Assembly: GCF_025420485.1 (NCBI RefSeq)
Contig: NZ_JAOEFD010000002.1
Location: forward strand, 1 to 64,000
DNA length: 64,000 bases
Source: Nesterenkonia marinintestina
GTDB taxonomy: Bacteria > Actinomycetota > Actinomycetes > Actinomycetales > Micrococcaceae
Direction: 5' to 3'
This document shows, piece by piece, positions 1 through 64,000 of this stretch. The notes under the pieces were generated by a model. The model saw only the letters and a program-made list of their open reading frames with translations, ran no database searches and had not been told where the DNA came from. The position numbers were made by a program, and so were the translations under genes. Position 1 is the first letter of the stretch; each line of letters opens with the position of its first letter.

Positions 1-4
1 CCTA

Positions 5-1294
5 TTGCAGAGCATGGTTCAAGAGATCGACGGCCGCGCCCACCGACTGTCCAACTTGGACAGTTACTATGCTGGAGCCACCCCGCTGAGCTTCATGAGC
101 CCCGAAGCCCGGGAGGCCCTGTCCAACCGGCTGACCCACATGAGCGCGAACTACTGCCGCCTGGCCGTGACCTCCATCGCCGAGCGGCTGCGAGTAACCG
201 GTTTCACCCGCAACGGAGCCGCCGACCCCGCCCTGTGGGAGACCTGGGCCGCCTGCGATTTGGACCAGCTTTCAGCGACCCTGCACCGGGAGGCCCTGAT
301 CCTCGGCTCGGCGTTCGTGATCGTCTGGGCCGATGAGACCGGCCGCCCGTCGATCTCGGTGGAATCTGCTCACCAGATGATCGCCCGCCGTGATCCCGGC
401 ACCCGGGCCATCACTGCGGCGGTCAAGAAGTGGGATACGCCCACCGGCACCGAAGCGGTGGTCTACGGCCCGGAGACGATCACCCGGTACACCTCGACGT
501 CCCACGGGGCGACCGCGGCCTCGCAGTTCCGAGTGTCCGAGACCCTGGACAACCCGCTGGGAGTCGTCCCGGTGGTGGAGTTCCGCAACAGTGACCGACT
601 GCTCGACCCCGGGGTCTCCGAGCTGCGCGACCTGATCCCACTCCAGGACTCGCTGAACAAGCTGCTCGCTGACCTGATGGTGGGCTCCGAGAACTACGCC
701 CGCCCGCGCCGCTGGGCCACCGGCATCGAGCTGGAGGAGGACGAGGACGGCGAGGTCACCAACCCCTATCCGGAAGGTGACCGGATGCTGATCTCGGAGG
801 CTCCGGACTCGAAGTTCGGGCAGCTGCCGGCCTCCGACCTCAACAGCTACGAGACCGCGATCCGGTCCATCGTCGCCCAGATCATGGCGGTGTCGTCCCT
901 GCCGGCGCACTACGTAGGAGTGACCGGGAACCAGCCGCCCAGCGCCGACGGGCTCCGGGCCGCTGAGGCGTCCCTGACCGCCCGGTGCGAGGCCCGACAG
1001 GCCACGTTCGGACGGGCCTGGGAGAAGGTCATGGACCTCGCCCACGCGGTGGCCACCGGCACCGACCCCGCCGCAGCGAACGTCGGGATCGTCTGGGCCG
1101 ACCCGGCCACCCGCTCGGCCGCCCAGGAGGCCGACGCCACGGTGAAGCTCTACACCGCCGGCCTGCTGCCGGCCACCACGGCACTGGAGCGTCTGGGCTA
1201 CACCGAGGACGAGATCACCCGGATCAGGGCACAGCGTCGCGGTGAAGCCCTCGACCGGGCCGGGACCGAGATCGGGGCGGTGATGACCTCGTGA
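5..1294 (+). CDS. phage portal protein (SPP1 gp6-like)
   Basis: Portal protein, the ring at the capsid vertex through which terminase pumps DNA and to which head-tail connectors bind. The 429-residue product has the length and look of SPP1 gp6-type portals: an acidic, tyrosine-rich N-terminus, a central stretch with the LRDLIPLQDSLNKLLADLM helix at about residues 206-224, and a C-terminal segment with the SLPAHYVG and PPSADGLRAAEASL signatures near residues 298-325. The stop codon overlaps the GTG of the next gene. Start choice is uncertain: TTG at 5 and ATG at 14 are both in frame, no ribosome site is visible, and the frame is open to the window edge, so the true start may lie upstream. Confidence 0.85.
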   Translation: MQSMVQEIDGRAHRLSNLDSYYAGATPLSFMSPEAREALSNRLTHMSANYCRLAVTSIAERLRVTGFTRNGAADPALWETWAACDLDQLSATLHREALILGSAFVIVWADETGRPSISVESAHQMIARRDPGTRAITAAVKKWDTPTGTEAVVYGPETITRYTSTSHGATAASQFRVSETLDNPLGVVPVVEFRNSDRLLDPGVSELRDLIPLQDSLNKLLADLMVGSENYARPRRWATGIELEEDEDGEVTNPYPEGDRMLISEAPDSKFGQLPASDLNSYETAIRSIVAQIMAVSSLPAHYVGVTGNQPPSADGLRAAEASLTARCEARQATFGRAWEKVMDLAHAVATGTDPAAANVGIVWADPATRSAAQEADATVKLYTAGLLPATTALERLGYTEDEITRIRAQRRGEALDRAGTEIGAVMTS

Positions 1295-1869
1295 AGCTCT
1301 ACGAGGACATCGTGGACCGGCTCGGTGCCCAGGCCTCGGCCTCCCTGCTCGGCCTCAACAGCCTCATGGAGGCCGGGACCATCACCCGGGAGGAGTTCAT
1401 CGACACCGCCGCCACGGTGGTGGACGTGGCCCGACAGCGCGGCACCGCAGCGGGGGAAGCCTACTTCCGGGCCTACGCCGAGCAGGCCACCGGCCGGCCC
1501 TACACCCTGGCGGCGACCCTGCCGGAATCCCAGGCCGAGCGGCTCTCCACAGCCCTGGCGACGATCCTCGCGGCCTCCCAAGACACGCACATGCAGTTGG
1601 ACCGGCTGGCCACCGCGGAACCGATGGAGGCCGCATCGGACGGGTTCCAGCAGGCCATGCAGAGGGAGAAGACCGTCACCGGGTGGACCCGCGGCCTCGA
1701 CACCGGAGCCTGCCAGCTCTGCACCTGGTGGTGGCGCGAGGGACGGGTCTTCCAGCCCACGCACCGGATGCCCCGGCACACCGGCTGCCGATGCCACCCC
1801 GTTCCGCAGATCAACGTCCGAAGCCGGAACTACCAGACCGAAGCCCAGGCACAACGCCTGGCCCGATGA
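1291..1869 (+). CDS. MuF-like phage minor head protein
   Basis: A 192-residue protein directly after the portal gene, starting with GTG inside the portal stop codon (GTGA overlap). The N-terminal two thirds are helical and alanine-rich. The C-terminus carries a putative zinc or disulfide cluster: C141 and C144 (CQLC), then H163, C166 and C168 (GCRCHP). That arrangement is typical of the minor capsid (MuF, VG2) proteins that follow portal genes in actinobacteriophages. Such proteins sit inside or at the portal of the head. The family assignment rests on position plus the cysteine/histidine motif. There is no C-terminal toxin extension of the kind some MuF proteins carry. Confidence 0.7.
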   Translation: MKLYEDIVDRLGAQASASLLGLNSLMEAGTITREEFIDTAATVVDVARQRGTAAGEAYFRAYAEQATGRPYTLAATLPESQAERLSTALATILAASQDTHMQLDRLATAEPMEAASDGFQQAMQREKTVTGWTRGLDTGACQLCTWWWREGRVFQPTHRMPRHTGCRCHPVPQINVRSRNYQTEAQAQRLAR

Positions 1870-1879
1870 GAGGAGAACC

Positions 1880-2332
1880 ATGACGGAGCAGAACACCACC
1901 GAGCAGGAGCAGGCAGGTCAGATCTCAGATCCGACCTCTGAGAAGGGTGTCATTTCAAATGAGACCCCCGAGGAGGATTCGCAGGAGCCCGAGGATGCGC
2001 CCGAAACCTTCCCCAGGTCGTACGTCGAGAAGCTGCGCGATGAGAGCGCCCGCTACCGCCAGCGCGCCCAGCAGGCCGACGACTACGCCCAGCGCCTCCA
2101 CACGGCCCTGACAGCCGCTACCGGACGCCTGGCCGACCCCTCGGACCTGCCGTTCGATCCCGAGCACCTGGAGGACCAGGACGCGCTCACAGCGGCTCTG
2201 GACGACCTACTGGCCCGTAAGCCGCACCTGGCGGCTCGGAAGCCCGCGGGGAGCATCGGGCAGGGAGCCGTGACACAGGACACCAGTACCGTGGATCTCG
2301 CCGGCCTGCTGCGGGCGGGAGCGGGAGGATGA
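1880..2332 (+). CDS. phage head scaffolding protein
   Basis: A 150-residue, strongly acidic, coiled-coil-like protein. It has a Glu/Gln/Ser/Thr-rich N-terminus, a helical centre (SYVEKLRDESARYRQRAQQA, about residues 45-64) and a short basic patch near the end (LLARKPHLAARKP). Low complexity, a central coil and a place between portal/MuF and capsid genes are the hallmarks of phage scaffolding proteins, which template procapsid assembly and are then removed. ATG 1880 was chosen because AGGAGA lies at 1871-1876; the reading frame is open far upstream but only as a shadow of the previous gene. Its stop overlaps the ATG of the next gene (ATGA). Confidence 0.75.
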   Translation: MTEQNTTEQEQAGQISDPTSEKGVISNETPEEDSQEPEDAPETFPRSYVEKLRDESARYRQRAQQADDYAQRLHTALTAATGRLADPSDLPFDPEHLEDQDALTAALDDLLARKPHLAARKPAGSIGQGAVTQDTSTVDLAGLLRAGAGG

Positions 2333-2511
2333 GCGCACGGGACCGCGTCGCAGACACGCTCTACCAGGCCCTGGAGAAGCTGATCGCCGCTGAGATGGAC
2401 CATCGGACGCGCAAGGGCTTCGACACCCCGCTGTCGCACGAGTCAGCGATCCGCTACGCCCGGGCCTTCGCACACATCGCCAGGGCTCACCCTGACACGC
2501 ACGACAACTAG
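2329..2511 (+). CDS. small phage protein of unknown function
   Basis: A 60-residue charged protein whose ATG overlaps the stop of the scaffold gene by four bases, so it is probably translationally coupled. It is mostly helical by eye (ARDRVADTLYQALEKLIAAE) and ends with HPDTHDN. I do not recognise the family. Small proteins between scaffold and capsid genes occur in many actinobacteriophages, but no function is claimed. It is followed by a hairpin before the capsid gene. Confidence 0.6.
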   Translation: MSARDRVADTLYQALEKLIAAEMDHRTRKGFDTPLSHESAIRYARAFAHIARAHPDTHDN

Positions 2512-2530
2512 TACCCCTGTGGGGTATCCT

Positions 2531-2561
2531 GAGAGGGTCGGTCCTGGTGGCCGGCCCTCTC
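2531..2561 (+). terminator. hairpin between the small phage gene and the capsid gene
   Basis: Inverted repeat GAGAGGGTCGG (2531-2541) and CCGGCCCTCTC (2551-2561), paired over 11 positions with one mismatch and a nine-base loop. No T-run follows, so it may be a weak terminator, an RNA stability element or a processing site that sets capsid mRNA levels apart from the upstream genes. Confidence 0.45.
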
Positions 2562-2642
2562 GCAGCTCCTGGTGGGCTGAGGTGACAACAGCAGGTGAGT
2601 ACTCACTTCTCACCTGAACCTCAACCGCTAGGAGCTTTCCCA

Positions 2643-3485
2643 ATGGTCATGAACCGCGCCGATGCCCCGGAGATCCTGCAGGAGCAGGTCTCCGCTCTCC
2701 TCCTGCAGCCCCTGGAGGCCCAGTCCGTCGTCCTCGCAGCCGGCCCCAAGATCTTCGACTCCGCCTCTCCGCTGCGGATCCCCACCCTGGTCGGTTCCGG
2801 CACCCCCGCGGTGGTCGGTGAGTCCGAGCAGATCCCCGACGACTACTCCGCCGAGTTCGGAGAGATCCGCCTGATGCCGGAGTCCCGCAAGAGCATCAAG
2901 AGCATCGTTCGCTACAGCAACGAGCTGGCCCGCCAGTCCATCGTCGGACTCGACGCGGTGCTGAAGGCCCGGATGGTCAACGACATCTCGCAGATGCTCG
3001 ACGACCAGCTGCTCGCCGGCGACGGAGCCGATGACTCGATCACCGGCATCCTCCACCAGGACGGCACACAGTCGGCTGACTACGACCCGGCCGAGCCCGA
3101 CGCCTTTCTCGACGCCCAGGCGCTGCTCTCCGCCGCCGAGGTGACCGCGAACCGGCTGCTGGTCAACGGCACCGACTTCATCACCCTACGGAAGGCCAAG
3201 GACTCCACCGGTCGGTACCTGCTGGAGTCCGACCTGACCCGGGATGCCACGTACCGGCTGTTCGGCACCCCGGTCACGGTCTCGAACAAGATCCCGCAGG
3301 GCACGGCGATCCTCGCGGACTTCTCGACCGTGGCAGTGGTCCGCGATACCGCGCCGTCGATCAAGATTCTCGACCAGACCTACGCCGCGCACGACCAGCA
3401 GGCCATCCGAGTCACCACGAGGTGGGATCTCGGTCTGCTGCGCCCGGAGGCCGTGGTCATCATGGGCGGCGACGGCGGCGAGTGA
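2643..3485 (+). CDS. phage major capsid protein (HK97 fold)
   Basis: The 280-residue product resembles HK97-type capsid proteins that have no fused delta domain: a short N-terminal arm, the E-loop/P-domain region with VGESEQIPDDYSAEFGEIRL, an A-domain stretch around LDDQLLAGDGADDSITGIL, and a C-terminal TVAVVRDTAPSIKILDQTYA followed by the strand RVTTRWDLGLLRPEAVVIM. These proteins form the icosahedral shell. ATG 2643 was preferred because TAGGAG at 2629-2634 sits eight bases upstream; ATG 2649 and GTG 2595 are alternatives. The stop overlaps the next ATG by one base. No separate prohead protease gene is seen nearby. Confidence 0.88.
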   Translation: MVMNRADAPEILQEQVSALLLQPLEAQSVVLAAGPKIFDSASPLRIPTLVGSGTPAVVGESEQIPDDYSAEFGEIRLMPESRKSIKSIVRYSNELARQSIVGLDAVLKARMVNDISQMLDDQLLAGDGADDSITGILHQDGTQSADYDPAEPDAFLDAQALLSAAEVTANRLLVNGTDFITLRKAKDSTGRYLLESDLTRDATYRLFGTPVTVSNKIPQGTAILADFSTVAVVRDTAPSIKILDQTYAAHDQQAIRVTTRWDLGLLRPEAVVIMGGDGGE

Positions 3486-3814
3486 TGAACACCTACGTCG
3501 CACTGCCCACCGGGCAGGACGTGGCTGACTTCCTGGGCCAGGGCGGGGAACACACGGGCGTGCCCGACCTGGCCCAGGAGCACGTCCCCATCGTCACCGC
3601 AATGGCGAAGGCGTACACCCGCGGCAACGGATTCACCGCCGACGGTGTGGCCGAGGACATCGCCGCGGTCATCACCACCGCCGCAGCACGGCTGGTCGCC
3701 AACCCCGAGCAGATCCACTACTCCGTCGGCGCGGTCCGCTACTCGGGCGGGTTCAAGGGCTGGTCCCTGGCCGAGACGATGGTCTTGAATCGCCACCGGA
3801 AGCGGGCGCGATGA
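3485..3814 (+). CDS. phage head-tail connector protein (adaptor type)
   Basis: A 109-residue protein right after the capsid gene. The start ATG 3485 overlaps the capsid stop by one base, and its own stop overlaps the next ATG. The sequence has the pattern of gp6/gp15-type head-tail adaptors: an N-terminal segment TGQDVADFLGQ, a middle helix VPIVTAMAKAYTRGNGF and an ITTAAARLVANPEQ helix, ending GWSLAETMVLNRHRKRAR, where the L-x-E-x-x-x-L-x-R-x-R ending is common in this family. Such proteins form the ring that docks under the portal and closes the filled head. Assigned by position and sequence pattern. Confidence 0.7.
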   Translation: MNTYVALPTGQDVADFLGQGGEHTGVPDLAQEHVPIVTAMAKAYTRGNGFTADGVAEDIAAVITTAAARLVANPEQIHYSVGAVRYSGGFKGWSLAETMVLNRHRKRAR

Positions 3815-4131
3815 TTTTGAAGGATACGATCACCGTCCGCGTGGCCACCACCACCTATGACCGATGGGGACAGCCGATCACCACCTACGAGGACACCGAC
3901 CTGCCCGCCCAGGTGTTCCCCGCCGGCACCGAGGATCCCGACCAGCGGCTCTCCCTGGTGCTCACCGGCCGCTACCGGGTCATCATCCCCGCAGCGGCCC
4001 CCGAGTTCTCCAACTCCTCCCGAGTGGTCTGGGACGGCGCGGAGATGGAGATCGAGGGCAAGGTCCAGACCCACACCGCAGGAGGACGACCACACCACCG
4101 AGAGTTCACCGCCGTCTACCGCGGCGCATAG
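3811..4131 (+). CDS. phage head closure / stopper protein
   Basis: A 106-residue beta-rich protein overlapping the previous stop (ATGA at 3811). It has the small-barrel look of phage head-closure proteins: RVATTTYDRWGQPITTYED near the N-terminus, then RYRVIIPAAAP and VVWDGAEMEIEGKVQTH, typical of gp16 or gpFII-like stoppers that seal the connector and receive the tail. It is the last structural gene. The gene expected next in a complete phage, for a minor tail or tail-completion protein, is absent; a hairpin and a minus-strand gene follow instead. Confidence 0.65.
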   Translation: MILKDTITVRVATTTYDRWGQPITTYEDTDLPAQVFPAGTEDPDQRLSLVLTGRYRVIIPAAAPEFSNSSRVVWDGAEMEIEGKVQTHTAGGRPHHREFTAVYRGA

Positions 4132-4468
4132 ACCCCCGGGGGGCCTGTTCTGCCAGGTCCGGTGTCTCCCCCGGGACCCGTCGGTTGGGGTTTCCTTCTG
4201 CCCCACTCTCATCGGCCGACGGACGAGACCCCCCGTGAACAACGAGCGCGGGGGGTCTCACTCTGTGCAACTGGTAAGCGTTACCAGACGGATCACGAGT
4301 AACAGGTGATGCGCAACAATCAGGCCGACCTAGAGGAGTTCGGCTTGGTCGGATTTGAAATCCAGGCAAGACCGGAGGGCCAGCACGGCGGCGGAGACAA
4401 GCGCCGTGAGGTGACACCGAATGTGTCACCTGCCGACGAAGTGCCTGCCACCTTGCGCGGGCGCGGGG
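4132..4468. other. non-coding stretch after the head module
   Basis: No supported gene. It contains a short GC palindrome just after the last stop (CCCCCGGGGGG near 4134-4145) and the strong hairpin at 4225-4259. A small open frame (4306-4548, plus) has no ribosome site and overlaps the minus-strand gene, so it was not called. Tail genes would be expected here in a complete phage and are missing. Confidence 0.6.
4225..4259 (+). terminator. strong hairpin ending the head operon
   Basis: Perfect inverted repeat GAGACCCCCCG (4225-4235) and CGGGGGGTCTC (4249-4259) with a 13-base loop. Only a short pyrimidine run follows. Its position, about 95 bases after the last head gene and ahead of a gene on the other strand, fits a transcription terminator. 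Its arms resemble those of the hairpin at 5233-5265. Confidence 0.7.
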
Positions 4469-4891
4469 TCAAGCTGACCGCTCCATCCGGTCGGCCTCCT
4501 CGACCAGCACAGCGGCGATCTTGCGGATGTGGTCCGGGCCGCCAGTGACCTGGAACTCGTCGGTGTAGGCGCGGTTCTGCATGATGATCTCCAGCGCCTT
4601 GCTGCACGCGGGCGGCGGATCCTGAGGGTGGGAGTCGTAACGAGACCAACGAACCCTGACCTCGATATCCTCTCCCGAGTCTGAGTCACCGAATCTCCCA
4701 GGAGCCTCGACATTGCGGGTCCGCTCCTTCGAGAAATGGACACGCTCGAACTTCGCGTCCTCTGAGCAGTCCGGGCCTTCCTCGCACCATTCAGGGTGTC
4801 CGGTGTTGCGCTTCCCTAGCTCCAGGATCTCGTGGGGTTCGACGCCCAAGTAGCGGGCAATCTCTTCCAGGTGATCAATGGTGACGGTCAT
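4469..4891 (-). CDS. element-encoded protein, HTH-like N-terminus with a HPxWC segment (DUF6907-like)
   Basis: A 140-residue acidic protein. The start ATG (complement of 4889-4891) is preceded by GAGGAGAG, while a longer frame upstream has no ribosome site. The first 20 residues (HLEEIARYLGVEPHEILEL) look like the second half of an XRE-type helix-turn-helix. The next part, HPEWCEEGPDC followed by FERVHFSKERTRNVEAPG, resembles the C-P-x-W-C and H motifs of DUF6907-type proteins found on actinobacterial mobile elements. The rest predicts beta strands and a final helix. The function is unknown; a regulatory role is only a guess. It reads toward the head module and probably belongs to the integrated element. 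Confidence 0.55.
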   Translation of the reverse strand: MTVTIDHLEEIARYLGVEPHEILELGKRNTGHPEWCEEGPDCSEDAKFERVHFSKERTRNVEAPGRFGDSDSGEDIEVRVRWSRYDSHPQDPPPACSKALEIIMQNRAYTDEFQVTGGPDHIRKIAAVLVEEADRMERSA

Positions 4892-5270
4892 GATTCTCTC
4901 CTCAGATAGCGGACCCGGCTGCGCCGGGGCTGGATTCTCTCGGTCCCCATCCCCAATGAAACCCGCCGCCCCCGTCCACGCTCTGCGACATTCGCTCACG
5001 ACTCCTAGACCCCCCGGAGACCGGAGCGTCGAGAAGCTGTGACCTAGCCCGTAGACGGCCGTCTGAGGCTCCCTGGTCCGGTTCCCCAGGGTTCGGGTGG
5101 ATATCACCGGCATTCATCGGTTTGAGGCTGAGAATCGAGAAAAGCGCCCGGAGCACTGCTCAACGGGACTACCGCCACAAGCCCAGTCCTGGATAGACTG
5201 ACCCTGACGGACCGCCCGCGTTGCGGTCCTCCAGACCCCCGAGGATTGCAGTCCTGCGGGGGTCTTCCTA
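4892..5270. other. non-coding region at the element right end
   Basis: About 380 bases without a supported gene between the minus-strand element gene and the truncated host gene. It must contain the promoter of the minus-strand gene, though I see no convincing -35/-10 pair, and it ends with the hairpin at 5233-5265. The junction between element and chromosome most likely lies at or just after that hairpin. Confidence 0.45.
5233..5265. terminator. hairpin with pyrimidine tail at the element/host boundary
   Basis: Inverted repeat AGACCCCCG (5233-5241) and CGGGGGTCT (5257-5265), with an inner AGGA/TCCT pairing that lengthens the stem. TCTTCCT follows on the plus strand. This is a good intrinsic terminator shape. 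Its outer arms are almost the same as those at 4225-4259, so the minus-strand gene 4469-4891 is bracketed by two look-alike hairpins. Confidence 0.6.
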
Positions 5271-5771
5271 TGCGAGAACGATAAGTCGGCGCACACCCAC
5301 ATCTATGCCGAGGTCGAGGAGCAGGTCGTGACCGACGAGATCCTCGGTGAGGAGGTCGAGATCCGTGCGACCCCGATCGAGTACCGCTGGGACTACGGCG
5401 ACGGAGCCTCACGGACCACCTCCGACTCGGGCGGTCCCCTGCCGGAGACCACGCCCGAAGGCGAACCGGTCAACCCCACGGACGCTGAGACCGAGACCTC
5501 CCACGTGTACACCGACACCGGTCGATACCCGGTCACCGTCGAGACGGTGTTCTCGGCCGAGTTCCGCCTCGAGGACGAGGACTGGGTCCAGATCGACGGC
5601 ACCGCCTCGCTCGAATCCTCACCCGGGGAGGCCGACATCTGGCGAGCCTCGACCCGACACGTCTCAGGCGAATGTGACCACATGGACGAGTGGGGCTGCG
5701 ACGGGCCGGTCGAGCTGGAGGACGGCGACGAGCCGCCCGAGATATTCCGGGACGACCACTCCGGCGACTGA
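5271..5771 (+). pseudogene. 5'-truncated PKD-domain protein gene
   Basis: The frame runs to 5771 and is open back to about 5208 with no good start; GTG 5328 would give 147 residues. The product has the second half of an actinobacterial secreted PKD-type protein: a segment like HTHIYAEVEE, then EVEIRATPIEYRWDYGDG (PKD core), SHVYTDTGRYPVTVET and AEFRLEDEDWVQIDGTASL. Relatives, as I know them, carry a signal peptide and an N-terminal domain ahead of the segment corresponding to HTHIYAE. Both are missing here, and the frame upstream reads into the boundary hairpin. The simplest reading is a host gene cut by integration of the element, or by deletion next to it. Expression from GTG 5328 as a cytosolic fragment cannot be excluded. 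Confidence 0.6.
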
Positions 5772-5792
5772 CCGGACCGCGGTGAGTGCGGC

Positions 5793-6425
5793 TCAGACCT
5801 CGCCGAGGGAGGAGACGACGTCGGCGCGACCTTCGGCGAGCCGGTAGGTGACCCCCATGATCGCCACGCGGCCCTCCTGCATCGCGGTGTGCAGGACCCG
5901 GGAGCTGTCCACGATCCGGTCGGCCGTCTGCTTCACATGCTCCTCGACGGTGTCGTTGACCGACTCGAACCCGTTGCGACGGGCATGGAGGACCGAGGGC
6001 GTGATGCGTTCGACCAGGCTGCGCACATAGCCGGGAGGAGTCGTACCGGAGGCCGTCGCATCGATGGTGGCCTTCACCGCCCCGCAGGAATCGTGACCGA
6101 GCACGACGATCAGCGGAGTCTTCAGCTCCTCCACCGAAAACTCCAGAGAGCCGAGCACGGCGTCGTCGATGACCTGTCCTGCGGTGCGGACCACGAAGAC
6201 GTCTCCCAGACCGACGTCGAAGATGATCTCCGCGGCCAGGCGTGAGTCCGAACAGCCGAAGATCACCGCCATCGGATGCTGCGATTCGGTCAGCGAGCTG
6301 CGCCGCTCCGCATTCTGGTTCGGATGGTCGACGTCGCCGCACACGAAGCGTTCGTTGCCGCGTCGCAGGATCTCCCAGACGTCCGCCGGTGCCGGACGCT
6401 CCGCGGATCCGGTGTGCTCGCTCAT
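5793..6425 (-). CDS. beta-class carbonic anhydrase
   Basis: Zinc enzyme that interconverts carbon dioxide and bicarbonate in the cytosol; bicarbonate is also the co-substrate of the biotin carboxylases encoded a few kilobases away. The 210-residue protein has the full active site: CSDSR at residues 58-62 (C58 zinc ligand, D60/R62 dyad) and HDSCG at 111-115 (H111 and C114 zinc ligands), the normal length for the family. Its ATG overlaps the stop of the upstream DUF4245 gene (ATGA), so the two are translationally coupled in one minus-strand operon. The C-terminus TYRLAEGRADVV is typical of the short beta type. Confidence 0.95.
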   Translation of the reverse strand: MSEHTGSAERPAPADVWEILRRGNERFVCGDVDHPNQNAERRSSLTESQHPMAVIFGCSDSRLAAEIIFDVGLGDVFVVRTAGQVIDDAVLGSLEFSVEELKTPLIVVLGHDSCGAVKATIDATASGTTPPGYVRSLVERITPSVLHARRNGFESVNDTVEEHVKQTADRIVDSSRVLHTAMQEGRVAIMGVTYRLAEGRADVVSSLGEV

Positions 6426-7162
6426 CAGTCCTCCTCGGGGACCTCCGACTCGACGGCGTCCTCGCCGTCCGCGGTGCCGTCCTCGTCGCCGTCGAGTTCC
6501 ACCTCCTGGCCGATGGACTCGACCAGGGCCTCCATCCCGGAGTCGACCTCCTCCTCGGAGGCGTCGGTGGTGATCACCACAGTAGTACCGTCGACGTCGT
6601 TGTCGTCACCCCAGAGCACGAAATAGCGGCGCTCGTCGTCACTCTCGTAGGTCTCGAACTCCATGTCCTCGAATACGGCGGTCCCCGTCGACGCCGCCCC
6701 GGACACCTCCGAGCCGACCCAGGTGGGATTGCCCTGATCCGTCTGGGCGAACCCGAAGAACGAGACGTCATCGGTGGTGTAGCCGGCCTCCCAGACCGGC
6801 ACTCCATGCTCTCCTGAGCTCTCCCAGCGGGCATAGTTCGCAGTCCAGCCGTCGGCGACCTCCGGAGCGATCGGGGTGAACTCCGCGATGCCGGCGGCGA
6901 AGTACGCCTCCGAGACGACGTCCTCGTCGCGCGGGTTCTCATCCGGGGTCGGCTCCGGGTTCATCATCAGGAACGCCGCCACGGCCCCGAACGTCACCGC
7001 CACGGTGATCACCATCCCCACCAGCGGCTGGCGCAGCCGCTTCGACTGCGCCTCCGTCAGCTGCGGCGTCGGCTGCTCGTCCTCGGCGCGCGCCCGCTCG
7101 GACGGTGCGGAGGACGGCCGGTCGACGGGCTCTTCTGACTCAGGGGTACGGGACTCGCTCAC
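6425..7162 (-). CDS. DUF4245 membrane-anchored protein
   Basis: A 245-residue protein with a charged N-terminal cytosolic segment, one membrane helix (about residues 45-66, PLVGMVITVAVTFGAVAAFL) and an extracytoplasmic acidic domain. The FTPIAPEVADGWTANYARW, GYTTDDVSFFGFAQTD and FVLWGDD signatures are those of DUF4245, a conserved actinobacterial family of unknown function that usually lies next to glpX. Here glpX is about 14 kb away, beyond the leucine cluster, which suggests that cluster was inserted between them or the segment was rearranged. GTG at 7162 (or 7165) was chosen; the longer open frame upstream runs into the divergent gene. Confidence 0.8.
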   Translation of the reverse strand: MSESRTPESEEPVDRPSSAPSERARAEDEQPTPQLTEAQSKRLRQPLVGMVITVAVTFGAVAAFLMMNPEPTPDENPRDEDVVSEAYFAAGIAEFTPIAPEVADGWTANYARWESSGEHGVPVWEAGYTTDDVSFFGFAQTDQGNPTWVGSEVSGAASTGTAVFEDMEFETYESDDERRYFVLWGDDNDVDGTTVVITTDASEEEVDSGMEALVESIGQEVELDGDEDGTADGEDAVESEVPEED

Positions 7163-7255
7163 CACGACATTGTCGCAGAATGTGCAGCGCCGTTCCGTGC
7201 CTGCGACGCCGCCGACGGTGATCGGCAGGGGACCGCGGGCACCTAGAGTGGTGCT

Positions 7256-7978
7256 GTGGGTGATGCAGACCGAGGAGACCGCCGAACGACAGCTCGGGCC
7301 GGCGACGGGCCGGACTGGGGGGTGATCCTGCGGGGTGGGGCGCTCGTCCTCGCCGTGCTGGGAATGGTCTGGATGGCCTTCAACGTCAGCCTGCCGTCCT
7401 TGGGCACGCTGCACGCCTGGATCGAGTCCCTCGGATGGGGCGCACGGTTCGGCTTCGTCGGACTCTACGCAGTCGTCGCCATGACACCGATCCCCGTCAC
7501 GATCATGGCCATCACCGGGGGAGTGCTCTTCGGAGTCGTCGAAGGAAGCATCCTCTCCGTGATCGGAGTCATGATCGGCTGCTGGGGCGCCTATTGGGCG
7601 GCTCGGGGTCTCGGCCGCGAGACGGTGTCGAAGCTGATCGGCAGCTACGGCCCACGTGTGGAGAAGCACCTCTCGGCGGCCGGCTTCCAGGCGGTGTACA
7701 TGCTCCGGCTCCTGCCGGGCCTTCCCTATTGGCCGCTGAACTACGGCGCCGGCGCCTTCGGGGTCGGGCAGCGCGACTTCGTCGTCGCCTCACTCATCGC
7801 CTCGGTCCCCGGACAGGCATCACTCGTCGCCGTCGGCGCGTTCGTCTCCGACCCCGACCTGCTCAGCGGGATCATCGTCGCCGCGGCCTGGACTGCGGTG
7901 ATCGTGATGACCGTCTGGGCCTACCGCGCCTGGCGCGGCACCTCACGGCGTCCGCTGCCGGGATCCCAGCACCGCTGA
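7256..7978 (+). CDS. TVP38/TMEM64 family (VTT domain) membrane protein
   Basis: A 240-residue integral membrane protein. After a basic cytosolic N-terminus come about five or six hydrophobic segments (about 30-47, 65-90, 95-115, 165-190, 205-225). The VTT-domain pattern is clear: GLYAVVAMTPIPVTIMAITG, GGVLFGVVEGSILSVIG, then FQAVYMLRLLPGLPYWPLNY with the R-x-L-P motif. The family belongs to the DedA superfamily, implicated in lipid scrambling and transport. It is divergent from the DUF4245 gene with about 90 bases between. GTG 7256 is the first start in frame that keeps the short N-terminus. The substrate is unknown. Confidence 0.85.
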   Translation: MGDADRGDRRTTARAGDGPDWGVILRGGALVLAVLGMVWMAFNVSLPSLGTLHAWIESLGWGARFGFVGLYAVVAMTPIPVTIMAITGGVLFGVVEGSILSVIGVMIGCWGAYWAARGLGRETVSKLIGSYGPRVEKHLSAAGFQAVYMLRLLPGLPYWPLNYGAGAFGVGQRDFVVASLIASVPGQASLVAVGAFVSDPDLLSGIIVAAAWTAVIVMTVWAYRAWRGTSRRPLPGSQHR

Positions 7979-7983
7979 CCGGC

Positions 7984-8856
7984 TCAGGCGGTTCCGGTGG
8001 CCTCCGCCCGCCGCACCACGCGCTCCGCGTGACGGATCAGCGGGGCATCCACCATCGCACCGCGGAACTGGAACGCCCCGCCGTGTCGGGACACCTCGCC
8101 GAGCAGGGCGCGGGCGTGCTCCAGCTCCTCCTCAGTCGGAGCATAGGCCTCGCGGATCACCGCGACCTGCGCCGGGTGGATGCACGCCTTGGCGGCGAAC
8201 CCGCTGCCCACCGCATCGGCGGACTCCGCGGCGAGACCCTCGACGTCGGTGAAGTCCGCACAGATCGCATCGATGCCGACCGCACCGTGTGCGGCGGCGG
8301 CGAGCAGGACCCGCGACCGCGCCTGACGGGCCACGTCCCGGTACGTACCGTCGGGGTGCCGTGAGGAGCTGCCGCCGATGGAGGCGATCAGGTCCTCCGC
8401 GCCCCACATCAGGGCCGCGGTCGCCGGATGGGCGGCGATCTCTTCGGCCGCGACCACACCGGCGGCCGTCTCGCACAGGGCGAGCACCCCGACTCCCGGC
8501 AGCGCACGCGCGACGACGTCGACGTCGGCGGCGGACTCGGCCTTGGCCAGCATCACCCACTTCACCTCGGTCGTGGACAGGACCGCGAGGTCCTCGGAGA
8601 ACTCCTCCTCCGAGACCGGATTGACCCGCACGATCGTGCGTGCGCGCAGGGCCTCGTCGGTGCCGGCTCCGGCGGTGAGATGCTCGGCGAGGTGCCTGCG
8701 TGCCTCAGCCTTGTCGCCCGGCGCGACGGCGTCCTCGAGGTCGAGGATCACCGCATCGGACCGCTCGGCGGCCTTGGCGTAGCGCTCCGGCCGATCCGCC
8801 GGGCAGAAGAGCAGCGCGGGACCCAGGTCGAACAGCGGCGCGGCGGCATCGGTCAT
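7984..8856 (-). CDS. CitE-like beta-hydroxyacyl-CoA lyase (HpcH/HpaI family)
   Basis: A 290-residue TIM-barrel lyase with the family marks LLFCPADRPERYAKA (N-terminal CoA site), DLEDAV with acidic metal ligands, RVNP, and MWGAEDL. It ends the five-gene operon, and its ATG overlaps the MaoC stop. The gene order matches Mycobacterium tuberculosis Rv2498c-Rv2502c; Rv2498c is described as a bifunctional lyase acting on (S)-citramalyl-CoA (itaconate) and (R)-HMG-CoA (leucine). I therefore infer that this enzyme performs the last cleavage of leucine breakdown, giving acetyl-CoA and acetoacetate, in place of a classical HMG-CoA lyase, which is not seen here. ATG 8856 was preferred to the longer frame for its overlap. 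Confidence 0.85.
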   Translation of the reverse strand: MTDAAAPLFDLGPALLFCPADRPERYAKAAERSDAVILDLEDAVAPGDKAEARRHLAEHLTAGAGTDEALRARTIVRVNPVSEEEFSEDLAVLSTTEVKWVMLAKAESAADVDVVARALPGVGVLALCETAAGVVAAEEIAAHPATAALMWGAEDLIASIGGSSSRHPDGTYRDVARQARSRVLLAAAAHGAVGIDAICADFTDVEGLAAESADAVGSGFAAKACIHPAQVAVIREAYAPTEEELEHARALLGEVSRHGGAFQFRGAMVDAPLIRHAERVVRRAEATGTA

Positions 8857-9362
8857 CGGGTGTCTCCCTTCGGGGCGGCCTCGGACTTCCACAGCATCAC
8901 ATGGCGGACACACTCGGCCACCACCGTGCCGTCCTGATTGCGGCCGATGTGCCGCACGGTCACGATGCCCTGCCCGGGCCGGGACTTCGAGGCGCGCTTC
9001 TCGAGGATCTCGGACTCCGAATACAGGGTGTCCCCGTGGTACAGGGGGTGGGGGAACGTCACCGTGTCGAACCCGAGGTTCGCCACGATCGTGCCCTGGG
9101 TCAGCTGGGCCACCGATGCGCCGACGATGGTGGCCAGCGTGAACATGGAGTTCACCAGGGGCCGTCCGAAGGGCTGGGCGGCCGACCAGTGCGCATCCAG
9201 GTGCAGGGACTGGGTGTTCATCGTCATCGTGGTGAACGAGACGTTGTCCGCCTCCGTCACCGTACGTCCCGGCGCGTGCCGGTAGAGGGTGCCGACCTCG
9301 ATCTCGTCGAAGTACAGGCCCCGCTGGGCCACGACCCTCGACGGCTGTGCGTCCTCACTCAT
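8853..9362 (-). CDS. MaoC-family enoyl-CoA hydratase
   Basis: A 169-residue hot-dog-fold protein. The hydratase-2 motif region is visible as TEADNVSFTTMTMNTQSLHLD (residues about 36-56) and the second part as LTQGTIVANLGFDTV plus FPHPLYHGDTLYSESEIL. It lies between an acyl-CoA dehydrogenase and the CitE-like lyase, overlapping the latter by four bases, as Rv2499c does in M. tuberculosis. The inferred reaction is hydration of 3-methylglutaconyl-CoA to (R)-HMG-CoA, and perhaps itaconyl-CoA to citramalyl-CoA, replacing the crotonase-type hydratase of other leucine pathways. The classical D-x(4)-H dyad is partly changed (SLHLD), so substrate and mechanism need a biochemical test. Confidence 0.85.
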   Translation of the reverse strand: MSEDAQPSRVVAQRGLYFDEIEVGTLYRHAPGRTVTEADNVSFTTMTMNTQSLHLDAHWSAAQPFGRPLVNSMFTLATIVGASVAQLTQGTIVANLGFDTVTFPHPLYHGDTLYSESEILEKRASKSRPGQGIVTVRHIGRNQDGTVVAECVRHVMLWKSEAAPKGDTR

Positions 9363-9403
9363 CGTTCCTCCTCGGCGGTTCGCCCGGCGGACGGGCGTCA
9401 GGT

Positions 9404-10582
9404 TCAGAGCAGCCCGAGGCTGCGTGCGATCAGCATCAGCTGCACCTCGGTGGTGCCCTCGCCGACCTCCAGGATCTTCGAATCACGGTAGTGCCGGGAG
9501 ACGACGAACTCGTTGATGAATCCGTAGCCTCCGAACACCTGGGTGGCGTCGCGGGCGTTGTCCATCGCGGCCTCACCGGCGATGAGCTTGGCGATCGCCG
9601 CCTCGGTCTTGAAGGGCAGCCCCGCGTTCATCTTCGCCGCGGCGTCGTAGTATGCCAGCCGGGCCGAGTGGGCGCGGGCCTGCATGCGGGCGATCTTGAA
9701 GGAGATCGCCTGGTTCTTCGCGATGGGAGCCCCGAAGGTCTCCCGCTCCTTGGCGTACCGCACCGACTGGTCCACGCAGCCCTGGGCCGCGCCGGTGGCC
9801 AGTGCCGCGATGGCGATGCGCCCCTCATCGAGGATCCCCAGGAAGTTCGCGTAGCCGCGGCCGCGCTCGCCCAGCAGGTTCGCCTCCGGGACCCGCACGT
9901 CCTTCAGCGTTAGCGGGTGGGTGTCGGAGGCGTTCCAACCGACCTTGTCGTAGGCCGGCTCGGCGGTGAAGCCCTTGGTGTCGGTGGGCACCAGGATCGT
10001 CGAGATCTCCTTCTTGACCGAACCGTCCTCGCGGGTCTGCTCCCCGGTCACCGCGGTGACGGTCACCAGGGTGGAGATGTCGGTGCCGGAGTTGGTGATG
10101 AACTCCTTGGTCCCGTTGATCACCCACTGACCGTCCTCGAGGACGGCCTTGGTCCGGGTGCCGCCGGCGTCGGAGCCCGCCTCGGACTCGGTGAGGCCGA
10201 ATCCGGCCAGCTGCTCGGCGGTGGTCAGCGTCGGCAGCCAGGCCTGCTTCTGCTCCTCGGTGCCGTACCGGTAGATGGGCATCGCGCCCAGGGAGACCCC
10301 GGCCTCCAGGGTGATGGCCACCGACTGGTCCACCTTCGCGATCTCCTCCAGGGCCAGGCACAGGTGGAAGTAGTCGCCTCCCTGCCCGCCGTACTCCTCC
10401 GGAAACGGAAGGCCGAACAGGCCCATCTCGCCCATCTGGGAGATCACCTCGTACGGGAACGAGTGCTCGCGGTCGTGCCGGGCGGAGACCGGGGCGATCA
10501 CCTCCTCGGTGAACTCGCGCACCGCCTCCACCAGCGCCTGCTGCTCCTCATCGAGCTGGAACTCTGCTGCCATGGTGATCAT
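9404..10582 (-). CDS. acyl-CoA dehydrogenase (isovaleryl/branched-chain type)
   Basis: FAD enzyme of 392 residues with the whole acyl-CoA dehydrogenase architecture: an N-terminal helical domain, AGFGLTESEAGSDAGG (flavin/substrate loop, near 130-145), WVINGTKEFITN, and GGYGFINEFVVSRHYRD followed by EVGEGTTEVQ, where the Glu of EGT is the catalytic base of short- and branched-chain members. Position between the carboxylase alpha and MaoC genes matches fadE19. The inferred step is isovaleryl-CoA to 3-methylcrotonyl-CoA. ATG 10582 overlaps the carboxylase stop (ATGA); ATG 10573, with better ribosome-site spacing, is the alternative. Confidence 0.9.
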   Translation of the reverse strand: MITMAAEFQLDEEQQALVEAVREFTEEVIAPVSARHDREHSFPYEVISQMGEMGLFGLPFPEEYGGQGGDYFHLCLALEEIAKVDQSVAITLEAGVSLGAMPIYRYGTEEQKQAWLPTLTTAEQLAGFGLTESEAGSDAGGTRTKAVLEDGQWVINGTKEFITNSGTDISTLVTVTAVTGEQTREDGSVKKEISTILVPTDTKGFTAEPAYDKVGWNASDTHPLTLKDVRVPEANLLGERGRGYANFLGILDEGRIAIAALATGAAQGCVDQSVRYAKERETFGAPIAKNQAISFKIARMQARAHSARLAYYDAAAKMNAGLPFKTEAAIAKLIAGEAAMDNARDATQVFGGYGFINEFVVSRHYRDSKILEVGEGTTEVQLMLIARSLGLL

Positions 10583-12702
10583 GCCTCTCTCTCGTCCGGC
10601 CCGTCGGCCTCGTCGGACGTCTCCACCGCGGCCAGCACCTGACCGCGGGTGACCGTCTCACCGACGTCGACGGAGATCCTGGCGACTCCGTCCATCGGTG
10701 CGGTGAGCCGGTGCTCCATCTTCATCGCTTCGATCGTGACCAGTCCGTCGCCGGCGCCGACCGCATCACCGGAGGAGGCCTCGACGGCGACGACGGTGCC
10801 CGGGAGCGGCGCGGTGACCTCCGGCGCGGCGGTGACCTGCTCGGCCTCGAGCTGTGCCAGACGGCCCAGGGTCTGGGCGCGGCGGTCCAGCACGGTGACC
10901 ATGCCCGAGAACCCGCTCGACCACGCCCACACCTCGACGCCCTCCGGGCCCTCGGCGCCGCGGGCGAACACGAAGGGTACCGAGACGCCGTCGATGCTCA
11001 GCAGCACCCTGCGTCCGACGTCGCCGGGCGCCGTGCTGAGGGGGCCGAGGTCGTCGAGCCGCGCGGAGCCGTCCAGGGTCACCGAGTAGGTGACCGGCGG
11101 CTCCTCGCCGGAGGCCGGGAGCCACCGCATCAGGTGCGACGGCGCGGCGGTGCCTCCGGGGCGCCAGCCGTCGTGCCGCCATCCGGTGGGACCGGACCCG
11201 GCGCTGCGGGACTGGGTCCCGGAGGCGTCGGTCGAGAACACCCAGCGTGCGGCGGCCTCCGCGAGGCGCTCGTCGGGCGAGGGAGTCGGGAGCCGCGGCA
11301 CCATCCTGTCGATCATGGTGGTGTCCATCCGTCCGGCGCGCACGTCGGGATCGGCGGTCAGGGTCCGCAGGAAGGACAGGTTCGTCTCTACGCCGAGGAC
11401 GACGGTCTCGCCGAGGGCGCGGTGGAGTCGGGCGAAGGCCTGCTCCCGGTCCTCGCCCCAGGTGATGACCTTCGCGAGCATCGGGTCGTAGTCGGTGCCG
11501 ATCACCGTGCCGACCCGCAGCCCCGAGTCCACCCGGACCCCCTCGCCGACGGGCTCGTGCAGGGCGGAGACCGTCCCCGTGCTCGGAAGGAATCCGGCCT
11601 CCGGCACCTCGGAGTAGACCCGGGCCTCCACGGAGTGGCCGGTCAGGGTCACCTGGTGCTGGCTCAGCGTCATGGGCAGTCCGGCGGCGATGCGGATCTG
11701 CTGCTCGACCAGGTCGACTCCGGTGACCTGCTCGGTGACGGGGTGCTCGACCTGGAGTCGGGTGTTCATCTCCATGAAGTAGAAGCGCTCGGGATCCTCG
11801 TCCGAGACGAGGAACTCCACAGTGCCCGCGCCCCGATAGTCCACGCTGCGTGCGGTCTCGCAGGCGGCGGCCCCGATGCGCTCGCGGGTGGCTTCGTCCA
11901 GCAGGGACGACGGCGCCTCCTCGACGACCTTCTGGTGCCGCCGCTGCAGCGAGCACTCGCGTTCCCCGAGGTGCACCACGGATCCGTGCGCGTCGGCCAG
12001 CACCTGGACCTCGATGTGCCGCGGGGACCGGATGAGCTGTTCGATGAGCAGGGAGTCGTCGCCGAACGACGACGTCGCCACCCGCCGGGCGGTCTTCAGC
12101 GTCTCGGGCAGGTCCTCGGGCCGTTCGACGACGTGCATCCCCTTGCCGCCGCCGCCGGCCGAGGGCTTGATGAGCAGCGGGTAGGTCATCCCCTCGACGG
12201 CGGCGATCAGGGACTCGTCGTCGAGGTTCGGCTCGGAGACGCCCTCGGCCATCGGGACCCCGGCCTCGGCCACATGGTTCTTCGAGCGGATCTTGTCGCC
12301 CATCACTTCGAGGGCGTGCTCATCGGGACCGATGAAGACCAGACCGGCGTTCCGGCAGGCGCGGGCGAACTCCACGTTCTCGGAGAGGAATCCGTAGCCG
12401 GGGTGCACCGCGTCGGCGCCGGTCCGTCGGGCCGCGTCGATGACGGCGTCGACGTCCAGATAGGACTCTGCGGCCGCCGCGGGACCCACACAGACGGAGA
12501 GGTCGGCCATCCGGACGTGCTTCGCCTCGGCGTCGGCCTCGGAGTGGAGGGCTGCGGCGGTGATGCCCAGTCGGCGAAGGGTGGCGATCACTCGGCAGGC
12601 GATCTCACCCCGGTTGGCGACGAGCACGGTCGAGAACAGGGCCGTGCCGGCCGCGTCCTCCGTGGTGGTGTCGGTCGTGTCGGTGCTCATCCGGGATCTC
12701 AC
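10579..12702 (-). CDS. accA1: acyl-CoA carboxylase alpha subunit (biotin carboxylase-BCCP), methylcrotonyl-CoA type
   Basis: A 707-residue biotin-dependent subunit. The biotin carboxylase part covers residues about 22-470 ([20 protein letters not shown] at the start, [12 protein letters not shown] as ATP-grasp lysine loop, [13 protein letters not shown] as the catalytic region). A linker/BT domain follows, and the BCCP domain at the end carries the biotin-lysine motif EAMKMEH about 40 residues from the C-terminus. It pairs with the beta subunit immediately upstream. GTG 12702 overlaps that gene's stop; ATG 12690 is an alternative start. Orthology to accA1, an established 3-methylcrotonyl-CoA carboxylase component, rests on operon order. 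Cytosolic, bicarbonate- and ATP-dependent. Confidence 0.93.
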
Positions 12703-14306
12703 ATCCTGAACAGGCCGAAGCCGGGGTCGGGGAGTTCGGTCCGCGAGCAGGTCTCCAGCGCCATGGCCAGCACCCGCCGAGTGTCGACGGGGTCGATGAT
12801 CCCGTCGTCCCAGAGCCTCGCGGTCGAGTAGTAGGGCACGCCCTGCTCCTCGTACTTCGCGCGGATGGGCTCCTTGAAGGCCTCCTCATCCTCGGCGGAC
12901 CACTCCTCGCCCGCGGCTTCGAGCTGGTCGCGGCGCACGGTGGCCAGCACCGAGGAGGCCTGCTGGCCGCCCATCACCGAGATCCGGGCGTTGGGCCACA
13001 TGAACAGGAAGCGCGGAGAGTAGGCACGCCCGCACATCGAGTAGTTGCCCGCGCCGAAGGAGCCTCCGATGATGACGGTGATCTTCGGGACCCGAGTCGT
13101 GGACACCGCGGTGACCATCTTGGCGCCGTTCTTGGCGATGCCTCCGGCCTCGTATTCGCGTCCGACCATGAACCCGGAGATGTTCTGCAGGAACAGCAGC
13201 GGGATGCCGCGCTGGTCGCAGAGTTCGATGAAGTGTGCGCCCTTGAGGGAGGACTCGGAGAACAGGATCCCGTTGTTGGCGACGATCCCCACAGGGTGGC
13301 CGTCGATGTGGGCGAATCCCGTCACCAGCGTGGTGCCGTAGTCCCGCTTGAACTCGTGGAAGGCGCCGTCGTCGACGATCCGGGCGATGATCTCGTGGAC
13401 GTCGTAGGGGCGGTTCACATCGGTGGGCACGATGCCGTAGAGCTCCTCCGCCGGGCGGCGGGGCTCCAGCGGCTCGCGCACCGGCCAGGCCCGGGGGGCG
13501 GGGTCGGGGAGGGTGGCGACGATGTCGCGCAGGATCTGCAGGGCGTGGTCGTCGTCCTCGGCGATGTGGTCGGCGACTCCCGACTCCGAGGTGTGCACCT
13601 TCGCTCCGCCGAGCTCCTCGGCGGTGACGACCTCGCCGGTGGCGCTCTTCACCAGCGGCGGGCCGCCCAGGAAGATCGTGCCCTGGTTGCGGACGATGAT
13701 CGACTCGTCGCTCATCGCCGGCACGTAGGCGCCTCCCGCGGTGCAGGAGCCGAGGACCGCGGCCAGCTGGGGGATGCCCTTCGCGGAGAGGCGCGACTGG
13801 TTGTAGAAGATCCGGCCGAAGTGGTCGCGGTCGGGGAAGACCTCGTCCTGCATGGGCAGGAAGGCTCCGCCGGAGTCGACCAGGTAGAGGCACGGGAGGC
13901 GGTTCTCCTCGGCGATCTGCTGGGCGCGCAGGTGCTTCTTCACCGTCATGGGGAAGTAGGTGCCGCCCTTGACCGTGGAGTCGTTGCACACCACCATCAC
14001 CTGTCGTCCGTGGACCAGCCCGATGCCGGCGATGAGTCCCGCACCCGGGCTGGCGCCGTCGTAGAGGCCGTCGGCGGCCAGGGCGCTGATCTCGAGGAAC
14101 GGGCTGCCCTCGTCGAGGAGACGCTCCACGCGCTCGCGGGGCAGCAGGCGGCCCCGCTCGATGTGCCGTCGCCGCGACTTCTCGGGGCCTCCGAGGGCGG
14201 CCTCGTCGAGCTTGGTGCGCAGTTCGGAGGCCAGCCTGCGGTTGGCCTCGGAGTGGGCGCGGAACTCCTCGGAACGGGTGTCCGCGGCGCCGGAGAGGAT
14301 CTCCAT
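12699..14306 (-). CDS. accD1: acyl-CoA carboxylase beta subunit, methylcrotonyl-CoA type
   Basis: Carboxyltransferase subunit of 535 residues with two crotonase-fold halves. Visible marks: [17 protein letters not shown] near residue 45, [13 protein letters not shown] and [17 protein letters not shown] (N-terminal oxyanion loop), then [17 protein letters not shown] and [17 protein letters not shown] (C-terminal half). The [10 protein letters not shown] and [10 protein letters not shown] segments are those of methylcrotonyl-CoA carboxylase beta rather than propionyl-CoA carboxylase. It is the first gene of the minus-strand operon, preceded by the divergent control region with the inverted repeat at 14455-14478, so it is probably under the TetR regulator. 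Confidence 0.93.
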
Positions 14307-14454
14307 GGGTCCGGTGTCCTCCGCTGGGTCGATGGGGGCGGGGTCGGTGGTGGGCAGTGTCGGTGGTCGGCGAGGTCGGTGGCCGGTGATGCTGCCGGTG
14401 GTGGAACCCGGCCCCGAGTGGGGGGCTGTACGGATCCGTCCCCGCGGCGTAGAT

Positions 14455-14478
14455 TTGAGTTAATCCTCGTTCACTGAA
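14455..14478. promoter_or_regulatory. candidate TetR operator in the divergent control region (site 1)
   Basis: Imperfect inverted repeat: left half TTGAGTTAA (14455-14463), six-base spacer, right half TTCACTGAA (14470-14478); seven of nine positions pair. It lies between the divergently read carboxylase operon and the tetR gene. The same half-site pattern with the same spacer occurs at 16474-16497 ahead of the acyl-CoA synthetase gene. Length, symmetry and the pairing of two sites in one regulon fit a TetR-family dimer. Binding is inferred. Confidence 0.65.
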
Positions 14479-14504
14479 GTCCAACCTAGTGGGGCAGGTC
14501 ACAG

Positions 14505-15245
14505 ATGTCCAGAGCCGAGACGGCGGGCCGCACCGCACTCGACGCGGCGGATCCGAGGGCGCCCTCCGCGTCCGCCGCCGCCCCGACGCGTCGCCAGGCG
14601 GAGAAGGCGCAGCGTCGTCTGGATCTGCTCGCCGCCGCCGGCCGCCTGTTCGGCCGGTACGGCTACAGCGCCGTGGCGCTCGACGAGATCGGCAGCGAGG
14701 TCGGAGTCTCCGGACAGGCCATCTATCGGCACTTCGCGGGCAAGCAGGACCTGCTCGGTCAGCTCCTGATCGGCGTCTCCGAGCGGCTGCTCGAGGCCGG
14801 ACGCGCCATCCGTTCGGAGGAGGGCGACCCCTCGGTGCGGCTGGATCGGCTGATCGCCCACCAGGTCGGCTTCGCGATGGGCAGCCCCGACATCATCCGC
14901 ATCCAGGATCAGGAGCTGCTGCGGCTGACCGACGGCGACCGGCGCCGGGTGCGTCGGATGCAGCGCGAGTACGTCGACATCTGGTCCGCCGCCCTGCAGC
15001 AGCTCCATCCCTGGGCCGGGGTGCTCGAGCTGCGCACCCGCGTCCACGCCGTGTTCGGCCTGATCAACTCCACCGAGCACTCGATGCGGCATCTGCGTGA
15101 GGCCGGGCCCGACGAGACGGCCGACAGCGCGCGGCTGCTCGCCGCCATGGCGCGTGCGGCGATCCGCGTCGAGCACAGACCCGTCGAGCACAGCCCCGTC
15201 GCGCACAGACCGGACGACCACACATCACCGACAGGAGAGGGATGA
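14505..15245 (+). CDS. TetR-family regulator of the acyl-CoA catabolic cluster
   Basis: A 246-residue regulator. The DNA-binding domain is at about residues 26-75: RRLDLLAAAGRLFGRYGYS, then VALDEIGSEVGVSGQAIYRHF, the TetR recognition helix ending in IYRHFAGKQDLL. The C-terminal domain presumably binds an acyl-CoA or related ligand. The C-terminal tail repeats an E-H-x-P-V element (VEHRPVEHSPVAHRP). It lies divergent from the carboxylase operon, as Rv2506 does in M. tuberculosis, and overlaps the next acyl-CoA dehydrogenase gene by four bases. ATG 14505 starts just after the inverted repeat 14455-14478, suggesting autoregulation. Confidence 0.9.
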   Translation: MSRAETAGRTALDAADPRAPSASAAAPTRRQAEKAQRRLDLLAAAGRLFGRYGYSAVALDEIGSEVGVSGQAIYRHFAGKQDLLGQLLIGVSERLLEAGRAIRSEEGDPSVRLDRLIAHQVGFAMGSPDIIRIQDQELLRLTDGDRRRVRRMQREYVDIWSAALQQLHPWAGVLELRTRVHAVFGLINSTEHSMRHLREAGPDETADSARLLAAMARAAIRVEHRPVEHSPVAHRPDDHTSPTGEG

Positions 15246-16408
15246 GCATGTTCGCAGGCTTCTACGACGAGATCCATGAGGAGTTCCGTGAGGTCGTCCG
15301 GGAGTTCGTCGCCCGTGAGGTGACCCCGCACTACCGGCGCTGGGACGCCGAGCATCGGATGGACCGCAGCCTCTGGGAGGCCGCGGCGGAGAACGGGCTG
15401 CTCGGCCTCGCCGTCGGGGAGGAGCACGGCGGCATGGGTCTGGACGACTACCGCTACCGCATGGTGATCGATGAGGAGCTCGCCCGGGCCGATGCGCTGG
15501 CGGTCGGGCTGGCCTTCCACCTCCATGACGACTGGGTGCTGCCGGCGGTGCTGAGGTTCGGCACCGACGCGCAGAGGGAGACCTGGCTGCCGCGCTTCAT
15601 GGACGCCTCGTTCATCACGTCGGTCGCCTGGACCGAACCGGGGGCGGGATCGGACCTGCGCGGAGTGCGCACCAAGGCCGTCCGCGACGGTGACGACTAC
15701 CTGATCAGCGGTCAGAAGACCTTCATCGGCAACGGCATCACCGGCGACGGCGCCCTGGTGCTCGCCCGCACCGACGGCTCGTCCGGCCGCGGCGGCGCCG
15801 AGTCCTTCAGCCTGTTCCTGGTCGAGAAGGAGGGGAACCCCGGGTATCGGGCCGGCACCCAGCTGGACAAGATGGGCCTGAAGGCCTCCGACACGGCGGA
15901 GCTCTTCTTCGACGAGGTCCGCGTCCCGGCGGAGAACCGGATCGGGGATGAGGGGCAGGGGCTGGCGATGATCACGCAGCTGCTCCCGCAGGGTCGGCTC
16001 GCCGTGGCCGCCTCCGCCGCGGTGGTCGCCGGCCAGGTCCTGGAGGAGACCCTCCGGTACGTGAGGGACCGCAGCGCCTTCGACTCGCCGATCACTGAGT
16101 ACCAGAACACCCGCTTCCGCCTGGCCGAGCAGCAGGTGGCCCTGGAGGCCACCCAGCACTACGTGGCCGAGACGGTCCGCCGGTTCAACGTGGGGGAGCT
16201 CGACGTCGTCGCCGCCTCCAAGGCGAAGATGTGGGCCTCGGAGCGCGCCAAGGATGCGGCCGACGTGTGCCTGCAGCTGCACGGCGGCTACGGCTACATC
16301 CTGGAGTACCCGGTGGCTCAGGCCTATCTGGCGGTGCGGCTGCTGACCATCTTCGGCGGCACCTCGGAGATCCTGCGCGAGACCGTCGCCGCGGACATGC
16401 TGAGCTGA
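15242..16408 (+). CDS. acyl-CoA dehydrogenase, second in the cluster
   Basis: A 388-residue flavoprotein. Family marks: VAWTEPGAGSDLRGVRTKA (substrate/flavin loop), DDYLISGQKTFIGNG, LHGGYGYILEYPVAQAYLAVR and IFGGTSEILRE. Unlike the dehydrogenase at 9404-10582, the position of the usual catalytic Glu is glycine (FGGT), as in long-chain or FadE-like enzymes. The alternative helix-G base position reads LPQGRL, where long-chain enzymes carry Q-E-R. The catalytic base is therefore not obvious. The start ATG overlaps the tetR stop, so both are one transcript. The substrate is unknown, but the cluster suggests a branched-chain or medium-chain acyl-CoA. Confidence 0.88.
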   Translation: MSMFAGFYDEIHEEFREVVREFVAREVTPHYRRWDAEHRMDRSLWEAAAENGLLGLAVGEEHGGMGLDDYRYRMVIDEELARADALAVGLAFHLHDDWVLPAVLRFGTDAQRETWLPRFMDASFITSVAWTEPGAGSDLRGVRTKAVRDGDDYLISGQKTFIGNGITGDGALVLARTDGSSGRGGAESFSLFLVEKEGNPGYRAGTQLDKMGLKASDTAELFFDEVRVPAENRIGDEGQGLAMITQLLPQGRLAVAASAAVVAGQVLEETLRYVRDRSAFDSPITEYQNTRFRLAEQQVALEATQHYVAETVRRFNVGELDVVAASKAKMWASERAKDAADVCLQLHGGYGYILEYPVAQAYLAVRLLTIFGGTSEILRETVAADMLS

Positions 16409-16473
16409 CCCGGCGGGCGACCGCAGAGCTGTTGTGAGCCCGGTCACGCAGTGCTAGGTTGAGGGCAGCGCAG

Positions 16474-16497
16474 TTGAGTTGAGCACCGTTAACTGAA
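16474..16497. promoter_or_regulatory. candidate TetR operator upstream of the acyl-CoA synthetase gene (site 2)
   Basis: Inverted repeat: left half TTGAGTTGA (16474-16482), six-base spacer, right half TTAACTGAA (16489-16497). It matches site 1 (14455-14478) in half-site sequence, symmetry and spacing. It sits 56 bases before the ATG of the synthetase gene and about 65 bases after the preceding dehydrogenase gene, so the synthetase and CoA-transferase genes probably have their own promoter under the same regulator. Confidence 0.65.
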
Positions 16498-16552
16498 ATG
16501 GACCTCACCGGCGCGCACCGGCGTCCGCCGACTTCGGAAGGGGAGACCGCAG

Positions 16553-18256
16553 ATGCAGGGACCAGGCGAGCCTCAGCAGGAGATGTCGAGCTCCGGCGAG
16601 GCGGGGGGCGGTCGGCTCGCGACCGCCCACGACCACGGGCCCACCGACGTGCCTCTGCTCGAGGAGACGATCCCGGAGAACCTGCGTCGCACCGCCGAGC
16701 GGTTCCCGGACCGGGAGTGTCTGGTCGACGTCGGCGCCGGCCGCCGGTGGAGCTACGCCCAGTTCCGTGAGGACGTGCGCCGCTTCGCCGTCGGGCTCCA
16801 CCGCGCCGGAGTCCGCGCCGGGGATCGGGTCGGCATCTGGGGGCCGAACTCCTGGCACTGGATCCTCACCCAGTACGCCACCGCCGAGATCGGCGCGATC
16901 CTGGTCAACATCAATCCCAGCTATCGGCAGCACGAGCTCAACTACGTGCTGGAGCAGTCCGGGACCACGGCGGTGATCTGCTCACGACGGTTCAAGGACC
17001 AGGACTACCCGGGGATGCTGGCCCGCGCGCAGCGGGAGGTCGGCGGCGTCGAGCTCGCCGTGATCATGGACAGCCCCGAGTGGTCCGAGCTCACCGGCGC
17101 AGAGATCGACGTCGACCTGCTGGCCGAAGTCTCGGCGACGATGTCGCCGCGGGACCCGATCAACATCCAGTACACCTCCGGCACCACAGGCTTCCCGAAG
17201 GGTGCGCTGCTGACCCACCGGAACATCCTGAACAACGGCTTCTTCGTCGGTGAGGTCTGCCGGTACACCGAGGCGGACCGCATCTGCGTCCCGGTGCCCT
17301 TCTACCACTGCTTCGGCATGGTGATGGGCAACCTGGCGGCGACCACCCACGGAGCCGCCGTCGTCATCCCGGCCCCGGCCTTCGACCCGGAGGCCACCCT
17401 GCAGGCCGTGGCCGACGAGGCCTGCACCAGCCTCTACGGGGTGCCGACGATGTTCATCGCCCAACTCAGCCTCGAATCCCGGGACCGGTTCGACCTGAGC
17501 ACGCTGCGCACCGGGATCATGGCCGGGTCCCCCTGCCCGGAGGAGATCATGCGTCGGGTCATCGGGGAGATGCATATGGAGGAGGTCACCATCTGCTACG
17601 GCATGACCGAGACCTCCCCGGTCTCCACCCAGACCCGCACCGACGACTCCCTCGAGCGCCGGGTCAGCACCGTCGGGAGGGTGGGGCCGCACGTCGAGAT
17701 CCGCATCGTCGACCCGGTCACCGGTGAGACCCTCCCGGTGGAAGAGGACGGAGAGTTCTGCACGCGCGGCTACTCGGTGATGTCGGGCTACTGGAACGAC
17801 GAGGAGAAGACCGCCGAGGTCATCGACTCCGACGGCTGGATGCACACCGGCGACCTCGCCCGGATGGACGCCGACGGGTACGTCCAGGTCACCGGCCGGC
17901 TGAAGGACATGGTCATCCGCGGCGGGGAGAACATCTACCCCAGGGAGATCGAGGAGTTCCTCTACTCCCATCCGGACATCCTCGACGCGCAGGTCATCGG
18001 CGTCCCCGACGAGAAGTACGGGGAGGAGCTGATGGTCTGGGTGCGGCTGCGCGGCGGTGCCGAACCGCTGACCGCACGAGGACTGCGGGACTACTGCGAG
18101 GGCCGGCTCGCGAAGTACAAGATCCCGCGCTACGTCGTGATCGTCGACGAGCTGCCCACCACCGTCAGCGGGAAGGTCCGTAAGGTCGAGATGCGGGAGC
18201 AGGCGGTGGACCTGCTCGCCGACGGGCAGGTCGACGACGTCCGTGCCGGCGGCTGA
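16553..18256 (+). CDS. AMP-forming acyl-CoA synthetase (FadD35-like)
   Basis: ANL-superfamily enzyme of 567 residues that activates a carboxylic acid with ATP and CoA. Motifs: the P-loop [16 protein letters not shown] (near 205), [10 protein letters not shown], the hinge [21 protein letters not shown] and the C-terminal catalytic lysine region [13 protein letters not shown]. The first 35 residues are an extra Gly/Ser/Glu-rich leader. AAGGGGAG lies upstream of ATG 16553. The gene corresponds to fadD35 of the M. tuberculosis leucine cluster. The substrate is not known; acetoacetate or a branched-chain acid would fit the neighbours. Confidence 0.9.
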
Positions 18257-18311
18257 ACGGACGGGGCCGGACGAGCGGCGAACACGCGAACAGAACGAAC
18301 GAGGAGAAGCG

Positions 18312-19769
18312 ATGGTTCAGCGACACAGCAGTGCGGCGGAGTCCCTGGAGGGACTGCTCTTCGACGGGATGACCCTGGCCGTCGGGGGCTTCGGCCTCTG
18401 CGGCATCCCGTCCGACCTGATCGAAGCGGTGCGGGACTCCGGGGTGAAGGACCTGACCATCGCCTCGAACAACATGGGCGTCGACGGAGCGGGCCTCGGG
18501 CTCCTCCTGGAGAACGGACAGGTCAGGAAGATCATGGCCTCCTACGTCGGCGAGAACAGGCTCTTCGCGGAGATGTTCCTCGCCGGCGAGGTCGAGGTCG
18601 AGTTCAACCCGCAGGGGACCCTCTCTGAGCGGATGCGCGCCGGAGGGGCGGGCATCCCCGGGTTCTTCACCAAGACCGGGGTCGGCACACAGATCGCCGA
18701 CGGCAAGCAGCACCAGGACTTCGGCGGTGAGACCTACGTGCTCGAGGAGGGCATCGTCGCCGACGTCTCCCTGGTCCACGCCCACACCGCCGACGAGTAC
18801 GGCAACCTCGTCTACAACCTGACGGCGGGGAACTTCAACCATCTGGCCGCCACCTGCGGCCGGGTCACCGTGGTCGAGGCCGAGAACATCGTCGCGGCCG
18901 GGGAGATCCGTCCCGACCAGGTGATGACCCCCTCGGTGTTCGTCCAGCGGCTGGTCCCGGCCTCCGCGCGGCCGAAGCTGATCGAGAAGACCACCACCCG
19001 GCCGCGGCCCGCCCCCGCCGGCTTCAGCAGCGAACCCGCCGACGGCGGGTCCGAACCGGCGGAGACCTCGACGGCCGAGACCGAGCGCCCCGAGGTCGGC
19101 TGGACCCGTGACGAGATGGCCGCGGTGGCAGCGGCCGAGCTGAACGACGGGGACTACGTCAACCTGGGCATCGGCATCCCCACCCTGGTGGCGAACCACC
19201 TGCCCGAGGGTGTGCACATCACCCTGCAGTCCGAGAACGGGATCCTCGGCACCGGACCCTTCCCCTACGAGGGTGAGGAGGACGCCGACCTCATCAACGC
19301 CGGCAAGCAGACCGTCACCCTGCTGCCGGGCGCCTCGATCTTCGACTCGGCCACCAGCTTCTCGATGATCCGCGGCGGTCACGTCCAGGCCGCGATCCTC
19401 GGAGCCATGGAGGTCACCGACCAGGGAGACCTGGCGAACTGGACGATCCCGGGCAAGCTGGTCAAGGGGATGGGCGGGGCCATGGATCTGGTGGCCGGCA
19501 CGCCGCGGGTCATCATCGTCATGGACCACACGGCGAAGTCGGGCACACCGAAGATCGTGACCGAGTGCTCCCTGCCCCGCACCGGGGTCGGCGTGGTGGA
19601 CCGCATCGTGACCAACCTCGCGGTCTTCGACATCGAACCGGTCGACGCCGAGGACCCGACCGGTGGACGCCGGATGGTCCTGCGCCGACTGGCACCGGGT
19701 GCCACCGTCGAGTCCGTCCGGGAGGCCACCGAGCCCGAGTTCGAGGTCGACGCCGAGCTGAAGTCGTGA
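18312..19769 (+). CDS. 3-oxoacid CoA-transferase, A and B subunits fused
   Basis: A 485-residue fusion of the two SCOT subunits. Residues 1-225 are subunit A ([49 protein letters not shown]). After a 35-residue Pro/Ala/Glu-rich linker comes subunit B from about residue 262 ([20 protein letters not shown]), with the active-site Glu in [15 protein letters not shown] and GGAMDLVAG. It transfers CoA from succinyl-CoA to acetoacetate, the end product of the leucine pathway. ATG 18312 has GAGGAGAAG upstream. A second, unfused pair follows at 19835-21233, so the activity is encoded twice in a row. Mammalian SCOT is fused in the same order. Confidence 0.9.
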
Positions 19770-19834
19770 CCGTCACACGGGGCCCCTCTCGTCGGTCCGC
19801 CCGGATAGGGTGGTGACGACGAGAGGAGTCCTGC

Positions 19835-20561
19835 GTGTCCGTGCTGCGATCCGACGCCCGCGACGCCGTCGCCGACGTCGTCTTCGACGGTATGACCATC
19901 GCTCTTGGGGGCTTCGGCCTCAGCGGCGTCCCCGCCGACCTCATCGACGCCGTCGTCGAGACCGGTGTGAGGGACCTGACCGTGGTCTCGAACGTGATGG
20001 GGATCGACGGCGCCGGACCGGGCCTGCTCCTCGAATCCGGCCAGGTCAGCCGCGTGGTCTCCTCCTACGTCGGGGGCAACCGGCTGTTCGCCCAGCTCTA
20101 CATGGACGGTGAGATCGACGTCGAGCTGACCCCGCAGGGGACCCTCGCCGAGCGTGTCCGTGCCGGTGGCGCCGGGATCCCCGCCTTCTACACCAAGACC
20201 GGCGTCGGCACCCTCGCGGCAGAGGGCAAGCGGCAGGAGGTCTTCGACGGGGAGACCTATCTGATGGAGCGCGCCATCGTCTCCGACCTGTCCCTGGTGC
20301 GCGCCCACACCGCCGATGAGTGGGGGAACCTGACCTACCGGCTCTCGGCCGAGAACTTCAATCCCCTGGTCGCCACCTGCGGCCGGGTCACCGTGGCCGA
20401 GGCCGAGGAGGTCGTCGCCGCCGGGGAGATCGACCCGGACAGGGTGAAGACGCCGTCGGTGTACGTCGACCGGCTCATCCGCTGCATCGACCGGGAGAAG
20501 CTCATCGAGCAGCGCACCACACGACCCCGCCCCGCCGAGTCCGCCCGGACGGAGGAGCCCC

Positions 20562-20578
<17 letters not shown>
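19835..20578 (+). CDS. scoA: 3-oxoacid CoA-transferase subunit A
   Basis: A 247-residue subunit A, closely similar to the first half of the fused transferase just upstream: [33 protein letters not shown] and the last part [17 protein letters not shown]. The GTG start at 19835 is preceded by GAGAGGAG. The gene overlaps the subunit B gene by 17 bases. It corresponds to scoA of the M. tuberculosis cluster. With scoB it should form the acetoacetate:succinyl-CoA transferase. The similarity to its fused neighbour points to a tandem duplication followed by fusion or splitting. Confidence 0.92.
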
Positions 20579-21233
<655 letters not shown>

Positions 21234-21318
21234 GCAGGGGCCCATCGGCCGGGCTATCATCGGTAGGTGCGAGCACCTGCGGCGATGAGGCCGCACTCCT
21301 GACGGCGAGAGGAACCCC

Positions 21319-22383
21319 ATGGCCCACGAATCGTCCGCCCCGCACGAGGCTGCACAGGACGGCCCAGGCGCCGAGTTCTCGGAGCTCTCGCCCCGCCTGT
21401 CTGTGGGGGACGCCGAGCCGGACCGCAACCTCGCCCTCGAGCTCGTCCGGGTCACGGAGGCCGCGGCGATCTCAGGCGGCGCCTGGGTCGGCCACGGGGA
21501 CAAGAACGCCGCCGACGGTGCCGCCGTCGATGCGATGCGGTCCCTGCTCGACACGGTGAACCTCAACGGCGTGGTCGTGATCGGGGAGGGGGAGAAGGAC
21601 GAGGCCCCGATGCTCTACAACGGTGAGCGGGTGGGCAACGGCGCCGGACCCGAGGCCGACGTCGCCGTGGACCCGATCGACGGCACCCGTCTGACCGCGC
21701 TGGGCTACAACAACGCCCTGTCGGTGCTGGCTGTGGCCGAGCGCGGATCCATGTTCGACCCCTCGGCCGTGTTCTACATGGACAAGCTCGTCACCGGACC
21801 CGAGGCGGCCGACATGGTCGACCTGCGGCTGCCGGTCAAGCAGAACCTGCACCTGATCGCCAAGGCCAAGGGCAAGTCCATCAGCCAGCTCTCCGTGGTG
21901 GTCCTCGACCGTCCGCGGCACAACGAGCTGGTCGACGAGATCCGTGCCGCCGGCGCGCGCACCCGCTTCATCATGGACGGTGACGTGGCCGGCGGGATCG
22001 CGGCCGCCCGTGAGGGCTCGGGGGTCGACGCGCTGATGGGCGTCGGCGGGACGCCGGAGGGCATCGTCACCGCCTGTGCGATCCGGGCCATCGGGGGAGT
22101 GATCCAGGGTCGTCTGGCGCCGAGCGACGACGAGGAGCGGCAGGCCGCCCGCGACGCAGGTCACGATCCCGACGCCATCCTGGCCACCGAACAGCTGGTG
22201 ACCTCGGACAACTGCTACTTCGCGGCCACCGGCATCACCGACGGCGATCTGCTGCGCGGGGTCCGATACCACGGGGAGACCGTGACCACGCAGTCGATGG
22301 TCATGCGGGCGAAGTCCGGCACCGTGCGCACCGTCGAGGCGGAGCATCAGGCCCGGAAGTGGAAGTCCTACACCCGCCGCTGA
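21319..22383 (+). CDS. glpX: class II fructose-1,6-bisphosphatase
   Basis: A 354-residue GlpX-type phosphatase of gluconeogenesis. Signatures: [36 protein letters not shown] (metal site) and [20 protein letters not shown], then [18 protein letters not shown]. The N-terminus has about 35 extra residues. GAGAGG precedes ATG 21319. The 3' end overlaps the convergent manA gene by 16 bases. In many actinobacteria glpX lies beside a DUF4245 gene; here that gene is at 6425-7162, so the leucine cluster separates the usual partners. Confidence 0.95.
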
Positions 22384-23684
22384 CCCTTCCGGCCCGACTG
22401 GGCGAGGAACGCCTGGGTGCCGGGCTGAAACCGGGCCGTCACCCCACCGGGGCCGGCGGTGATCAGCGCGGACTCTCCCGGGGCCAGGACGACGGTTCCA
22501 GAGCCCGTGGAGGACCCGCCGTCGCCGTGCAGTTCGACGGTCCCGGCGGTGCAGAGCAGCACCGACGCGCGATCAGACGCCAGTCGGGCGGTCCCTCCTT
22601 CGCCGTCGTCGGGTGCGTCGAACCGGTCGAGGCGGAACTCCGGACAGTCCGGTCGATAGGACCAGCGGGACACCGGGCCGGCGTCGACCTGCACCGGCGT
22701 GCAGCGGGGGACGGGCAGCACGGCACAGTCGGTGACGTCCACGAGCTCCTCGACGTCGACGTGCTTGGCGGTCAGCCCCCCGCGCAGCACGTTGTCCGAA
22801 CTGGCCATCACCTCCACCCCGACCCCGTGCAGGTAGGAGTGCAGGTTCCCCGCCGGCAGGTACAGCGCCTGGCCGGGGGAGAGCACGACGCGGTTCAGCA
22901 GCAGGGCGACGACGACGCCGGGATCCCGGGGGAAGGCGGCGCAGGCCCGCAGGATCGTGTCCGCCGAACCCGGAGTCAGCCCGGGCTCCGTCGGTCCGAC
23001 CACCTCTGCCAGTGAGGCGGACGCCGCGGCGAATGCGTCACGGTCGTCCTGCAGCACCGTCCGCAGCGCCCGGTCCAGGGCATCATCCGGCTCGCCGTCC
23101 GAGGCCCGTGAGAGCGACTCGGCGAGCCGGCCGAGTGCGGCGGCCGCATCGGTGTGCCCGTGCTCGGTGAGCCGCCGCGCCAGAGTCTTCAGGTCCGATG
23201 CGGACTGATCGACGGGGCGGAACCCGCACAGGGCGGTGAAGTCCTCCAGGGCGAGGAGCAGCTCCGGCTTGTGGTGTCGGTCTCGATACATGCGCTGCGG
23301 CGCGTCGACGGGGACGCCGGCCGCCTCTTCGGCGTCGAACCCGGCCGCGGCCCGCGCCGCCGTCGGATGGGTCTGGATCGACAGCGGGCTCGCCGCGGCC
23401 AGGACCTTCAGCAGGAACGGCAGCTCAGCCTGGTCGGCGCTGGGCCCCAGCAGTTCGGGGCGGGCGGCGAACAGCCGGTCCAGCGGGACCGGTTCCCCTG
23501 CGGCACCGGAGGGCACCACTGAGGAGGGTGCCGTCGGATGTGCGCCCATCCAGAGTTCGGCCTGCGGGCGTCCGTCGGCGGTCCATCCGAACCGGTCGGC
23601 GAAGGCCGTGGGGGACCCCCAGTCGTAGTGCTGGACCGGGTTCCGCATGCGCAGGACCCTCGGCTCAGCGGGGGGAGCACTCAT
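22368..23684 (-). CDS. manA: mannose-6-phosphate isomerase, class I
   Basis: A 438-residue zinc isomerase linking fructose-6-phosphate to mannose-6-phosphate, the source of GDP-mannose for envelope glycans. Visible marks: [17 protein letters not shown] at the N-terminus, [14 protein letters not shown] (Gln and His zinc ligands), [19 protein letters not shown] (Glu ligand) and [30 protein letters not shown] (His ligand). The convergent overlap with glpX is 16 bases. On the other side its start overlaps the LCP gene by 20 bases, so it is the last gene of a purK-purE-LCP-manA series. Confidence 0.95.
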
Positions 23685-25416
23685 AGTTCCCCTGTGCCGC
23701 CTCTTCCAGGATCCGCGTCTCGCCGGCGTCCTGGGCCTGCTGGAGGAACTCGGCGGTCAGCGCCGAGCCGTCGGGCTGGGTGGGCTCGGGGACCTCCTCC
23801 TCGATGTTCGGCTCGTCGTCGGCCGGAGCGTCGCGGGTCTGCACGGAGGCGGTCGGAGTGACGGCCGTGCCGGGCAGCATCGTGCCCGCCGTCCCCGCAG
23901 CCTGCGGCGCGGTGTCCGATACCTGCGGCGCGGTGTCCGATACCTGCGGCGCGGTGTCCGATACCTGCGGCGCGGTGTCCGATACCTGCGGCGCAGCACC
24001 GGCGCCGAACCAGTCGAACCAGCCCGAGCCGCCGTCCTCGGCATCGATGAGCTCGTCGACCCGCCGGTGGACCTCGTCGAAGTCGGGGTAGGTCGAGAAC
24101 TGGGCCGAGGCGTCGCCGAAGTCCGGGGCCCCGAGCACCAGCCGCTGGGGCTCGTGGTCCTGGGCGTCCACTGCGAGGTCGAGGAACGAGCCCAGCTGAT
24201 TGCGCGGCAGGTCCGTCTCTACGAGCTGCTCGCCGGCCTGCATGAGATCGGTGAACTTGGTGAGCACGGTCTGTGGGCTGAACTGGGAGATCATCGCCTG
24301 CTGGATGCACTGCTGTCGCTGGATCCGGTTGTAGTCCGAGGAGAACTCGCGGGACCGCGCGTAGGCCAGGGCCTGCTCGCCGCTGAGGGTGTATTCGCCG
24401 GGGGACAGCCACACGTCGCCCCAGGTGCCGTCCTCCCGCGGTCCGCGGTAGGGCACCCACCCGCCGGACTCGATGTCGACCCCGCCCATGGCGTCGATGA
24501 AGTCGCTGAAGCCGTCCATGTCCACCATCACGTAGCCGCGGATGTCGAGTCCGACGCTGCCGGAGACGGCATCCATCATGGCCTCGGCCCCGGGGTCCTC
24601 GGCGTCCGGGTAGAGGTCGGTGTGCTCGTCCATCACCTCGGGGTAGAGGAAGTTGATGATGCACTCGTCGCCGCAGCTGTACCCGTCCGGGTAGACGTCC
24701 CACAGGGGGGAGCCCTCCCGGAACTGGGCGTTCTGCAGGTTGCGCGGCACCGAGATCATCAGCGACTCGCCGGTGGAGGCGTTGACGCTCATGACGTGGA
24801 TCGAGTCCGGGCGGACACCCTCGCGCCCCTCACCGGCGTCGGCGCCCAGCACCAGGATGTTGTATCGGCCGTCGACCGCCTCGATCGGCGGACCGGAGGA
24901 GAAGATCCCGCCCAGCGAGTCGCGCGACTGGTCGAATATGTGCGCGGCGAAGAGCATCCCGCCGGAGGTCACCACCATCAGCACCGCCAGGACGACGGCG
25001 AGCCCCGGGCGCCACGTGCCCTCGAGCAGGTGGAATCGGATCAGACGCATCGTGTCGATCCAGATCAGGACCCACCCGACGGCCAGGACCACGCACACCA
25101 CTGTCAGCAGTCCCAGCATGAACGGATGGGCGGTCAGGGTCAGCAGCAGCCGGCGCAGGGTGAGCATCAGCACCAGCGCCAGCAGCAGCACGGCCCAGAC
25201 CCCGAGCGCCACGGCGAGGGCGATGCGTCCCAGTCGGCGCGATCCGGCGACGACCTGGGCCCCGCCGGGCACCAGCAGCGTCAGCAGGAGCAGGATCACC
25301 GCGCGACGGCGCCGCTGCGGTTGGGTGGCCCCGGCCGGATCCCGAAGGACGTCCCGGTCGTGGTGCTGACCTCGAGGCTGCAGGTCGGGGACCCCGGCGT
25401 GCTGCTGTGCGGTCAC
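23665..25416 (-). CDS. LytR-CpsA-Psr (LCP) family cell-envelope ligase, four membrane segments
   Basis: A 583-residue membrane protein. Four hydrophobic segments (about 38-58, 62-85, 98-120, 135-157) precede an extracytoplasmic LCP domain at about 185-370 with [19 protein letters not shown], the basic SVPRNLQ motif, [20 protein letters not shown] and [24 protein letters not shown] cut by a three-residue segment. LCP enzymes transfer polyprenyl-linked glycopolymers to peptidoglycan. The C-terminal tail is disordered and acidic with four APQVSDT repeats. The start overlaps the purE stop, and the tail overlaps the manA start. Four membrane helices is more than the single one usual for LCP proteins. 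Confidence 0.9.
23901..23994 (-). repeat. 21-bp tandem repeat inside the LCP gene
   Basis: Four exact copies of a 21-base unit (starts 23901, 23922, 23943, 23964) plus a ten-base partial copy to 23994. On the coding strand each copy gives the seven residues APQVSDT. The copies are identical at DNA level, so the array is young or kept homogeneous and is likely to vary in copy number between strains. In-frame changes only lengthen or shorten the outer tail of the protein. Confidence 0.95.
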
Positions 25417-25970
25417 CGGCCGCCCCGACTGCGGTAGGCGGACAGGGTCGAGGCCTCGTCGCGCAACGAGGCACCCTTGGCGTGGGCGGACTCCGCCAGC
25501 GACTCCTGAAAGGCGGACATCTCGCGCCGCAGCCGTGCCCCGAGCTCATCGCCTCCGGCGGCGAGGGTGCGCACCGCCAGCAGCCCGGCGTTGCGGGCGC
25601 CGCCGACCGAGACCGTGGCCACCGGCACTCCGGCCGGCATCTGCACGATCGAGAGCAGCGAGTCCATCCCGTCGAGGTGCTTCAGGGCCACCGGGACGCC
25701 GATGACCGGCAGCGGGGTGACCGAGGCCAGCATCCCGGGCAGGTGGGCGGCCCCGCCGGCTCCGGCGATGATGACGCGCAGTCCGCGGTCGTGGGCCTCA
25801 CGGCCGTACTCGATCATCTCGGCGGCCATGCGGTGGGCCGAGACGACGTCGGCCTCGAAGGGGACGCCGAACTCCTCCAGGGTCTCCGCGGCGGCCCGCA
25901 TGGTGGGCCAGTCGGAGTTCGACCCCATGACCAGTCCGACCAGGGCGTCCTCGGGTGCGGTGTCAGTCAT
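25413..25970 (-). CDS. purE: N5-carboxyaminoimidazole ribonucleotide mutase
   Basis: A 185-residue class I PurE of purine synthesis, which moves the carboxyl group of N5-CAIR to give CAIR. The motifs [20 protein letters not shown] and [19 protein letters not shown], then [15 protein letters not shown], are complete. ATG 25970 was chosen because it overlaps the purK stop by eight bases; the longer open frame is a purK shadow. The 25-residue C-terminal extension ([20 protein letters not shown]) exceeds the typical PurE. The partner PurK is encoded directly upstream. Confidence 0.96.
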
Positions 25971-27285
25971 CGGCGGTCTCCTCCGTCGTCGGGGCCCGGA
26001 GCGGGCGGCCTTCGCTGAGCTGATGGGCGACCTCAGCGGCCAGCCGCCGCGCCTCCTCCACAGTCTCATGATCATCTCCGTCATGGACGACGATGCTGAT
26101 ATGTCCGATCTTGCGTCCCGGGCGGGCCTCCTTGCCGTAGAGGTGGACCTTCGCCTGTGGGGCGGTTCGCATCGCCGCGGCCAGCTGGGTGTGGGGTCGG
26201 GCCTCGTCACCGCCGAAGACGTTCTTCATCACTGTGGTGCTGCGCGGTCCGGCGACCGGTGCCGTGTCGCCCAGCGGCAGGCCCAGCACGGCCCGCAGAT
26301 GCTGCTCGAACTGCCCGGTCACCGCGCCGTCGATGGTCCAGTGCCCGGAGTTGTGCGGCCGCATGGCCAGCTCGTTGACGAAGACTCCGCGGCGTTCGCC
26401 CTCGGAGACCTCGAAGAGCTCCACGGCCAGCATCCCGGTGACGTCGAGCCGCTCGGCCAGCGTCCGGGCGATCTCGACGGCCCGGTCGAGCAGGTCCTGA
26501 TCGGAGTGTGCCTCCGGCGCGTCCGGTGCGTCCGGTGCGGCCGGCGCGGTGACCACGTCGCAGACTCCGTCGGTCTGGTCCGATCGGACCACCGGGTAGC
26601 TGCGCATCTCGCCGTCCGCCGAGCGGGCCACCTGGGCGGAGAGCTCCCGGGTGAAGGGCACCTTCTCCTCGGCCAGCAGTCCGACGCCCTCCCGGGTGGC
26701 CCGGGCGAACCAGTCCTCGGCCTCGTCGACCTGCTCGGCCGAGCCGATCACGCGCACGCCCTTGCCGTCGTAGCCGCCGCGCGAGGTCTTCAGCACCACC
26801 GGCCAGCCGACCCCGTCGCCGAACTCGGTGAGCTCGTCGGCGGTGGTCACCTCCCGCCACTGCGGGTTGGGCAGGTCCAGATCCTCGACGGCGGCGCGCA
26901 TCGTCAGCTTGTTCTGCGCATAGCGCAGCGCGCTCGGTCGGGGGTGCATCTCGGTGCCCGCGGCCTCCAGCGCGGCGAGCACCTCAGCGGGCACGTGCTC
27001 ATGGTCGAAGGTCACGAGGTCGACCTCGCGTGCGAATGCGGTGACGTCCTCGACGCTGCGATAGTCGCCCACCGTGGTGCGGGGGATGACCTGGGCGGCG
27101 GAGCTCAGCCAGGAACCGGCCAGCAGCCGCAGCTCCACACCCAGTGCGGTGGCCGCAGGCGCGGTCATGCGGGCCAGCTGCCCGTCGCCGAGCACTCCGA
27201 CCCGCGGACGGCCTCGTCGGGGGGCGCCGGGACGCTGGTGGGAGCCCGCAGCGGGCGGGGCTGAGGGGGGCTGTTCGACAGTCAC
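25963..27285 (-). CDS. purK: N5-carboxyaminoimidazole ribonucleotide synthase
   Basis: ATP-grasp enzyme of 440 residues using AIR, ATP and bicarbonate. It begins [13 protein letters not shown] (residues about 28-40), has the [11 protein letters not shown] segment, the ATP-grasp loop [16 protein letters not shown] and [19 protein letters not shown] (metal and substrate residues) near 330. It starts with GTG 27285 and has a 27-residue Pro/Arg-rich leader. An Ala/Pro/Asp-rich insertion ([17 protein letters not shown]) lies in the middle of the ATP-grasp domain. First gene of the purK-purE-LCP-manA series, divergent from gtrA. Confidence 0.96.
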
Positions 27286-27424
27286 AGTCCCTCATTATGA
27301 GACATGGGGCCGGACGAGACCCGTACGAGCGCGCCGCGCGGACCGAATCTCGTCTCCGCCGCACACTCCAGCGGGGTCTCAGGATGTCTCCAGGAACTTC
27401 CGTAGACTGGGGGAGGACCGGCGC

Positions 27425-28066
27425 ATGAGCAGCGAGCCGGCTCGACGGTCCACTCCCGCAGTCGTCCACGGAAGCGCCACGTCCATGATCTCCTCCCTCG
27501 TCGTGCGGTGCCGCGACCTCGTGCAGAGGCTGTGGCGGGAGCTGGCCAAGTTCGGCGTCGTCGGCGGGCTGGCCTTCGTCATCGACTCGGGGATCTTCAT
27601 CTGGCTGATCCGCGGCCCCATGGACGACTCGCAGCTGAAGGCCAAGGTGGTCGCCGGCGTCGTCGCCACCCTGTTCTCCTGGGTCGCCAACCGCTACTGG
27701 ACCTTCCGCCACCGACGGACGCGGGCCAAGACCCGTGAGCTGCTGATGTTCCTGTTCATGAACGCCATCGGGCTGGGCATCCAGACCGGATGCGTGGGCA
27801 TCAGCAAGTATCTGCTCGGTATGGACTCGGTCACACAGGTGTTCATCGCCGGCAACGTGATCGGCCTGGTGCTGGCCACGGCATTCCGCTTCGTGGCCTA
27901 TAAGCTGTGGGTCTTCACCGGAGACCACGCCGCCGAGCCCGAGGACCACGGCCCGCACCTGCTCAGCGACCGCGAGCTGCTCACCGGAGAGGTCCCGGTG
28001 GTCTCCCCCCATCAGGAGGGGACCGACTCCTCCTCGGCGGTGCGCAGCCACTCCCGGCGCGGCTGA
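27425..28066 (+). CDS. GtrA-family membrane protein
   Basis: A 213-residue protein with four hydrophobic segments in the GtrA domain (about 42-165): LAKFGVVGGLAFVIDSGIFI, then VAGVVATLFSWVANRYWTFR, FLFMNAIGLGIQTGCVGI and IAGNVIGLVLATAFRFVAYK. GtrA proteins are thought to move polyprenyl-phosphate sugars across the membrane for envelope glycan decoration. ATG 27425 follows a GGGAGGA ribosome site. The hydrophilic C-terminal tail overlaps the convergent TIGR03089 gene by 55 bases. The neighbourhood (purK, LCP protein, TIGR03089) is conserved in actinobacteria. Confidence 0.9.
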   Translation: MSSEPARRSTPAVVHGSATSMISSLVVRCRDLVQRLWRELAKFGVVGGLAFVIDSGIFIWLIRGPMDDSQLKAKVVAGVVATLFSWVANRYWTFRHRRTRAKTRELLMFLFMNAIGLGIQTGCVGISKYLLGMDSVTQVFIAGNVIGLVLATAFRFVAYKLWVFTGDHAAEPEDHGPHLLSDRELLTGEVPVVSPHQEGTDSSSAVRSHSRRG

Positions 28067-28818
28067 CCGGTCTCGTCGGCCCACTCGCCCTGCCAGAGCA
28101 GGACCCGGCCGGAGCGCGCCCAGGTGCCGAGCATGACGGCGACGACGTCGTCGTCGGTCCATCGGCGGGCGGTCCACTCCGGGGGCGCGCCCTCCGAGGA
28201 CCGCGTCGGCGGCGGCTCGGTCTGGGTGATCACGCTGCCCCGGGTCGGGGCCCCCGAGCACTCCGGCAGCGGCGTCGACGGCAGCGGGACGGCCAGCTGG
28301 TCCGGCTGCTGGGGGACGTCGGCGGAGACGTCGAGCACCCACCCGGGGATGGGCCGGCCGACGGCGTCCTCGTAGGAGACGTCGCGCAGGCCCGGGGAGA
28401 GGGCGGCGAGTTCGGCGCCCCCGAGTGCCTCGGCGTCCTCCCAGCGGTGGGGCGCGTCGGTGACGACCAGCGCAGGCTCCTCACCCTCGGAGTCCTCCAG
28501 ATCGTCGGGCCCGGTGACCAGGCGCACCCGGCACCCCAGCGCCGAGACGGCCAGCACGGCGGCCGCGGACTTCCAATGGGGTGCGGAGTCCACCAGGACC
28601 AGGTCTCCGGGCTCAGGGGACACCTCGTCGTCGAGCAGGCCGATCATCTTCACCGCCCAGTTCTGCAGGACCCGCCCGGAGAGCTCCACCCGGGAGGCGT
28701 CGGCCTCGTGGTGGTGCCAGATGACCGCAGGTCCCGGCCGCTCGCCGAGCAGACGGAGCAGCCCGGCATGGTCCTCGGGGGGCGGTGCGGTGTGCGGACT
28801 CAGATTCAGCGGCGTCAC
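28012..28818 (-). CDS. TIGR03089 family protein
   Basis: A 268-residue protein of the conserved actinobacterial TIGR03089 family, which resembles an N-terminal fragment of AMP-binding enzymes: GPAVIWHHHEADASRVELSG, ILVDSAPHW-like segment DLVLVDSAPHWKSAAAVLAV, then LGCRVRLVTGPDD and WEDAEALGGAELAALSPG. It lacks the P-loop and C-terminal domain of true acyl-CoA synthetases, so catalysis is doubtful. GTG 28818 has GAGGAGG ten bases upstream and was preferred to the longer frame. The 3' end overlaps gtrA by 55 bases. The role is unknown. Confidence 0.8.
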   Translation of the reverse strand: MTPLNLSPHTAPPPEDHAGLLRLLGERPGPAVIWHHHEADASRVELSGRVLQNWAVKMIGLLDDEVSPEPGDLVLVDSAPHWKSAAAVLAVSALGCRVRLVTGPDDLEDSEGEEPALVVTDAPHRWEDAEALGGAELAALSPGLRDVSYEDAVGRPIPGWVLDVSADVPQQPDQLAVPLPSTPLPECSGAPTRGSVITQTEPPPTRSSEGAPPEWTARRWTDDDVVAVMLGTWARSGRVLLWQGEWADETGQPRREWLRTAEEESVPS

Positions 28819-29000
28819 GACTCTGTGACCTCCTCGCCTCGGGCGGCTGGTCGGGGGACGATCCTCACTTGACGGATGGTGACTTACGCCAGTGTAATTA
28901 TGGGTGACGACGGGCCGAGCGCCCGGCGAGGGGCCGCGTCGCAGCGGCCCACCCACCATCAGCACGACGAGATCACGCACCATACCCGGGGAGGCCCTTC

Positions 29001-29549
29001 ATGGGGAACGCAGAACGGCTGAGCGACGAGGACCGGGGCTTCGCCCCCGCCGCACACCGTTCCGGCTCCGGAGGTGGACTCGAGGTCCCCGCGGACTGGT
29101 TCGTGGACCCGGTGGACCCGTCGTCGCGGGAGCGCGTCGAGCACGGACGTTCCCTCGAGGACCGGGCCACCGCCTTCCTCACCGCGCACGAAGAGGCCGA
29201 GAAGGCCTCGGCCCTGCAGGGCCCCTCCGCCCTCAGCGAGGCTCCTTCCCGCCGCGCTGAGCACGAGGCCCCCCAGGACACCACGTGGCTGGGGATCCCC
29301 TCCCTGGTGCCTGCGGAGGAGATCGAGGGCGAACTGGCCTGGCAGGTCGACGCCCTGTGCGCCCAGACCGACCCCGAGGCGTTCTTCCCCGAGAAGGGCG
29401 GCTCCACCCGCGACGCCAAGAAGGTCTGCGGCGCCTGCACCGTCCGCCAGGAGTGCCTGGACTATGCCCTGTCCAACGACGAGCGCTTCGGCATCTGGGG
29501 CGGACTCTCTGAGCGCGAACGACGCAAGCTGCGGAAGCGGGCCGGCTGA
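29001..29549 (+). CDS. WhiB-family iron-sulfur regulator with long N-terminal extension
   Basis: A 182-residue protein whose last 70 residues form a WhiB domain: four cluster cysteines C120, C143, C146, C152 (KKVCGACTVRQECLDYAL), the GIWGG turn at 164-168 and a basic C-terminus RERRKLRKRAG for DNA contact. WhiB proteins bind sigma factor region 4 and control division, stress or secondary metabolism; the gene position suggests the WhiB2/WhmD group. The first 110 residues are an acidic, Glu/Ala-rich extension not found in typical members of 80-130 residues. ATG 29001 has GGGGAGG upstream. Internal starts nearer the domain are possible. Confidence 0.9.
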   Translation: MGNAERLSDEDRGFAPAAHRSGSGGGLEVPADWFVDPVDPSSRERVEHGRSLEDRATAFLTAHEEAEKASALQGPSALSEAPSRRAEHEAPQDTTWLGIPSLVPAEEIEGELAWQVDALCAQTDPEAFFPEKGGSTRDAKKVCGACTVRQECLDYALSNDERFGIWGGLSERERRKLRKRAG

Positions 29550-32500
29550 TCGGCACCGCCGCCGGGCACACGATCGCCGCCGTCGTCCTTCACGACGGCG
29601 GCGCTTCAGCTTCCGGAGGCTCTGACTGCGCGGCCACCACCCGGGCTCTGGCCGCCCAGACCCGCGCCCCCGAGGCGGTGATCGACCTCTCGGCTCCGGG
29701 TTTCCGAGGCGCGCAGGACCTGTCCCGTTCGCTGCGCTCCGGACTCGTCGAGGACCGCCGTGAAGCGTCCCGGTCCGTGCGCCGCGGCCCGGGCGGTGCT
29801 CCCGTCACCGGCCTGTGGCGGACCCTGGAGCGGCGGCTCCCCGACGGTTTCCGCCCCGGCGACTGGCTCTGGATCCTTCCCGCCGGCTCCGTTCCGGCGC
29901 CCGACGCCCTGGAGATGCTCGAGGAGCGGCTCTGGACCGTCACCGATGAGGACCGGCACGGGCAGATCAGAGTGGTCGGAGCCAAGCAGCTCCACGCCGA
30001 CGGCGAGCACAGCACCCCGCAGCGACCGCGGCTGGTGGACGTCGGACTCGCCGTCGCCCGATCCCGCGAGACGCTGAGCACCACCGACCCCTGGGAGCTG
30101 GACCAGGGACAGTACGACGGCGCCGACGAGGTCTCCGCGGTGTCGGCCTGCGGGATGCTCGTCGACGTCGCGCTCTTCGCCGACCTCGGCGGCTTCCTCC
30201 CGACCCTCGACGAGGAGCACGCCGCCGGAGACTTCGCCCGTCGCGCCCGGGAGGCCGGCGCCCATGTGGTCGTCGCCCCGCGGGCCCGCATCGGGCGCAC
30301 GGCCCCGCCGCCGCGCGAGGAGGTCCACCGGCTCGGCGGTACGCTGCACCTGCCGCCGGACCAGCGCCGCGGACAGATCCGGCGGCGTCTCACCGAGGCC
30401 GCCCCGCTCACCCTGCCGTTCCTCTGGGTCGGCCTGTGGATCGCCGCGTTCCTGCGCCTGATCGGGCTGACCGCGGTGAAGGCGCCGGACGCCGCCCTGC
30501 GGCAGTTCGGGGCCTCCGCGTCGGCGCTGCTGGGCCTCGGAGCGATCCACCACTCCCGCCGATCCGCGGCCTGGGGGCGACGCGCCGTGGCCGCACGCGA
30601 GGCCTCCGAGTCCGATGCCGAGTCGCCGAAGCAGCGCTCGCGAGAGGCCGCGGCCCGGGTGCGTGAGGGACGTCGCCGTGACGATTCCCTGCGGTGGAGC
30701 TCGGCCCGGCTGCGCGATCTGCGACGGCGCATCGCGACCTCAGAGTCCGCGGCGCCCATGCACCAGGGGCTCGGGGTGGCCGGCGGCCGCGCCGACGGGG
30801 AGGACAACTACGACGCGCTGCTGGCGGTCGGAGCCGCCGACGGAGAATTCGACGAAATGCCCTCCCGACGCTCCGGGGACCGGCTGCTCCTGCTGCTGAC
30901 CCTGCTCGGACTCACCGGCGTCGCACTGCTGGCCCACCGGGACCTCCTCACCGCCGAGGCGCTGGTCGGCGGGGCCGCCCTCCCGGTCTCGTCCGGGACC
31001 GACGCGGTGTTCGCCCAGTCGGTGAGCTTCGTCTCCGCCGAACGGCTCGGCGAGCTGGCCGCGGCCGACCCGTTCAACCTGGTCCTGCTCGTCCTCTCCG
31101 GCCTCACCGGCGGACACGCCTCGACCGCCCTGGTCTGGCTCACCGTCCTCGCCCTGCCGCTGGCCGCGCTGACCTCGTGGTGGGCGGCGAAGCTGTGGAC
31201 CTCCGCGCCCCTGATGCGGATCGTCGCCGCCCTGCTGTGGACCGCGGTGCCCGCCCTGCATGCGGCGATGGGCGACGGGAGGATCGGTACGATCATCGTG
31301 CACATCCTCCTTCCCGTGCTGGTCCTCGCCGCCGTCCGGGCGGTCGGTCCGCGGCCGGCCCACTCCCGCGTCGGTCGGCGCGCCGAACGGGGTCCGGGCT
31401 CGGCGTCGACCGGCTCCTGGGAGCACGCGGCGCTCGCGGGGCTCCTGCTCGCGGTGATCACCGCGGCGGCACCGGCCCTGCTGCCCTTCGCACTGGTCGT
31501 CGCCGTCGGCGCCGCCGCGACCCTGGGCGGACGGGGGCGTCCCCTGTGGCTGGTGCCGCTGCCCGCGCTCGCGCTCAGCGCACCCATGATCCTCACCGCG
31601 GCGGCTTCGGGCGGCAACGTGCTCGCCTCGATCCTCTCCGCCCCGACCCGCCTGACCCCGACCCCGACGGCGCCGCTGTGGCAGCAGCTGCTGGGCCATG
31701 ACCGCGCCTTCGGACCCGACGCGGGCGTCGGCGGTGCGGCGGCCGGCGGCTGGTTGGCCGAGTACTTCGCAGGCGACTGGTGGGCGCTGCGCCTGGCCCT
31801 GGTGATCGGGCTGCCCCTGCTGGTGGTGGCCCTGCTCGGGATCCTCACCGCCGGACGCCGAGACCTGCCCACGGCCACGTCGGCGGCCGTGCTGCTGGGC
31901 GCTCTGGGATGGTCGGCGCTGCTGGGCGTGCTGGCCGCCGGAGAGGACGGAGCGCAGGTCGTCGCCGTCGGACTCGGACCCGTGGTGGTGGTCATCGCCT
32001 ACTGCGTACTCACCGCCGCGGTCTCCTCGCTGGAGCGGCTGCCGCGGGCCCTGCCCCGGGTCGGCGGGGTGATCACGCCGGTCACCGGCACCCTGCTGGT
32101 CTTCTCAGTCATCGCATCCCTGGGATTCTGGGCCGCACCGCGGATCATCTCCGACGCCGGCGCCGCGCGGCCGCTGAGCGCGGTGGACGAGATGCCCGCA
32201 CCGGTGCGCCCCGGCACCGTGCAGCAGGTCCCCGCAACCGCCGCCGACCAGGGTCTGGGTCCCGCGCAGCTGCGCACCCTGGTCCTCGGATCCGACGACG
32301 ACGGCGTCTACGGCCGGCTCATGGCCGGCGAAGGCAGGAGCCTGGACTCTGCGCGCAGCGCGGTCAGCGGCCGCGGCGCACCGCTGATCGCCGACGCCCG
32401 GCTCAGCGACGACGCCCCGTGGACGCGCGAGCCCACCACGGCGGAGGCGCAGCTGGAGCACCTCATCGCGGCCATGGTCACCCCGGGCTCCGGCGACGTC

Positions 32501-33124
32501 GAGGAGCTGATGGAGGAGCTGGCGGTGGGCTTCGTGGTCATCCCCTCCGCGGCCGAGGGGGAGCTGGTCGACGCGGTGGACACTGCGGCGGGACTCGTCT
32601 CCGTCGGCCCCACCGACTACGGACTGTTCTGGCGCGCCGCCGATGACGACGAGGCGGAGCCGGCGTTCGGTCCGGGCCTGGTCGGGGCCGACACCGCATG
32701 GGCGCGGATCCTGGACGCCGAGGGGGCCACGGTGGCCCTGCTGCCCAGCGACGCGGGGTCCGTCGAGCTCGATCTCGCCGACGTCAGCGACGGGCAGGGC
32801 CGGACCATCGATGAGATCGTCGCCGCGGACGACCTGGTCGAGCCCCTGGTCCTGCAGCTCTCCACGGCGTCGGCGGCCGGGTGGGCCGCCGAGGTCGACG
32901 GCGAGGACCTGCGCAGCGATGCCGGGGACTCGTACTGGGCCCAGCGCTTCGTGCTGCCCGCAGATCTGGGCGAGGGCGAGCTCACTGCGGCGCATCGCAG
33001 CATGCTGCAGCTGCCGCTGCTGATCGGTGTGGCCGGATTCCTGCTGCTGGTGGTGGCGATGGCCGTGCCGCTGCCCCGCTCGCTGCGCATGCTGCCGGTC
33101 GTGCCGGGGGAGAGGGACCGATGA
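29546..33124 (+). CDS. giant membrane glycosyltransferase (GT2 N-terminus), non-ATG start likely
   Basis: About 1190 residues. The N-terminal 300 residues form a GT-A fold glycosyltransferase (start IAAVVLHDGG, then TRALAAQTRAPEAVIDLSA; a Trp-rich WLWILPAGSVPAPDALEML block with possible nucleotide-sugar role). After it come at least twelve membrane helices and an extracytoplasmic domain. The only usual start in frame, GTG 29678, would delete the first beta strand of the GT fold; the frame is open back to 29513, and the only near-cognate start is CTG 29546, overlapping the whiB stop. I therefore extend to 29546; GTG 29678 is the fallback. The DUF5719 gene follows with an ATGA overlap. Probably assembles an envelope glycan. 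Confidence 0.8.
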   Translation: MIGTAAGHTIAAVVLHDGGASASGGSDCAATTRALAAQTRAPEAVIDLSAPGFRGAQDLSRSLRSGLVEDRREASRSVRRGPGGAPVTGLWRTLERRLPDGFRPGDWLWILPAGSVPAPDALEMLEERLWTVTDEDRHGQIRVVGAKQLHADGEHSTPQRPRLVDVGLAVARSRETLSTTDPWELDQGQYDGADEVSAVSACGMLVDVALFADLGGFLPTLDEEHAAGDFARRAREAGAHVVVAPRARIGRTAPPPREEVHRLGGTLHLPPDQRRGQIRRRLTEAAPLTLPFLWVGLWIAAFLRLIGLTAVKAPDAALRQFGASASALLGLGAIHHSRRSAAWGRRAVAAREASESDAESPKQRSREAAARVREGRRRDDSLRWSSARLRDLRRRIATSESAAPMHQGLGVAGGRADGEDNYDALLAVGAADGEFDEMPSRRSGDRLLLLLTLLGLTGVALLAHRDLLTAEALVGGAALPVSSGTDAVFAQSVSFVSAERLGELAAADPFNLVLLVLSGLTGGHASTALVWLTVLALPLAALTSWWAAKLWTSAPLMRIVAALLWTAVPALHAAMGDGRIGTIIVHILLPVLVLAAVRAVGPRPAHSRVGRRAERGPGSASTGSWEHAALAGLLLAVITAAAPALLPFALVVAVGAAATLGGRGRPLWLVPLPALALSAPMILTAAASGGNVLASILSAPTRLTPTPTAPLWQQLLGHDRAFGPDAGVGGAAAGGWLAEYFAGDWWALRLALVIGLPLLVVALLGILTAGRRDLPTATSAAVLLGALGWSALLGVLAAGEDGAQVVAVGLGPVVVVIAYCVLTAAVSSLERLPRALPRVGGVITPVTGTLLVFSVIASLGFWAAPRIISDAGAARPLSAVDEMPAPVRPGTVQQVPATAADQGLGPAQLRTLVLGSDDDGVYGRLMAGEGRSLDSARSAVSGRGAPLIADARLSDDAPWTREPTTAEAQLEHLIAAMVTPGSGDVEELMEELAVGFVVIPSAAEGELVDAVDTAAGLVSVGPTDYGLFWRAADDDEAEPAFGPGLVGADTAWARILDAEGATVALLPSDAGSVELDLADVSDGQGRTIDEIVAADDLVEPLVLQLSTASAAGWAAEVDGEDLRSDAGDSYWAQRFVLPADLGEGELTAAHRSMLQLPLLIGVAGFLLLVVAMAVPLPRSLRMLPVVPGERDR

Positions 33125-35097
33125 GCGCGAAGAAGGTCAGGAAGCACATCCGGCGGCTGCAGCGCGAGCGCCGCCGATCCGAGCGGTCCGCCCTGCGCGA
33201 CGAGCGGCGGGAGGCGAAGCTCGAGAAGAAGGCGCGTCGGCGGCATCAGGCCGAACAGGCTGCGGAGGAGAAGGCTGCCGCGGAGCGGGCCGAGGACCGG
33301 TCATCCGAGGAGCAGGACGTAGAGGAGGCGGTTGAGGACCCGGTTGAGGAGCCGGCCGAGGAGCCGGCCGAGGCCTCGACCCCCGAGCCCGACGCCGACG
33401 GGCCTCCCGAAGAGGAAGGGCCTACCGAGCAGGATGCGGCCGCCGAGACGGACGAGGCCGCCGAGACAGACGCGACCGCCGAAGACGATGAGCGTCCGCG
33501 CGCACCGCTCATCGCCGGCGGGGTGAGGGCCGGCGCCGTCGTCGCCGCGGTCGGTGTGCTCGCCGTCGCCGGCGGCTCCCTGGCCCTGGACGTCACCGGC
33601 AGCGCCGCACAGCCTCGCGCCGTGGCGCCGGCCGACGTCCCCACCACCGTCACCCAGGCCTCGCTGGTGTGCCCGCCCCTTCCCGGACGACCCGATTCGG
33701 TCAGTTCGGAGGGGATGCTCGAGTACCAGGACCGCGACGACTCCGCCGAGGCCTCGGCGCGCAGCATCGTGCTGACCGCCGCGGAGATCGACCGGGCCGG
33801 GGTCGAGGCGGAGCTGGGTCTGCTCGGACAGGACGGCTACGAGACCGACGACGAGCTCATCGCTCATGACGCCGATGCCGCGGTCGAGGACCCCGCCGAG
33901 ACCGACCCCTCGGAATGGCACCATGCGGCAGGCGGACTCGACGGCGAGACCGATGCGCCCGTGCTGCGGATGCTGGCCCAAGACGGCGCCTCCTCGCCGG
34001 CCGGTGCCGCCCAGTACCTGTACACCGCGGACTCCGGCCATGTGAGCGGAACGGCGGCCGCGGACTGCCGCGCCCCTCAGCGGAGCCACTGGTTCTTCGG
34101 GCCGGAGATCGGCGACGGCGCCGCCTCGCTGCTGACCCTGTCCAACCCCTCCGACCGTCAGGCCACGGTCGAGGTGACGGCCTACGACTCCGACGGGCCC
34201 CGCTCCGGGGCCGGAGTGCGCACCCTGGTGGTGCCGGCCGAGACCGTGCGCACCGTCAACATCGCCTCGATCTCCGGGGACGATCCCGTCAACGGGGTCG
34301 AGGTCAGGGCTTCGCAGGCGCCCGTGGCCGCGCACCTGCAGTCCTCACGCGCCTCCGACGGCACGGGCCTCGGCACCGAGTTCCTCCCCTCGTCGCAGAC
34401 CGAGACCCGCCAGCACGTCATCTCCGGGGTCCCCGTGGCCGCCGACTCGGAGGACGAATCCGCGGCGTTCCCCACCGAACTGTGGATCCGCGCCGTCGAG
34501 GCCGGTCAGTCCACCGTGGAGGTGCAGGTCTACGGCGAGGACGGCCCCGCGCCGCTGGAGAACGCGTCGGTGTTCACCGTCGAGGGCGGGGAGGTGGACA
34601 GCGTCGACCTCTCCGGCCTGGACGCCGGGGTCTACGACCTGGTGGTCACCACCGAGGGACCGAGCGACGTGGCCGTGAAGTCCTACGGCGCGGAGCCGGA
34701 GGAGCAGGACCGCATCGACTTCGGCTGGGCCGCGGGGTCGGAGCTCATCCGGGACGGCTACGGGGCCGTCCTGCCCGACGGCGACGACGCGGAGGCCAGC
34801 CTGCGGCTCTTCGCACCGGAGGCCGGGGGCGAGGTCGTCTACCGGGTGTTCGGCGCCGACGGGGAGACGTCCTCCCCGCAGACCGTCGAGGTCCCCACCG
34901 GTGGGGCGGCGACCCTGAGCGGTGACGACCTCGCGCCCGACGACGTCGAGGACCCCCTGGCCGTGGTCGTGGAGGAGCCCGACGTCGACGTCGTCGGTGC
35001 CCTGATGCTCACCGGGGAGGACGGCACCTTCAGCATGCTGCCGGTGCGCGCCCTCGACGACCCGTCCGGCACAGTGCCGGTCCGGCTGATCGACTGA
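33121..35097 (+). CDS. DUF5719 family secreted/anchored protein
   Basis: A 658-residue protein. A very basic coil (residues 1-45) is followed by an acidic Glu/Pro-rich region (50-125), one membrane segment (about 130-150) and a large extracytoplasmic beta-rich domain with Ala/Val/Asp content. Segments such as SHWFFGPEIGDGAASLLTLS and NPSDRQATVEVTAYDSDGP match DUF5719, a family regularly found after a giant GT2 gene in Actinobacteria. The start overlaps the glycosyltransferase stop (ATGA). It probably works with that enzyme at the outer membrane face, but no activity is known. Confidence 0.85.
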   Translation: MSAKKVRKHIRRLQRERRRSERSALRDERREAKLEKKARRRHQAEQAAEEKAAAERAEDRSSEEQDVEEAVEDPVEEPAEEPAEASTPEPDADGPPEEEGPTEQDAAAETDEAAETDATAEDDERPRAPLIAGGVRAGAVVAAVGVLAVAGGSLALDVTGSAAQPRAVAPADVPTTVTQASLVCPPLPGRPDSVSSEGMLEYQDRDDSAEASARSIVLTAAEIDRAGVEAELGLLGQDGYETDDELIAHDADAAVEDPAETDPSEWHHAAGGLDGETDAPVLRMLAQDGASSPAGAAQYLYTADSGHVSGTAAADCRAPQRSHWFFGPEIGDGAASLLTLSNPSDRQATVEVTAYDSDGPRSGAGVRTLVVPAETVRTVNIASISGDDPVNGVEVRASQAPVAAHLQSSRASDGTGLGTEFLPSSQTETRQHVISGVPVAADSEDESAAFPTELWIRAVEAGQSTVEVQVYGEDGPAPLENASVFTVEGGEVDSVDLSGLDAGVYDLVVTTEGPSDVAVKSYGAEPEEQDRIDFGWAAGSELIRDGYGAVLPDGDDAEASLRLFAPEAGGEVVYRVFGADGETSSPQTVEVPTGGAATLSGDDLAPDDVEDPLAVVVEEPDVDVVGALMLTGEDGTFSMLPVRALDDPSGTVPVRLID

Positions 35098-35169
35098 GTC
35101 CCTCGGCGGCTCAGACACGGACCGCGAGCGACGGACCGGTCCGAGCGACGCGGGCTACAGTGGTGGACT

Positions 35170-35562
35170 GTGGATTCTTCACGACGCTGCACGCGCAGCG
35201 GCTGCGACAGCCCCGCGGTCGCCACGCTGACCTACAGCTACAGCGACTCGACCATCGTCGTCGGGCCGATGAGCACCTATGCCGAGCCGCACACCTACGA
35301 CCTGTGCGCTCCGCACGCGGACACCATGAGCGCTCCGCGGGGGTGGGAGGTCCTGCGCCTGGAGTACCCGTCCACGCCGCCGCAGGCTCCCGACGACCTG
35401 CTCGCCGTCGCCGACGCGGTGCGCACCCGGGAGAACCCGACAGTGCCCCCGGCGGGCGGCTCGCAGGAGAGCACCGCGCGGGAGAGCCGAGGACGCATCG
35501 AGCCGCCCGCCTCCGACGCCGCCCTCACCCGCGGACACCTGCGCCTGCTGCGCGACGACTGA
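35170..35562 (+). CDS. DUF3499 family protein
   Basis: A 130-residue protein with a putative metal site: C7 and C12 (RRCTRSGCDSPA), then DLCAPHAD with another Cys/His pair, and the conserved RGWEVLRLE. This is DUF3499, equivalent to Rv3258c, which lies in the same whiB2-manB neighbourhood in mycobacteria. Starts with GTG 35170. About 70 bases separate it from the DUF5719 gene. The function is unknown; the zinc-ribbon look suggests a nucleic-acid- or protein-binding role. Confidence 0.88.
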   Translation: MDSSRRCTRSGCDSPAVATLTYSYSDSTIVVGPMSTYAEPHTYDLCAPHADTMSAPRGWEVLRLEYPSTPPQAPDDLLAVADAVRTRENPTVPPAGGSQESTARESRGRIEPPASDAALTRGHLRLLRDD

Positions 35563-35632
35563 GCCTCACCCACCCGCGCTCGCCGCACTCGCTGCCCCGG
35601 CCTGCTCCGCCCCCGCTCGCTCCCACCCCGTT

Positions 35633-35695
35633 CATCGGGGGAGTGAAACTGGCTCCGACACGCCGCCGGGAGGCCCCAGACTCGCTCCCTCGATG
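35633..35695. terminator. imperfect inverted repeat between convergent DUF3499 and ahcY genes
   Basis: CATCGGGGGAGTGA (35633-35646) pairs with TCGCTCCCTCGATG (35682-35695) over 14 positions with two mismatches; the loop is 35 bases and itself GC-rich. It lies between two convergent genes, so a bidirectional terminator is the simplest reading. No T-run is visible. Confidence 0.45.
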
Positions 35696-35733
35696 AGGGC
35701 GGAGGCCGGGGCTCAGCGAGGGAGCCTGCCTGC

Positions 35734-37203
35734 TCAGTAGCGGTAGTGCTCGGGCTTGTACGGCCCGGCGACGTCGACGCCGAGGTAGTCGGCCTGCTCC
35801 TTGGTCAGCTCCGTGAGCCGGGCGCCCACCGCGTCGAGGTGGAGCCGTGCGACCTTCTCGTCGAGGATCTTGGGCAGCACGTGGACGTCGGTGGAGTACC
35901 GGTCCTCACCGGTGTAGCCGCCGGACTTCCCGTACAGCTCGACCTGAGCGATCGTCTGGTTCGCGAAGGAAGAGCTCATCACGAACGACGGGTGCCCGGT
36001 GGCGTTGCCGAGGTTCAGCAGCCGCCCCTCGGAGAGCACGATGATCGAGCGGCCCTCAGGGAACACCCACTCGTGGACCTGCGGCTTGATCTCCACCTTC
36101 TCCACGCCCTCGACGGCGGCGAGTCCGGCTATGTCGATCTCGTTGTCGAAGTGCCCCACGTTGCCGACGATCGCCTTGTCCTTCATCCGGCGCATCTGGT
36201 CGGCGGAGATGATGTCCTTGCCCCCGGTGGTGGTGATGAACAGGTCGGCGGCGTCGACGACGTCGTCGAGCCGGGCCACCTGGTACCCGTCCATGGCCGC
36301 CTGCAGAGCGTTGATGGGGTCGATCTCGGTGACGATCACCCGTGAGCCCTGACCGCGCAGCGCCTCGGCCGCGCCCTTGCCCACGTCCCCGTAGCCTGCG
36401 ACGACGGCGGTCTTTCCGCCCAGCAGGACGTCGGTGGCGCGCATGATGCCGTCGGGCAGCGAGTGTCGGATGCCGTACTTGTTGTCGAACTTCGACTTGG
36501 TGACCGAGTCGTTGATGTTGATCGCCGGGAACAGCAGCCCGCCCTCGCGCGAGAGCTGGTAGAGCCTGTTCACCCCGGTGGTGGTCTCTTCGGTGACGCC
36601 GCGGATCTGCTCGGCGATCCGGGTCCACCGGGAGGGGTTCTCGGCCAGGGACCTGCGCAGGGTCTCCAGCACGATCCGGTACTCCTCCGGGTCGTCGGCG
36701 GTCGGGGAGGGCACCGCGCCCGCGGCCTCGAACTCCACGCCCTTGTGCACCAGCATGGTGGCGTCTCCGCCGTCGTCGAGGATCATGTTCGCGCCGTGGG
36801 AGGCGTCCTCGTCGACGCCCGGCCAGTCGAAGATCTTCGCCGCGGCCCACCAGTACTCCTCGAGGGTCTCGTCCTTCCAGGCGAAGACCGGCACGCCCCG
36901 GGGGTCCTCGACGGTGCCGTGCGGCCCGACGACGACGGCGGCGGCGGCCTCGTCCTGGGTGGAGAAGATGTTGCATGAGGCCCATCGGACCTCGGCGCCC
37001 AGCGCGGTCAGCGTCTCGATGAGCACCGCGGTCTGCACGGTCATGTGCAGGGACCCGGCGATGCGCGCACCGGCCAGCGGCTGCTCGTCGGCGTACTCGT
37101 GGCGCAGGGCCATGAGCCCGGGCATCTCGTGCTCGGCCAGCCGGATCTGGTGGCGGCCGGCCTCGTGCAGCGAGATGTCGGCGATGCGGTGCTCGAAGCT
37201 CAT
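35734..37203 (-). CDS. ahcY: adenosylhomocysteinase
   Basis: NAD-dependent enzyme that splits S-adenosylhomocysteine into adenosine and homocysteine, clearing the inhibitor made by methyltransferases. The 489-residue protein is of the usual bacterial length with the 40-residue insertion. Signatures: [32 protein letters not shown], the Rossmann loop [27 protein letters not shown] and the C-terminal KPEHYRY that closes the NAD site. Start ATG 37203 with an adequate GGAG-like site upstream. It stands alone and convergent with DUF3499. I see no clear riboswitch in the 190 bases upstream. Confidence 0.97.
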
Positions 37204-37393
37204 CGGGGAGCGGCTCCTTCGGGAGGGGAGGTTCCGGGGCGGGCGGCCGATCCGGGACGGTGTCTGAAGGTCCCGGTGCGCCGCGGGCTCAGCCTATCGC
37301 GGGACTGAGCGCCCCCTGCGGTGCGGACGTCATACGGCGTCCCGGGCGCGCTCTCCGGGTCGTTCGTGCAGAGCCGCTCGGGAACAGAGCGCC

Positions 37394-38212
37394 TCAGGAA
37401 TAGGGCAGCCGGTGCAGTCGGCGGCCGAGTTCGTCTCCGCGCTGCTGGTTCCGGCGCATCCTGCGGTACTCGCGGTTCCGCCGCTCGGCCATCACCGCGA
37501 CCAGGAAGTCGAAGGAGCTCGACGGCGGAGGCGGCGGGGAGACGTAGGGCCGCAGCTCGGCGGCGAGGTCGTCGGCGGTGCGCTCCAGCACGGACCGGTT
37601 CCCGCCCCGGCCGGCGCGCTCGGCGGTGCGCAGCAGCCGGGAGATCCGCATCGCCAGCGGATCCGGGACGCGTCCGACGTCGACCATGTGGGTCCAGGAG
37701 GTCATGTGCTGGGGTACCGGCAGCATCATCGGCGGCACCGACGGCTGGCGGGTCAGGATGCCGTAGGTGCCGGCGACCATATCGCCCAGGCGTTTGCCGC
37801 GGGGGCTGAGGACGCCGCAGATGAACGCCACGGAGCCGAAGGTCATGAGGATCTCGAACGGTGCGAGCAGCCCGCGGATCAGGGCGTGGCGGAGGCGGAT
37901 GGTGCCGCCGTCGTCGCGGACGATCCGCACCCCCATGATGAGCCGGCCCAGGGATCGGCCTCGGGACAGCGTCTCCACGGCGACCGGAACGATGACGAAC
38001 GCGGTCACGAAGGTGGAGAGGATGACGGCGGCCTCCATCGCCGGGTCCCCGGCGATCTGCACCGTGCCGGAGAGCATGCCGAGCAGGAACATCATCACGA
38101 CCAGAATGGTGAAGTTCACGGCCCAGTCGATGAGGCAGGAGACGCCGCGGCTCAGCACGGTGGCGGTGGGCAGCTCCAGTCGGACGGCCTCGCCGGTGAC
38201 CACAGTGCTCAT
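37394..38212 (-). CDS. RDD family membrane protein
   Basis: A 272-residue protein. The RDD domain (about residues 18-165) has the R-x-x-x-x-x-x-D motif at the start (LSRGVSCLIDWAVN), hydrophobic segments at about 28-48, 62-82 and 115-140, and the conserved GRSLGRLIMGVRIVRDDGG followed by HALIRGLLAPFE. After it comes a hydrophilic Arg-rich tail. Divergent from the SpoIIM-type gene with the DHFR-like gene between; RDD and SpoIIM-type genes are common neighbours in actinobacteria. The function is unknown, possibly transport. Confidence 0.88.
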   Translation of the reverse strand: MSTVVTGEAVRLELPTATVLSRGVSCLIDWAVNFTILVVMMFLLGMLSGTVQIAGDPAMEAAVILSTFVTAFVIVPVAVETLSRGRSLGRLIMGVRIVRDDGGTIRLRHALIRGLLAPFEILMTFGSVAFICGVLSPRGKRLGDMVAGTYGILTRQPSVPPMMLPVPQHMTSWTHMVDVGRVPDPLAMRISRLLRTAERAGRGGNRSVLERTADDLAAELRPYVSPPPPPSSSFDFLVAVMAERRNREYRRMRRNQQRGDELGRRLHRLPYS

Positions 38213-38261
38213 GGCCTCACGCTAGCCCATCCGGGCCGCCCGGCACCCGTCGTCTCGGACG

Positions 38262-38831
38262 TCAGCGTCGTCGCGGACGGTGGTGGAGGTGGACGGTGCC
38301 GTCGTCGAAGACCCGATGCTCGACGAGCCGCAGCTCGAGCCGCAGATCCTCGGGCAGCGCGCGGAGCCCGCCTCCCAGGGTCTGTGGGGCGATGAACGTA
38401 CGGAGGTCGTCGACCATCCCCGCTCGGAGCGCCGGGGCCGCGGTGGTGGGTCCGAAGATCTCCACCTCACCTGCGGCTCCCTCCACGAGGCGCGCCAGGT
38501 CGGGGAGGCTGAGCTCGGGCAGCAGTCGGTCATGGTCGGAGACCAGCTGGTCGTGCCGCAGGGTGGAGGAGACGACGATGTGCGGCACCTCGCGCCACAG
38601 GTGGGCGAACTCACGCTCCTCGGCGGTCCATGCCTCGCCCTCGGGTTCGGTGTGCCAGTACCGCATCAGGTCGTAGGTGCGTCGGCCCATGATCTCGGCG
38701 GAGAGGGCCCGCACCCTCTCGACGTGGTGCCGGAAGACCTCAGGGGTCGGTGCGCCCCACTGGAAGTCGCCGTCGGCGTCGGCGACGAAGCCGTCGAGCG
38801 AGACGGTCGTGGTGTAGCTCAGAGTCCCCAT
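38262..38831 (-). CDS. dihydrofolate-reductase-like protein (RibD C-terminal family)
   Basis: A 189-residue protein with the RibD/DHFR-like fold seen in many actinobacterial proteins: LSYTTTVSLDGFVADADGDF at the N-terminus, MGRRTYDLMRYW and HIVVSSTLRHD, then EVEIFGPTTAAPALRAGMVD. These bind NADPH, but the true substrate is usually unknown and trimethoprim-target activity should not be assumed. The canonical GGxxLA motif is replaced by GPTTAAP, a possible sign of a changed cofactor site. Reads away from the SpoIIM-type gene. Confidence 0.82.
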   Translation of the reverse strand: MGTLSYTTTVSLDGFVADADGDFQWGAPTPEVFRHHVERVRALSAEIMGRRTYDLMRYWHTEPEGEAWTAEEREFAHLWREVPHIVVSSTLRHDQLVSDHDRLLPELSLPDLARLVEGAAGEVEIFGPTTAAPALRAGMVDDLRTFIAPQTLGGGLRALPEDLRLELRLVEHRVFDDGTVHLHHRPRRR

Positions 38832-38932
38832 GCTGCGGTCTCCCTCCGGTCGATCTCCGGCCCTCGGCCGGGCCGGCGACCTGTGCTCATCCTCCTGCGG
38901 TCGGGGGTGTGCCGTCAGGTAGTCTCGGCCGG

Positions 38933-39925
38933 GTGGACACCGATGCGTTCGTCGCCGTTCATCAGTCGGAGTGGGACCGCCTCGCCGCGCTCTCCGACCG
39001 TCGGCGACTGACCGCCGAGGAGGCGGACGAGCTGCTGAGGCTCTACGAGCGGACCTCCACGCATCTGTCGATGGTGCAGGCGGTGGATCCCGGCGGGCCC
39101 CTGGCCGCCGGACTCTCCTCCCGGCTCGGACGGGCCCGCACCCAGCTGACCGGGGTGGGGGAGAACGTCTTCGTCTCCGTGGCCTACTTCTTCGCCCAGA
39201 CCCTCCCGGCCGCGTTCTACCGGATCCGCTGGCTGACCGTGATCGTCGCCGTCGGTTTCCTGATCACGGCGGTCTGGTACGGCCAATGGCTGGCCGGTCA
39301 CCCCGACGTCGACGTCATCGTCCCGGCCGAGGTCCGTCAGCAGTACGCCGATGAGGACTTCGTCAACTACTACTCCGAGCATCCCGGGTCATCGTTCTCG
39401 GCGCAGGTGTGGACGAACAACGCGTGGATCGCCGCGCAGATGGTGGCCTTCGGGGTCACAGGGGTGTGGGTGCCTTACGTCCTGTTCGTCAACGCGTCCG
39501 GGGTGGGCATGGCCGGGGGCATCATGCACGAACAGGGCGAGGCCGCGGCGTTCTGGCTGAACATCCTGCCGCACGGCCTCATGGAGCTGACGGCGGTGTT
39601 CGTGGCGGCGGCGGCCGGTCTGCGGATCTTCTGGGCCTGGGTCGCTCCGGGTCAGAGCCGCCGGCTGACCTCCCTGGCCCGGGAGGGTCGGCGGCTGATC
39701 ACCGTGGCCGTCGGCCTGGTGCTGGTGCTGCTGATCTCGGGTCTCGTGGAGGGCTTCGTCACCCCCAGCGAGGTGCTGCCGTCCTGGGCGAAGATCGGCA
39801 TCGGTGCGCTGGTGCTCGCCGGCTACTGGGCGTATACCCTGATCCTGGGAGGACGTGCCCATCGGGCGGGCGTCACCGGGGACATCGGCCGGTACGACGC
39901 CGGAGCCGAGGAGCTGACCGCCTGA
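38933..39925 (+). CDS. stage II sporulation protein M-like membrane protein
   Basis: A 330-residue protein with a cytosolic helical N-terminus (DTDAFVAVHQSEWDRLAAL, characteristic for actinobacterial SpoIIM-type proteins) and about six hydrophobic segments from residue 100 on. Family marks: NNAWIAAQMVAFGVTGVWV, GGIMHEQGEAAAFWLNILPH and LPHGLMELTAVFVAAAAG, where H-G-x-x-E is conserved. Non-sporulating actinobacteria carry this family near RDD genes; the role is probably in the envelope. GTG 38933 was chosen as the first start giving the D-x-F-V-x-x-x-x-x-W opening; longer frames overlap the DHFR-like gene. Confidence 0.87.
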   Translation: MDTDAFVAVHQSEWDRLAALSDRRRLTAEEADELLRLYERTSTHLSMVQAVDPGGPLAAGLSSRLGRARTQLTGVGENVFVSVAYFFAQTLPAAFYRIRWLTVIVAVGFLITAVWYGQWLAGHPDVDVIVPAEVRQQYADEDFVNYYSEHPGSSFSAQVWTNNAWIAAQMVAFGVTGVWVPYVLFVNASGVGMAGGIMHEQGEAAAFWLNILPHGLMELTAVFVAAAAGLRIFWAWVAPGQSRRLTSLAREGRRLITVAVGLVLVLLISGLVEGFVTPSEVLPSWAKIGIGALVLAGYWAYTLILGGRAHRAGVTGDIGRYDAGAEELTA

Positions 39926-40049
39926 GCTGAGCCGTGCGTCACATGTCGATTCCGCGGCACTCCGAGGAATCAGCCGGTCAGAGCAGGCTGTGGTGCGTAC
40001 CCTCGATGCTGAGAACCTTTGCGTGCTGCGGCAGACGGGAATGGAACCT

Positions 40050-41975
40050 ATGAGTGAGAACGACCACCGCGACCACCACGGGCGTCGGTCGGACGAGGAC
40101 TTCGAATCGGGCCTCGACTACGGCGCCTTCGCCGAGGACGGTGAGACCTTCCCGGAAGACCGACCGGACGCGGCCCCCGCGCCGGCCAACTCCGACCGCG
40201 GTCCGGAGCAGGAGCGCCGGGAGCGCGAGGAGCACGCCGATGAGGACATCGCCGCCGACGACGGCGACATGGTCTTCGACAGGCGGCCCGAGCCCGAGCC
40301 CGCTCCCGCCGAGGAGGCGCCGGCGGCGGAGGACCGCCGTGACGACGCCGTCGACGAGGACGGCCTGAGCGACGACCCGGTCTTCGACCAGGACGCCGCT
40401 CCGCCGGCCGCCGTCGCCGCCGGATCCGACCGGGAGGAGCGGCTCGACGATCGACCCGACGGTGAGACCTCCGAGGTCGACCGACACGCTGAGGTCGACC
40501 GGCACGCCGAGGTCGACCGCGACGCTAAGGCTGAGCGTGGTGACGAGCACGCGCATCACGACGGGGCGACAGATCAGGCTGTGACGACCCCGGTGCCGGC
40601 GCCCGTCCCGGTCGGGGAGGGGCTCGAGGACCAGGCGACCCGCCCGATCGACCGGCATCAGGCCGACGGCGACGAGCAGGCCACGCGTCCGATCAGTCGG
40701 CACGAGGCCGACGGCGACGGCGACGAGACCCGCGACCTCTCCGCCGTGTCGGCCGAGACCCGGGACCACGGGACGCGCACCGACGACACGCACGACACGT
40801 ACGACGAGCACGCCCGCGACGACCGTCCCAGGGACGAGCGTCACCGGGAGGACCTCCGTCACGACGAGGTCCGGGACGACCACCGCCGGGACGACGACCA
40901 CCGCGACCACCACCGCGATGGGGTCCACGCTGAGGACGCGGACCGTCCCGGCTCCGGGCACGGAGTCGGTGCTGCCGGGGCGGCCGGAGCAGCCGGAGCA
41001 GCCGGTGCGGCCGGTGCGGCGGCAGGGTCCCGGCGCCGGGACGACGACCCGGTGAGGGACCGGGGGGAGACCCACCACCGCACCGGTGAGGAGATCACCG
41101 ACCAGGACCTCGATGAGGAGGTCCGCAAGGACAAGCGCGGCGCCTCGCGCTTCCTGCAGGTGCTGCTGGCGATCTTCGTGCCGATCCTGCTCATCGTGGC
41201 CGCCGTCCGGATGGTGGCCTCCCCGGTCTTCCTGTGGGCGGCCTACAACCGTCCCGGCTTCCCCGAGGACGACTTCGGGTTCTCCACCGGGGATCGTCTG
41301 GTCTACGGGTCCTATGGCTTGGACTACCTCTTCAATGCGGCGAACTCCCGCTACCTGTCCGAGCTCACGGCCGAGGGTGACAGCCTCTTCACCGACGCCG
41401 AGGTCAGCCACATGACCGATGTGAAGATCGTGGTGCTCATCGCCATGGCCGTGGGGCTCGTGCTGCTCCTGCTGGCCGTGATCTTCGGCCTGCTGCTGCG
41501 CAGGTGGCGTCCCGGCGGCTTCGCCCGCGGCGTGTTCGCCGGCGCCTGGGTCACCATCGGACTGCTGGTGGCGCTCGCCGTCGTCGCGATCCTCGCATGG
41601 GAGGCCTTCTTCGACGCCTTCCACCGGGTCTTCTTCGCCGACGGCACCTGGACCTTTGCGGCGGAGGACACCCTGATCCGCCTGTACCCGGAGCAGTTCT
41701 GGATCGACGCCGCGATCGTCCTGCTGGCCCTGGTGCTGCTGATCGCGATCATCGCGCTGATCATCACCTGGCCCACCAAGGCGCGCCGGGCACGTCGCCG
41801 CCAGCGGCTGGAGGAGGTCTACGCGGTGCGCCGCGAGAAGCTCGTCGACGATCTCAACCGGGACGCGGAGTACTCCGACTCGCACTACGGAGCCGCCCAC
41901 GACTACGACCGTCCGGCTCATGACCGTCCGGCGCACGACGGACCGGTCCGTGATCGCGCGACGGACGGTCGGTGA
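40050..41975 (+). CDS. TIGR01906/DUF1461 (Lit-like) membrane protein with long acidic N-terminus
   Basis: About 641 residues. The last 280 match TIGR01906: four membrane segments (about 368-390, 465-490, 505-525, 548-575), FTDAEVSHMTDVK with H454 and AFHRVFFADGTWTF with H525, the positions of the two conserved histidines. Firmicute members of the family are the Lit lipoprotein transacylases. The first 365 residues are low-complexity, rich in Asp, Glu, Arg and His, with short tandem units such as EVDRHAEVDRHAEVDRDA and a Gly-Ala run near 310-325. The extension is unlike the compact Lit proteins. ATG 40050 has GGGA upstream; ATG 40041 is an alternative. Lipoprotein remodelling is plausible but unproven in actinobacteria. 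Confidence 0.78.
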   Translation: MSENDHRDHHGRRSDEDFESGLDYGAFAEDGETFPEDRPDAAPAPANSDRGPEQERREREEHADEDIAADDGDMVFDRRPEPEPAPAEEAPAAEDRRDDAVDEDGLSDDPVFDQDAAPPAAVAAGSDREERLDDRPDGETSEVDRHAEVDRHAEVDRDAKAERGDEHAHHDGATDQAVTTPVPAPVPVGEGLEDQATRPIDRHQADGDEQATRPISRHEADGDGDETRDLSAVSAETRDHGTRTDDTHDTYDEHARDDRPRDERHREDLRHDEVRDDHRRDDDHRDHHRDGVHAEDADRPGSGHGVGAAGAAGAAGAAGAAGAAAGSRRRDDDPVRDRGETHHRTGEEITDQDLDEEVRKDKRGASRFLQVLLAIFVPILLIVAAVRMVASPVFLWAAYNRPGFPEDDFGFSTGDRLVYGSYGLDYLFNAANSRYLSELTAEGDSLFTDAEVSHMTDVKIVVLIAMAVGLVLLLLAVIFGLLLRRWRPGGFARGVFAGAWVTIGLLVALAVVAILAWEAFFDAFHRVFFADGTWTFAAEDTLIRLYPEQFWIDAAIVLLALVLLIAIIALIITWPTKARRARRRQRLEEVYAVRREKLVDDLNRDAEYSDSHYGAAHDYDRPAHDRPAHDGPVRDRATDGR

Positions 41976-42385
41976 TGGATGAGATCCTCAGCCTGCTGAA
42001 GCGGACTCGACTGCTCAGCGGACTGTTCCTCGTCACGGCCGGGATCACGGTCATCGGCCTGATCCTGGCCGCCTTCGGGCTGCGCACCGCAGGGCTGCTG
42101 GTGGTCCTGGTCGCCACACAGGTGCTCATCGCCGGCGGGGTGGTCATCCACTATCGGTCTCTGCTGCTGCGCACTTCGGGCACCGGCTCGCCGGCGGCGG
42201 AGGCGGCGCCGGCGGGACCGCGGACGGAGGACATCGTCGCCGCGCTGCGCGGAGAGCTGGACTCGCGCAGCCGGCACGAGCAGGAGCTGACCCGTCTGCT
42301 GCGCGAACAGCGCGAGACCACAGCGCAGACCCGCCGCGCACGCTTCGCCGACGAGTTCGCCGACTTCCCGTCGCCGCGGGACTGA
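41975..42385 (+). CDS. small two-helix membrane protein
   Basis: A 136-residue protein (one longer with GTG 41972) overlapping the stop of the Lit-like gene. Two hydrophobic segments (about 14-36 and 40-62) are followed by a Pro/Ala linker and a charged coiled coil (TEDIVAALRGELDSRSRHEQ and on). I do not recognise the family. Translational coupling to the Lit-like gene, and the next gene starting ten bases after, place it between an envelope membrane enzyme and the glycosyltransferase. A scaffold or membrane-associated accessory protein is a guess. Confidence 0.7.
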   Translation: MDEILSLLKRTRLLSGLFLVTAGITVIGLILAAFGLRTAGLLVVLVATQVLIAGGVVIHYRSLLLRTSGTGSPAAEAAPAGPRTEDIVAALRGELDSRSRHEQELTRLLREQRETTAQTRRARFADEFADFPSPRD

Positions 42386-42394
42386 GCCACCGGG

Positions 42395-44038
42395 ATGGCC
42401 ACCGCACCGCAGCGCACCGACGGACGCTACGACGTCGACGTCGTCCAGCTCTCCGACTTCCGGCTGCCCGGGGGCACCACCAGCAGCATCGCCGAAGAGG
42501 TCCGCGCCCAGTCCGCGGCCGGCATCACCACCGCCCTGGTCCACACGGCGGGGAACATCACGAACCACCCCCACCCGTGGAGCGCCCACATCCGCGGTGT
42601 GCTGGACCTTCCGCATGTGCGTGTGGCCACCCACCGGGACCGCCTCCACACCAAGCTGCTCGTGATCCGCCACCCCACGGTCATCTGGTCCACCATGGCC
42701 ACCTTCGACCGCATCAGCGCCGACGAGGTCGTCGTGGTGGTCAACCACGCGGCCGTCGACGCCGCCGGAACCCGCCACTACCCGGTGGAGGAGACCGACC
42801 GACGGGTGCGCGACCTCTTCGGTCGGGACCCGATCTGGGCGCCCATCGGACCGGTCGTGCGGGGCACCGTGCTCGAACAGACGACCCGTGTGCCGCTGCG
42901 GGAGTCGGACTGGGTGAACATCTTCCGGGTGCCCGACGACCTGGGGACCCGCACCGGCTTCCTCGGCGATCGACCCATCATCGGCCGGCACTCCCGCCCC
43001 GAGCCGGGCAAGTGGCCCGCCACCCGCCGGGACATCCGTGCCGCCTACCCGGACTCAGAGAAGTACCAGGTCGAGATCCTCGGAGGCGCCTGGGCCGCAG
43101 AGAAGATCCTGCGGGGGAGGCCCGAGCACTGGCACGTGGTCCCGTTCGGGGGCGAGGACCCGATGCGGTTCCTGCAGCGGATCGACTTCTGGGTCTACAT
43201 GCACCACCCGGACCTCAAGGAGGCCTTCGGACGTGCGGCCATGGAGGCCCTGGCCGCCGGCTGCGTGGCCGTCATGCCTCCCTACATGGAGGAGCTCTTC
43301 GGCGACGCCGCCCTGTATGCGATGCCGCAGCAGGTCACCGGGATCGTGGACGCCCTGTGGAAGGACCCCGAGAGGTTCCTCGCGCAGTCCCGCCGCGCCC
43401 AGGAGTTCGCCCGCTCCTTCACCCCTCAGATGCACATCGAACGGCTCGGGGAGCTCGGCGTCCACGCCCCGAAGACACCGCCTGCGGAGAAGGAGCTCGC
43501 CGTGCCCCGACGACTCGACGGACCGACCCTGGTGATCAGCACCCAGGAGGAGGCCGCGGCGACCGCCGCCGCCGTCGTCGACGGTCTGCGCACGCCCCGG
43601 CGCGGTGCCGCATGGGTGCGGATCGCCGAACGCCCGACGGCCTCCGGTGGCTCCGCCGCGGCGTCCGACGCCGCATCCGACGCCGCATCCGACTCGGCCG
43701 GGGAGGCCCCGACGGTCAGGCCGGACGTCGAGATCTCCTCCCAGGCCGGATTCAACACCCATCATGCGGCCTGGAGCGACTACCTGGGGTCGCGGCTGAC
43801 GCAGCTGGTGGGCGCGCTTCAGCCGGGGCGCGTCGTCGTCGTCGGCCCGACGGCGGACGATGCGCTGGTCCTCGCCGCACGCCGCGCCGGGACGAGCAGC
43901 TTCTGGGTGCGCCCGCCCGGAGCCCGGGAGCTCGACGAGGAGGCGATGACCGCCGCACGGAGCTTCTCACGCACGTTCTCCCCCGAAGAGGCGGAGGACC
44001 TGGACACGGTGCTCGAGGGCATCGTCGCCCAGCGATAG
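42395..44038 (+). CDS. GT-B fold glycosyltransferase with C-terminal extension
   Basis: A 547-residue cytosolic glycosyltransferase. Residues 12-110 give the acceptor-side Rossmann half (DVDVVQLSDFRLPGGTTSSI). The donor half includes FWVYMHHPDLKEAFGRAAME and ALAAGCVAVMPPYMEELFGD (about 268-310), the E-x-F-G-R-x-x-x-E pattern of GT4-like enzymes. From about 370 there is a separate alpha/beta segment (PTLVISTQEEAAATAAAVVD...) with a SDAASDAASDS low-complexity insertion. First gene of the ATP-grasp surface locus by direction; the next gene follows after about 45 bases. Donor and acceptor unknown. Confidence 0.8.
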   Translation: MATAPQRTDGRYDVDVVQLSDFRLPGGTTSSIAEEVRAQSAAGITTALVHTAGNITNHPHPWSAHIRGVLDLPHVRVATHRDRLHTKLLVIRHPTVIWSTMATFDRISADEVVVVVNHAAVDAAGTRHYPVEETDRRVRDLFGRDPIWAPIGPVVRGTVLEQTTRVPLRESDWVNIFRVPDDLGTRTGFLGDRPIIGRHSRPEPGKWPATRRDIRAAYPDSEKYQVEILGGAWAAEKILRGRPEHWHVVPFGGEDPMRFLQRIDFWVYMHHPDLKEAFGRAAMEALAAGCVAVMPPYMEELFGDAALYAMPQQVTGIVDALWKDPERFLAQSRRAQEFARSFTPQMHIERLGELGVHAPKTPPAEKELAVPRRLDGPTLVISTQEEAAATAAAVVDGLRTPRRGAAWVRIAERPTASGGSAAASDAASDAASDSAGEAPTVRPDVEISSQAGFNTHHAAWSDYLGSRLTQLVGALQPGRVVVVGPTADDALVLAARRAGTSSFWVRPPGARELDEEAMTAARSFSRTFSPEEAEDLDTVLEGIVAQR

Positions 44039-44085
44039 CGGCGCCGGACCAGGTCTATCGACGGAACGACAGGAGCATGACAGCG

Positions 44086-45156
44086 ATGCACCACACCGAG
44101 GACGAGGCCCCCGTCAGCGCTGGCTCGTGGGCGTCCGGGCTCGAGGCATGGGCCCGCGGACGCTGGTCCGAGCGGATGATCCCCGCGGACCGGACGATGG
44201 CGTTCGCGCCCCAGGGCACCGAACGTCCGCGGGCCTTCCGCGACGTGCCGGTGGTGATCCTGGTGATGACCCGAGCCACCGAGCGCCTGCACAGGGCGCT
44301 GTTCCGCAGCGTGGAGCTGCTCCGCGAATCGACCTACGGATTCCGGGCGGTGCTCTTCACCGACGACGCCGGCGTCTTCGCGGACGCCGATGTGGACTGG
44401 GTACTCGAACACACCGTCTCGGAGGCCGACTGGGCCCAGATCTCGTCGGAGGACTGGCTCAGCTCCGCCGCCGCACACCTGGGATGGGCGCAGCTGCAGT
44501 ACGGAGCCTCGCTGGTGCTGGCCCCCGAGACTCCGGACCAGGTGCGCGCCGCCGTCGCCCGCCTCGGTGCGGCGTTCCACGCCGCGGAGAAGGTGCGTCG
44601 CACGGCGGCGACCATCCTCGAGGACGAGCTCCAGGGTCTCGACGACACCCAGGACCTCTCCTCCCGACGCACGACCTCGGCGCGCGGCTGGTGGGGCAGG
44701 CTGGGGACCGGCCGCTCCACGGTGCGTATCGCGCAGTCCGAGGGTGCGCGGATGAAGCTGGTGATCGCCCGGGCCGACCGTTCCGCGGGCCTGCTGATCG
44801 GCCCCGGCGGCACGGCCGTCGACGCGTTCCTCGCCGAGGGGCGAGCGGCGGGCTTCTCCACCGTCAGCTTCGACGTCGAGGTGGGCACCGACTCCGCCGT
44901 CGTGCAGTCCGGGTTGGAGACCGCGATCCGCGCGGCGGTGGAGACCCTCGGTGCGACCGGCCCCGCCCTGTTCGTCGCCGCGGCCACGTCGAACCCGGAC
45001 CGGGCTGCGGACCGGGGGCTCGACGGGGTGATCCGGCTGGGCGGAGAGTCCGAGCCCCACGAGCTGACGATGTCCTACGGCTCGGCCGTGGAGTTCGAGG
45101 CGGGGAGCGTCGGGGACGTGCTCCGCCGCCTGGTGCGCGTCCACCGCGGGGCGTGA
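44086..45156 (+). CDS. uncharacterised protein of the surface-polymer locus
   Basis: A 356-residue, two-part alpha/beta protein I do not recognise. The first part (about 48-185) has VPVVILVMTRATERLHRALF and a strand-helix pattern YGFRAVLFTDDAGVFADADV that could be a glycosyltransferase-like or Rossmann fold. The second part starts MKLVIARADRSAGLLIGPGG and ends in a SNPDRAADRGLDG region. The C-terminal extension of the preceding glycosyltransferase looks similar in style, so the two may share a domain. ATG 44086 has AGGAG ten bases upstream; ATG 44077 is in frame and closer. Seven bases separate it from the convergent fused ligase gene. Confidence 0.65.
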   Translation: MHHTEDEAPVSAGSWASGLEAWARGRWSERMIPADRTMAFAPQGTERPRAFRDVPVVILVMTRATERLHRALFRSVELLRESTYGFRAVLFTDDAGVFADADVDWVLEHTVSEADWAQISSEDWLSSAAAHLGWAQLQYGASLVLAPETPDQVRAAVARLGAAFHAAEKVRRTAATILEDELQGLDDTQDLSSRRTTSARGWWGRLGTGRSTVRIAQSEGARMKLVIARADRSAGLLIGPGGTAVDAFLAEGRAAGFSTVSFDVEVGTDSAVVQSGLETAIRAAVETLGATGPALFVAAATSNPDRAADRGLDGVIRLGGESEPHELTMSYGSAVEFEAGSVGDVLRRLVRVHRGA

Positions 45157-45163
45157 CCGGCTC

Positions 45164-47836
45164 TCAGCGGCCGAGGCCGGCCCCCGAGACCTCCTCCGGA
45201 AGCAGCCGGTCGAGGAACTCCTCGATCCTGCCGGCGAGCATCCTCTCCTCCGCACGGATCCGAGGGGACAGGGACATCCCCTCGACGAGGACCTGAGGCT
45301 CATCGCCGTCGGCTGACCTGGTAATGACGACATCGACTACGGCCCATCGCAGCTGCGGCACGGCCTGAACAGCCGCATCGGCGAGTTCCGCGGCCCGGCG
45401 GAGGTCGCTGTGATCGACGTCGGCGTCCTGCGCGGAGAGGACCGTGAGGACGGCTCCCGTGTGGACGAACAGGCGCAGCCGCGCGCCGGCCGGCGCCTCC
45501 TGCACGATCCAGCGCTCCTGCCGATCCCAGTCCACGTCGTCTGCGTCGTCCGCCTCGCCGTCCGCCTCCCCATCGGACTCGCCGTCGGTCTCATCATCGG
45601 CCCCCTCGCCACGTCGGTCGTCGATGCCCGCCCCGACCGGACGGGTGCCGCGTCCCGCCCAGGGGGAGCTGTAGGGGGTGGCCAGCAGCGGTCCGCGGAG
45701 CTCGGCCGTCTGCAGATCCTGTGCATCTGCGACGACGGCGGCGGGCACCAGCGGGACGCCTTCGTGGAGGAGCAGCCGCCTCAGAGGGCCGAGTCGATCG
45801 GCGGTCCGACAGGAGATCGCGAGATCCCGTCCCCCCAGACCGCGGGCGCTGATCGGTGCGGTCCCGCCGTCGGGTGCCGAGAGGGAGCGCAGCCGCGGAC
45901 CGCGCCGCGAGACGGTGAGGCCCCGATGCTCGGCATAGGCGAACAGGAGCCGCGCCGGAGAGGTCACCTCGCCGTCGACGAACGGCAGGTCCTGCAGTCT
46001 GCCGGCCTCGGGATCACCGGTCGGCGGTGCGAGGTCTGAGGTCCACGGCTCGAGGGCCCCGGCCGCATGCTCCTCACGGAGCATCCAGGCATGACCGGCC
46101 ACGTCTTGGGAGGCCCCCGAGGAGGGGAACGTGGCGCTGCCGTAGCCGGCGCGCGAATTGACCTCTAGCACGTAGACGTCCCCGGTGCCCCGTTCGACCA
46201 TCAGATCCACTCCGCCCCAGCGCAGCTCCGGGACTGCGGCGACGGCGGCCACGGCGGCGTCGCGGATCCTGCCGTCGGACAGGTGGGACACTTCGGCGAT
46301 GTCCCCTCCGCTGCTCTGCCCGCCCACGGAGCCGACCGTGACCAGAGCACCGACCGGCGGGACGTCGTCGGCCCGCCACCCCTGGGCCTCGAGCACCGAC
46401 TCGGCGGTCCGGTCGAGCACGACGTCCATCCCGGCCAGGCTGAAGATGGTGCTCCGGTAGGCGTTCCGCTCGGTCACCAGCTCCTCCACGGTCGATATGC
46501 CGTCGCCCCAGACCTGCGGGAGGGTGCGGGCGGTGATGGAGATGCAGTGCTGTGAGGAGGCCATGACCCGCAGCTCGGTCTCGATGTCGACGTGCTGTTC
46601 GATCATGATCCGCCGGCTGTGCCGTCGGGCGCGTCGGTAGGCCTCGACGACGGAGTCCTCGTCCCGCAGGTCGGTGCTCACACCGAGGCCCTTCTCCCGG
46701 TCGGCGGGTTTCAAGGTCACCGGCAGTCCGATGCGCCGGGCCTTCTCCCAGGCCTGGGCGGGGGAGCGGACCAGGGCGGCGTCGGTGACCGGGACGCCGG
46801 CGCGGCGCAGGTGCCGGTTGGTCTGGAACTTGTCGGTCGAGATGCTGGCTCCGAGCTGTGAGCTGTGGGCCAGGTATCCGTCGATGAGGAATCGCCCGGC
46901 CGAGGTCGTGGCGACAGCCGCCCTGGCGGAGACCCAGCTGATCTGCGCCCCGGCACGTGCGGCGGCTTCGGCGTTGAGGGACGCGCCCAGATGCCTGCTC
47001 GGGGAGAACCGCTCCAGTCCGCGCCGGATGGCCCCGTGGGCGCGGAAGGGTTCGGTCTCGTCGGGGTCCCGCCCGTCGAGGAGCCCGGTCGGCGGCACCG
47101 GACGGAACCCCGGCTCCCAGGTGCCCAGCGGCAGGCGCAGGTGGGCGCCGAGCTCGTCCTCGGCGGTGCGGATCTGCGGATCGGCGAAGCTCCAGCCGTT
47201 CGGAGACGCTCGACGCAGGCGGTCAAGGAGGCATTCGAGGTCGGTCCCGTCCGTCCCCGTCCCGTCCTCGGCCAGCGGGTACAGGGCAAGCGTCATGCTG
47301 CGGCGGTCCGGGGTGCCCGCGACCTCCAGCACAGTCCGCACGTGCCGGGTGTCACCGGGGGTGAGCGCCCAGCGCCGTCGGCTGCGCAGCGCCTGGAGTC
47401 CTGTGCCGGGGCCGAGGACGAGATCCGCCTGTTGGTCGAGCAGGTGCTGGATCTGATGGAACCGACCCGGGGTGTGCGGACGTCGGCCCTCGGGCTCGGC
47501 AAGGACGATGTTCCACGCCTCAGGGTCGACGGCGACGGTGGGCGGAGGGGTGTCGGGCCCTCCCCAGGCGCGGGGACGATGCACGAGCAGTTCGCCGCCG
47601 CCGAGCGTCTCCGGCACCGGGATTCGTGTGGGCACCTGATCCTGCTCGGCCGCGGGGCGCGGCTCGGAGGAGTCGACGACGGCGTCGACGCCGTCGCCGG
47701 GAGCGGCCTCGGAAGGTCCGTGGCGGTTCCTGAGCCAGCGGCCCAGCCGCGTGACGAGTCCCGCCGGTCGGTCCGCCCCGTCCTCGAGCTGCGCGAGGGG
47801 GCGCTGGGTCAGCAGGACGCGGAACGGCGGCGGCAT
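45164..47836 (-). CDS. fused ligase: decayed CapA-like domain, ATP-grasp, degenerate ATP-grasp
   Basis: 890 residues, three domains. 1-245 align with the CapA-like protein at 52673-53785 (FRVLL start; ADLVLGPGTGLQAL for YDLIVGHGAHCLQEL; ALYPLAEDG for RLYPVKADN; DELGAHLRLPLGTW), but the metal-site histidines are gone (GHGAH became GPGTG; AFPHWG became LAEPEG) and the middle is shortened. 285-600 are an intact ATP-grasp: K376, E413, D544, E558 and N560, with VWGDGISTVEELV. About 640-890 are a second ATP-grasp-like domain ending VLVEGMSLSPR without the metal-binding Asn. An Asp/Gly/Glu run (ADDETDGESDGEADGEADD) interrupts the last domain. Likely forms an amide bond on an unknown polymer. Confidence 0.82.
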   Translation of the reverse strand: MPPPFRVLLTQRPLAQLEDGADRPAGLVTRLGRWLRNRHGPSEAAPGDGVDAVVDSSEPRPAAEQDQVPTRIPVPETLGGGELLVHRPRAWGGPDTPPPTVAVDPEAWNIVLAEPEGRRPHTPGRFHQIQHLLDQQADLVLGPGTGLQALRSRRRWALTPGDTRHVRTVLEVAGTPDRRSMTLALYPLAEDGTGTDGTDLECLLDRLRRASPNGWSFADPQIRTAEDELGAHLRLPLGTWEPGFRPVPPTGLLDGRDPDETEPFRAHGAIRRGLERFSPSRHLGASLNAEAAARAGAQISWVSARAAVATTSAGRFLIDGYLAHSSQLGASISTDKFQTNRHLRRAGVPVTDAALVRSPAQAWEKARRIGLPVTLKPADREKGLGVSTDLRDEDSVVEAYRRARRHSRRIMIEQHVDIETELRVMASSQHCISITARTLPQVWGDGISTVEELVTERNAYRSTIFSLAGMDVVLDRTAESVLEAQGWRADDVPPVGALVTVGSVGGQSSGGDIAEVSHLSDGRIRDAAVAAVAAVPELRWGGVDLMVERGTGDVYVLEVNSRAGYGSATFPSSGASQDVAGHAWMLREEHAAGALEPWTSDLAPPTGDPEAGRLQDLPFVDGEVTSPARLLFAYAEHRGLTVSRRGPRLRSLSAPDGGTAPISARGLGGRDLAISCRTADRLGPLRRLLLHEGVPLVPAAVVADAQDLQTAELRGPLLATPYSSPWAGRGTRPVGAGIDDRRGEGADDETDGESDGEADGEADDADDVDWDRQERWIVQEAPAGARLRLFVHTGAVLTVLSAQDADVDHSDLRRAAELADAAVQAVPQLRWAVVDVVITRSADGDEPQVLVEGMSLSPRIRAEERMLAGRIEEFLDRLLPEEVSGAGLGR

Positions 47837-47877
47837 GACGTCATTATCCCCGACCCGGGCGTTCCGGCGGGGAGTGG

Positions 47878-49107
47878 TCAGCGGAGGTCACGGGCGCGGA
47901 CGACGCCGCGGCGCAGGAAGTACTCGCGCGCTCTGGGATCGGTCAGCAGGGGTCGGTGGACCTGCAGCACGTTCATGCCCGAGTTGATGTTGGCCTCTAG
48001 GATGACAGGCCCGTCGGGTCCGATGATGATGTCCCATCCGACGTACTCCATGAAGCTCAGCCGGTTGGCCGCATCCAGGATCATCGCTTTGGTGGTCTCC
48101 CAGTGAGGGACCTGGGCGCCTTCGAGGGCGGCCCCGGAGTCGGGGTGGTGGGTGTACCAGACCGGTGTGCGGTCCTCGGGGAGCTGGGCGGCCCGGCTGA
48201 GCCGTCCGGTCTCGATGTCGATCTCGGCGCTGAGGCCCCCCTGGGTCCAGTTGTCGACGTGGTTGGACTGGGAGGTGCCGATCCGCTGCACGGCGGTGAG
48301 GATGAAGGGCTCCCTGCCGCGGGAGAGGTCCGGCATGGTCAGCACGCGGATGGTGTTGGTCGATCGCGGGTTCAGCGCGGCCTGCTCGGGGGCCTGCTCG
48401 ACGGCGGCCTCGAAGAGCATGGGCCGCTTGCGCCGCTCGATCCAGGCGCGGATGTCGGAGACCTCTGCGGGCTCGCCGTTCATCACATACCCGTCCTCGG
48501 TACGGCGGATGGCACGCACCCACCGGCCCTCGGCGCCCTGGGCAGGCTTGATGAAGATGCGGCTGCCCACCTCGATCCGCGAGTCCAGGAACTCCTGCAG
48601 GGGGACTCGGTCGTCCTGCGGGAACACATGGACCGCTCCGCGGGAGTAGAGCCCCAGCAGCGGGACGGTGTCGGAGTCCAGGCCCAGCTGGTTCATCAGC
48701 AGGAAGAAGCTGAACTTGTTGTCCAGGACCTCCTGCAGGTCCGGGTGGACCATGTATTTGGTGCGCGTGTAGCGCTGCACGTCGGTGATGTAGTCGCGCG
48801 GGTCGTTGTGCTCGAGGTCGTAGAGGGTGACCGAGCGGGAGAGGAAGCCGCGGCGCCACCAGGCGGGCCGCCGCTGGTCCCAGGAGGTCTCCCAACGGAA
48901 CTCCTTCCGCAGGAACTTGCGGTAGTCGTCGGCGTAGCGCTTCACCGCCCGATAGTCCTCGCGCAGCAGACGCGGGTCCTGCCGGCCTCGCCGGGCCAGC
49001 TGCCGCGCCTTGCGCGCGACCCGTCGGGTCAGGGACATCGGGGCGGGGTTCTGCTCAGCGGAGGTCACCGGGCCATCGTATCCACTGCCGCTGGGGGCCT
49101 CAGACAA
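47878..49107 (-). CDS. sugar-transfer-associated ATP-grasp protein, copy 1
   Basis: About 409 residues from TTG 49107; GTG 49068 or ATG 49038 are possible starts. A basic N-terminus is followed by the family block YRKFLRKEFRWETSWDQRRP, LYDLEHNDPRDYITDVQRYT and LQEVLDNKFSFFLLMNQLGL, then an ATP-grasp core: RIFIKPAQGAEGRWVRAI (lysine loop), MLFEAAVEQAPEQAALNPRS, LSAEIDIETGRLSRA and IIIGPDGPVILEANINSGM with the E-x-N metal site. This pattern is that of ATPgrasp_ST (sugar-transfer associated) proteins, which accompany envelope polysaccharide genes. Close paralogue of the next gene, overlapping it by eight bases. Amino-acid attachment to a sugar is inferred. Confidence 0.83.
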   Translation of the reverse strand: MSEAPSGSGYDGPVTSAEQNPAPMSLTRRVARKARQLARRGRQDPRLLREDYRAVKRYADDYRKFLRKEFRWETSWDQRRPAWWRRGFLSRSVTLYDLEHNDPRDYITDVQRYTRTKYMVHPDLQEVLDNKFSFFLLMNQLGLDSDTVPLLGLYSRGAVHVFPQDDRVPLQEFLDSRIEVGSRIFIKPAQGAEGRWVRAIRRTEDGYVMNGEPAEVSDIRAWIERRKRPMLFEAAVEQAPEQAALNPRSTNTIRVLTMPDLSRGREPFILTAVQRIGTSQSNHVDNWTQGGLSAEIDIETGRLSRAAQLPEDRTPVWYTHHPDSGAALEGAQVPHWETTKAMILDAANRLSFMEYVGWDIIIGPDGPVILEANINSGMNVLQVHRPLLTDPRAREYFLRRGVVRARDLR

Positions 49108-50302
49108 CGCCGCGCTTCTCGAAGTAGCGGCGGACCCTGGGGTCGGTGAGCAGGGGACGGTGGACCTGCAGGACGTTCATCCCGGAGTTGACGTTGCCTT
49201 CGAGGATCACCGGTCCGGTGGGGCTGATGATGATGTCCCAGCCGATGTACTCCAGGAAGTTCAGCCGCTGGGCGGCGTCGAGCACCAGCTTCTTCGTCTC
49301 CTCCCAGAAGGGCACCTCCACGCCCTCGATCTGGGAGCCGACGTCGGGGTGGACGGAGAACCATTCCAGCTCGCGGCTCTCCGGCAGCCGGCTGGCCTTT
49401 CCGAGTCGGCCGGTCTCGATGTCGATCTCGGCGCTGAGCCCGCCCCGGGTCCAGTTGTCCAGGTGGTTGGACCTGGCGGTCGCGATGCGCTGCACGGCGA
49501 TGACGATGAACGGCTCCTTGCCCCGGGTGATGTCGGGCATGGTGAGCACGCGGATGGTGTTGGTCGCCTCGGGGTTCAGGGCCGCCTGCGCCTCGGCCTG
49601 GGGGACGGCGGCCTCGATCGCCATCGGGCGCGGCCGTCCGCCGAGCCAGCGGCGGACCTCGTCGAACGTCGACGGAACCCCGTCCATGACGAACCCGTCC
49701 TCGCCGGTCCGACGGATCGCGCGCACGTGCTTGCCCTCGGCGCCGCGGAAGGGTTTGACGAACACCTTCTGGCCGATCTCCAGACGCTCGGTGAGGAAGT
49801 CGGCCAGCGGAATGCGCTCGTCCTCTGGGAAGACGTGGACGTCTCCGCGCGAGTGGATGCCCAGCAGCGGGACGGTGTCGGAGTCCAGGCCCAGCTGGTT
49901 CATCAGCAGGAAGAAGGTGAACTTGTTGTGGAGCACGTCCTGCAGGTGGGGGTGCACCATGTGCCGGGTGCGGGTGTAGCGCTGGACGTCGGAGACGTAG
50001 TCGCGGGGGTCGTTCTGGTCGAGGCCGTAGAGCGTGGCCGAGCGGGAGAGGAACCCGCGTCCCCACCACAGCGGCTGTCGCTGGCCGAAGGAGGTCTCCC
50101 AGCGGAACTCCTTGCGCAGGAACTTCCAGTAGTCCTCGCGGAACCGGCGGCCCCTGCGCAGCGTCCGGCGCCAGTCTCTGCGCTGGGCGTCGGCCCGGAG
50201 TGCGGCCTGCTTCGACCGGCGGAGCACTCTTCGTGCCAGGGAGGGTCCTGAGGAGGGGTTCTGAGAGGTGTCCGGCGAGGGGTGCCGCGGGGTTGATGCC
50301 AT
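49100..50302 (-). CDS. sugar-transfer-associated ATP-grasp protein, copy 2
   Basis: A 400-residue paralogue of copy 1: WKFLRKEFRWETSFGQRQPL, LYGLDQNDPRDYVSDVQRYT and LQDVLHNKFTFFLLMNQLGL. The catalytic set is complete: KVFVKPFRGAEGKHVRAI, MAIEAAVPQAEAQAALNPEA, LSAEIDIETGRLGKA and IIISPTGPVILEGNVNSGM. It is the first gene of the minus-strand operon 50302 to 45164, with GGAGG upstream of ATG 50302. The two copies are near-colinear from the family block to the C-terminus, so they arose by tandem duplication; differences in the specificity region would let them add different residues. The divergent control region lies at 50303-50400. Confidence 0.83.
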   Translation of the reverse strand: MASTPRHPSPDTSQNPSSGPSLARRVLRRSKQAALRADAQRRDWRRTLRRGRRFREDYWKFLRKEFRWETSFGQRQPLWWGRGFLSRSATLYGLDQNDPRDYVSDVQRYTRTRHMVHPHLQDVLHNKFTFFLLMNQLGLDSDTVPLLGIHSRGDVHVFPEDERIPLADFLTERLEIGQKVFVKPFRGAEGKHVRAIRRTGEDGFVMDGVPSTFDEVRRWLGGRPRPMAIEAAVPQAEAQAALNPEATNTIRVLTMPDITRGKEPFIVIAVQRIATARSNHLDNWTRGGLSAEIDIETGRLGKASRLPESRELEWFSVHPDVGSQIEGVEVPFWEETKKLVLDAAQRLNFLEYIGWDIIISPTGPVILEGNVNSGMNVLQVHRPLLTDPRVRRYFEKRGVV

Positions 50303-50339
50303 CCGGGTCGAAGCCTCCGGTGCCGGGGATGTGGACTGT

Positions 50340-50349
50340 TAGGATCCTA
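50340..50349. promoter_or_regulatory. candidate divergent promoter palindrome
   Basis: TAGGATCCTA is a perfect ten-base palindrome in the 98-base gap between the divergent ATP-grasp and asparagine-synthetase-like genes. Read in either direction it offers TAGGAT, an acceptable -10 hexamer (TAnnnT). It may be two overlapping -10 boxes or an operator. Neither -35 region is convincing. Confidence 0.35.
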
Positions 50350-50400
50350 CCAATCTCGACGTCGTCGTATCCGGAGGAGCCCGCGTGCACCAGGAGCACC

Positions 50401-52110
50401 GTGTCTGAGCCCACCCGAGTGTGCGGGATGATCGGAGCCGGCGCGGCCGCCCGCGTGCGAGCCATGGCGGAGACCCTGGGTCTGAGCACGGATCCGCAGT
50501 CGGGGGACGTCGTCGTGCAGGAGGACGGGCTCTTCGTCGTCGGTGCCGGGATCACCGCTCGCCCGCAGGCCGCGGGCCGCGCCTGGATGTTCAGCACGGC
50601 CACCCCCTCGGCCGACCGGCTGGGTCGGACCCCGGTGGAGTGGGAGCAGGCCGCCCGGGAGGTCGACGTCGCCGGACTGGTCCGCGACGAGCAGTCACGG
50701 GTGCTCCTGCACGCCTCGGTCTCCGGGGTTCAGCCGCTCTACGTGGAGGTCCACGACGACGTCGTCGTCTTCTCCACCCGCCTGGAGCCGCTGGTCCGCA
50801 CCGCCTCCGGATCCCTGCGGCCGGACTGGTCGGCGTGGGCCGCAGTGCTCGGCGCGGGGGCCCCGATGGCCGGGCGCACCACGGTCGAGGGAGTGCGCCG
50901 GCTGGCGCCGATGCAGGCCGTCGTCGTGGAGCATGGTCGAGCGCGGACGATCAGCGCACCCTGGACGTGGGAGTCTGTGACCCCCGAGGCGGGCCTCGAC
51001 CGGGAGACCGCGGCGCGACGCGGTCTGACCGACGAGATCGTCGAGGTGCTCAGCAGCGAGGTGGCCGCAGTCGCCGAGCGGCCGCTACAGCCCATGCTCT
51101 CCGGCGGCCGCGATTCACGGATGCTGACCGGGCTCGCCGTGCGGGCGAGCGACGCCGACTCTGCACCGGTGACCGCCTGGTCCACCAGCTCCGACATCGG
51201 TCACACCTTGGAGGAGCTCACCGGGTCACAGGTGGCCCGCCTGGTCGGGGCCGAGCAGCAGATCGTGTCCGGGCGTCAGGACCGGTTCCCCGAGGACTTC
51301 CTCGACTATGCCCGGGCCACCGGGTTCCAGGCCTCCTTCCACGTGTGGCTGATGCCCGTGGCGCGGCGGCTGGCGGCTGAGCCCGGCACGATCCTCGACG
51401 GCCTCGGCGGGGGAGTGTTCCTGGGCGGGGGCTTCCCCGACGATGAGCGGCTCCTCGCCGTCGGGTCCACACCTGATGCTCTGGTGGAGAACCGGTTCGC
51501 CCGAGCCTGCAAGTACCTGAAGGCGGTGGAGGAGCTGCTGACCGCCGAGGCGGCGCAGGCCGTCGCCGCCCGAGTCTGGGAGGACTTCCGCGGGGTCGCC
51601 GAGGCCTACGCCGACCACCCCAACGGCGCCACCCTGACCGCGTACCTGACGCGCACCCTGCCGGGGATCAGCATGGCCCCGGCGGCCGTGCTCGGCTCCT
51701 CGCGTCCCACCGCGGTGCCGATCATGTCCGATGCGGTGGTCTCCCGCGCCCTGCGGGTCCCGCACGAGGCCAAGCGCGGCGGCGCCTGGTATCCCGATCT
51801 GATGGAGCGGGTCCACCCCGAGTTCCGTCGCATCCCCACCGCCGCGGAGCTGACGCGGAGCCGGCAGCATAAGCGCCGCGGAGCCGCGATCGAGGCCGCC
51901 CGATGGTATCGGGACCTGGTCCTCGCCTCACCGGCGGCCGCACTGTTGGGGCCGCAGCTGGGGCAGGGGTCGCCGGAGGACTGGCAGCGGCAGCTGGAGG
52001 TCACCGGCGGTCAGCACGTGATCCGCGGACTGGCGCTGCTGGCGCTGTGGTTCGACGAGCACGAAAGTTGCCTGGTCGAGACCGACGTGGCCGCGCTGAG
52101 CGGCAGCTGA
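50401..52110 (+). CDS. asparagine-synthetase-like amidotransferase
   Basis: A 569-residue protein of the asparagine synthetase B / lasso-cyclase type. The ATP-pyrophosphatase core is clear: MLSGGRDSRMLTGL (P-loop SGGxDS) near residue 237, then GGGVFLGGGF and KRGGAWYPDLMERVHPEFRR. The N-terminal domain should be the glutaminase; the sequence V-C-G-M-I-G appears at residues 6-11 instead of M-C-G-I-x-G at the very start, and the HRGPD loop is not seen. GTG 50401 has AGGAG four bases upstream; GTG 50419 would expose the cysteine at position 2 but has no ribosome site. In a surface-polymer locus, amidation or amide-bond formation on the polymer is the natural inference. Confidence 0.78.
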   Translation: MSEPTRVCGMIGAGAAARVRAMAETLGLSTDPQSGDVVVQEDGLFVVGAGITARPQAAGRAWMFSTATPSADRLGRTPVEWEQAAREVDVAGLVRDEQSRVLLHASVSGVQPLYVEVHDDVVVFSTRLEPLVRTASGSLRPDWSAWAAVLGAGAPMAGRTTVEGVRRLAPMQAVVVEHGRARTISAPWTWESVTPEAGLDRETAARRGLTDEIVEVLSSEVAAVAERPLQPMLSGGRDSRMLTGLAVRASDADSAPVTAWSTSSDIGHTLEELTGSQVARLVGAEQQIVSGRQDRFPEDFLDYARATGFQASFHVWLMPVARRLAAEPGTILDGLGGGVFLGGGFPDDERLLAVGSTPDALVENRFARACKYLKAVEELLTAEAAQAVAARVWEDFRGVAEAYADHPNGATLTAYLTRTLPGISMAPAAVLGSSRPTAVPIMSDAVVSRALRVPHEAKRGGAWYPDLMERVHPEFRRIPTAAELTRSRQHKRRGAAIEAARWYRDLVLASPAAALLGPQLGQGSPEDWQRQLEVTGGQHVIRGLALLALWFDEHESCLVETDVAALSGS

Positions 52111-52120
52111 GGAGGACGTC

Positions 52121-52549
52121 ATGATCACTGCTGAGCCGCTGGCCCTGTCGGTGCTGAAGTCGATGCGGAACCGTGGCCGGGCCGTGACGCTCACCGTCGC
52201 CGAGCATGGGACGCTGGACGAGGCCGCGGTGGAGATGCTCATCGACTGCGAGCGCCGCGGCGTGCGCGCGGTGCTCTGGGTGAGCCGGGTCGACGAGCTG
52301 GACTCACCGCTGGTCGGGCTGGCCACGCACCTCGCCACGGACGACGCCTCCCTCCTCGCCCGCTGCGTCGAACGCATCGGGGAGGAGCGGGCGATGCTGG
52401 TCACCGATCTTCGTCAGGCCGAGGCGAGGGCCGCGGCGGAGAGGCTGCCGCCGGGCGACCGGGGCCCAGCGAGTCGCGCCGAGAAGGCCGTGAGGCGGGC
52501 ACGGCGGACCGCCCGCCGCGTAGTTCGCGGTCTGTGGCGAAAATCGTGA
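52121..52549 (+). CDS. small uncharacterised protein of the locus
   Basis: A 142-residue protein, ten bases after the asparagine-synthetase-like gene and with GAGGAGG just upstream of ATG 52121. The first 90 residues are alpha/beta (RAVTLTVAEHGTLDEAAVEM, VRAVLWVSRVDELDS), the last 50 very basic and Arg/Ala-rich (AEKAVRRARRTARRVVRGLW), which may bind a membrane surface or an acidic polymer. Not recognised. In the same direction as, and about 120 bases ahead of, the CapA-like gene. Confidence 0.65.
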   Translation: MITAEPLALSVLKSMRNRGRAVTLTVAEHGTLDEAAVEMLIDCERRGVRAVLWVSRVDELDSPLVGLATHLATDDASLLARCVERIGEERAMLVTDLRQAEARAAAERLPPGDRGPASRAEKAVRRARRTARRVVRGLWRKS

Positions 52550-52672
52550 GTGCCGACAGACGGCAGAGGCGGTTGGAGGAGTAGAGTGTGGTGCTGCGGC
52601 TGGTGTGCCGCCGGTACCGCCGAGGTCGTCGATGATGGTGGTCGGCCGGGGGACATACGACTGGAGGAATCT

Positions 52673-53785
52673 ATGGCCGAGAGTACATTCCGTATCCTGC
52701 TGTTGGGTGACGTGCACTTCGGGGAGAGCTACCGGAGAAGCGCCAAGATCCTCGCGCAGCGCGGGTACGAAGGCGGGTTGGAGCACCTGAGTCGATTCAC
52801 AGAAGCTGCCGACAGAGTGATCGCGAATCTGGAGACACCGCTCGTCGATCCGGATGAGCATGCGTCCCCTATGGCGGAGGTGCGGTCGTACCTCCACTGG
52901 GGAGACCCGGAGTGGACAATCGCCACACTCAAGGGGCTCGGCGTAGATGCCGTCAGCCTGGCCAACAACCACACTTTGGACCGTGACGTGTCCGGGTTCC
53001 TCGCTACGCTGGACGTTTTGGCCGAGAGGAATCTGCCGTACATCGGAGCCGGTCGCACGCGGTCGGAGGCGGATGAACCGTTCGTGATCGACCTCCCCGC
53101 TGAGGTCGGGGGAGGACGGATCTCGCTGCAGGCCTCCTACAGCTATCAGCGTTCCAAGGACGAATTTCACTTCTACGCCGGCGAAGACTCACCCGGATGC
53201 GCGGCCGTGTCGCCGCGACGAGCTTCGCGTATGACTCTCCCTGACGTCGGTCCTGACGCCCTCCATGTGGCGTTCCCGCATTGGGGACCGACTTACCGCT
53301 GGCGGAACGAGCGGCAGGTGCAGACTGCGGAAGCACTCATCGGCAGCGGGTACGACCTCATCGTCGGCCATGGAGCACACTGCCTGCAGGAGTTGGAGAG
53401 GATCGACGGTGCCTGGGTCCTCTACGGCATCGGAAACGGACATTTCCAGGCCCCGGGTCGATACGCCCGTGCAGCGGACGAGACCGGGATCCTCCCCTTG
53501 AGCCTATGGACGATGCTGGAGGTCACAGCTGACGGGGAAGGCAGTCGGCGAGTTCGACTTCGCCTGTATCCGGTGAAGGCCGACAACAGGGAGACGGACT
53601 TCACCCCCGGTCCGGCATCTCCTGAGCAGTTCGACCGGGTTTATGACGAACTCCGGCGCCGCCTGGAAGACTCGGCAGGCGATTCGGCGAATCCCGGTAT
53701 CGACGCCGACCACGACGACCTCGGTCACCATCTCGTGGTGGAGGCGGGTGTCTGGCCCCCGAATGGGCGGCTATCTCTCAGCTGA
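52673..53785 (+). CDS. CapA-family (polyglutamate capsule synthesis type) metallophosphatase-fold protein, intact
   Basis: A 370-residue CapA-like protein with every metal-site motif of the fold: GDVHFGE (D13, H15), NLETP (N52, E54), LANNHTLD (N98, N99, H100, D103), HWG (H203) and GHGAH (H233, H236). CapA is required for poly-gamma-glutamate capsule formation, though its reaction is debated. No signal peptide is seen, so this copy should be cytosolic, unlike Bacillus CapA. ATG 52673 follows GGAGG at 52663-52667; a longer open frame upstream lacks a ribosome site. It is separated from the next ligase gene by 137 bases. It serves as the intact reference for the decayed copies at 45164 and 60582. 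Confidence 0.85.
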   Translation: MAESTFRILLLGDVHFGESYRRSAKILAQRGYEGGLEHLSRFTEAADRVIANLETPLVDPDEHASPMAEVRSYLHWGDPEWTIATLKGLGVDAVSLANNHTLDRDVSGFLATLDVLAERNLPYIGAGRTRSEADEPFVIDLPAEVGGGRISLQASYSYQRSKDEFHFYAGEDSPGCAAVSPRRASRMTLPDVGPDALHVAFPHWGPTYRWRNERQVQTAEALIGSGYDLIVGHGAHCLQELERIDGAWVLYGIGNGHFQAPGRYARAADETGILPLSLWTMLEVTADGEGSRRVRLRLYPVKADNRETDFTPGPASPEQFDRVYDELRRRLEDSAGDSANPGIDADHDDLGHHLVVEAGVWPPNGRLSLS

Positions 53786-53922
53786 TGAATCGACCACCGG
53801 CCGGATGTGACATAGTATTCGGCGAGCCGTGGGGACGAACGAGCTGAATTGATCCGCTCGACATATGGTTGTAGGAATCGCCACTTCGGCGCAGTGCTAG
53901 ACCGGAAAGGTGACGACTGGAG

Positions 53923-55113
53923 ATGATAGACGGACCAGAGGGCCACGTGCTGAGGGCCGGAGTTTCGTTGCCGGCCAGGCTCTTGGACGGCTACGAAGTG
54001 CATCGGGCGGCCCTGTCGCACGGACTGAATGTGCTGGCCCTGCCACGACAGGTGCTTCTGGTCAGCGAAGAGGATCCTGTGCCGGGAGCCATGTCCTTCA
54101 CCCACGGGGTTCCGGAGGCATCCGGCCTCTCTGCGGTGACCTTCGCTCAGGACCACCGGTTGTCACGGGCCCTGCTCGAACGCGCTGGTGTGCAGATCCC
54201 CAAGGGCGCGTCCTTCTCGTGGAGGAGTATCCAACGAGCAGGACGCTGGGCGACCAGGCTCGGGTATCCTGTGGCCCTGCGCGAAGGAGTGGGTGAGAAA
54301 CCGGCTCGGTCGGTGAGACATATCAACAGCGATGATGAGCTCCGGAAAGCCTTCAGTGAGCTTCGGCTGCGTGACAAGGCGGATCGGGCCCCTGGAAGCA
54401 ACCCTCTCGTCGCCGGCTACGCGACGACGAGACTCACATTCACGCTCGACGAGGAGGGCAATGAGGTTGCTCCCCTGCGTTCACGGATGTTGGTGGAGGA
54501 GGATCCTGCTGGTCGCGCTCTGCGCGCCTTCGTCGTGGGAGGGAGAGTCGTCGCCGTGGTGGAGCTGGACGACGACCAGACCAGCGGGGTGACGGATGTG
54601 ACCGGTGACGTCCCGGACGCGGTGGCCGATGTCTTCGTACTTGCCTCAGAGGCCATCCCGGGCCTGGCATGCGCGACCGTCGATGTTCTCTGGTCGGTCG
54701 AATCCACAGACCGACCTGTCCTGGTGACCGGTGTCTCCGAGAGGCCTCGTGCGGAGACGTTCGCCGTGGCTGACGACCGGCTCAGCGAGGTCATCGGTTC
54801 AGCCGTCTTCGAGTCCCAGGCCTCGAGTTCAAGCCTCACTCTGGGACCGCAGCTCGACGACGTGTCCTGCCGACTTCAGGTGGAAGGCCTGAGGCAGGCC
54901 CGTCGGGTGGCTGACATTCTGCCCGAGGTCTTCGCCGAGCACGACGTCGACTTCGTGATTGCGCGCGTCGACGAGGTCACAGGAGACCTCGAAGCGACGG
55001 TCGCCGGATCTCCCGGCGTCTTGGCGGCCCTGATCGAGCTCCTCATGGCCGGAGAACTCGCCGACGATAAGGCGGCAGCGATCGAAACTTCGAAGGGACC
55101 AGTAAGTGTCTGA
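53923..55113 (+). CDS. degenerate ATP-grasp-fold protein (partner of the next ligase)
   Basis: A 396-residue protein that aligns with the C-terminal domains of the fused ligases at 60582 and 45164: LSRALLERAGVQIPKGASF, YPVALREGVGEK in the lysine loop (K-P replaced by R-E), RALRAFVVGGRVVAVVELDD, and LACATVDVLWSVESTDRPVL followed by VTGVSERP, where active ATP-grasps have E-x-N. The catalytic residues are therefore mostly lost. A further 100-residue domain follows. The stop overlaps the GTG of the active ligase by eight bases, which argues for a complex of the two. Probably a structural or acceptor-binding subunit. ATG 53923 has a GGAG-like site. Its base composition is less GC-biased than upstream genes. 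Confidence 0.72.
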   Translation: MIDGPEGHVLRAGVSLPARLLDGYEVHRAALSHGLNVLALPRQVLLVSEEDPVPGAMSFTHGVPEASGLSAVTFAQDHRLSRALLERAGVQIPKGASFSWRSIQRAGRWATRLGYPVALREGVGEKPARSVRHINSDDELRKAFSELRLRDKADRAPGSNPLVAGYATTRLTFTLDEEGNEVAPLRSRMLVEEDPAGRALRAFVVGGRVVAVVELDDDQTSGVTDVTGDVPDAVADVFVLASEAIPGLACATVDVLWSVESTDRPVLVTGVSERPRAETFAVADDRLSEVIGSAVFESQASSSSLTLGPQLDDVSCRLQVEGLRQARRVADILPEVFAEHDVDFVIARVDEVTGDLEATVAGSPGVLAALIELLMAGELADDKAAAIETSKGPVSV

Positions 55114-57103
55114 CGCAGAGAGCACCGGTCAAGGTACTGAATCTCGCCGGACGGGCCGACGTGCCACCATCACCATGGTCCGGTTGGTGAGGTTGCGCCG
55201 TCACGAGACCGGACACAGACCCAGCAGAATCTACGCGCAGATCGTGGGAGACCATCCCGAAGGTCGAGTGTCGGGGAACGGTCACGCCGAACTGATGTCG
55301 ACCGGTGAACATGTCCTGTTGCCCAAAGATGCGTGGGAGACGGGGGAGTCGGTGCTGGGTGCGCTGATCGGTGAGGACATCCTGCTCGGACACGAGCGCG
55401 ACATCCGTCGCCTGATCGCGAAAGTCATCGATGGCGCGAGCATGTCGGGCGACGACCACACCGACATCGATACGCAGAATGACCCTGACGACTCCACGGA
55501 GGAACCGAGCTACGAGGCCCACTATGTGGTGCTGAGGGCCGTGAAGGAAGCCCTATGGGCGTTCTTCGTCGGCCAGCCTGACGAACATGCAGACAATGAG
55601 CTCGGAAACCTGTTGAACAGCAGGATGGACCAGGTGTCTCGATACTTCGTCGCCCCGTCACCGGCGGCCCCGCGCTACGAGGGCGAAGCCGCCAACGCAT
55701 TCGTCGACGCCCCGTTCATCAAACCGCTGCCCAAGGATGGGACGAAGGGCCATCTGCTGGAACGTGAAGCCCTGCGGTACGGCATGTCGAGCACGAGGTA
55801 TCCGAACGGTGCATTCGTCGTGAAGGACCCGTTGAGTCAGCGGGAGCTGGGCTTCAAGTGGGGTCGAGCGCCTTTGGCAAGCGGTGTGGCTCTGTCCATC
55901 TGCAGTTATAAGGAAGCCACTCGTCGCCTCCTCAAGCGTGTTGATGTGCCTGTGCCTCAGGGCCGGGTGTTCTCGGCCGATGACGGCGACTTGGCGTTGG
56001 ACTATGCAGACCGTATCGGCTACCCCGTAGTCTGCAAGCCTGTGGCAGGACTTCGCGGGATCGGAGTCGTTGCGGACATCGGCAGCCGGGCGGAGCTGGA
56101 AGATGCCCTGGAGCTCTATCGGAAGAGCCAGCTCGGCGACGACGACTTCGTCATCGAGGAGCACGTGCCGGGGGAGGACTATCGCATCGTGGTCATCGGC
56201 GACCGTGTGGTCGCCGCGGTCGTCAGAGCTCCCGCTTCGGTCACAGGTGATGGAACCCACACCGTTGCAGACCTCATCGAATACAAGAACAGGGCTCGAC
56301 GGGAGAACCCTCATCTCAGTTCGAGGCCGATCACCTGTGATCCGGCCCTGGAGTACCAGCTGAAGCTGCACGGTCTGACCTACTCGTCGATCCCAGCAGC
56401 CGGACACGAGGTCACGCTGGCGAACTCGGCCAACCTGTCGCAAGGCGGAGACAGCTTCGAGGTTGCGAACGAGCTCCATCCCTCGATCAAGGAACTCGCC
56501 GTCAAGGCGGTCGGTTCTGTACCTGGCCTCGGCTTCTGCGGCCTGGACATGCTCATCGAGGACCACACGAAACCGGTGTGGGAGCAGACAGTCACTGTGA
56601 TCGAACTCAATGCTCACGCCGCCATCGGCAGTGCGCAGTACCCGATGTGGGGTACACCGGCGCCGGTGGCGAAAGCACTGTTCGAGGCGACGTGTGAGGA
56701 TGCCGGCGTAGACCTGCCGATGACTCAGAGCGAAGAGCTCTCGCTCGCCCTGACCATCCGTGGTCGAGTCAAAGGAGTCAAGTATCGAAAGTGGTTCCAT
56801 CGTCGAGCCTGCGAGTTCGGGTTGGACGGTTATGTGGAGAACAGAGGCAGGAATCGTGTCCAGGCTGTGATCTCGGGAGATGCAGACGCAGTGTCTGCGC
56901 TGTGCTACCTGGCTATGCAGGGTCCGGAGAAGGCAATCCCCACCTCCGTGACGGCAATGCCGACGTCGGTCGACGTCGATCCGGGCTTCTCGATCCGGCG
57001 GGAGGAAAGCCGAGATACACAGAATAGGATCTCGCCGCTGGTGATACTCAGGCGTGCCGTGTCGGCATTCCTGCGGCGTGGCAAGAGTGTCATCGCATCC
57101 TGA
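55106..57103 (+). CDS. cyanophycin-synthetase-like ATP-grasp ligase fused to an acylphosphatase domain
   Basis: A 665-residue protein. Residues 1-250 form an N-terminal domain with a helical part (AHYVVLRAVKEALWAFFVGQ) as in cyanophycin synthetase-like proteins. About 255-530 are ATP-grasp: YPVVCKPVAGLRGIGVV (K311), FVIEEHVPGEDYRIVV (E351, E352), ASVTGDGTHTVADLIEYKN (a cyanophycin-synthetase motif), GLDMLIED and VIELNAH (D481, E500, N502). About 545-620 match acylphosphatase: RGRVKGVKYRKWFHRRA with catalytic R561, and DGYVENRGRNRV with N579. Amide ligation via an acyl phosphate, plus a domain that hydrolyses acyl phosphates, is an odd pair; editing is one idea. Overlaps the degenerate ATP-grasp gene by eight bases. 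Confidence 0.83.
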   Translation: MSDAESTGQGTESRRTGRRATITMVRLVRLRRHETGHRPSRIYAQIVGDHPEGRVSGNGHAELMSTGEHVLLPKDAWETGESVLGALIGEDILLGHERDIRRLIAKVIDGASMSGDDHTDIDTQNDPDDSTEEPSYEAHYVVLRAVKEALWAFFVGQPDEHADNELGNLLNSRMDQVSRYFVAPSPAAPRYEGEAANAFVDAPFIKPLPKDGTKGHLLEREALRYGMSSTRYPNGAFVVKDPLSQRELGFKWGRAPLASGVALSICSYKEATRRLLKRVDVPVPQGRVFSADDGDLALDYADRIGYPVVCKPVAGLRGIGVVADIGSRAELEDALELYRKSQLGDDDFVIEEHVPGEDYRIVVIGDRVVAAVVRAPASVTGDGTHTVADLIEYKNRARRENPHLSSRPITCDPALEYQLKLHGLTYSSIPAAGHEVTLANSANLSQGGDSFEVANELHPSIKELAVKAVGSVPGLGFCGLDMLIEDHTKPVWEQTVTVIELNAHAAIGSAQYPMWGTPAPVAKALFEATCEDAGVDLPMTQSEELSLALTIRGRVKGVKYRKWFHRRACEFGLDGYVENRGRNRVQAVISGDADAVSALCYLAMQGPEKAIPTSVTAMPTSVDVDPGFSIRREESRDTQNRISPLVILRRAVSAFLRRGKSVIAS

Positions 57104-57142
57104 GCCGTCTCGACTCGGCTGTGTGCTTCGTGTCGCCTCTCT

Positions 57143-57176
57143 GGCTAGCGGGTTTCGCGATGTGGCTCTGCTAGCC
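57143..57176. repeat. short inverted repeat upstream of the small membrane protein gene
   Basis: GGCTAGC (57143-57149) and GCTAGCC (57170-57176), a perfect seven-base inverted repeat with a 20-base spacer, in the 142-base gap before the gene at 57246. It may be an operator or part of a terminator for the ligase gene; nothing further supports either. Confidence 0.3.
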
Positions 57177-57245
57177 TTGAGATACGCGTTGGTGAACGGT
57201 TCTTGATTACGATCCTTTTCTCAACGTGCTGGAGGGGACAGTAGC

Positions 57246-57833
57246 ATGGAGCACGACGTCAGAGGTGCCGGGGCCGTCACTAAACGCGACGCAGCGGGTA
57301 TCTTCGCCGCAGTGGTATTCGCCGGATTCCTGTTCGCACCGTTGCGTCACTACGTAGGTGATCTGTCCGACGTCGAGCAGGCCAAGAAGGAGAAGGACTC
57401 GTTTCCGTTCTCGACGTATCCGATGTTCACCGCCTACCGCCACGGGTGTCAGTCGATTCCTCATGTTGTGGGTTTCACGTCCGACGGGTCGCGGGTACAT
57501 CTCGATTATCGTCACTTCGGATCCGGCGGTCTCAACCAAGTGCGGCGGCAGATCAGCCGCGCGATGCGCAGGGGACAGGCGACTCGTGTCGCACAGCGCT
57601 ATGCCGATGCTCTGCGGCGTCGGGCGCGGTCGCGTGAGAAGGATGTCATCGAAGTCGCTGTGGTACGGAGTCGGTTCATATTCGACGAGTACTTCGGCCA
57701 CGGAGCTGATGGAGCGACGAATCTGCCCTTCAGGGAGCGTGTCCATGCGACGTGTGTCGTCGGGGGGCAGGCAGTCGGTTTCGATCCGCCGATACGATGG
57801 AAATCAAGAGGATTGAGTACTCGACAAGAGTGA
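57246..57833 (+). CDS. small membrane-anchored protein paired with an HTTM protein
   Basis: A 195-residue protein with one N-terminal membrane helix (about 17-36, AGIFAAVVFAGFLFAPLRHYV less one residue) and an extracytoplasmic or cytosolic domain starting SFPFSTYPMFTAYR. F-P-x-S-x-Y-P-M-F is a motif I associate with proteins encoded beside HTTM genes. The rest is basic alpha/beta with RVHLDYRHFGSGGLNQVRRQ. GGAGGGG lies a few bases upstream of ATG 57246. The next gene, after about 95 bases, is the HTTM protein, so these two probably work together. Reaction unknown. Confidence 0.68.
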   Translation: MEHDVRGAGAVTKRDAAGIFAAVVFAGFLFAPLRHYVGDLSDVEQAKKEKDSFPFSTYPMFTAYRHGCQSIPHVVGFTSDGSRVHLDYRHFGSGGLNQVRRQISRAMRRGQATRVAQRYADALRRRARSREKDVIEVAVVRSRFIFDEYFGHGADGATNLPFRERVHATCVVGGQAVGFDPPIRWKSRGLSTRQE

Positions 57834-57928
57834 AGCTGAACGGGGCCGCGTAGCGCGATCTGACCGTCGCACGGTCCTGGACTGCAGATGAAGAACTGAC
57901 TGAGTCGCACGGATCGAGGAGACGTCCA

Positions 57929-58837
57929 GTGGAGAGAACGGCTACGGGGCGACGGACGATAGTACGCGTGGTGGACCACCTTCGTCCCGCGGCATTGCCC
58001 ATTCGTCCCGCAGTTCCCAGGATCGGCATCGGCGTGTTCTCCGCCGTGTCGAACTTCAAGCGTCGGCGAATGATCCGAAATCTGCATCGGCAGGACAGTG
58101 ACCGCTTCGCACCTGTGGGCGTGTGCCGGGTGCTGAAGGTCCCCTTACCTCCGAATGTCGCTGACGCCATCTGGGAGGCGGCTCAGGTCACCAACTTCCT
58201 GACGACCCTTGGTGTCGGGCATCGGGTCTTCGGACCGCTGAACGTGGCGTTGCAGTGGTGGGCTCTCACCTACCGCCAGTCCTGGGGCATGTTGCACCAC
58301 AACGACAACATGATGCTCATGCATCAGTGCGTGCTGGGTGTGACGCGCTCTGCGGACGCCTTGTCCGTCGATGCTCTTGTGCGCCATCGTCAGATTGCTC
58401 CGACGAACTTCGACCGATCCTATGGTGGAGTCCTCACGGCTATGAACCTGGCGACCGTCGCGGTGTACTTCATCTCCGGCGTCGCCAAAGTGCGCAGCCG
58501 GCACGGCTGGAAGTGGGCCGATGGTCAAGTCCTGCGGGATCAGATCGCAGCTGATGCGATTCGCAAGGAGGTGTTCGGATCGAAGCCTCCAACCGCTGCA
58601 GGGACACTGTATCGATCGCAGGTCCGCTTCGGCGCCCTATCAGTGATCGCCTTGGCGGTCGAACTTGGTGCTCCCCTCTCACTCGTTCACCGACGGGCCG
58701 GACAGGTCTTCTCCGTCGCGGCTTGGGGGATGCATATAGGGATACGCGTAGTGATGGGCATCAAGTTCACCTATAACGTGACGGGCGTGAGCTATCTGCC
58801 GTACTGGCCGGTCGGACGCCAGTTGCCTATAGGTTGA
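57929..58837 (+). CDS. HTTM-domain (vitamin-K-dependent carboxylase-like) membrane protein
   Basis: A 302-residue protein. The stretch WWALTYRQSWGMLHHNDNMM (110-129) and VAVYFISGVAKVR (178-190) followed by WKWADGQVLRDQI (194-206) are typical of the HTTM family related to gamma-glutamyl carboxylase. Lys187 sits where that family has its conserved, catalytically important lysine (my alignment by eye). Four or so membrane segments lie between about 80 and 290. GTG 57929 has GAGGAG upstream. The C-terminus YLPYWPVGRQLPIG is complete. Many HTTM proteins have no known reaction; modification of glutamate in a locus carrying polyglutamate-type ligases is an attractive but untested idea. Confidence 0.72.
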   Translation: MERTATGRRTIVRVVDHLRPAALPIRPAVPRIGIGVFSAVSNFKRRRMIRNLHRQDSDRFAPVGVCRVLKVPLPPNVADAIWEAAQVTNFLTTLGVGHRVFGPLNVALQWWALTYRQSWGMLHHNDNMMLMHQCVLGVTRSADALSVDALVRHRQIAPTNFDRSYGGVLTAMNLATVAVYFISGVAKVRSRHGWKWADGQVLRDQIAADAIRKEVFGSKPPTAAGTLYRSQVRFGALSVIALAVELGAPLSLVHRRAGQVFSVAAWGMHIGIRVVMGIKFTYNVTGVSYLPYWPVGRQLPIG

Positions 58838-58922
58838 GAAACGTCGTCGTGCCTCATCGGGTGCACGATGGTTGACGGTCGAGCGACCATGGTGCTGCGA
58901 GTCCGTTCAGGTTGGGTGCCGT

Positions 58923-58949
58923 TGTCGCGCGTCGGGATTCTTGGCAGGG
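58923..58949 (+). repeat. left terminal inverted repeat of the IS
   Basis: TGTCGCGCGTC then seven bases then TTGGCAGGG. It pairs with 60248-60273 (reverse complement), with one mismatch in the outer block and one base length difference in the spacer. Confidence 0.75.
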
Positions 58950-59028
58950 CTGTTGAGTCAGTCATGAAGGAGATTCGGACCTATGGGAAGACCCCCTTGT
59001 CGTCCCGGCCGAGCGGAAGACTCGGATC

Positions 59029-59301
59029 GTGCTGAGCGTGATCGCTGGCGAGCTTTCGATCGCTGAGGGGGCTCGTCGCGAGAAGGTCAGTGAGCAGTCC
59101 ATCGGTCGGTGGAAGGCTGAGTTCCTCGAAGGCGGCAGGACCGCGCTGGCGGCCGGCCGCAACGGCCCGTCGAGTCGTGAGGGGCAGCTCGAGGCTGAAG
59201 TCGCTGACCTGACCCAGGCCCTCGGTGAGGCTGCGGTCGAGTTGAGGGTGTGGAAGAGGTCCGCGGAGGGCCTGCTGGGCCCTTCGAGGACCTCGAGGTG
59301 A
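59029..59301 (+). CDS. IS transposase, HTH part (orfA-like), 5' end uncertain
   Basis: A 90-residue frame from GTG 59029: SVIAGELSIAEGARREKVSE then SIGRWKAEFLEGGRTALAAG, a helix-turn-helix of IS3-type OrfA, and a leucine-containing coil (LEAEVADLTQALGEAAVELR). Upstream codons PAERKTR in the same frame look coding too, but no start lies before the stop at 58954. A peptide starting ATG 58964 in another frame gives MKEIRTYG, which looks like the natural N-terminus, so a frameshift near 58985 has probably damaged the gene. The frame overlaps the next one by about 50 bases, as in programmed -1 frameshifting. Confidence 0.6.
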   Translation: MLSVIAGELSIAEGARREKVSEQSIGRWKAEFLEGGRTALAAGRNGPSSREGQLEAEVADLTQALGEAAVELRVWKRSAEGLLGPSRTSR

Positions 59302-60264
59302 TCCGGATCGAGTCCGGGATGTCGACCGCGAGGTGGTGCGAGAAGTTCGACATCCCGGAACGGACCTGGCGGCGCTGGCAAGCGCGCGGTCGTGCCGGCG
59401 GCCAGGCCAAGGGCCCATGGCCGCAGCCAGCGCGGTGTAGCGCCCGGGACCTGATGCTCAAGCACGCCGCCGCGCATCTGGCGTGGGGTCATCGTAAGAT
59501 CTGGGCCCTGACCCGGCACGACGGCCACATGGTCTCCGAGGCGACCGTGCTGCGGATCCTGCGCGATGAGGGGCTGTTCCTGCCGGAGAGCTATCAGCGC
59601 GAACGGCGCCAGCTCGCCTGCGTGGAGGAAGGCGGCGTTCGCTGATGAGTCGACGAGACCGAACCAGGTCTGGCAGCTGGACTTCTCCGAGTTCGAGACC
59701 TCCGGGTTCGAGACCTCCGGCGGCGGGACGTGGCGGATCGCGGGATGTCGGGACTACTGGTCCAAGTATGAGCATCGCTGGCACGTGTCCCCGACGGCGA
59801 ACCAGTTCGACGCCATCGCCGCGGTCGAGCTCGCGCTGGCCGACTACGAGCAGGTGTTCGGTCATCCGCTCAGCGACCTGTGTGAGGCCGACACCCAAAC
59901 CGGCGAGATACTGCCGGTGGTGACGATCGTGACCGACAACGGCGGCCCGTTCCGCTCGTTCCGGTTCCAGGCCTTCATCGAGATGCATCCCGAGCTCGCG
60001 CACGTGCGCACCAGAGTGAAGTCGCCAGGGCAGAACGGTTCACGCGAGCGCGGGTTCGGCACCCTGAAGTACGAGCGGCTCTACCTCGACGAGATCGACG
60101 ACGTTTTGATGCTGGCCAAGCACGCCGAGGACTACCGGATCCAGTGCAACGAGCTCAGACCTCACGAAGCACTGTCCTGGAACCGGCCACTGGAGGTGCA
60201 TCTGGGCCTGGCCGACCCGACCATCCCAACATTTCAAACGACCGAAACCCTGCCAACTTCTTGA
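59250..60264 (+). pseudogene. IS transposase DDE part (orfB-like), broken by a frameshift
   Basis: The first piece (59250-59645) encodes IPERTWRRWQARGRAGG, HLAWGHRKIWALTRHDGHM and VSEATVLRILRDEGLFLPES, then stops after CVEEGGVR. The second piece, shifted by one base, resumes with RKAAFADESTRPNQVWQLDF and continues through the catalytic region: WQLDFSEFET (first D), VTIVTDNGGPFRSFRFQAF (second D), SPGQNGSRERGFGTLKYERL (E), ending FQTTETLPTS at 60264. The join needs a single-base change at about 59618-59633. Since relatives read straight through, I take this as a disabling frameshift and not programmed recoding. Confidence 0.75.
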
Positions 60265-60273
60265 CGCGGGACA
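60248..60273 (-). repeat. right terminal inverted repeat of the IS
   Basis: CCCTGCCAA, six bases, then GACGCGGGACA. Reverse complement of the left end at 58923-58949. It starts six codons before the transposase stop codon, so the coding sequence runs into the repeat. Confidence 0.75.
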
Positions 60274-60274
60274 A

Positions 60275-60581
60275 AGGCAATGGACGGCCTGTTTAAGTCC
60301 GCACACTCCCTGCGTTCGCGCCCTCCACGGCCCTACCGGGTTCTTATTGGTGTTGTAGTCGCGCCTGCCGCCTCGGTCGCTTGGTACGCCAACCGCCGTC
60401 TCCACGGCTCTCGGGATGATCACCTGTATAGACCACGAGACGCTCCTATGCCGGGCCGCTTACCCGAGAGCCTGAACCCGTGGAGTAGCGGCGAAGAACC
60501 CGGGCCGTTTCGACGAAAGGCAACTAGGCCGATGGAAATGAGAGTAGTCTAGAGACACTTCGATGATTGTTGCCGACTGTG
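60275..60581. other. non-coding stretch between the IS and the fused ligase gene
   Basis: No supported gene. An open frame at 60280-60552 (plus) has no family resemblance or ribosome site. The 3' end of the minus-strand ligase gene enters from the right. I see no clear terminator. Confidence 0.5.
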
Positions 60582-63515
60582 TCAATGATGCCCCATGGGG
60601 TCTAAGATGCAGTCAGCAGATTTCGTGGACGCACGGTCGTCGTTAACAGGTCCGATGACAGCTCGACTGAACGCATCGAAGTCGCCGGCGATGATTCGGA
60701 CCTCAGTGGAATAGGCAGGATTACATGTCATCGATTCGACAAGTATTCCTCCCGGTCGGCCTTGTTGGAGCCGGGACCGTCTTACCACTAGGTCCACGGC
60801 AGCCCAACGCAATTCAGGGATTGCCCGCACCGCTTTTACTGCCAATCTGCTCGCCTCACGCAGATGTTCCACTTCCAAAGGCCGCGAATCGGAAGGGACC
60901 GTCACGACCCAGGCCCTGTGTTGTGTGGCGAGGACTCTCAGGCGTCGGCCTCGGGGACGAGCTTGCACCCACATCTTGCCTGGTAGCGGGGCGGTTTCCA
61001 GAGCTTGTTCCTCCGTCAGGACTTGCTTCTCCGGCCCATTCCAGAGTGCCGACACAGGGATCAGGCTAACCGAGTTCACTCGTCCTTTGACGAAACGCTT
61101 GAGTTGGCGAGCTGAAGTGATGACTTCAGACCTGGGTCGGGGAACCTGGGCTACGTCCAAGAGCCCGGCAACCCATTCATGTCGTTGCATTACTTTCTGC
61201 ACGAGGGATCGGTCGGCGGACGTACGTCCATCGGCAGTAACCCAAGTCTCTTGCCCGTGGGGTGCTCGTACTTGCAGAACTCGGCGGTTCCTCTGCTGAA
61301 TGGCGTAGCCCTGTCGAATCAGTGATTCCGTGAAAAGCCGACTAAAGCTGAGTTCTTCGCTATCGAACGTTTCACCTGTGTCGTGCCAGAGTAACTCCCT
61401 TCCATAACTAGGTTCGGCGGTGTCGGGTTCACTGTTCACGGTCGGGAGTGCTGCCGCGTGCCGAAGACGCCAGACTTCCGAGCCGACATCCACAGGTTGC
61501 CCGTAAGAGGGAAACACAGCACCTCCGTAATGTGCTTGAGTATTGATCTCTATCACATATGGATTGCCGGTGCCTTTCTCGACGATAATGTCGACCCCAC
61601 CCCACTCCAATCCAGGAATAGCCGCAATTGCAGATGCTGCAGTGAACTTGATGTCGGGACCAGTGCCCGCCAGGGCTTGATACGGATCAGCTCCAGCGCT
61701 GAGCCCGGCAACATTGCGAATCTCGATGTGATCACCCATACCGGGTACAGATTCGAGAGATAATTCCTGCTTCTCCAGGTACCGATCCGTAAGGCTATCA
61801 ACAGGCATGGGAAGGTTTCGTAGGGCTGGATTCAAACGCCGTTGGAGATTCTTATCGTCGATCAACTGCTTGACTGTAGAGGCGCCATCTCCGATCACAT
61901 GGGGCGCGACGCGTCCGACCACTGCGACCGCCTGATCAGGGGAAGCCATAACACGGAGCTCCTCCTCGACCTCTATGTGCTCCTGGACGATTATCTGTGA
62001 ACCATGAGATTGAGCGAAGGTGAAACCTTGCCGGATCTCTTCTTCTCCTATGAGACCGGTAGAAACTCCCTTGCTTTGGTGTCCGCTGCGCGGCTTGATC
62101 GTCACCGGACCACCGATCGCATCTGCTGCTAGAATCGCTTTCTCAGCCGAATCGACAAGAAACGTCTTCGGAGTCGGTACGCTGTTAAGTGTTAATAGTT
62201 CACCAGTCAGGACTTTATCCTTCACGATGAAGGCACCTAGAGAGGATTCGTGTGCTTGATAATCACAGGCGAGCAGACGCTTGCTGTGAGCTTCGATGAG
62301 AGCCAACCGGCCAATCCAGTGAACTGTTCCGCCTTCAGCTTCAGCCGGTATGGACATCATGGAGACACTCAAGGGCTTATCCGAAGCAGCCAGAACCTGG
62401 CTCTCCAGAGTTTCATCGGGGGATCTCACGGGCCAGTCACCGGGGTCACCACCATCGAGAGGGGGGTTCAGGCGTGACGGCCTGTCTCCTATGGGCCACG
62501 TGCCGAGGTCGAGGGCCAGAAAGTACCCAAGATCGTCCTGGCCCGTGTCCTGAGCAGGATTACTGAATCTCCATGGTCGGACTGTTCGTGCCAGGAGGGT
62601 AGCGACCACATGGAAAAAATCACCAGCTGAGACGGGGTGAGGCTGGAATCCAGTTCTCGTGTTATCCGAGTATACTGGGTAGAGCTTAAGCTTTAAGCTC
62701 CTCTTGTAATTATTATTGTGAACTTCAAGAAAAGACCAGAAGCTGAATGGAAGAATTCCTCTTCTGTTCTCATAACGCTCCCATTTAGTGTCGGTGTTGG
62801 AAAGACCATCGCCGATCCCATACACGACCCATCTCTGTTGCTTGCGGTGAACTTCTCGCAATGTGTGACCGCCGTGCCCGAGGACCAGATCGAAGTCCTT
62901 GTTGAGAAGTCGGTGTGCAAGTTGATACTGAATACTATTCTTCCATCTGTAATTGGAGCCCCAGCTGGGGAAAGCCACTTGAAATGAATCGGGTATCGTT
63001 GATTCGTTCCTAGCATTAGGGGTGCCAGGAATAGACAAGGGGGAGCATCCTGCAGAGCCGTTTTCTGCATAAAGCTCCGAATCGCTACCTCTTGGAGTAG
63101 CGTATTGGGAGAACCCATGAAGGTGGATCTCCCCTCCTCCGACTCGCTCCGGTAACGGCAATCGGAGTGGTACTCGGGCCTCATCGATGGTTCGACCGGC
63201 ACCGAACCACTCAATACCGGCATCGTCAAGCGCTCGAAATGCTGACTCGATTCCTGCAAAGCCAAGGTCGAGGGCGTGGCTATTTGCGAGGCTGACCGCA
63301 TCGACGCTGAGGTCGCGGAGTCTATCCGCCGTATTCTTCGGATCAGTCAGTGGCGTCGCGAGATTCGCGACGAATGAATCTGATGCTTCAATGAAAGGGC
63401 GCAGATGAACCGTATGGTGCGAGTGTCCGGGCTGCTGTGAAGACTGAGGGAATCCGGTGGTGTAGCTCTCCCCAAAGTGCGAGTCTCCTATAATGAGTGT
63501 TCGATGCGATTCCAC
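60582..63515 (-). CDS. fused CapA-like / ATP-grasp / degenerate ATP-grasp ligase
   Basis: 977 residues, three domains. About 5-345 are CapA-like: GDSHFGE (D11, H13) and GHGGH (H214, H217) are kept, but NLETP reads NLATP (A53), NNH reads NSH (S79), and PHWG reads PSWG (S184); a ten-residue piece before residue 70 is also missing. About 400-690 are an intact ATP-grasp: VTIKPRSGHQSKGVS (K474), IIVQEHIEVEEELRVM (E512), VIGDGASTVKQLI, D642, and VIEINTQ (E656, N658). About 700-977 are a second ATP-grasp fold with ILVESMTCNPA in place of E-x-N. It starts with GTG 63515 behind GAGGTGGG. Base composition is markedly more AT-rich than the rest of the window. Flanked by IS elements. Confidence 0.85.
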   Translation of the reverse strand: MESHRTLIIGDSHFGESYTTGFPQSSQQPGHSHHTVHLRPFIEASDSFVANLATPLTDPKNTADRLRDLSVDAVSLANSHALDLGFAGIESAFRALDDAGIEWFGAGRTIDEARVPLRLPLPERVGGGEIHLHGFSQYATPRGSDSELYAENGSAGCSPLSIPGTPNARNESTIPDSFQVAFPSWGSNYRWKNSIQYQLAHRLLNKDFDLVLGHGGHTLREVHRKQQRWVVYGIGDGLSNTDTKWERYENRRGILPFSFWSFLEVHNNNYKRSLKLKLYPVYSDNTRTGFQPHPVSAGDFFHVVATLLARTVRPWRFSNPAQDTGQDDLGYFLALDLGTWPIGDRPSRLNPPLDGGDPGDWPVRSPDETLESQVLAASDKPLSVSMMSIPAEAEGGTVHWIGRLALIEAHSKRLLACDYQAHESSLGAFIVKDKVLTGELLTLNSVPTPKTFLVDSAEKAILAADAIGGPVTIKPRSGHQSKGVSTGLIGEEEIRQGFTFAQSHGSQIIVQEHIEVEEELRVMASPDQAVAVVGRVAPHVIGDGASTVKQLIDDKNLQRRLNPALRNLPMPVDSLTDRYLEKQELSLESVPGMGDHIEIRNVAGLSAGADPYQALAGTGPDIKFTAASAIAAIPGLEWGGVDIIVEKGTGNPYVIEINTQAHYGGAVFPSYGQPVDVGSEVWRLRHAAALPTVNSEPDTAEPSYGRELLWHDTGETFDSEELSFSRLFTESLIRQGYAIQQRNRRVLQVRAPHGQETWVTADGRTSADRSLVQKVMQRHEWVAGLLDVAQVPRPRSEVITSARQLKRFVKGRVNSVSLIPVSALWNGPEKQVLTEEQALETAPLPGKMWVQARPRGRRLRVLATQHRAWVVTVPSDSRPLEVEHLREASRLAVKAVRAIPELRWAAVDLVVRRSRLQQGRPGGILVESMTCNPAYSTEVRIIAGDFDAFSRAVIGPVNDDRASTKSADCILDPMGHH

Positions 63516-63744
63516 AGTGTCCCACCTCAGATTCCCGATTTACTGCGAGTTGTCAATCCGGCCCACACGAACCCAGCTGTTACACTTCGGACCCTCAAGC
63601 GATTCCACTCAAGGATCCCAGCGTTCGGATCCAGTCTAGACGTGACGATTGCATTTATCCCCAAGGCTCTGCCCGTGGCATTTAACCAACGCTACGTGTA
63701 ACGGCCTGGGTTTGGTTCCGAGTCTCACGAAGGAGAGCTGGAAT
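63516..63744. other. intergenic region between the fused ligase and an IS3-type transposase gene
   Basis: About 230 bases. It holds the control region of the minus-strand ligase gene and, from about 63697 (TGTAACGGCC), what may be the left end of the next insertion sequence. The fused ligase and this transposase gene are divergent. AGGAG at 63731-63735 is the ribosome site of the transposase gene. Confidence 0.45.
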
Positions 63745-64000
63745 ATGCCTAGGAAGTTCACCTCTGAGTTCCGGGACCGAGCCGTCCGTATGGTTCTGGA
63801 CCCTCAAGTTGCTGAAGGCGGCCCCCGCGCGGCCTCGATCCGCGTTGTCACCCAATCTCTGGGCTGTGGGCCCGAGACACTGCGGAACTGGTGCCGCGGA
63901 GCCGAGACGGCTGACCACGAACCAGTGGCCAGCATTGGTGAGGCGAGCTTGGAGGAAGGAAACCGCCGGTTACGCCGAGAACTGGCTGAGGCCCGACGGG
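63745..64000 (+). CDS. IS3-family transposase OrfA (partial, runs off the window)
   Basis: The frame from ATG 63745 is open to the window end (85 codons). It starts MPRKFTSEFRDRAVRMVLD, the classic opening of IS3-type OrfA transposases, followed by the HTH segment ASIRVVTQSLGCGPETLRNW and a coil LEEGNRRLRRELAEARR. It differs from the transposase at 58.9-60.3 kb, so two different insertion sequences surround the fused ligase gene. The ribosome site AGGAG lies ten bases upstream. The DDE part should lie beyond the window. Confidence 0.85.
   Translation, partial: MPRKFTSEFRDRAVRMVLDPQVAEGGPRAASIRVVTQSLGCGPETLRNWCRGAETADHEPVASIGEASLEEGNRRLRRELAEARR

Follow-up and report, generated by a model that had tools for sequence, protein, structure and literature searches.

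The window analysed here is a 64,000-nucleotide stretch that corresponds to positions 1-64000 of contig C12 (247,112 bp) in a 2.58 Mb Nesterenkonia genome, from a bacterium that we take to be a soil inhabitant tolerant of salt and alkali. An ATP-grasp gene cluster begins with a GT-B glycosyltransferase that is kept in the cassette (42395-44038, forward strand; PF13524 E 1.6e-4, below the cut-off), with homologues in the clusters fetched from genomes G003, G006, G007, G010, G015 and G024. It is followed by a conserved forward-strand protein without a Pfam family that had been overlooked previously (44077-45156; 343 codons align with G003 C1:434679-435821 at 40% identity). Three genes then lie on the reverse strand: one for an 890-aa protein that joins a worn CapA-like N-terminus to an active-looking CphA-like ATP-grasp and a degenerate ATP-grasp (45164-47836), and two for ATPgrasp_ST proteins (47878-49107, PF14397 E 1.5e-40; 49100-50302, PF14397 E 9.6e-38). 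The forward strand continues with an AsnB-like adenylating, amide-forming enzyme (50401-52110; PF00733 E 9.1e-5), a small conserved cassette protein with homologues in the clusters of nine other genomes (52121-52549), a CapA-family protein with intact active-site residues that we propose as a peptide epimerase (52673-53785; PF09587 E 2.1e-43), a degenerate ATP-grasp partner recognized from motif reading and predicted fold (53923-55113), and a 665-aa CphA-like ATP-grasp ligase with a C-terminal acylphosphatase domain (55106-57103; PF00708 E 4.2e-13; NF010623 E 9.2e-63 over residues 259-527). One relative of the small 52121 protein, c46, includes a GT2-like part (PF00535 E 1.8e-4, below the cut-off). 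Two further forward-strand proteins (57246-57833 and 57929-58837) precede a reverse-strand gene for a 977-aa protein with a CapA domain, an active-looking CphA-like ATP-grasp and a degenerate ATP-grasp (60582-63515; PF09587 E 1.9e-27). Active-looking and degenerate ATP-grasps were separated by motif reading in the translations, and the domain inventory was checked with Pfam and NCBIfam. The domain list of an earlier note, made from the letters of the window, holds for three active-looking and three degenerate CphA-like ATP-grasps, two ATPgrasp_ST proteins, three CapA-like domains (one intact; the worn third, in the 890-aa protein, seen by BLASTP), the asparagine-synthetase-like protein and the GT-B enzyme. 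Its HTTM label for 57929-58837 found no profile match in Pfam or NCBIfam, and the small 57246-57833 protein has no Pfam family.

Nucleotide composition changes along the cluster: GC content is 70.5% upstream of 42395, 62% across 52550-58837 and 55% across 60582-63515. Decayed pieces of an IS3-type transposase occupy 59029-60264 on the forward strand (PF01527, PF13276, PF13683) and are older than a 1313-bp insertion sequence with perfect 25-bp inverted ends that lies within the ATP-grasp cluster on the same strand (contig 63696-65008, of which 63696-64000 falls in the window). The cluster goes on beyond the window, where the contig carries a gene with two ATP-grasps (65582-67495), an amino-acid permease (67624-69147) and a nucleotide-sugar dehydrogenase (69278-70591; TIGR03026 414.3 bits, cut-off 189.8). 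This match is in keeping with a uronic-acid nucleotide-sugar supply and leaves the enzyme subtype and its sugar unfixed. A further CapA-ATP-grasp fusion of 962 aa lies about 12 kb beyond the dehydrogenase (contig 82150-85038). An exporter occurs outside the cluster, at the smc site of contig C23, where it adjoins another CphA-like ATP-grasp; its ATPase is 74% identical to the exporter ATPase of G010.

ATP-grasp enzymes form amide bonds via acyl phosphates. The acylphosphatase domain of the 55106 ligase, which went unmentioned in the earlier note, scores 49.8 bits against PF00708 (cut-off 22.5), and the Arg and Asn of its catalytic motif are present when read by eye; the Asn is lost in N. alba. 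The domain was also found in tested ligases of loci L063, L064 (two of three), L065 (one of two), L066, L067 and L068; it falls below the cut-off in L054:15864-18602 and is not listed for L064:14381-16012 and L065:13207-15234. An acylphosphatase on an ATP-grasp ligase would suit editing or release. The predicted structure of the degenerate 53923 protein (mean pLDDT 83.5) has an ATP-grasp fold closest to cyanophycin synthetase. At the end of that protein the predicted strand-helix order hints at a possible acylphosphatase fold; the VIA rows cover residues 16-307. Taken together, the number of paralogues and their fusions suggest that a peptide may be built stepwise on a glycan. When 23 ligases were placed in a tree, those of Nesterenkonia did not group together but fell into three separate groups, and the window protein paired with N. 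muleiensis; gene transfer and old paralogy would both produce this pattern. Plasmid-borne copies were rejected: tblastn of plasmids with the G010 ligase returned seven records, with best places that cover 26-31% of the query and are confined to the ATP-grasp part.

The AsnB-like reading frame is listed from 50200, and a GTG at 50401 agrees better with the alignment. The SGGxDS loop is kept in the 10 correctly framed alignment rows, and the glutaminase Cys is uncertain: it is present in the window, is preceded by GTC, a non-start codon, in the first G003 copy and in G006, and is absent from G024 and L054. Placing the start of a class II glutaminase at the GTG just ahead of this Cys was abandoned, since those two relatives carry GTC at that position.

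CapA had been named in the earlier note through its place in polyglutamate capsules, and here it is doubtful that it serves as a capsule protein outside the cell. The listed reading frame runs from 52550; with the start read as 52673 the protein has no signal peptide, and it resembles the peptide epimerase MslH. MslH structures are the only solved proteins that match it by sequence, and its predicted structure matches MslH with E 2.3e-18, a TM-score of 0.60 and 17% identity (next fold, 6e-6). MslH is described as a Ca-dependent peptide epimerase with His88/Asp91 and His295/Asp11 dyads (PMC10406935). The two proteins share a calcineurin-like fold and most catalytic residues: equivalents of MslH D11, E44, N87, H88, D91 and H295 are retained in the window CapA, which has one His where MslH has both His259 and His261. 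It scores 48.9 bits against NF038314 (cut-off 700). The retained residues also occur in other metallophosphoesterase-fold proteins and are therefore no proof of epimerization. Three metal ligands are lost in the CapA domain of the 977-aa protein. We take pgsA to belong to the CapA family. Polyglutamate of B. subtilis is reported to shift from a D/L ratio of 75/25 to 5/95 without pgsA (PMC6029982). Residue conservation, predicted fold and the pgsA effect together suggest that CapA may set D-residues through MslH-like epimerization of peptides. A strong CapA-family match also occurs outside the locus (G000:C34:108341-109096, E 1.2e-52), and similarly strong off-cluster matches across many Nesterenkonia point to a CapA with a housekeeping role.

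Within the genus the presence of the cluster is uneven. A search of 30 Nesterenkonia genomes with profile A4, which covers the ligase region, gave near-full-length matches in 12 and a fragmented one in G017, hence 13 of 30; weaker matches in G014, G023 and G026 were counted as other ATP-grasps. The asparagine-synthetase-like gene occurs in exactly the same 13 genomes (Fisher p 8e-9, uncorrected for relatedness), and strong ATPgrasp_ST matches (E <1e-30) are found in these 13 and G026. Single scattering of the genes among relatives had been named earlier as a sign against such a locus. Ligase and asparagine-synthetase-like gene share a contig within at most 25 kb in 11 of the 13 genomes, so that clustering largely holds, and they lie on different contigs in G005 and G027. 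By our own count, a locus-linked CapA is present in five of the 13 ligase-bearing genomes; the glycosyltransferase recurs in many of the clusters fetched, as do the small 52121 protein and the degenerate partner. The cassette sits mostly beside smc, followed in several genomes by a two-gene ABC exporter, and otherwise next to genes for SpoIIM and Lit, which is the arrangement of the window and of one G003 copy out of two. In the window the protein that adjoins SpoIIM has 661 aa (39990-41975) and combines a long charged N-terminal stretch with a Lit (lipoprotein intramolecular transacylase) domain; a SpoIIM/Lit pair likewise borders the G003 copy. In the N. pannonica assembly (G017:C1:1882001-1902000; L056) the cluster is broken into many frames by sequencing errors or decay. 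Beyond the genus, the Micrococcales-wide gene set that had been suggested as a search target did not emerge: the ligase is present in two of 395 other Actinomycetota genomes sampled (best four candidates per genome scored), and six genomes from the family's other genera yielded a single match, in G030, confined to the ATP-grasp core. Nesterenkonia is described as rich in haloalkaliphiles (PMC8875376). The ligase is missing from 17 of the 30 genus members and is therefore dispensable for haloalkaliphile life.

Related sets extend well outside the actinomycetes. A scan of named genomes returned at least 79 loci, the best 16 of which extend to the acylphosphatase region: Nesterenkonia (5), CSSed metagenome-assembled genomes (MAGs; 2), Haloechinothrix, Phytoactinopolyspora, Ruania, Halomonas heilongjiangensis and Bacillaceae (5). 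The other 63 of these at least 79 loci match in the ATP-grasp core only, and at least four of them bear alkaliphile or CSSed names (L088, L120, L128, L130). The link to habitat is drawn from record titles and is tentative, for Ruania rhizosphaerae and Amphibacillus MSJ-3 in particular; the CSSed MAGs are presumably of soda-lake origin. Neighbourhoods repeat parts of the set with varying completeness, including the degenerate partner, CapA, the asparagine-synthetase-like gene, the glycosyltransferase, ATPgrasp_ST and the exporter. In L055 and L061 the ligase has a racemase gene of the Asp/Glu/cysteate type next to it, and relatives also carry domains of the enolase superfamily that are akin to dipeptide epimerases; the Pfam scan found no enolase-superfamily family among the window proteins. 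Fusions comprise CapA-TupA and enolase-TupA, both recognized with Pfam (the latter in L055), enolase-CapA with a weak ATPgrasp_ST part, and enolase-ATP-grasp-acylphosphatase. For dipeptide epimerases we assume a KxK base, D-E-D metal ligands and a second Lys as the criterion. By our own reading, the Ruania enolase domain (L062:7247-10627) retains the D-E-D ligands and the second Lys with KxR instead of KxK, while those joined to ligases in Nesterenkonia lack catalytic residues to varying degrees and are not claimed as active epimerases.

TupA points to a tie between the ligases and a known type of surface polymer. A TupA-family gene (PF14305) lies within the locus in all five named Bacillaceae loci, as a separate gene in L064, L066, L067 and L068. 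The Amphibacillus locus L065 has two tandem CapA-TupA fusions beside its ligases (15276-17474 and 17538-19691). The Halomonas locus also has a TupA (L057:20341-21288, E 5.4e-26), and a search of 11 named-locus genomes found no TupA in four (L054, L061, L062, L063). TupA occurs in 47 of 397 genomes of a Bacilli sample. A profile of the Bacilli ligases (A5), built partly from G450 and G453, which are both among the 18 linked genomes described below, was run on all 47 TupA-positive genomes and on 33 of the 350 TupA-negative ones, picked by handle number. Full-type ligase matches appeared in 20 of the 47 TupA-positive genomes versus none of the 33 TupA-negative ones; in two more TupA-positive genomes, G798 and G818, the matches were only partial and were interpreted as ordinary CphA. 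TupA genes were divided into long and short at a 400-aa frame cut chosen after the data were seen, with one 120-aa fragment excluded. For long TupA outside fusions, a ligase lies 75-223 bp away (between match ends) in 18 of 19 genomes, the exception being G734, in which the two are on different contigs; short TupA places have a ligase within 10 kb in none of 39 cases, and the short-TupA regions L154-L157, fetched as a contrast set, contain no ligase. The 16 long-TupA regions fetched share one gene order on a single strand: a glycosyltransferase, then TupA, then three to four ligases. An ABC ATPase is seen in 13 of these 16 truncated stretches (downstream of the ligases in L140) and CapA in eight, two of them with an opposite-strand copy. 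These observations, together with the CapA-TupA fusions, bear out in part the earlier idea of a peptide-bearing surface glycan instead of cyanophycin, as Bacilli ligases adjoin TupA, glycosyltransferases and usually an ABC exporter. Among Nesterenkonia, TupA-family hits occur in 25 of 30 genomes, and the hit of the window genome lies on contig C1, not in the locus; an in-cluster TupA was seen only in G010 (E 2.1e-34), so the tie of Nesterenkonia to TupA is indirect. A direct link between ATPgrasp_ST and TupA was rejected as weak, the two families resembling each other only slightly (hhalign 63.5%, 74 columns; BLASTP E 0.08).

This context bears on what else the locus might make. An osmolyte peptide that stays inside the cell, similar to N-acetylglutaminylglutamine amide (NAGGN), in which ATP-grasp ligases and an AsnB-like amidotransferase yield a small amidated peptide against salt stress, shares its enzyme pair with the locus: the two NAGGN enzymes are represented by TIGR03103, which the ligase matches with E 1.2e-41, and by TIGR03104, which the AsnB-like protein matches with E 8.9e-10, and many holders bear halophile names. 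Both scores are far below the curated cut-offs (143 of 569 bits and 37.4 of 570.1 bits), the scanned ligases have no GNAT domain among their Pfam matches, and the Bacilli ligases adjoin a glycosyltransferase, TupA and mostly an exporter, which is a surface-polymer setting; an osmolyte product is accordingly improbable. A glycan-free homopolymer, secreted or capsular, such as polyglutamate, seems equally improbable, with the glycosyltransferases then belonging to a neighbouring pathway. The CapA family, the many ATP-grasp peptide ligases and the racemase-type genes of L055 and L061 would suit such a product, and the locus shares with PgsBCA/CapBCA capsule systems a CapA family member with a possible role in D/L composition. 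It differs from them in that CapA lacks a signal peptide and ATP-grasp ligases stand where PgsB would be: the window and downstream proteins scanned contain no Mur-ligase-like PgsB/CapB Pfam family. The glycosyltransferase, moreover, adjoins TupA in 16 of 16 long-TupA regions, and the cassette glycosyltransferase recurs in relatives. Slightly less credible again is a specialized metabolite, an antibiotic or siderophore-like peptide made by the ATP-grasp ligases, as might be expected from uneven occurrence (13 of 30 Nesterenkonia genomes, two of 395 other actinomycetes sampled), diverse paralogues and an MFS transporter near the cluster in relatives. Against it stand the ligase matches, one to 13 in each Nesterenkonia genome (E up to 1e-20), the linkage to TupA and an ABC exporter, and the wall hydrolases or peptidoglycan-binding repeats that adjoin the L064 and L067 loci. 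A cyanophycin-like intracellular storage polymer is very improbable: the ATP-grasp core is shared with the synthetase CphA1 (a relative matches PDB 7wac with E 1.7e-41), but the ligase reaches 212.6 bits against a cut-off of 877, aligns with model positions 205-469 of 871 only, has no Mur-ligase Pfam match, and belongs to a set with acylphosphatase, CapA or enolase domains in place of the Mur-ligase half.

The locus probably makes a teichuronopeptide-type surface polymer, that is, a uronate glycan that carries peptides made by ATP-grasp ligases. We infer the reactions, the product and its role from the observed gene content and co-occurrence, the gene order around TupA in Bacilli, fused domains, fold predictions and residues of the active sites. 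The nucleotide-sugar dehydrogenase would supply an acidic sugar and the glycosyltransferases would build the glycan. The CphA-like and ATPgrasp_ST ligases (with TupA in Bacilli) would convert carboxylates to acyl phosphates and add amino acids successively, each ATP-grasp paralogue perhaps forming a different bond and the degenerate ATP-grasps serving as partner or docking domains. The acylphosphatase domain could hydrolyse wrong or finished acyl phosphates, for editing or release; D-residues could come from the MslH-like CapA epimerase or, in relatives, from the racemase or an enolase-superfamily domain; and the AsnB-like enzyme may form an amide by adenylation. The two-component ABC exporter, encoded at a second site in the window genome, would move the polymer out.

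The teichuronopeptide (TUP) of alkaliphilic Bacillus consists, according to one source, of poly-gamma-L-glutamate and polyglucuronate, is important for alkaliphily and is associated with tupA; the same text mentions, ambiguously and without listing genes, polyglutamate-synthesizing genes in B. halodurans, so that TUP there could use other enzymes (PMC8153356). Common to that system and the present one are TupA beside ligases (in Bacilli), a uronate supply, peptide ligases and an exporter. They differ in that the ATP-grasp ligase set here has acylphosphatase and epimerase-like domains, and in that most Nesterenkonia have ATPgrasp_ST and not a locus-linked TupA. Teichuronopeptides are also among the products listed for linked peptide ligases in a passage of another source, which cites earlier work (PMC4431377); ATP-grasp-type ligases for teichuronopeptides are thus already proposed in print. 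Such linked peptide-ligase operons of ATP-grasp amidoligases likewise hold several ligases per operon, and acylphosphatase fusions, CapA or enolase domains and degenerate partners are absent from that passage. A literature search by direct phrases, confined to journals readable without subscription, found no paper on TupA-like ATP-grasps or teichuronopeptide synthesis, and among the papers listed nothing concerned the genes of the Natronococcus cell-wall polymer. More tentatively, the genes could represent a template-free assembly line that uses ATP-grasps only, with epimerase and acyl-phosphate-editing domains, that adds one residue per paralogue onto a uronate glycan, has been transferred among haloalkaliphiles of several phyla and constitutes the missing teichuronopeptide ligases; we consider this extended form possible and less likely than its converse.

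Acidic wall polymers presumably help alkaliphiles to maintain a less alkaline surface, and teichuronopeptide is the best known of these polymers (PMC8153356). Concrete ligase, exporter and epimerase candidates are now tied to long TupA in Bacilli, and actinomycetes, Halomonas and two MAGs carry a set that parallels theirs, which makes synthesis of the polymer amenable to study through gene deletions and analysis of the wall. ATP-grasp ligases that bear an acylphosphatase domain and a CapA peptide epimerase would open new enzymology, and the latter might bear on the D-content of polyglutamate. The related sets, many of them in bacteria with salt or alkali names, suggest a route to an acidic protective coat.
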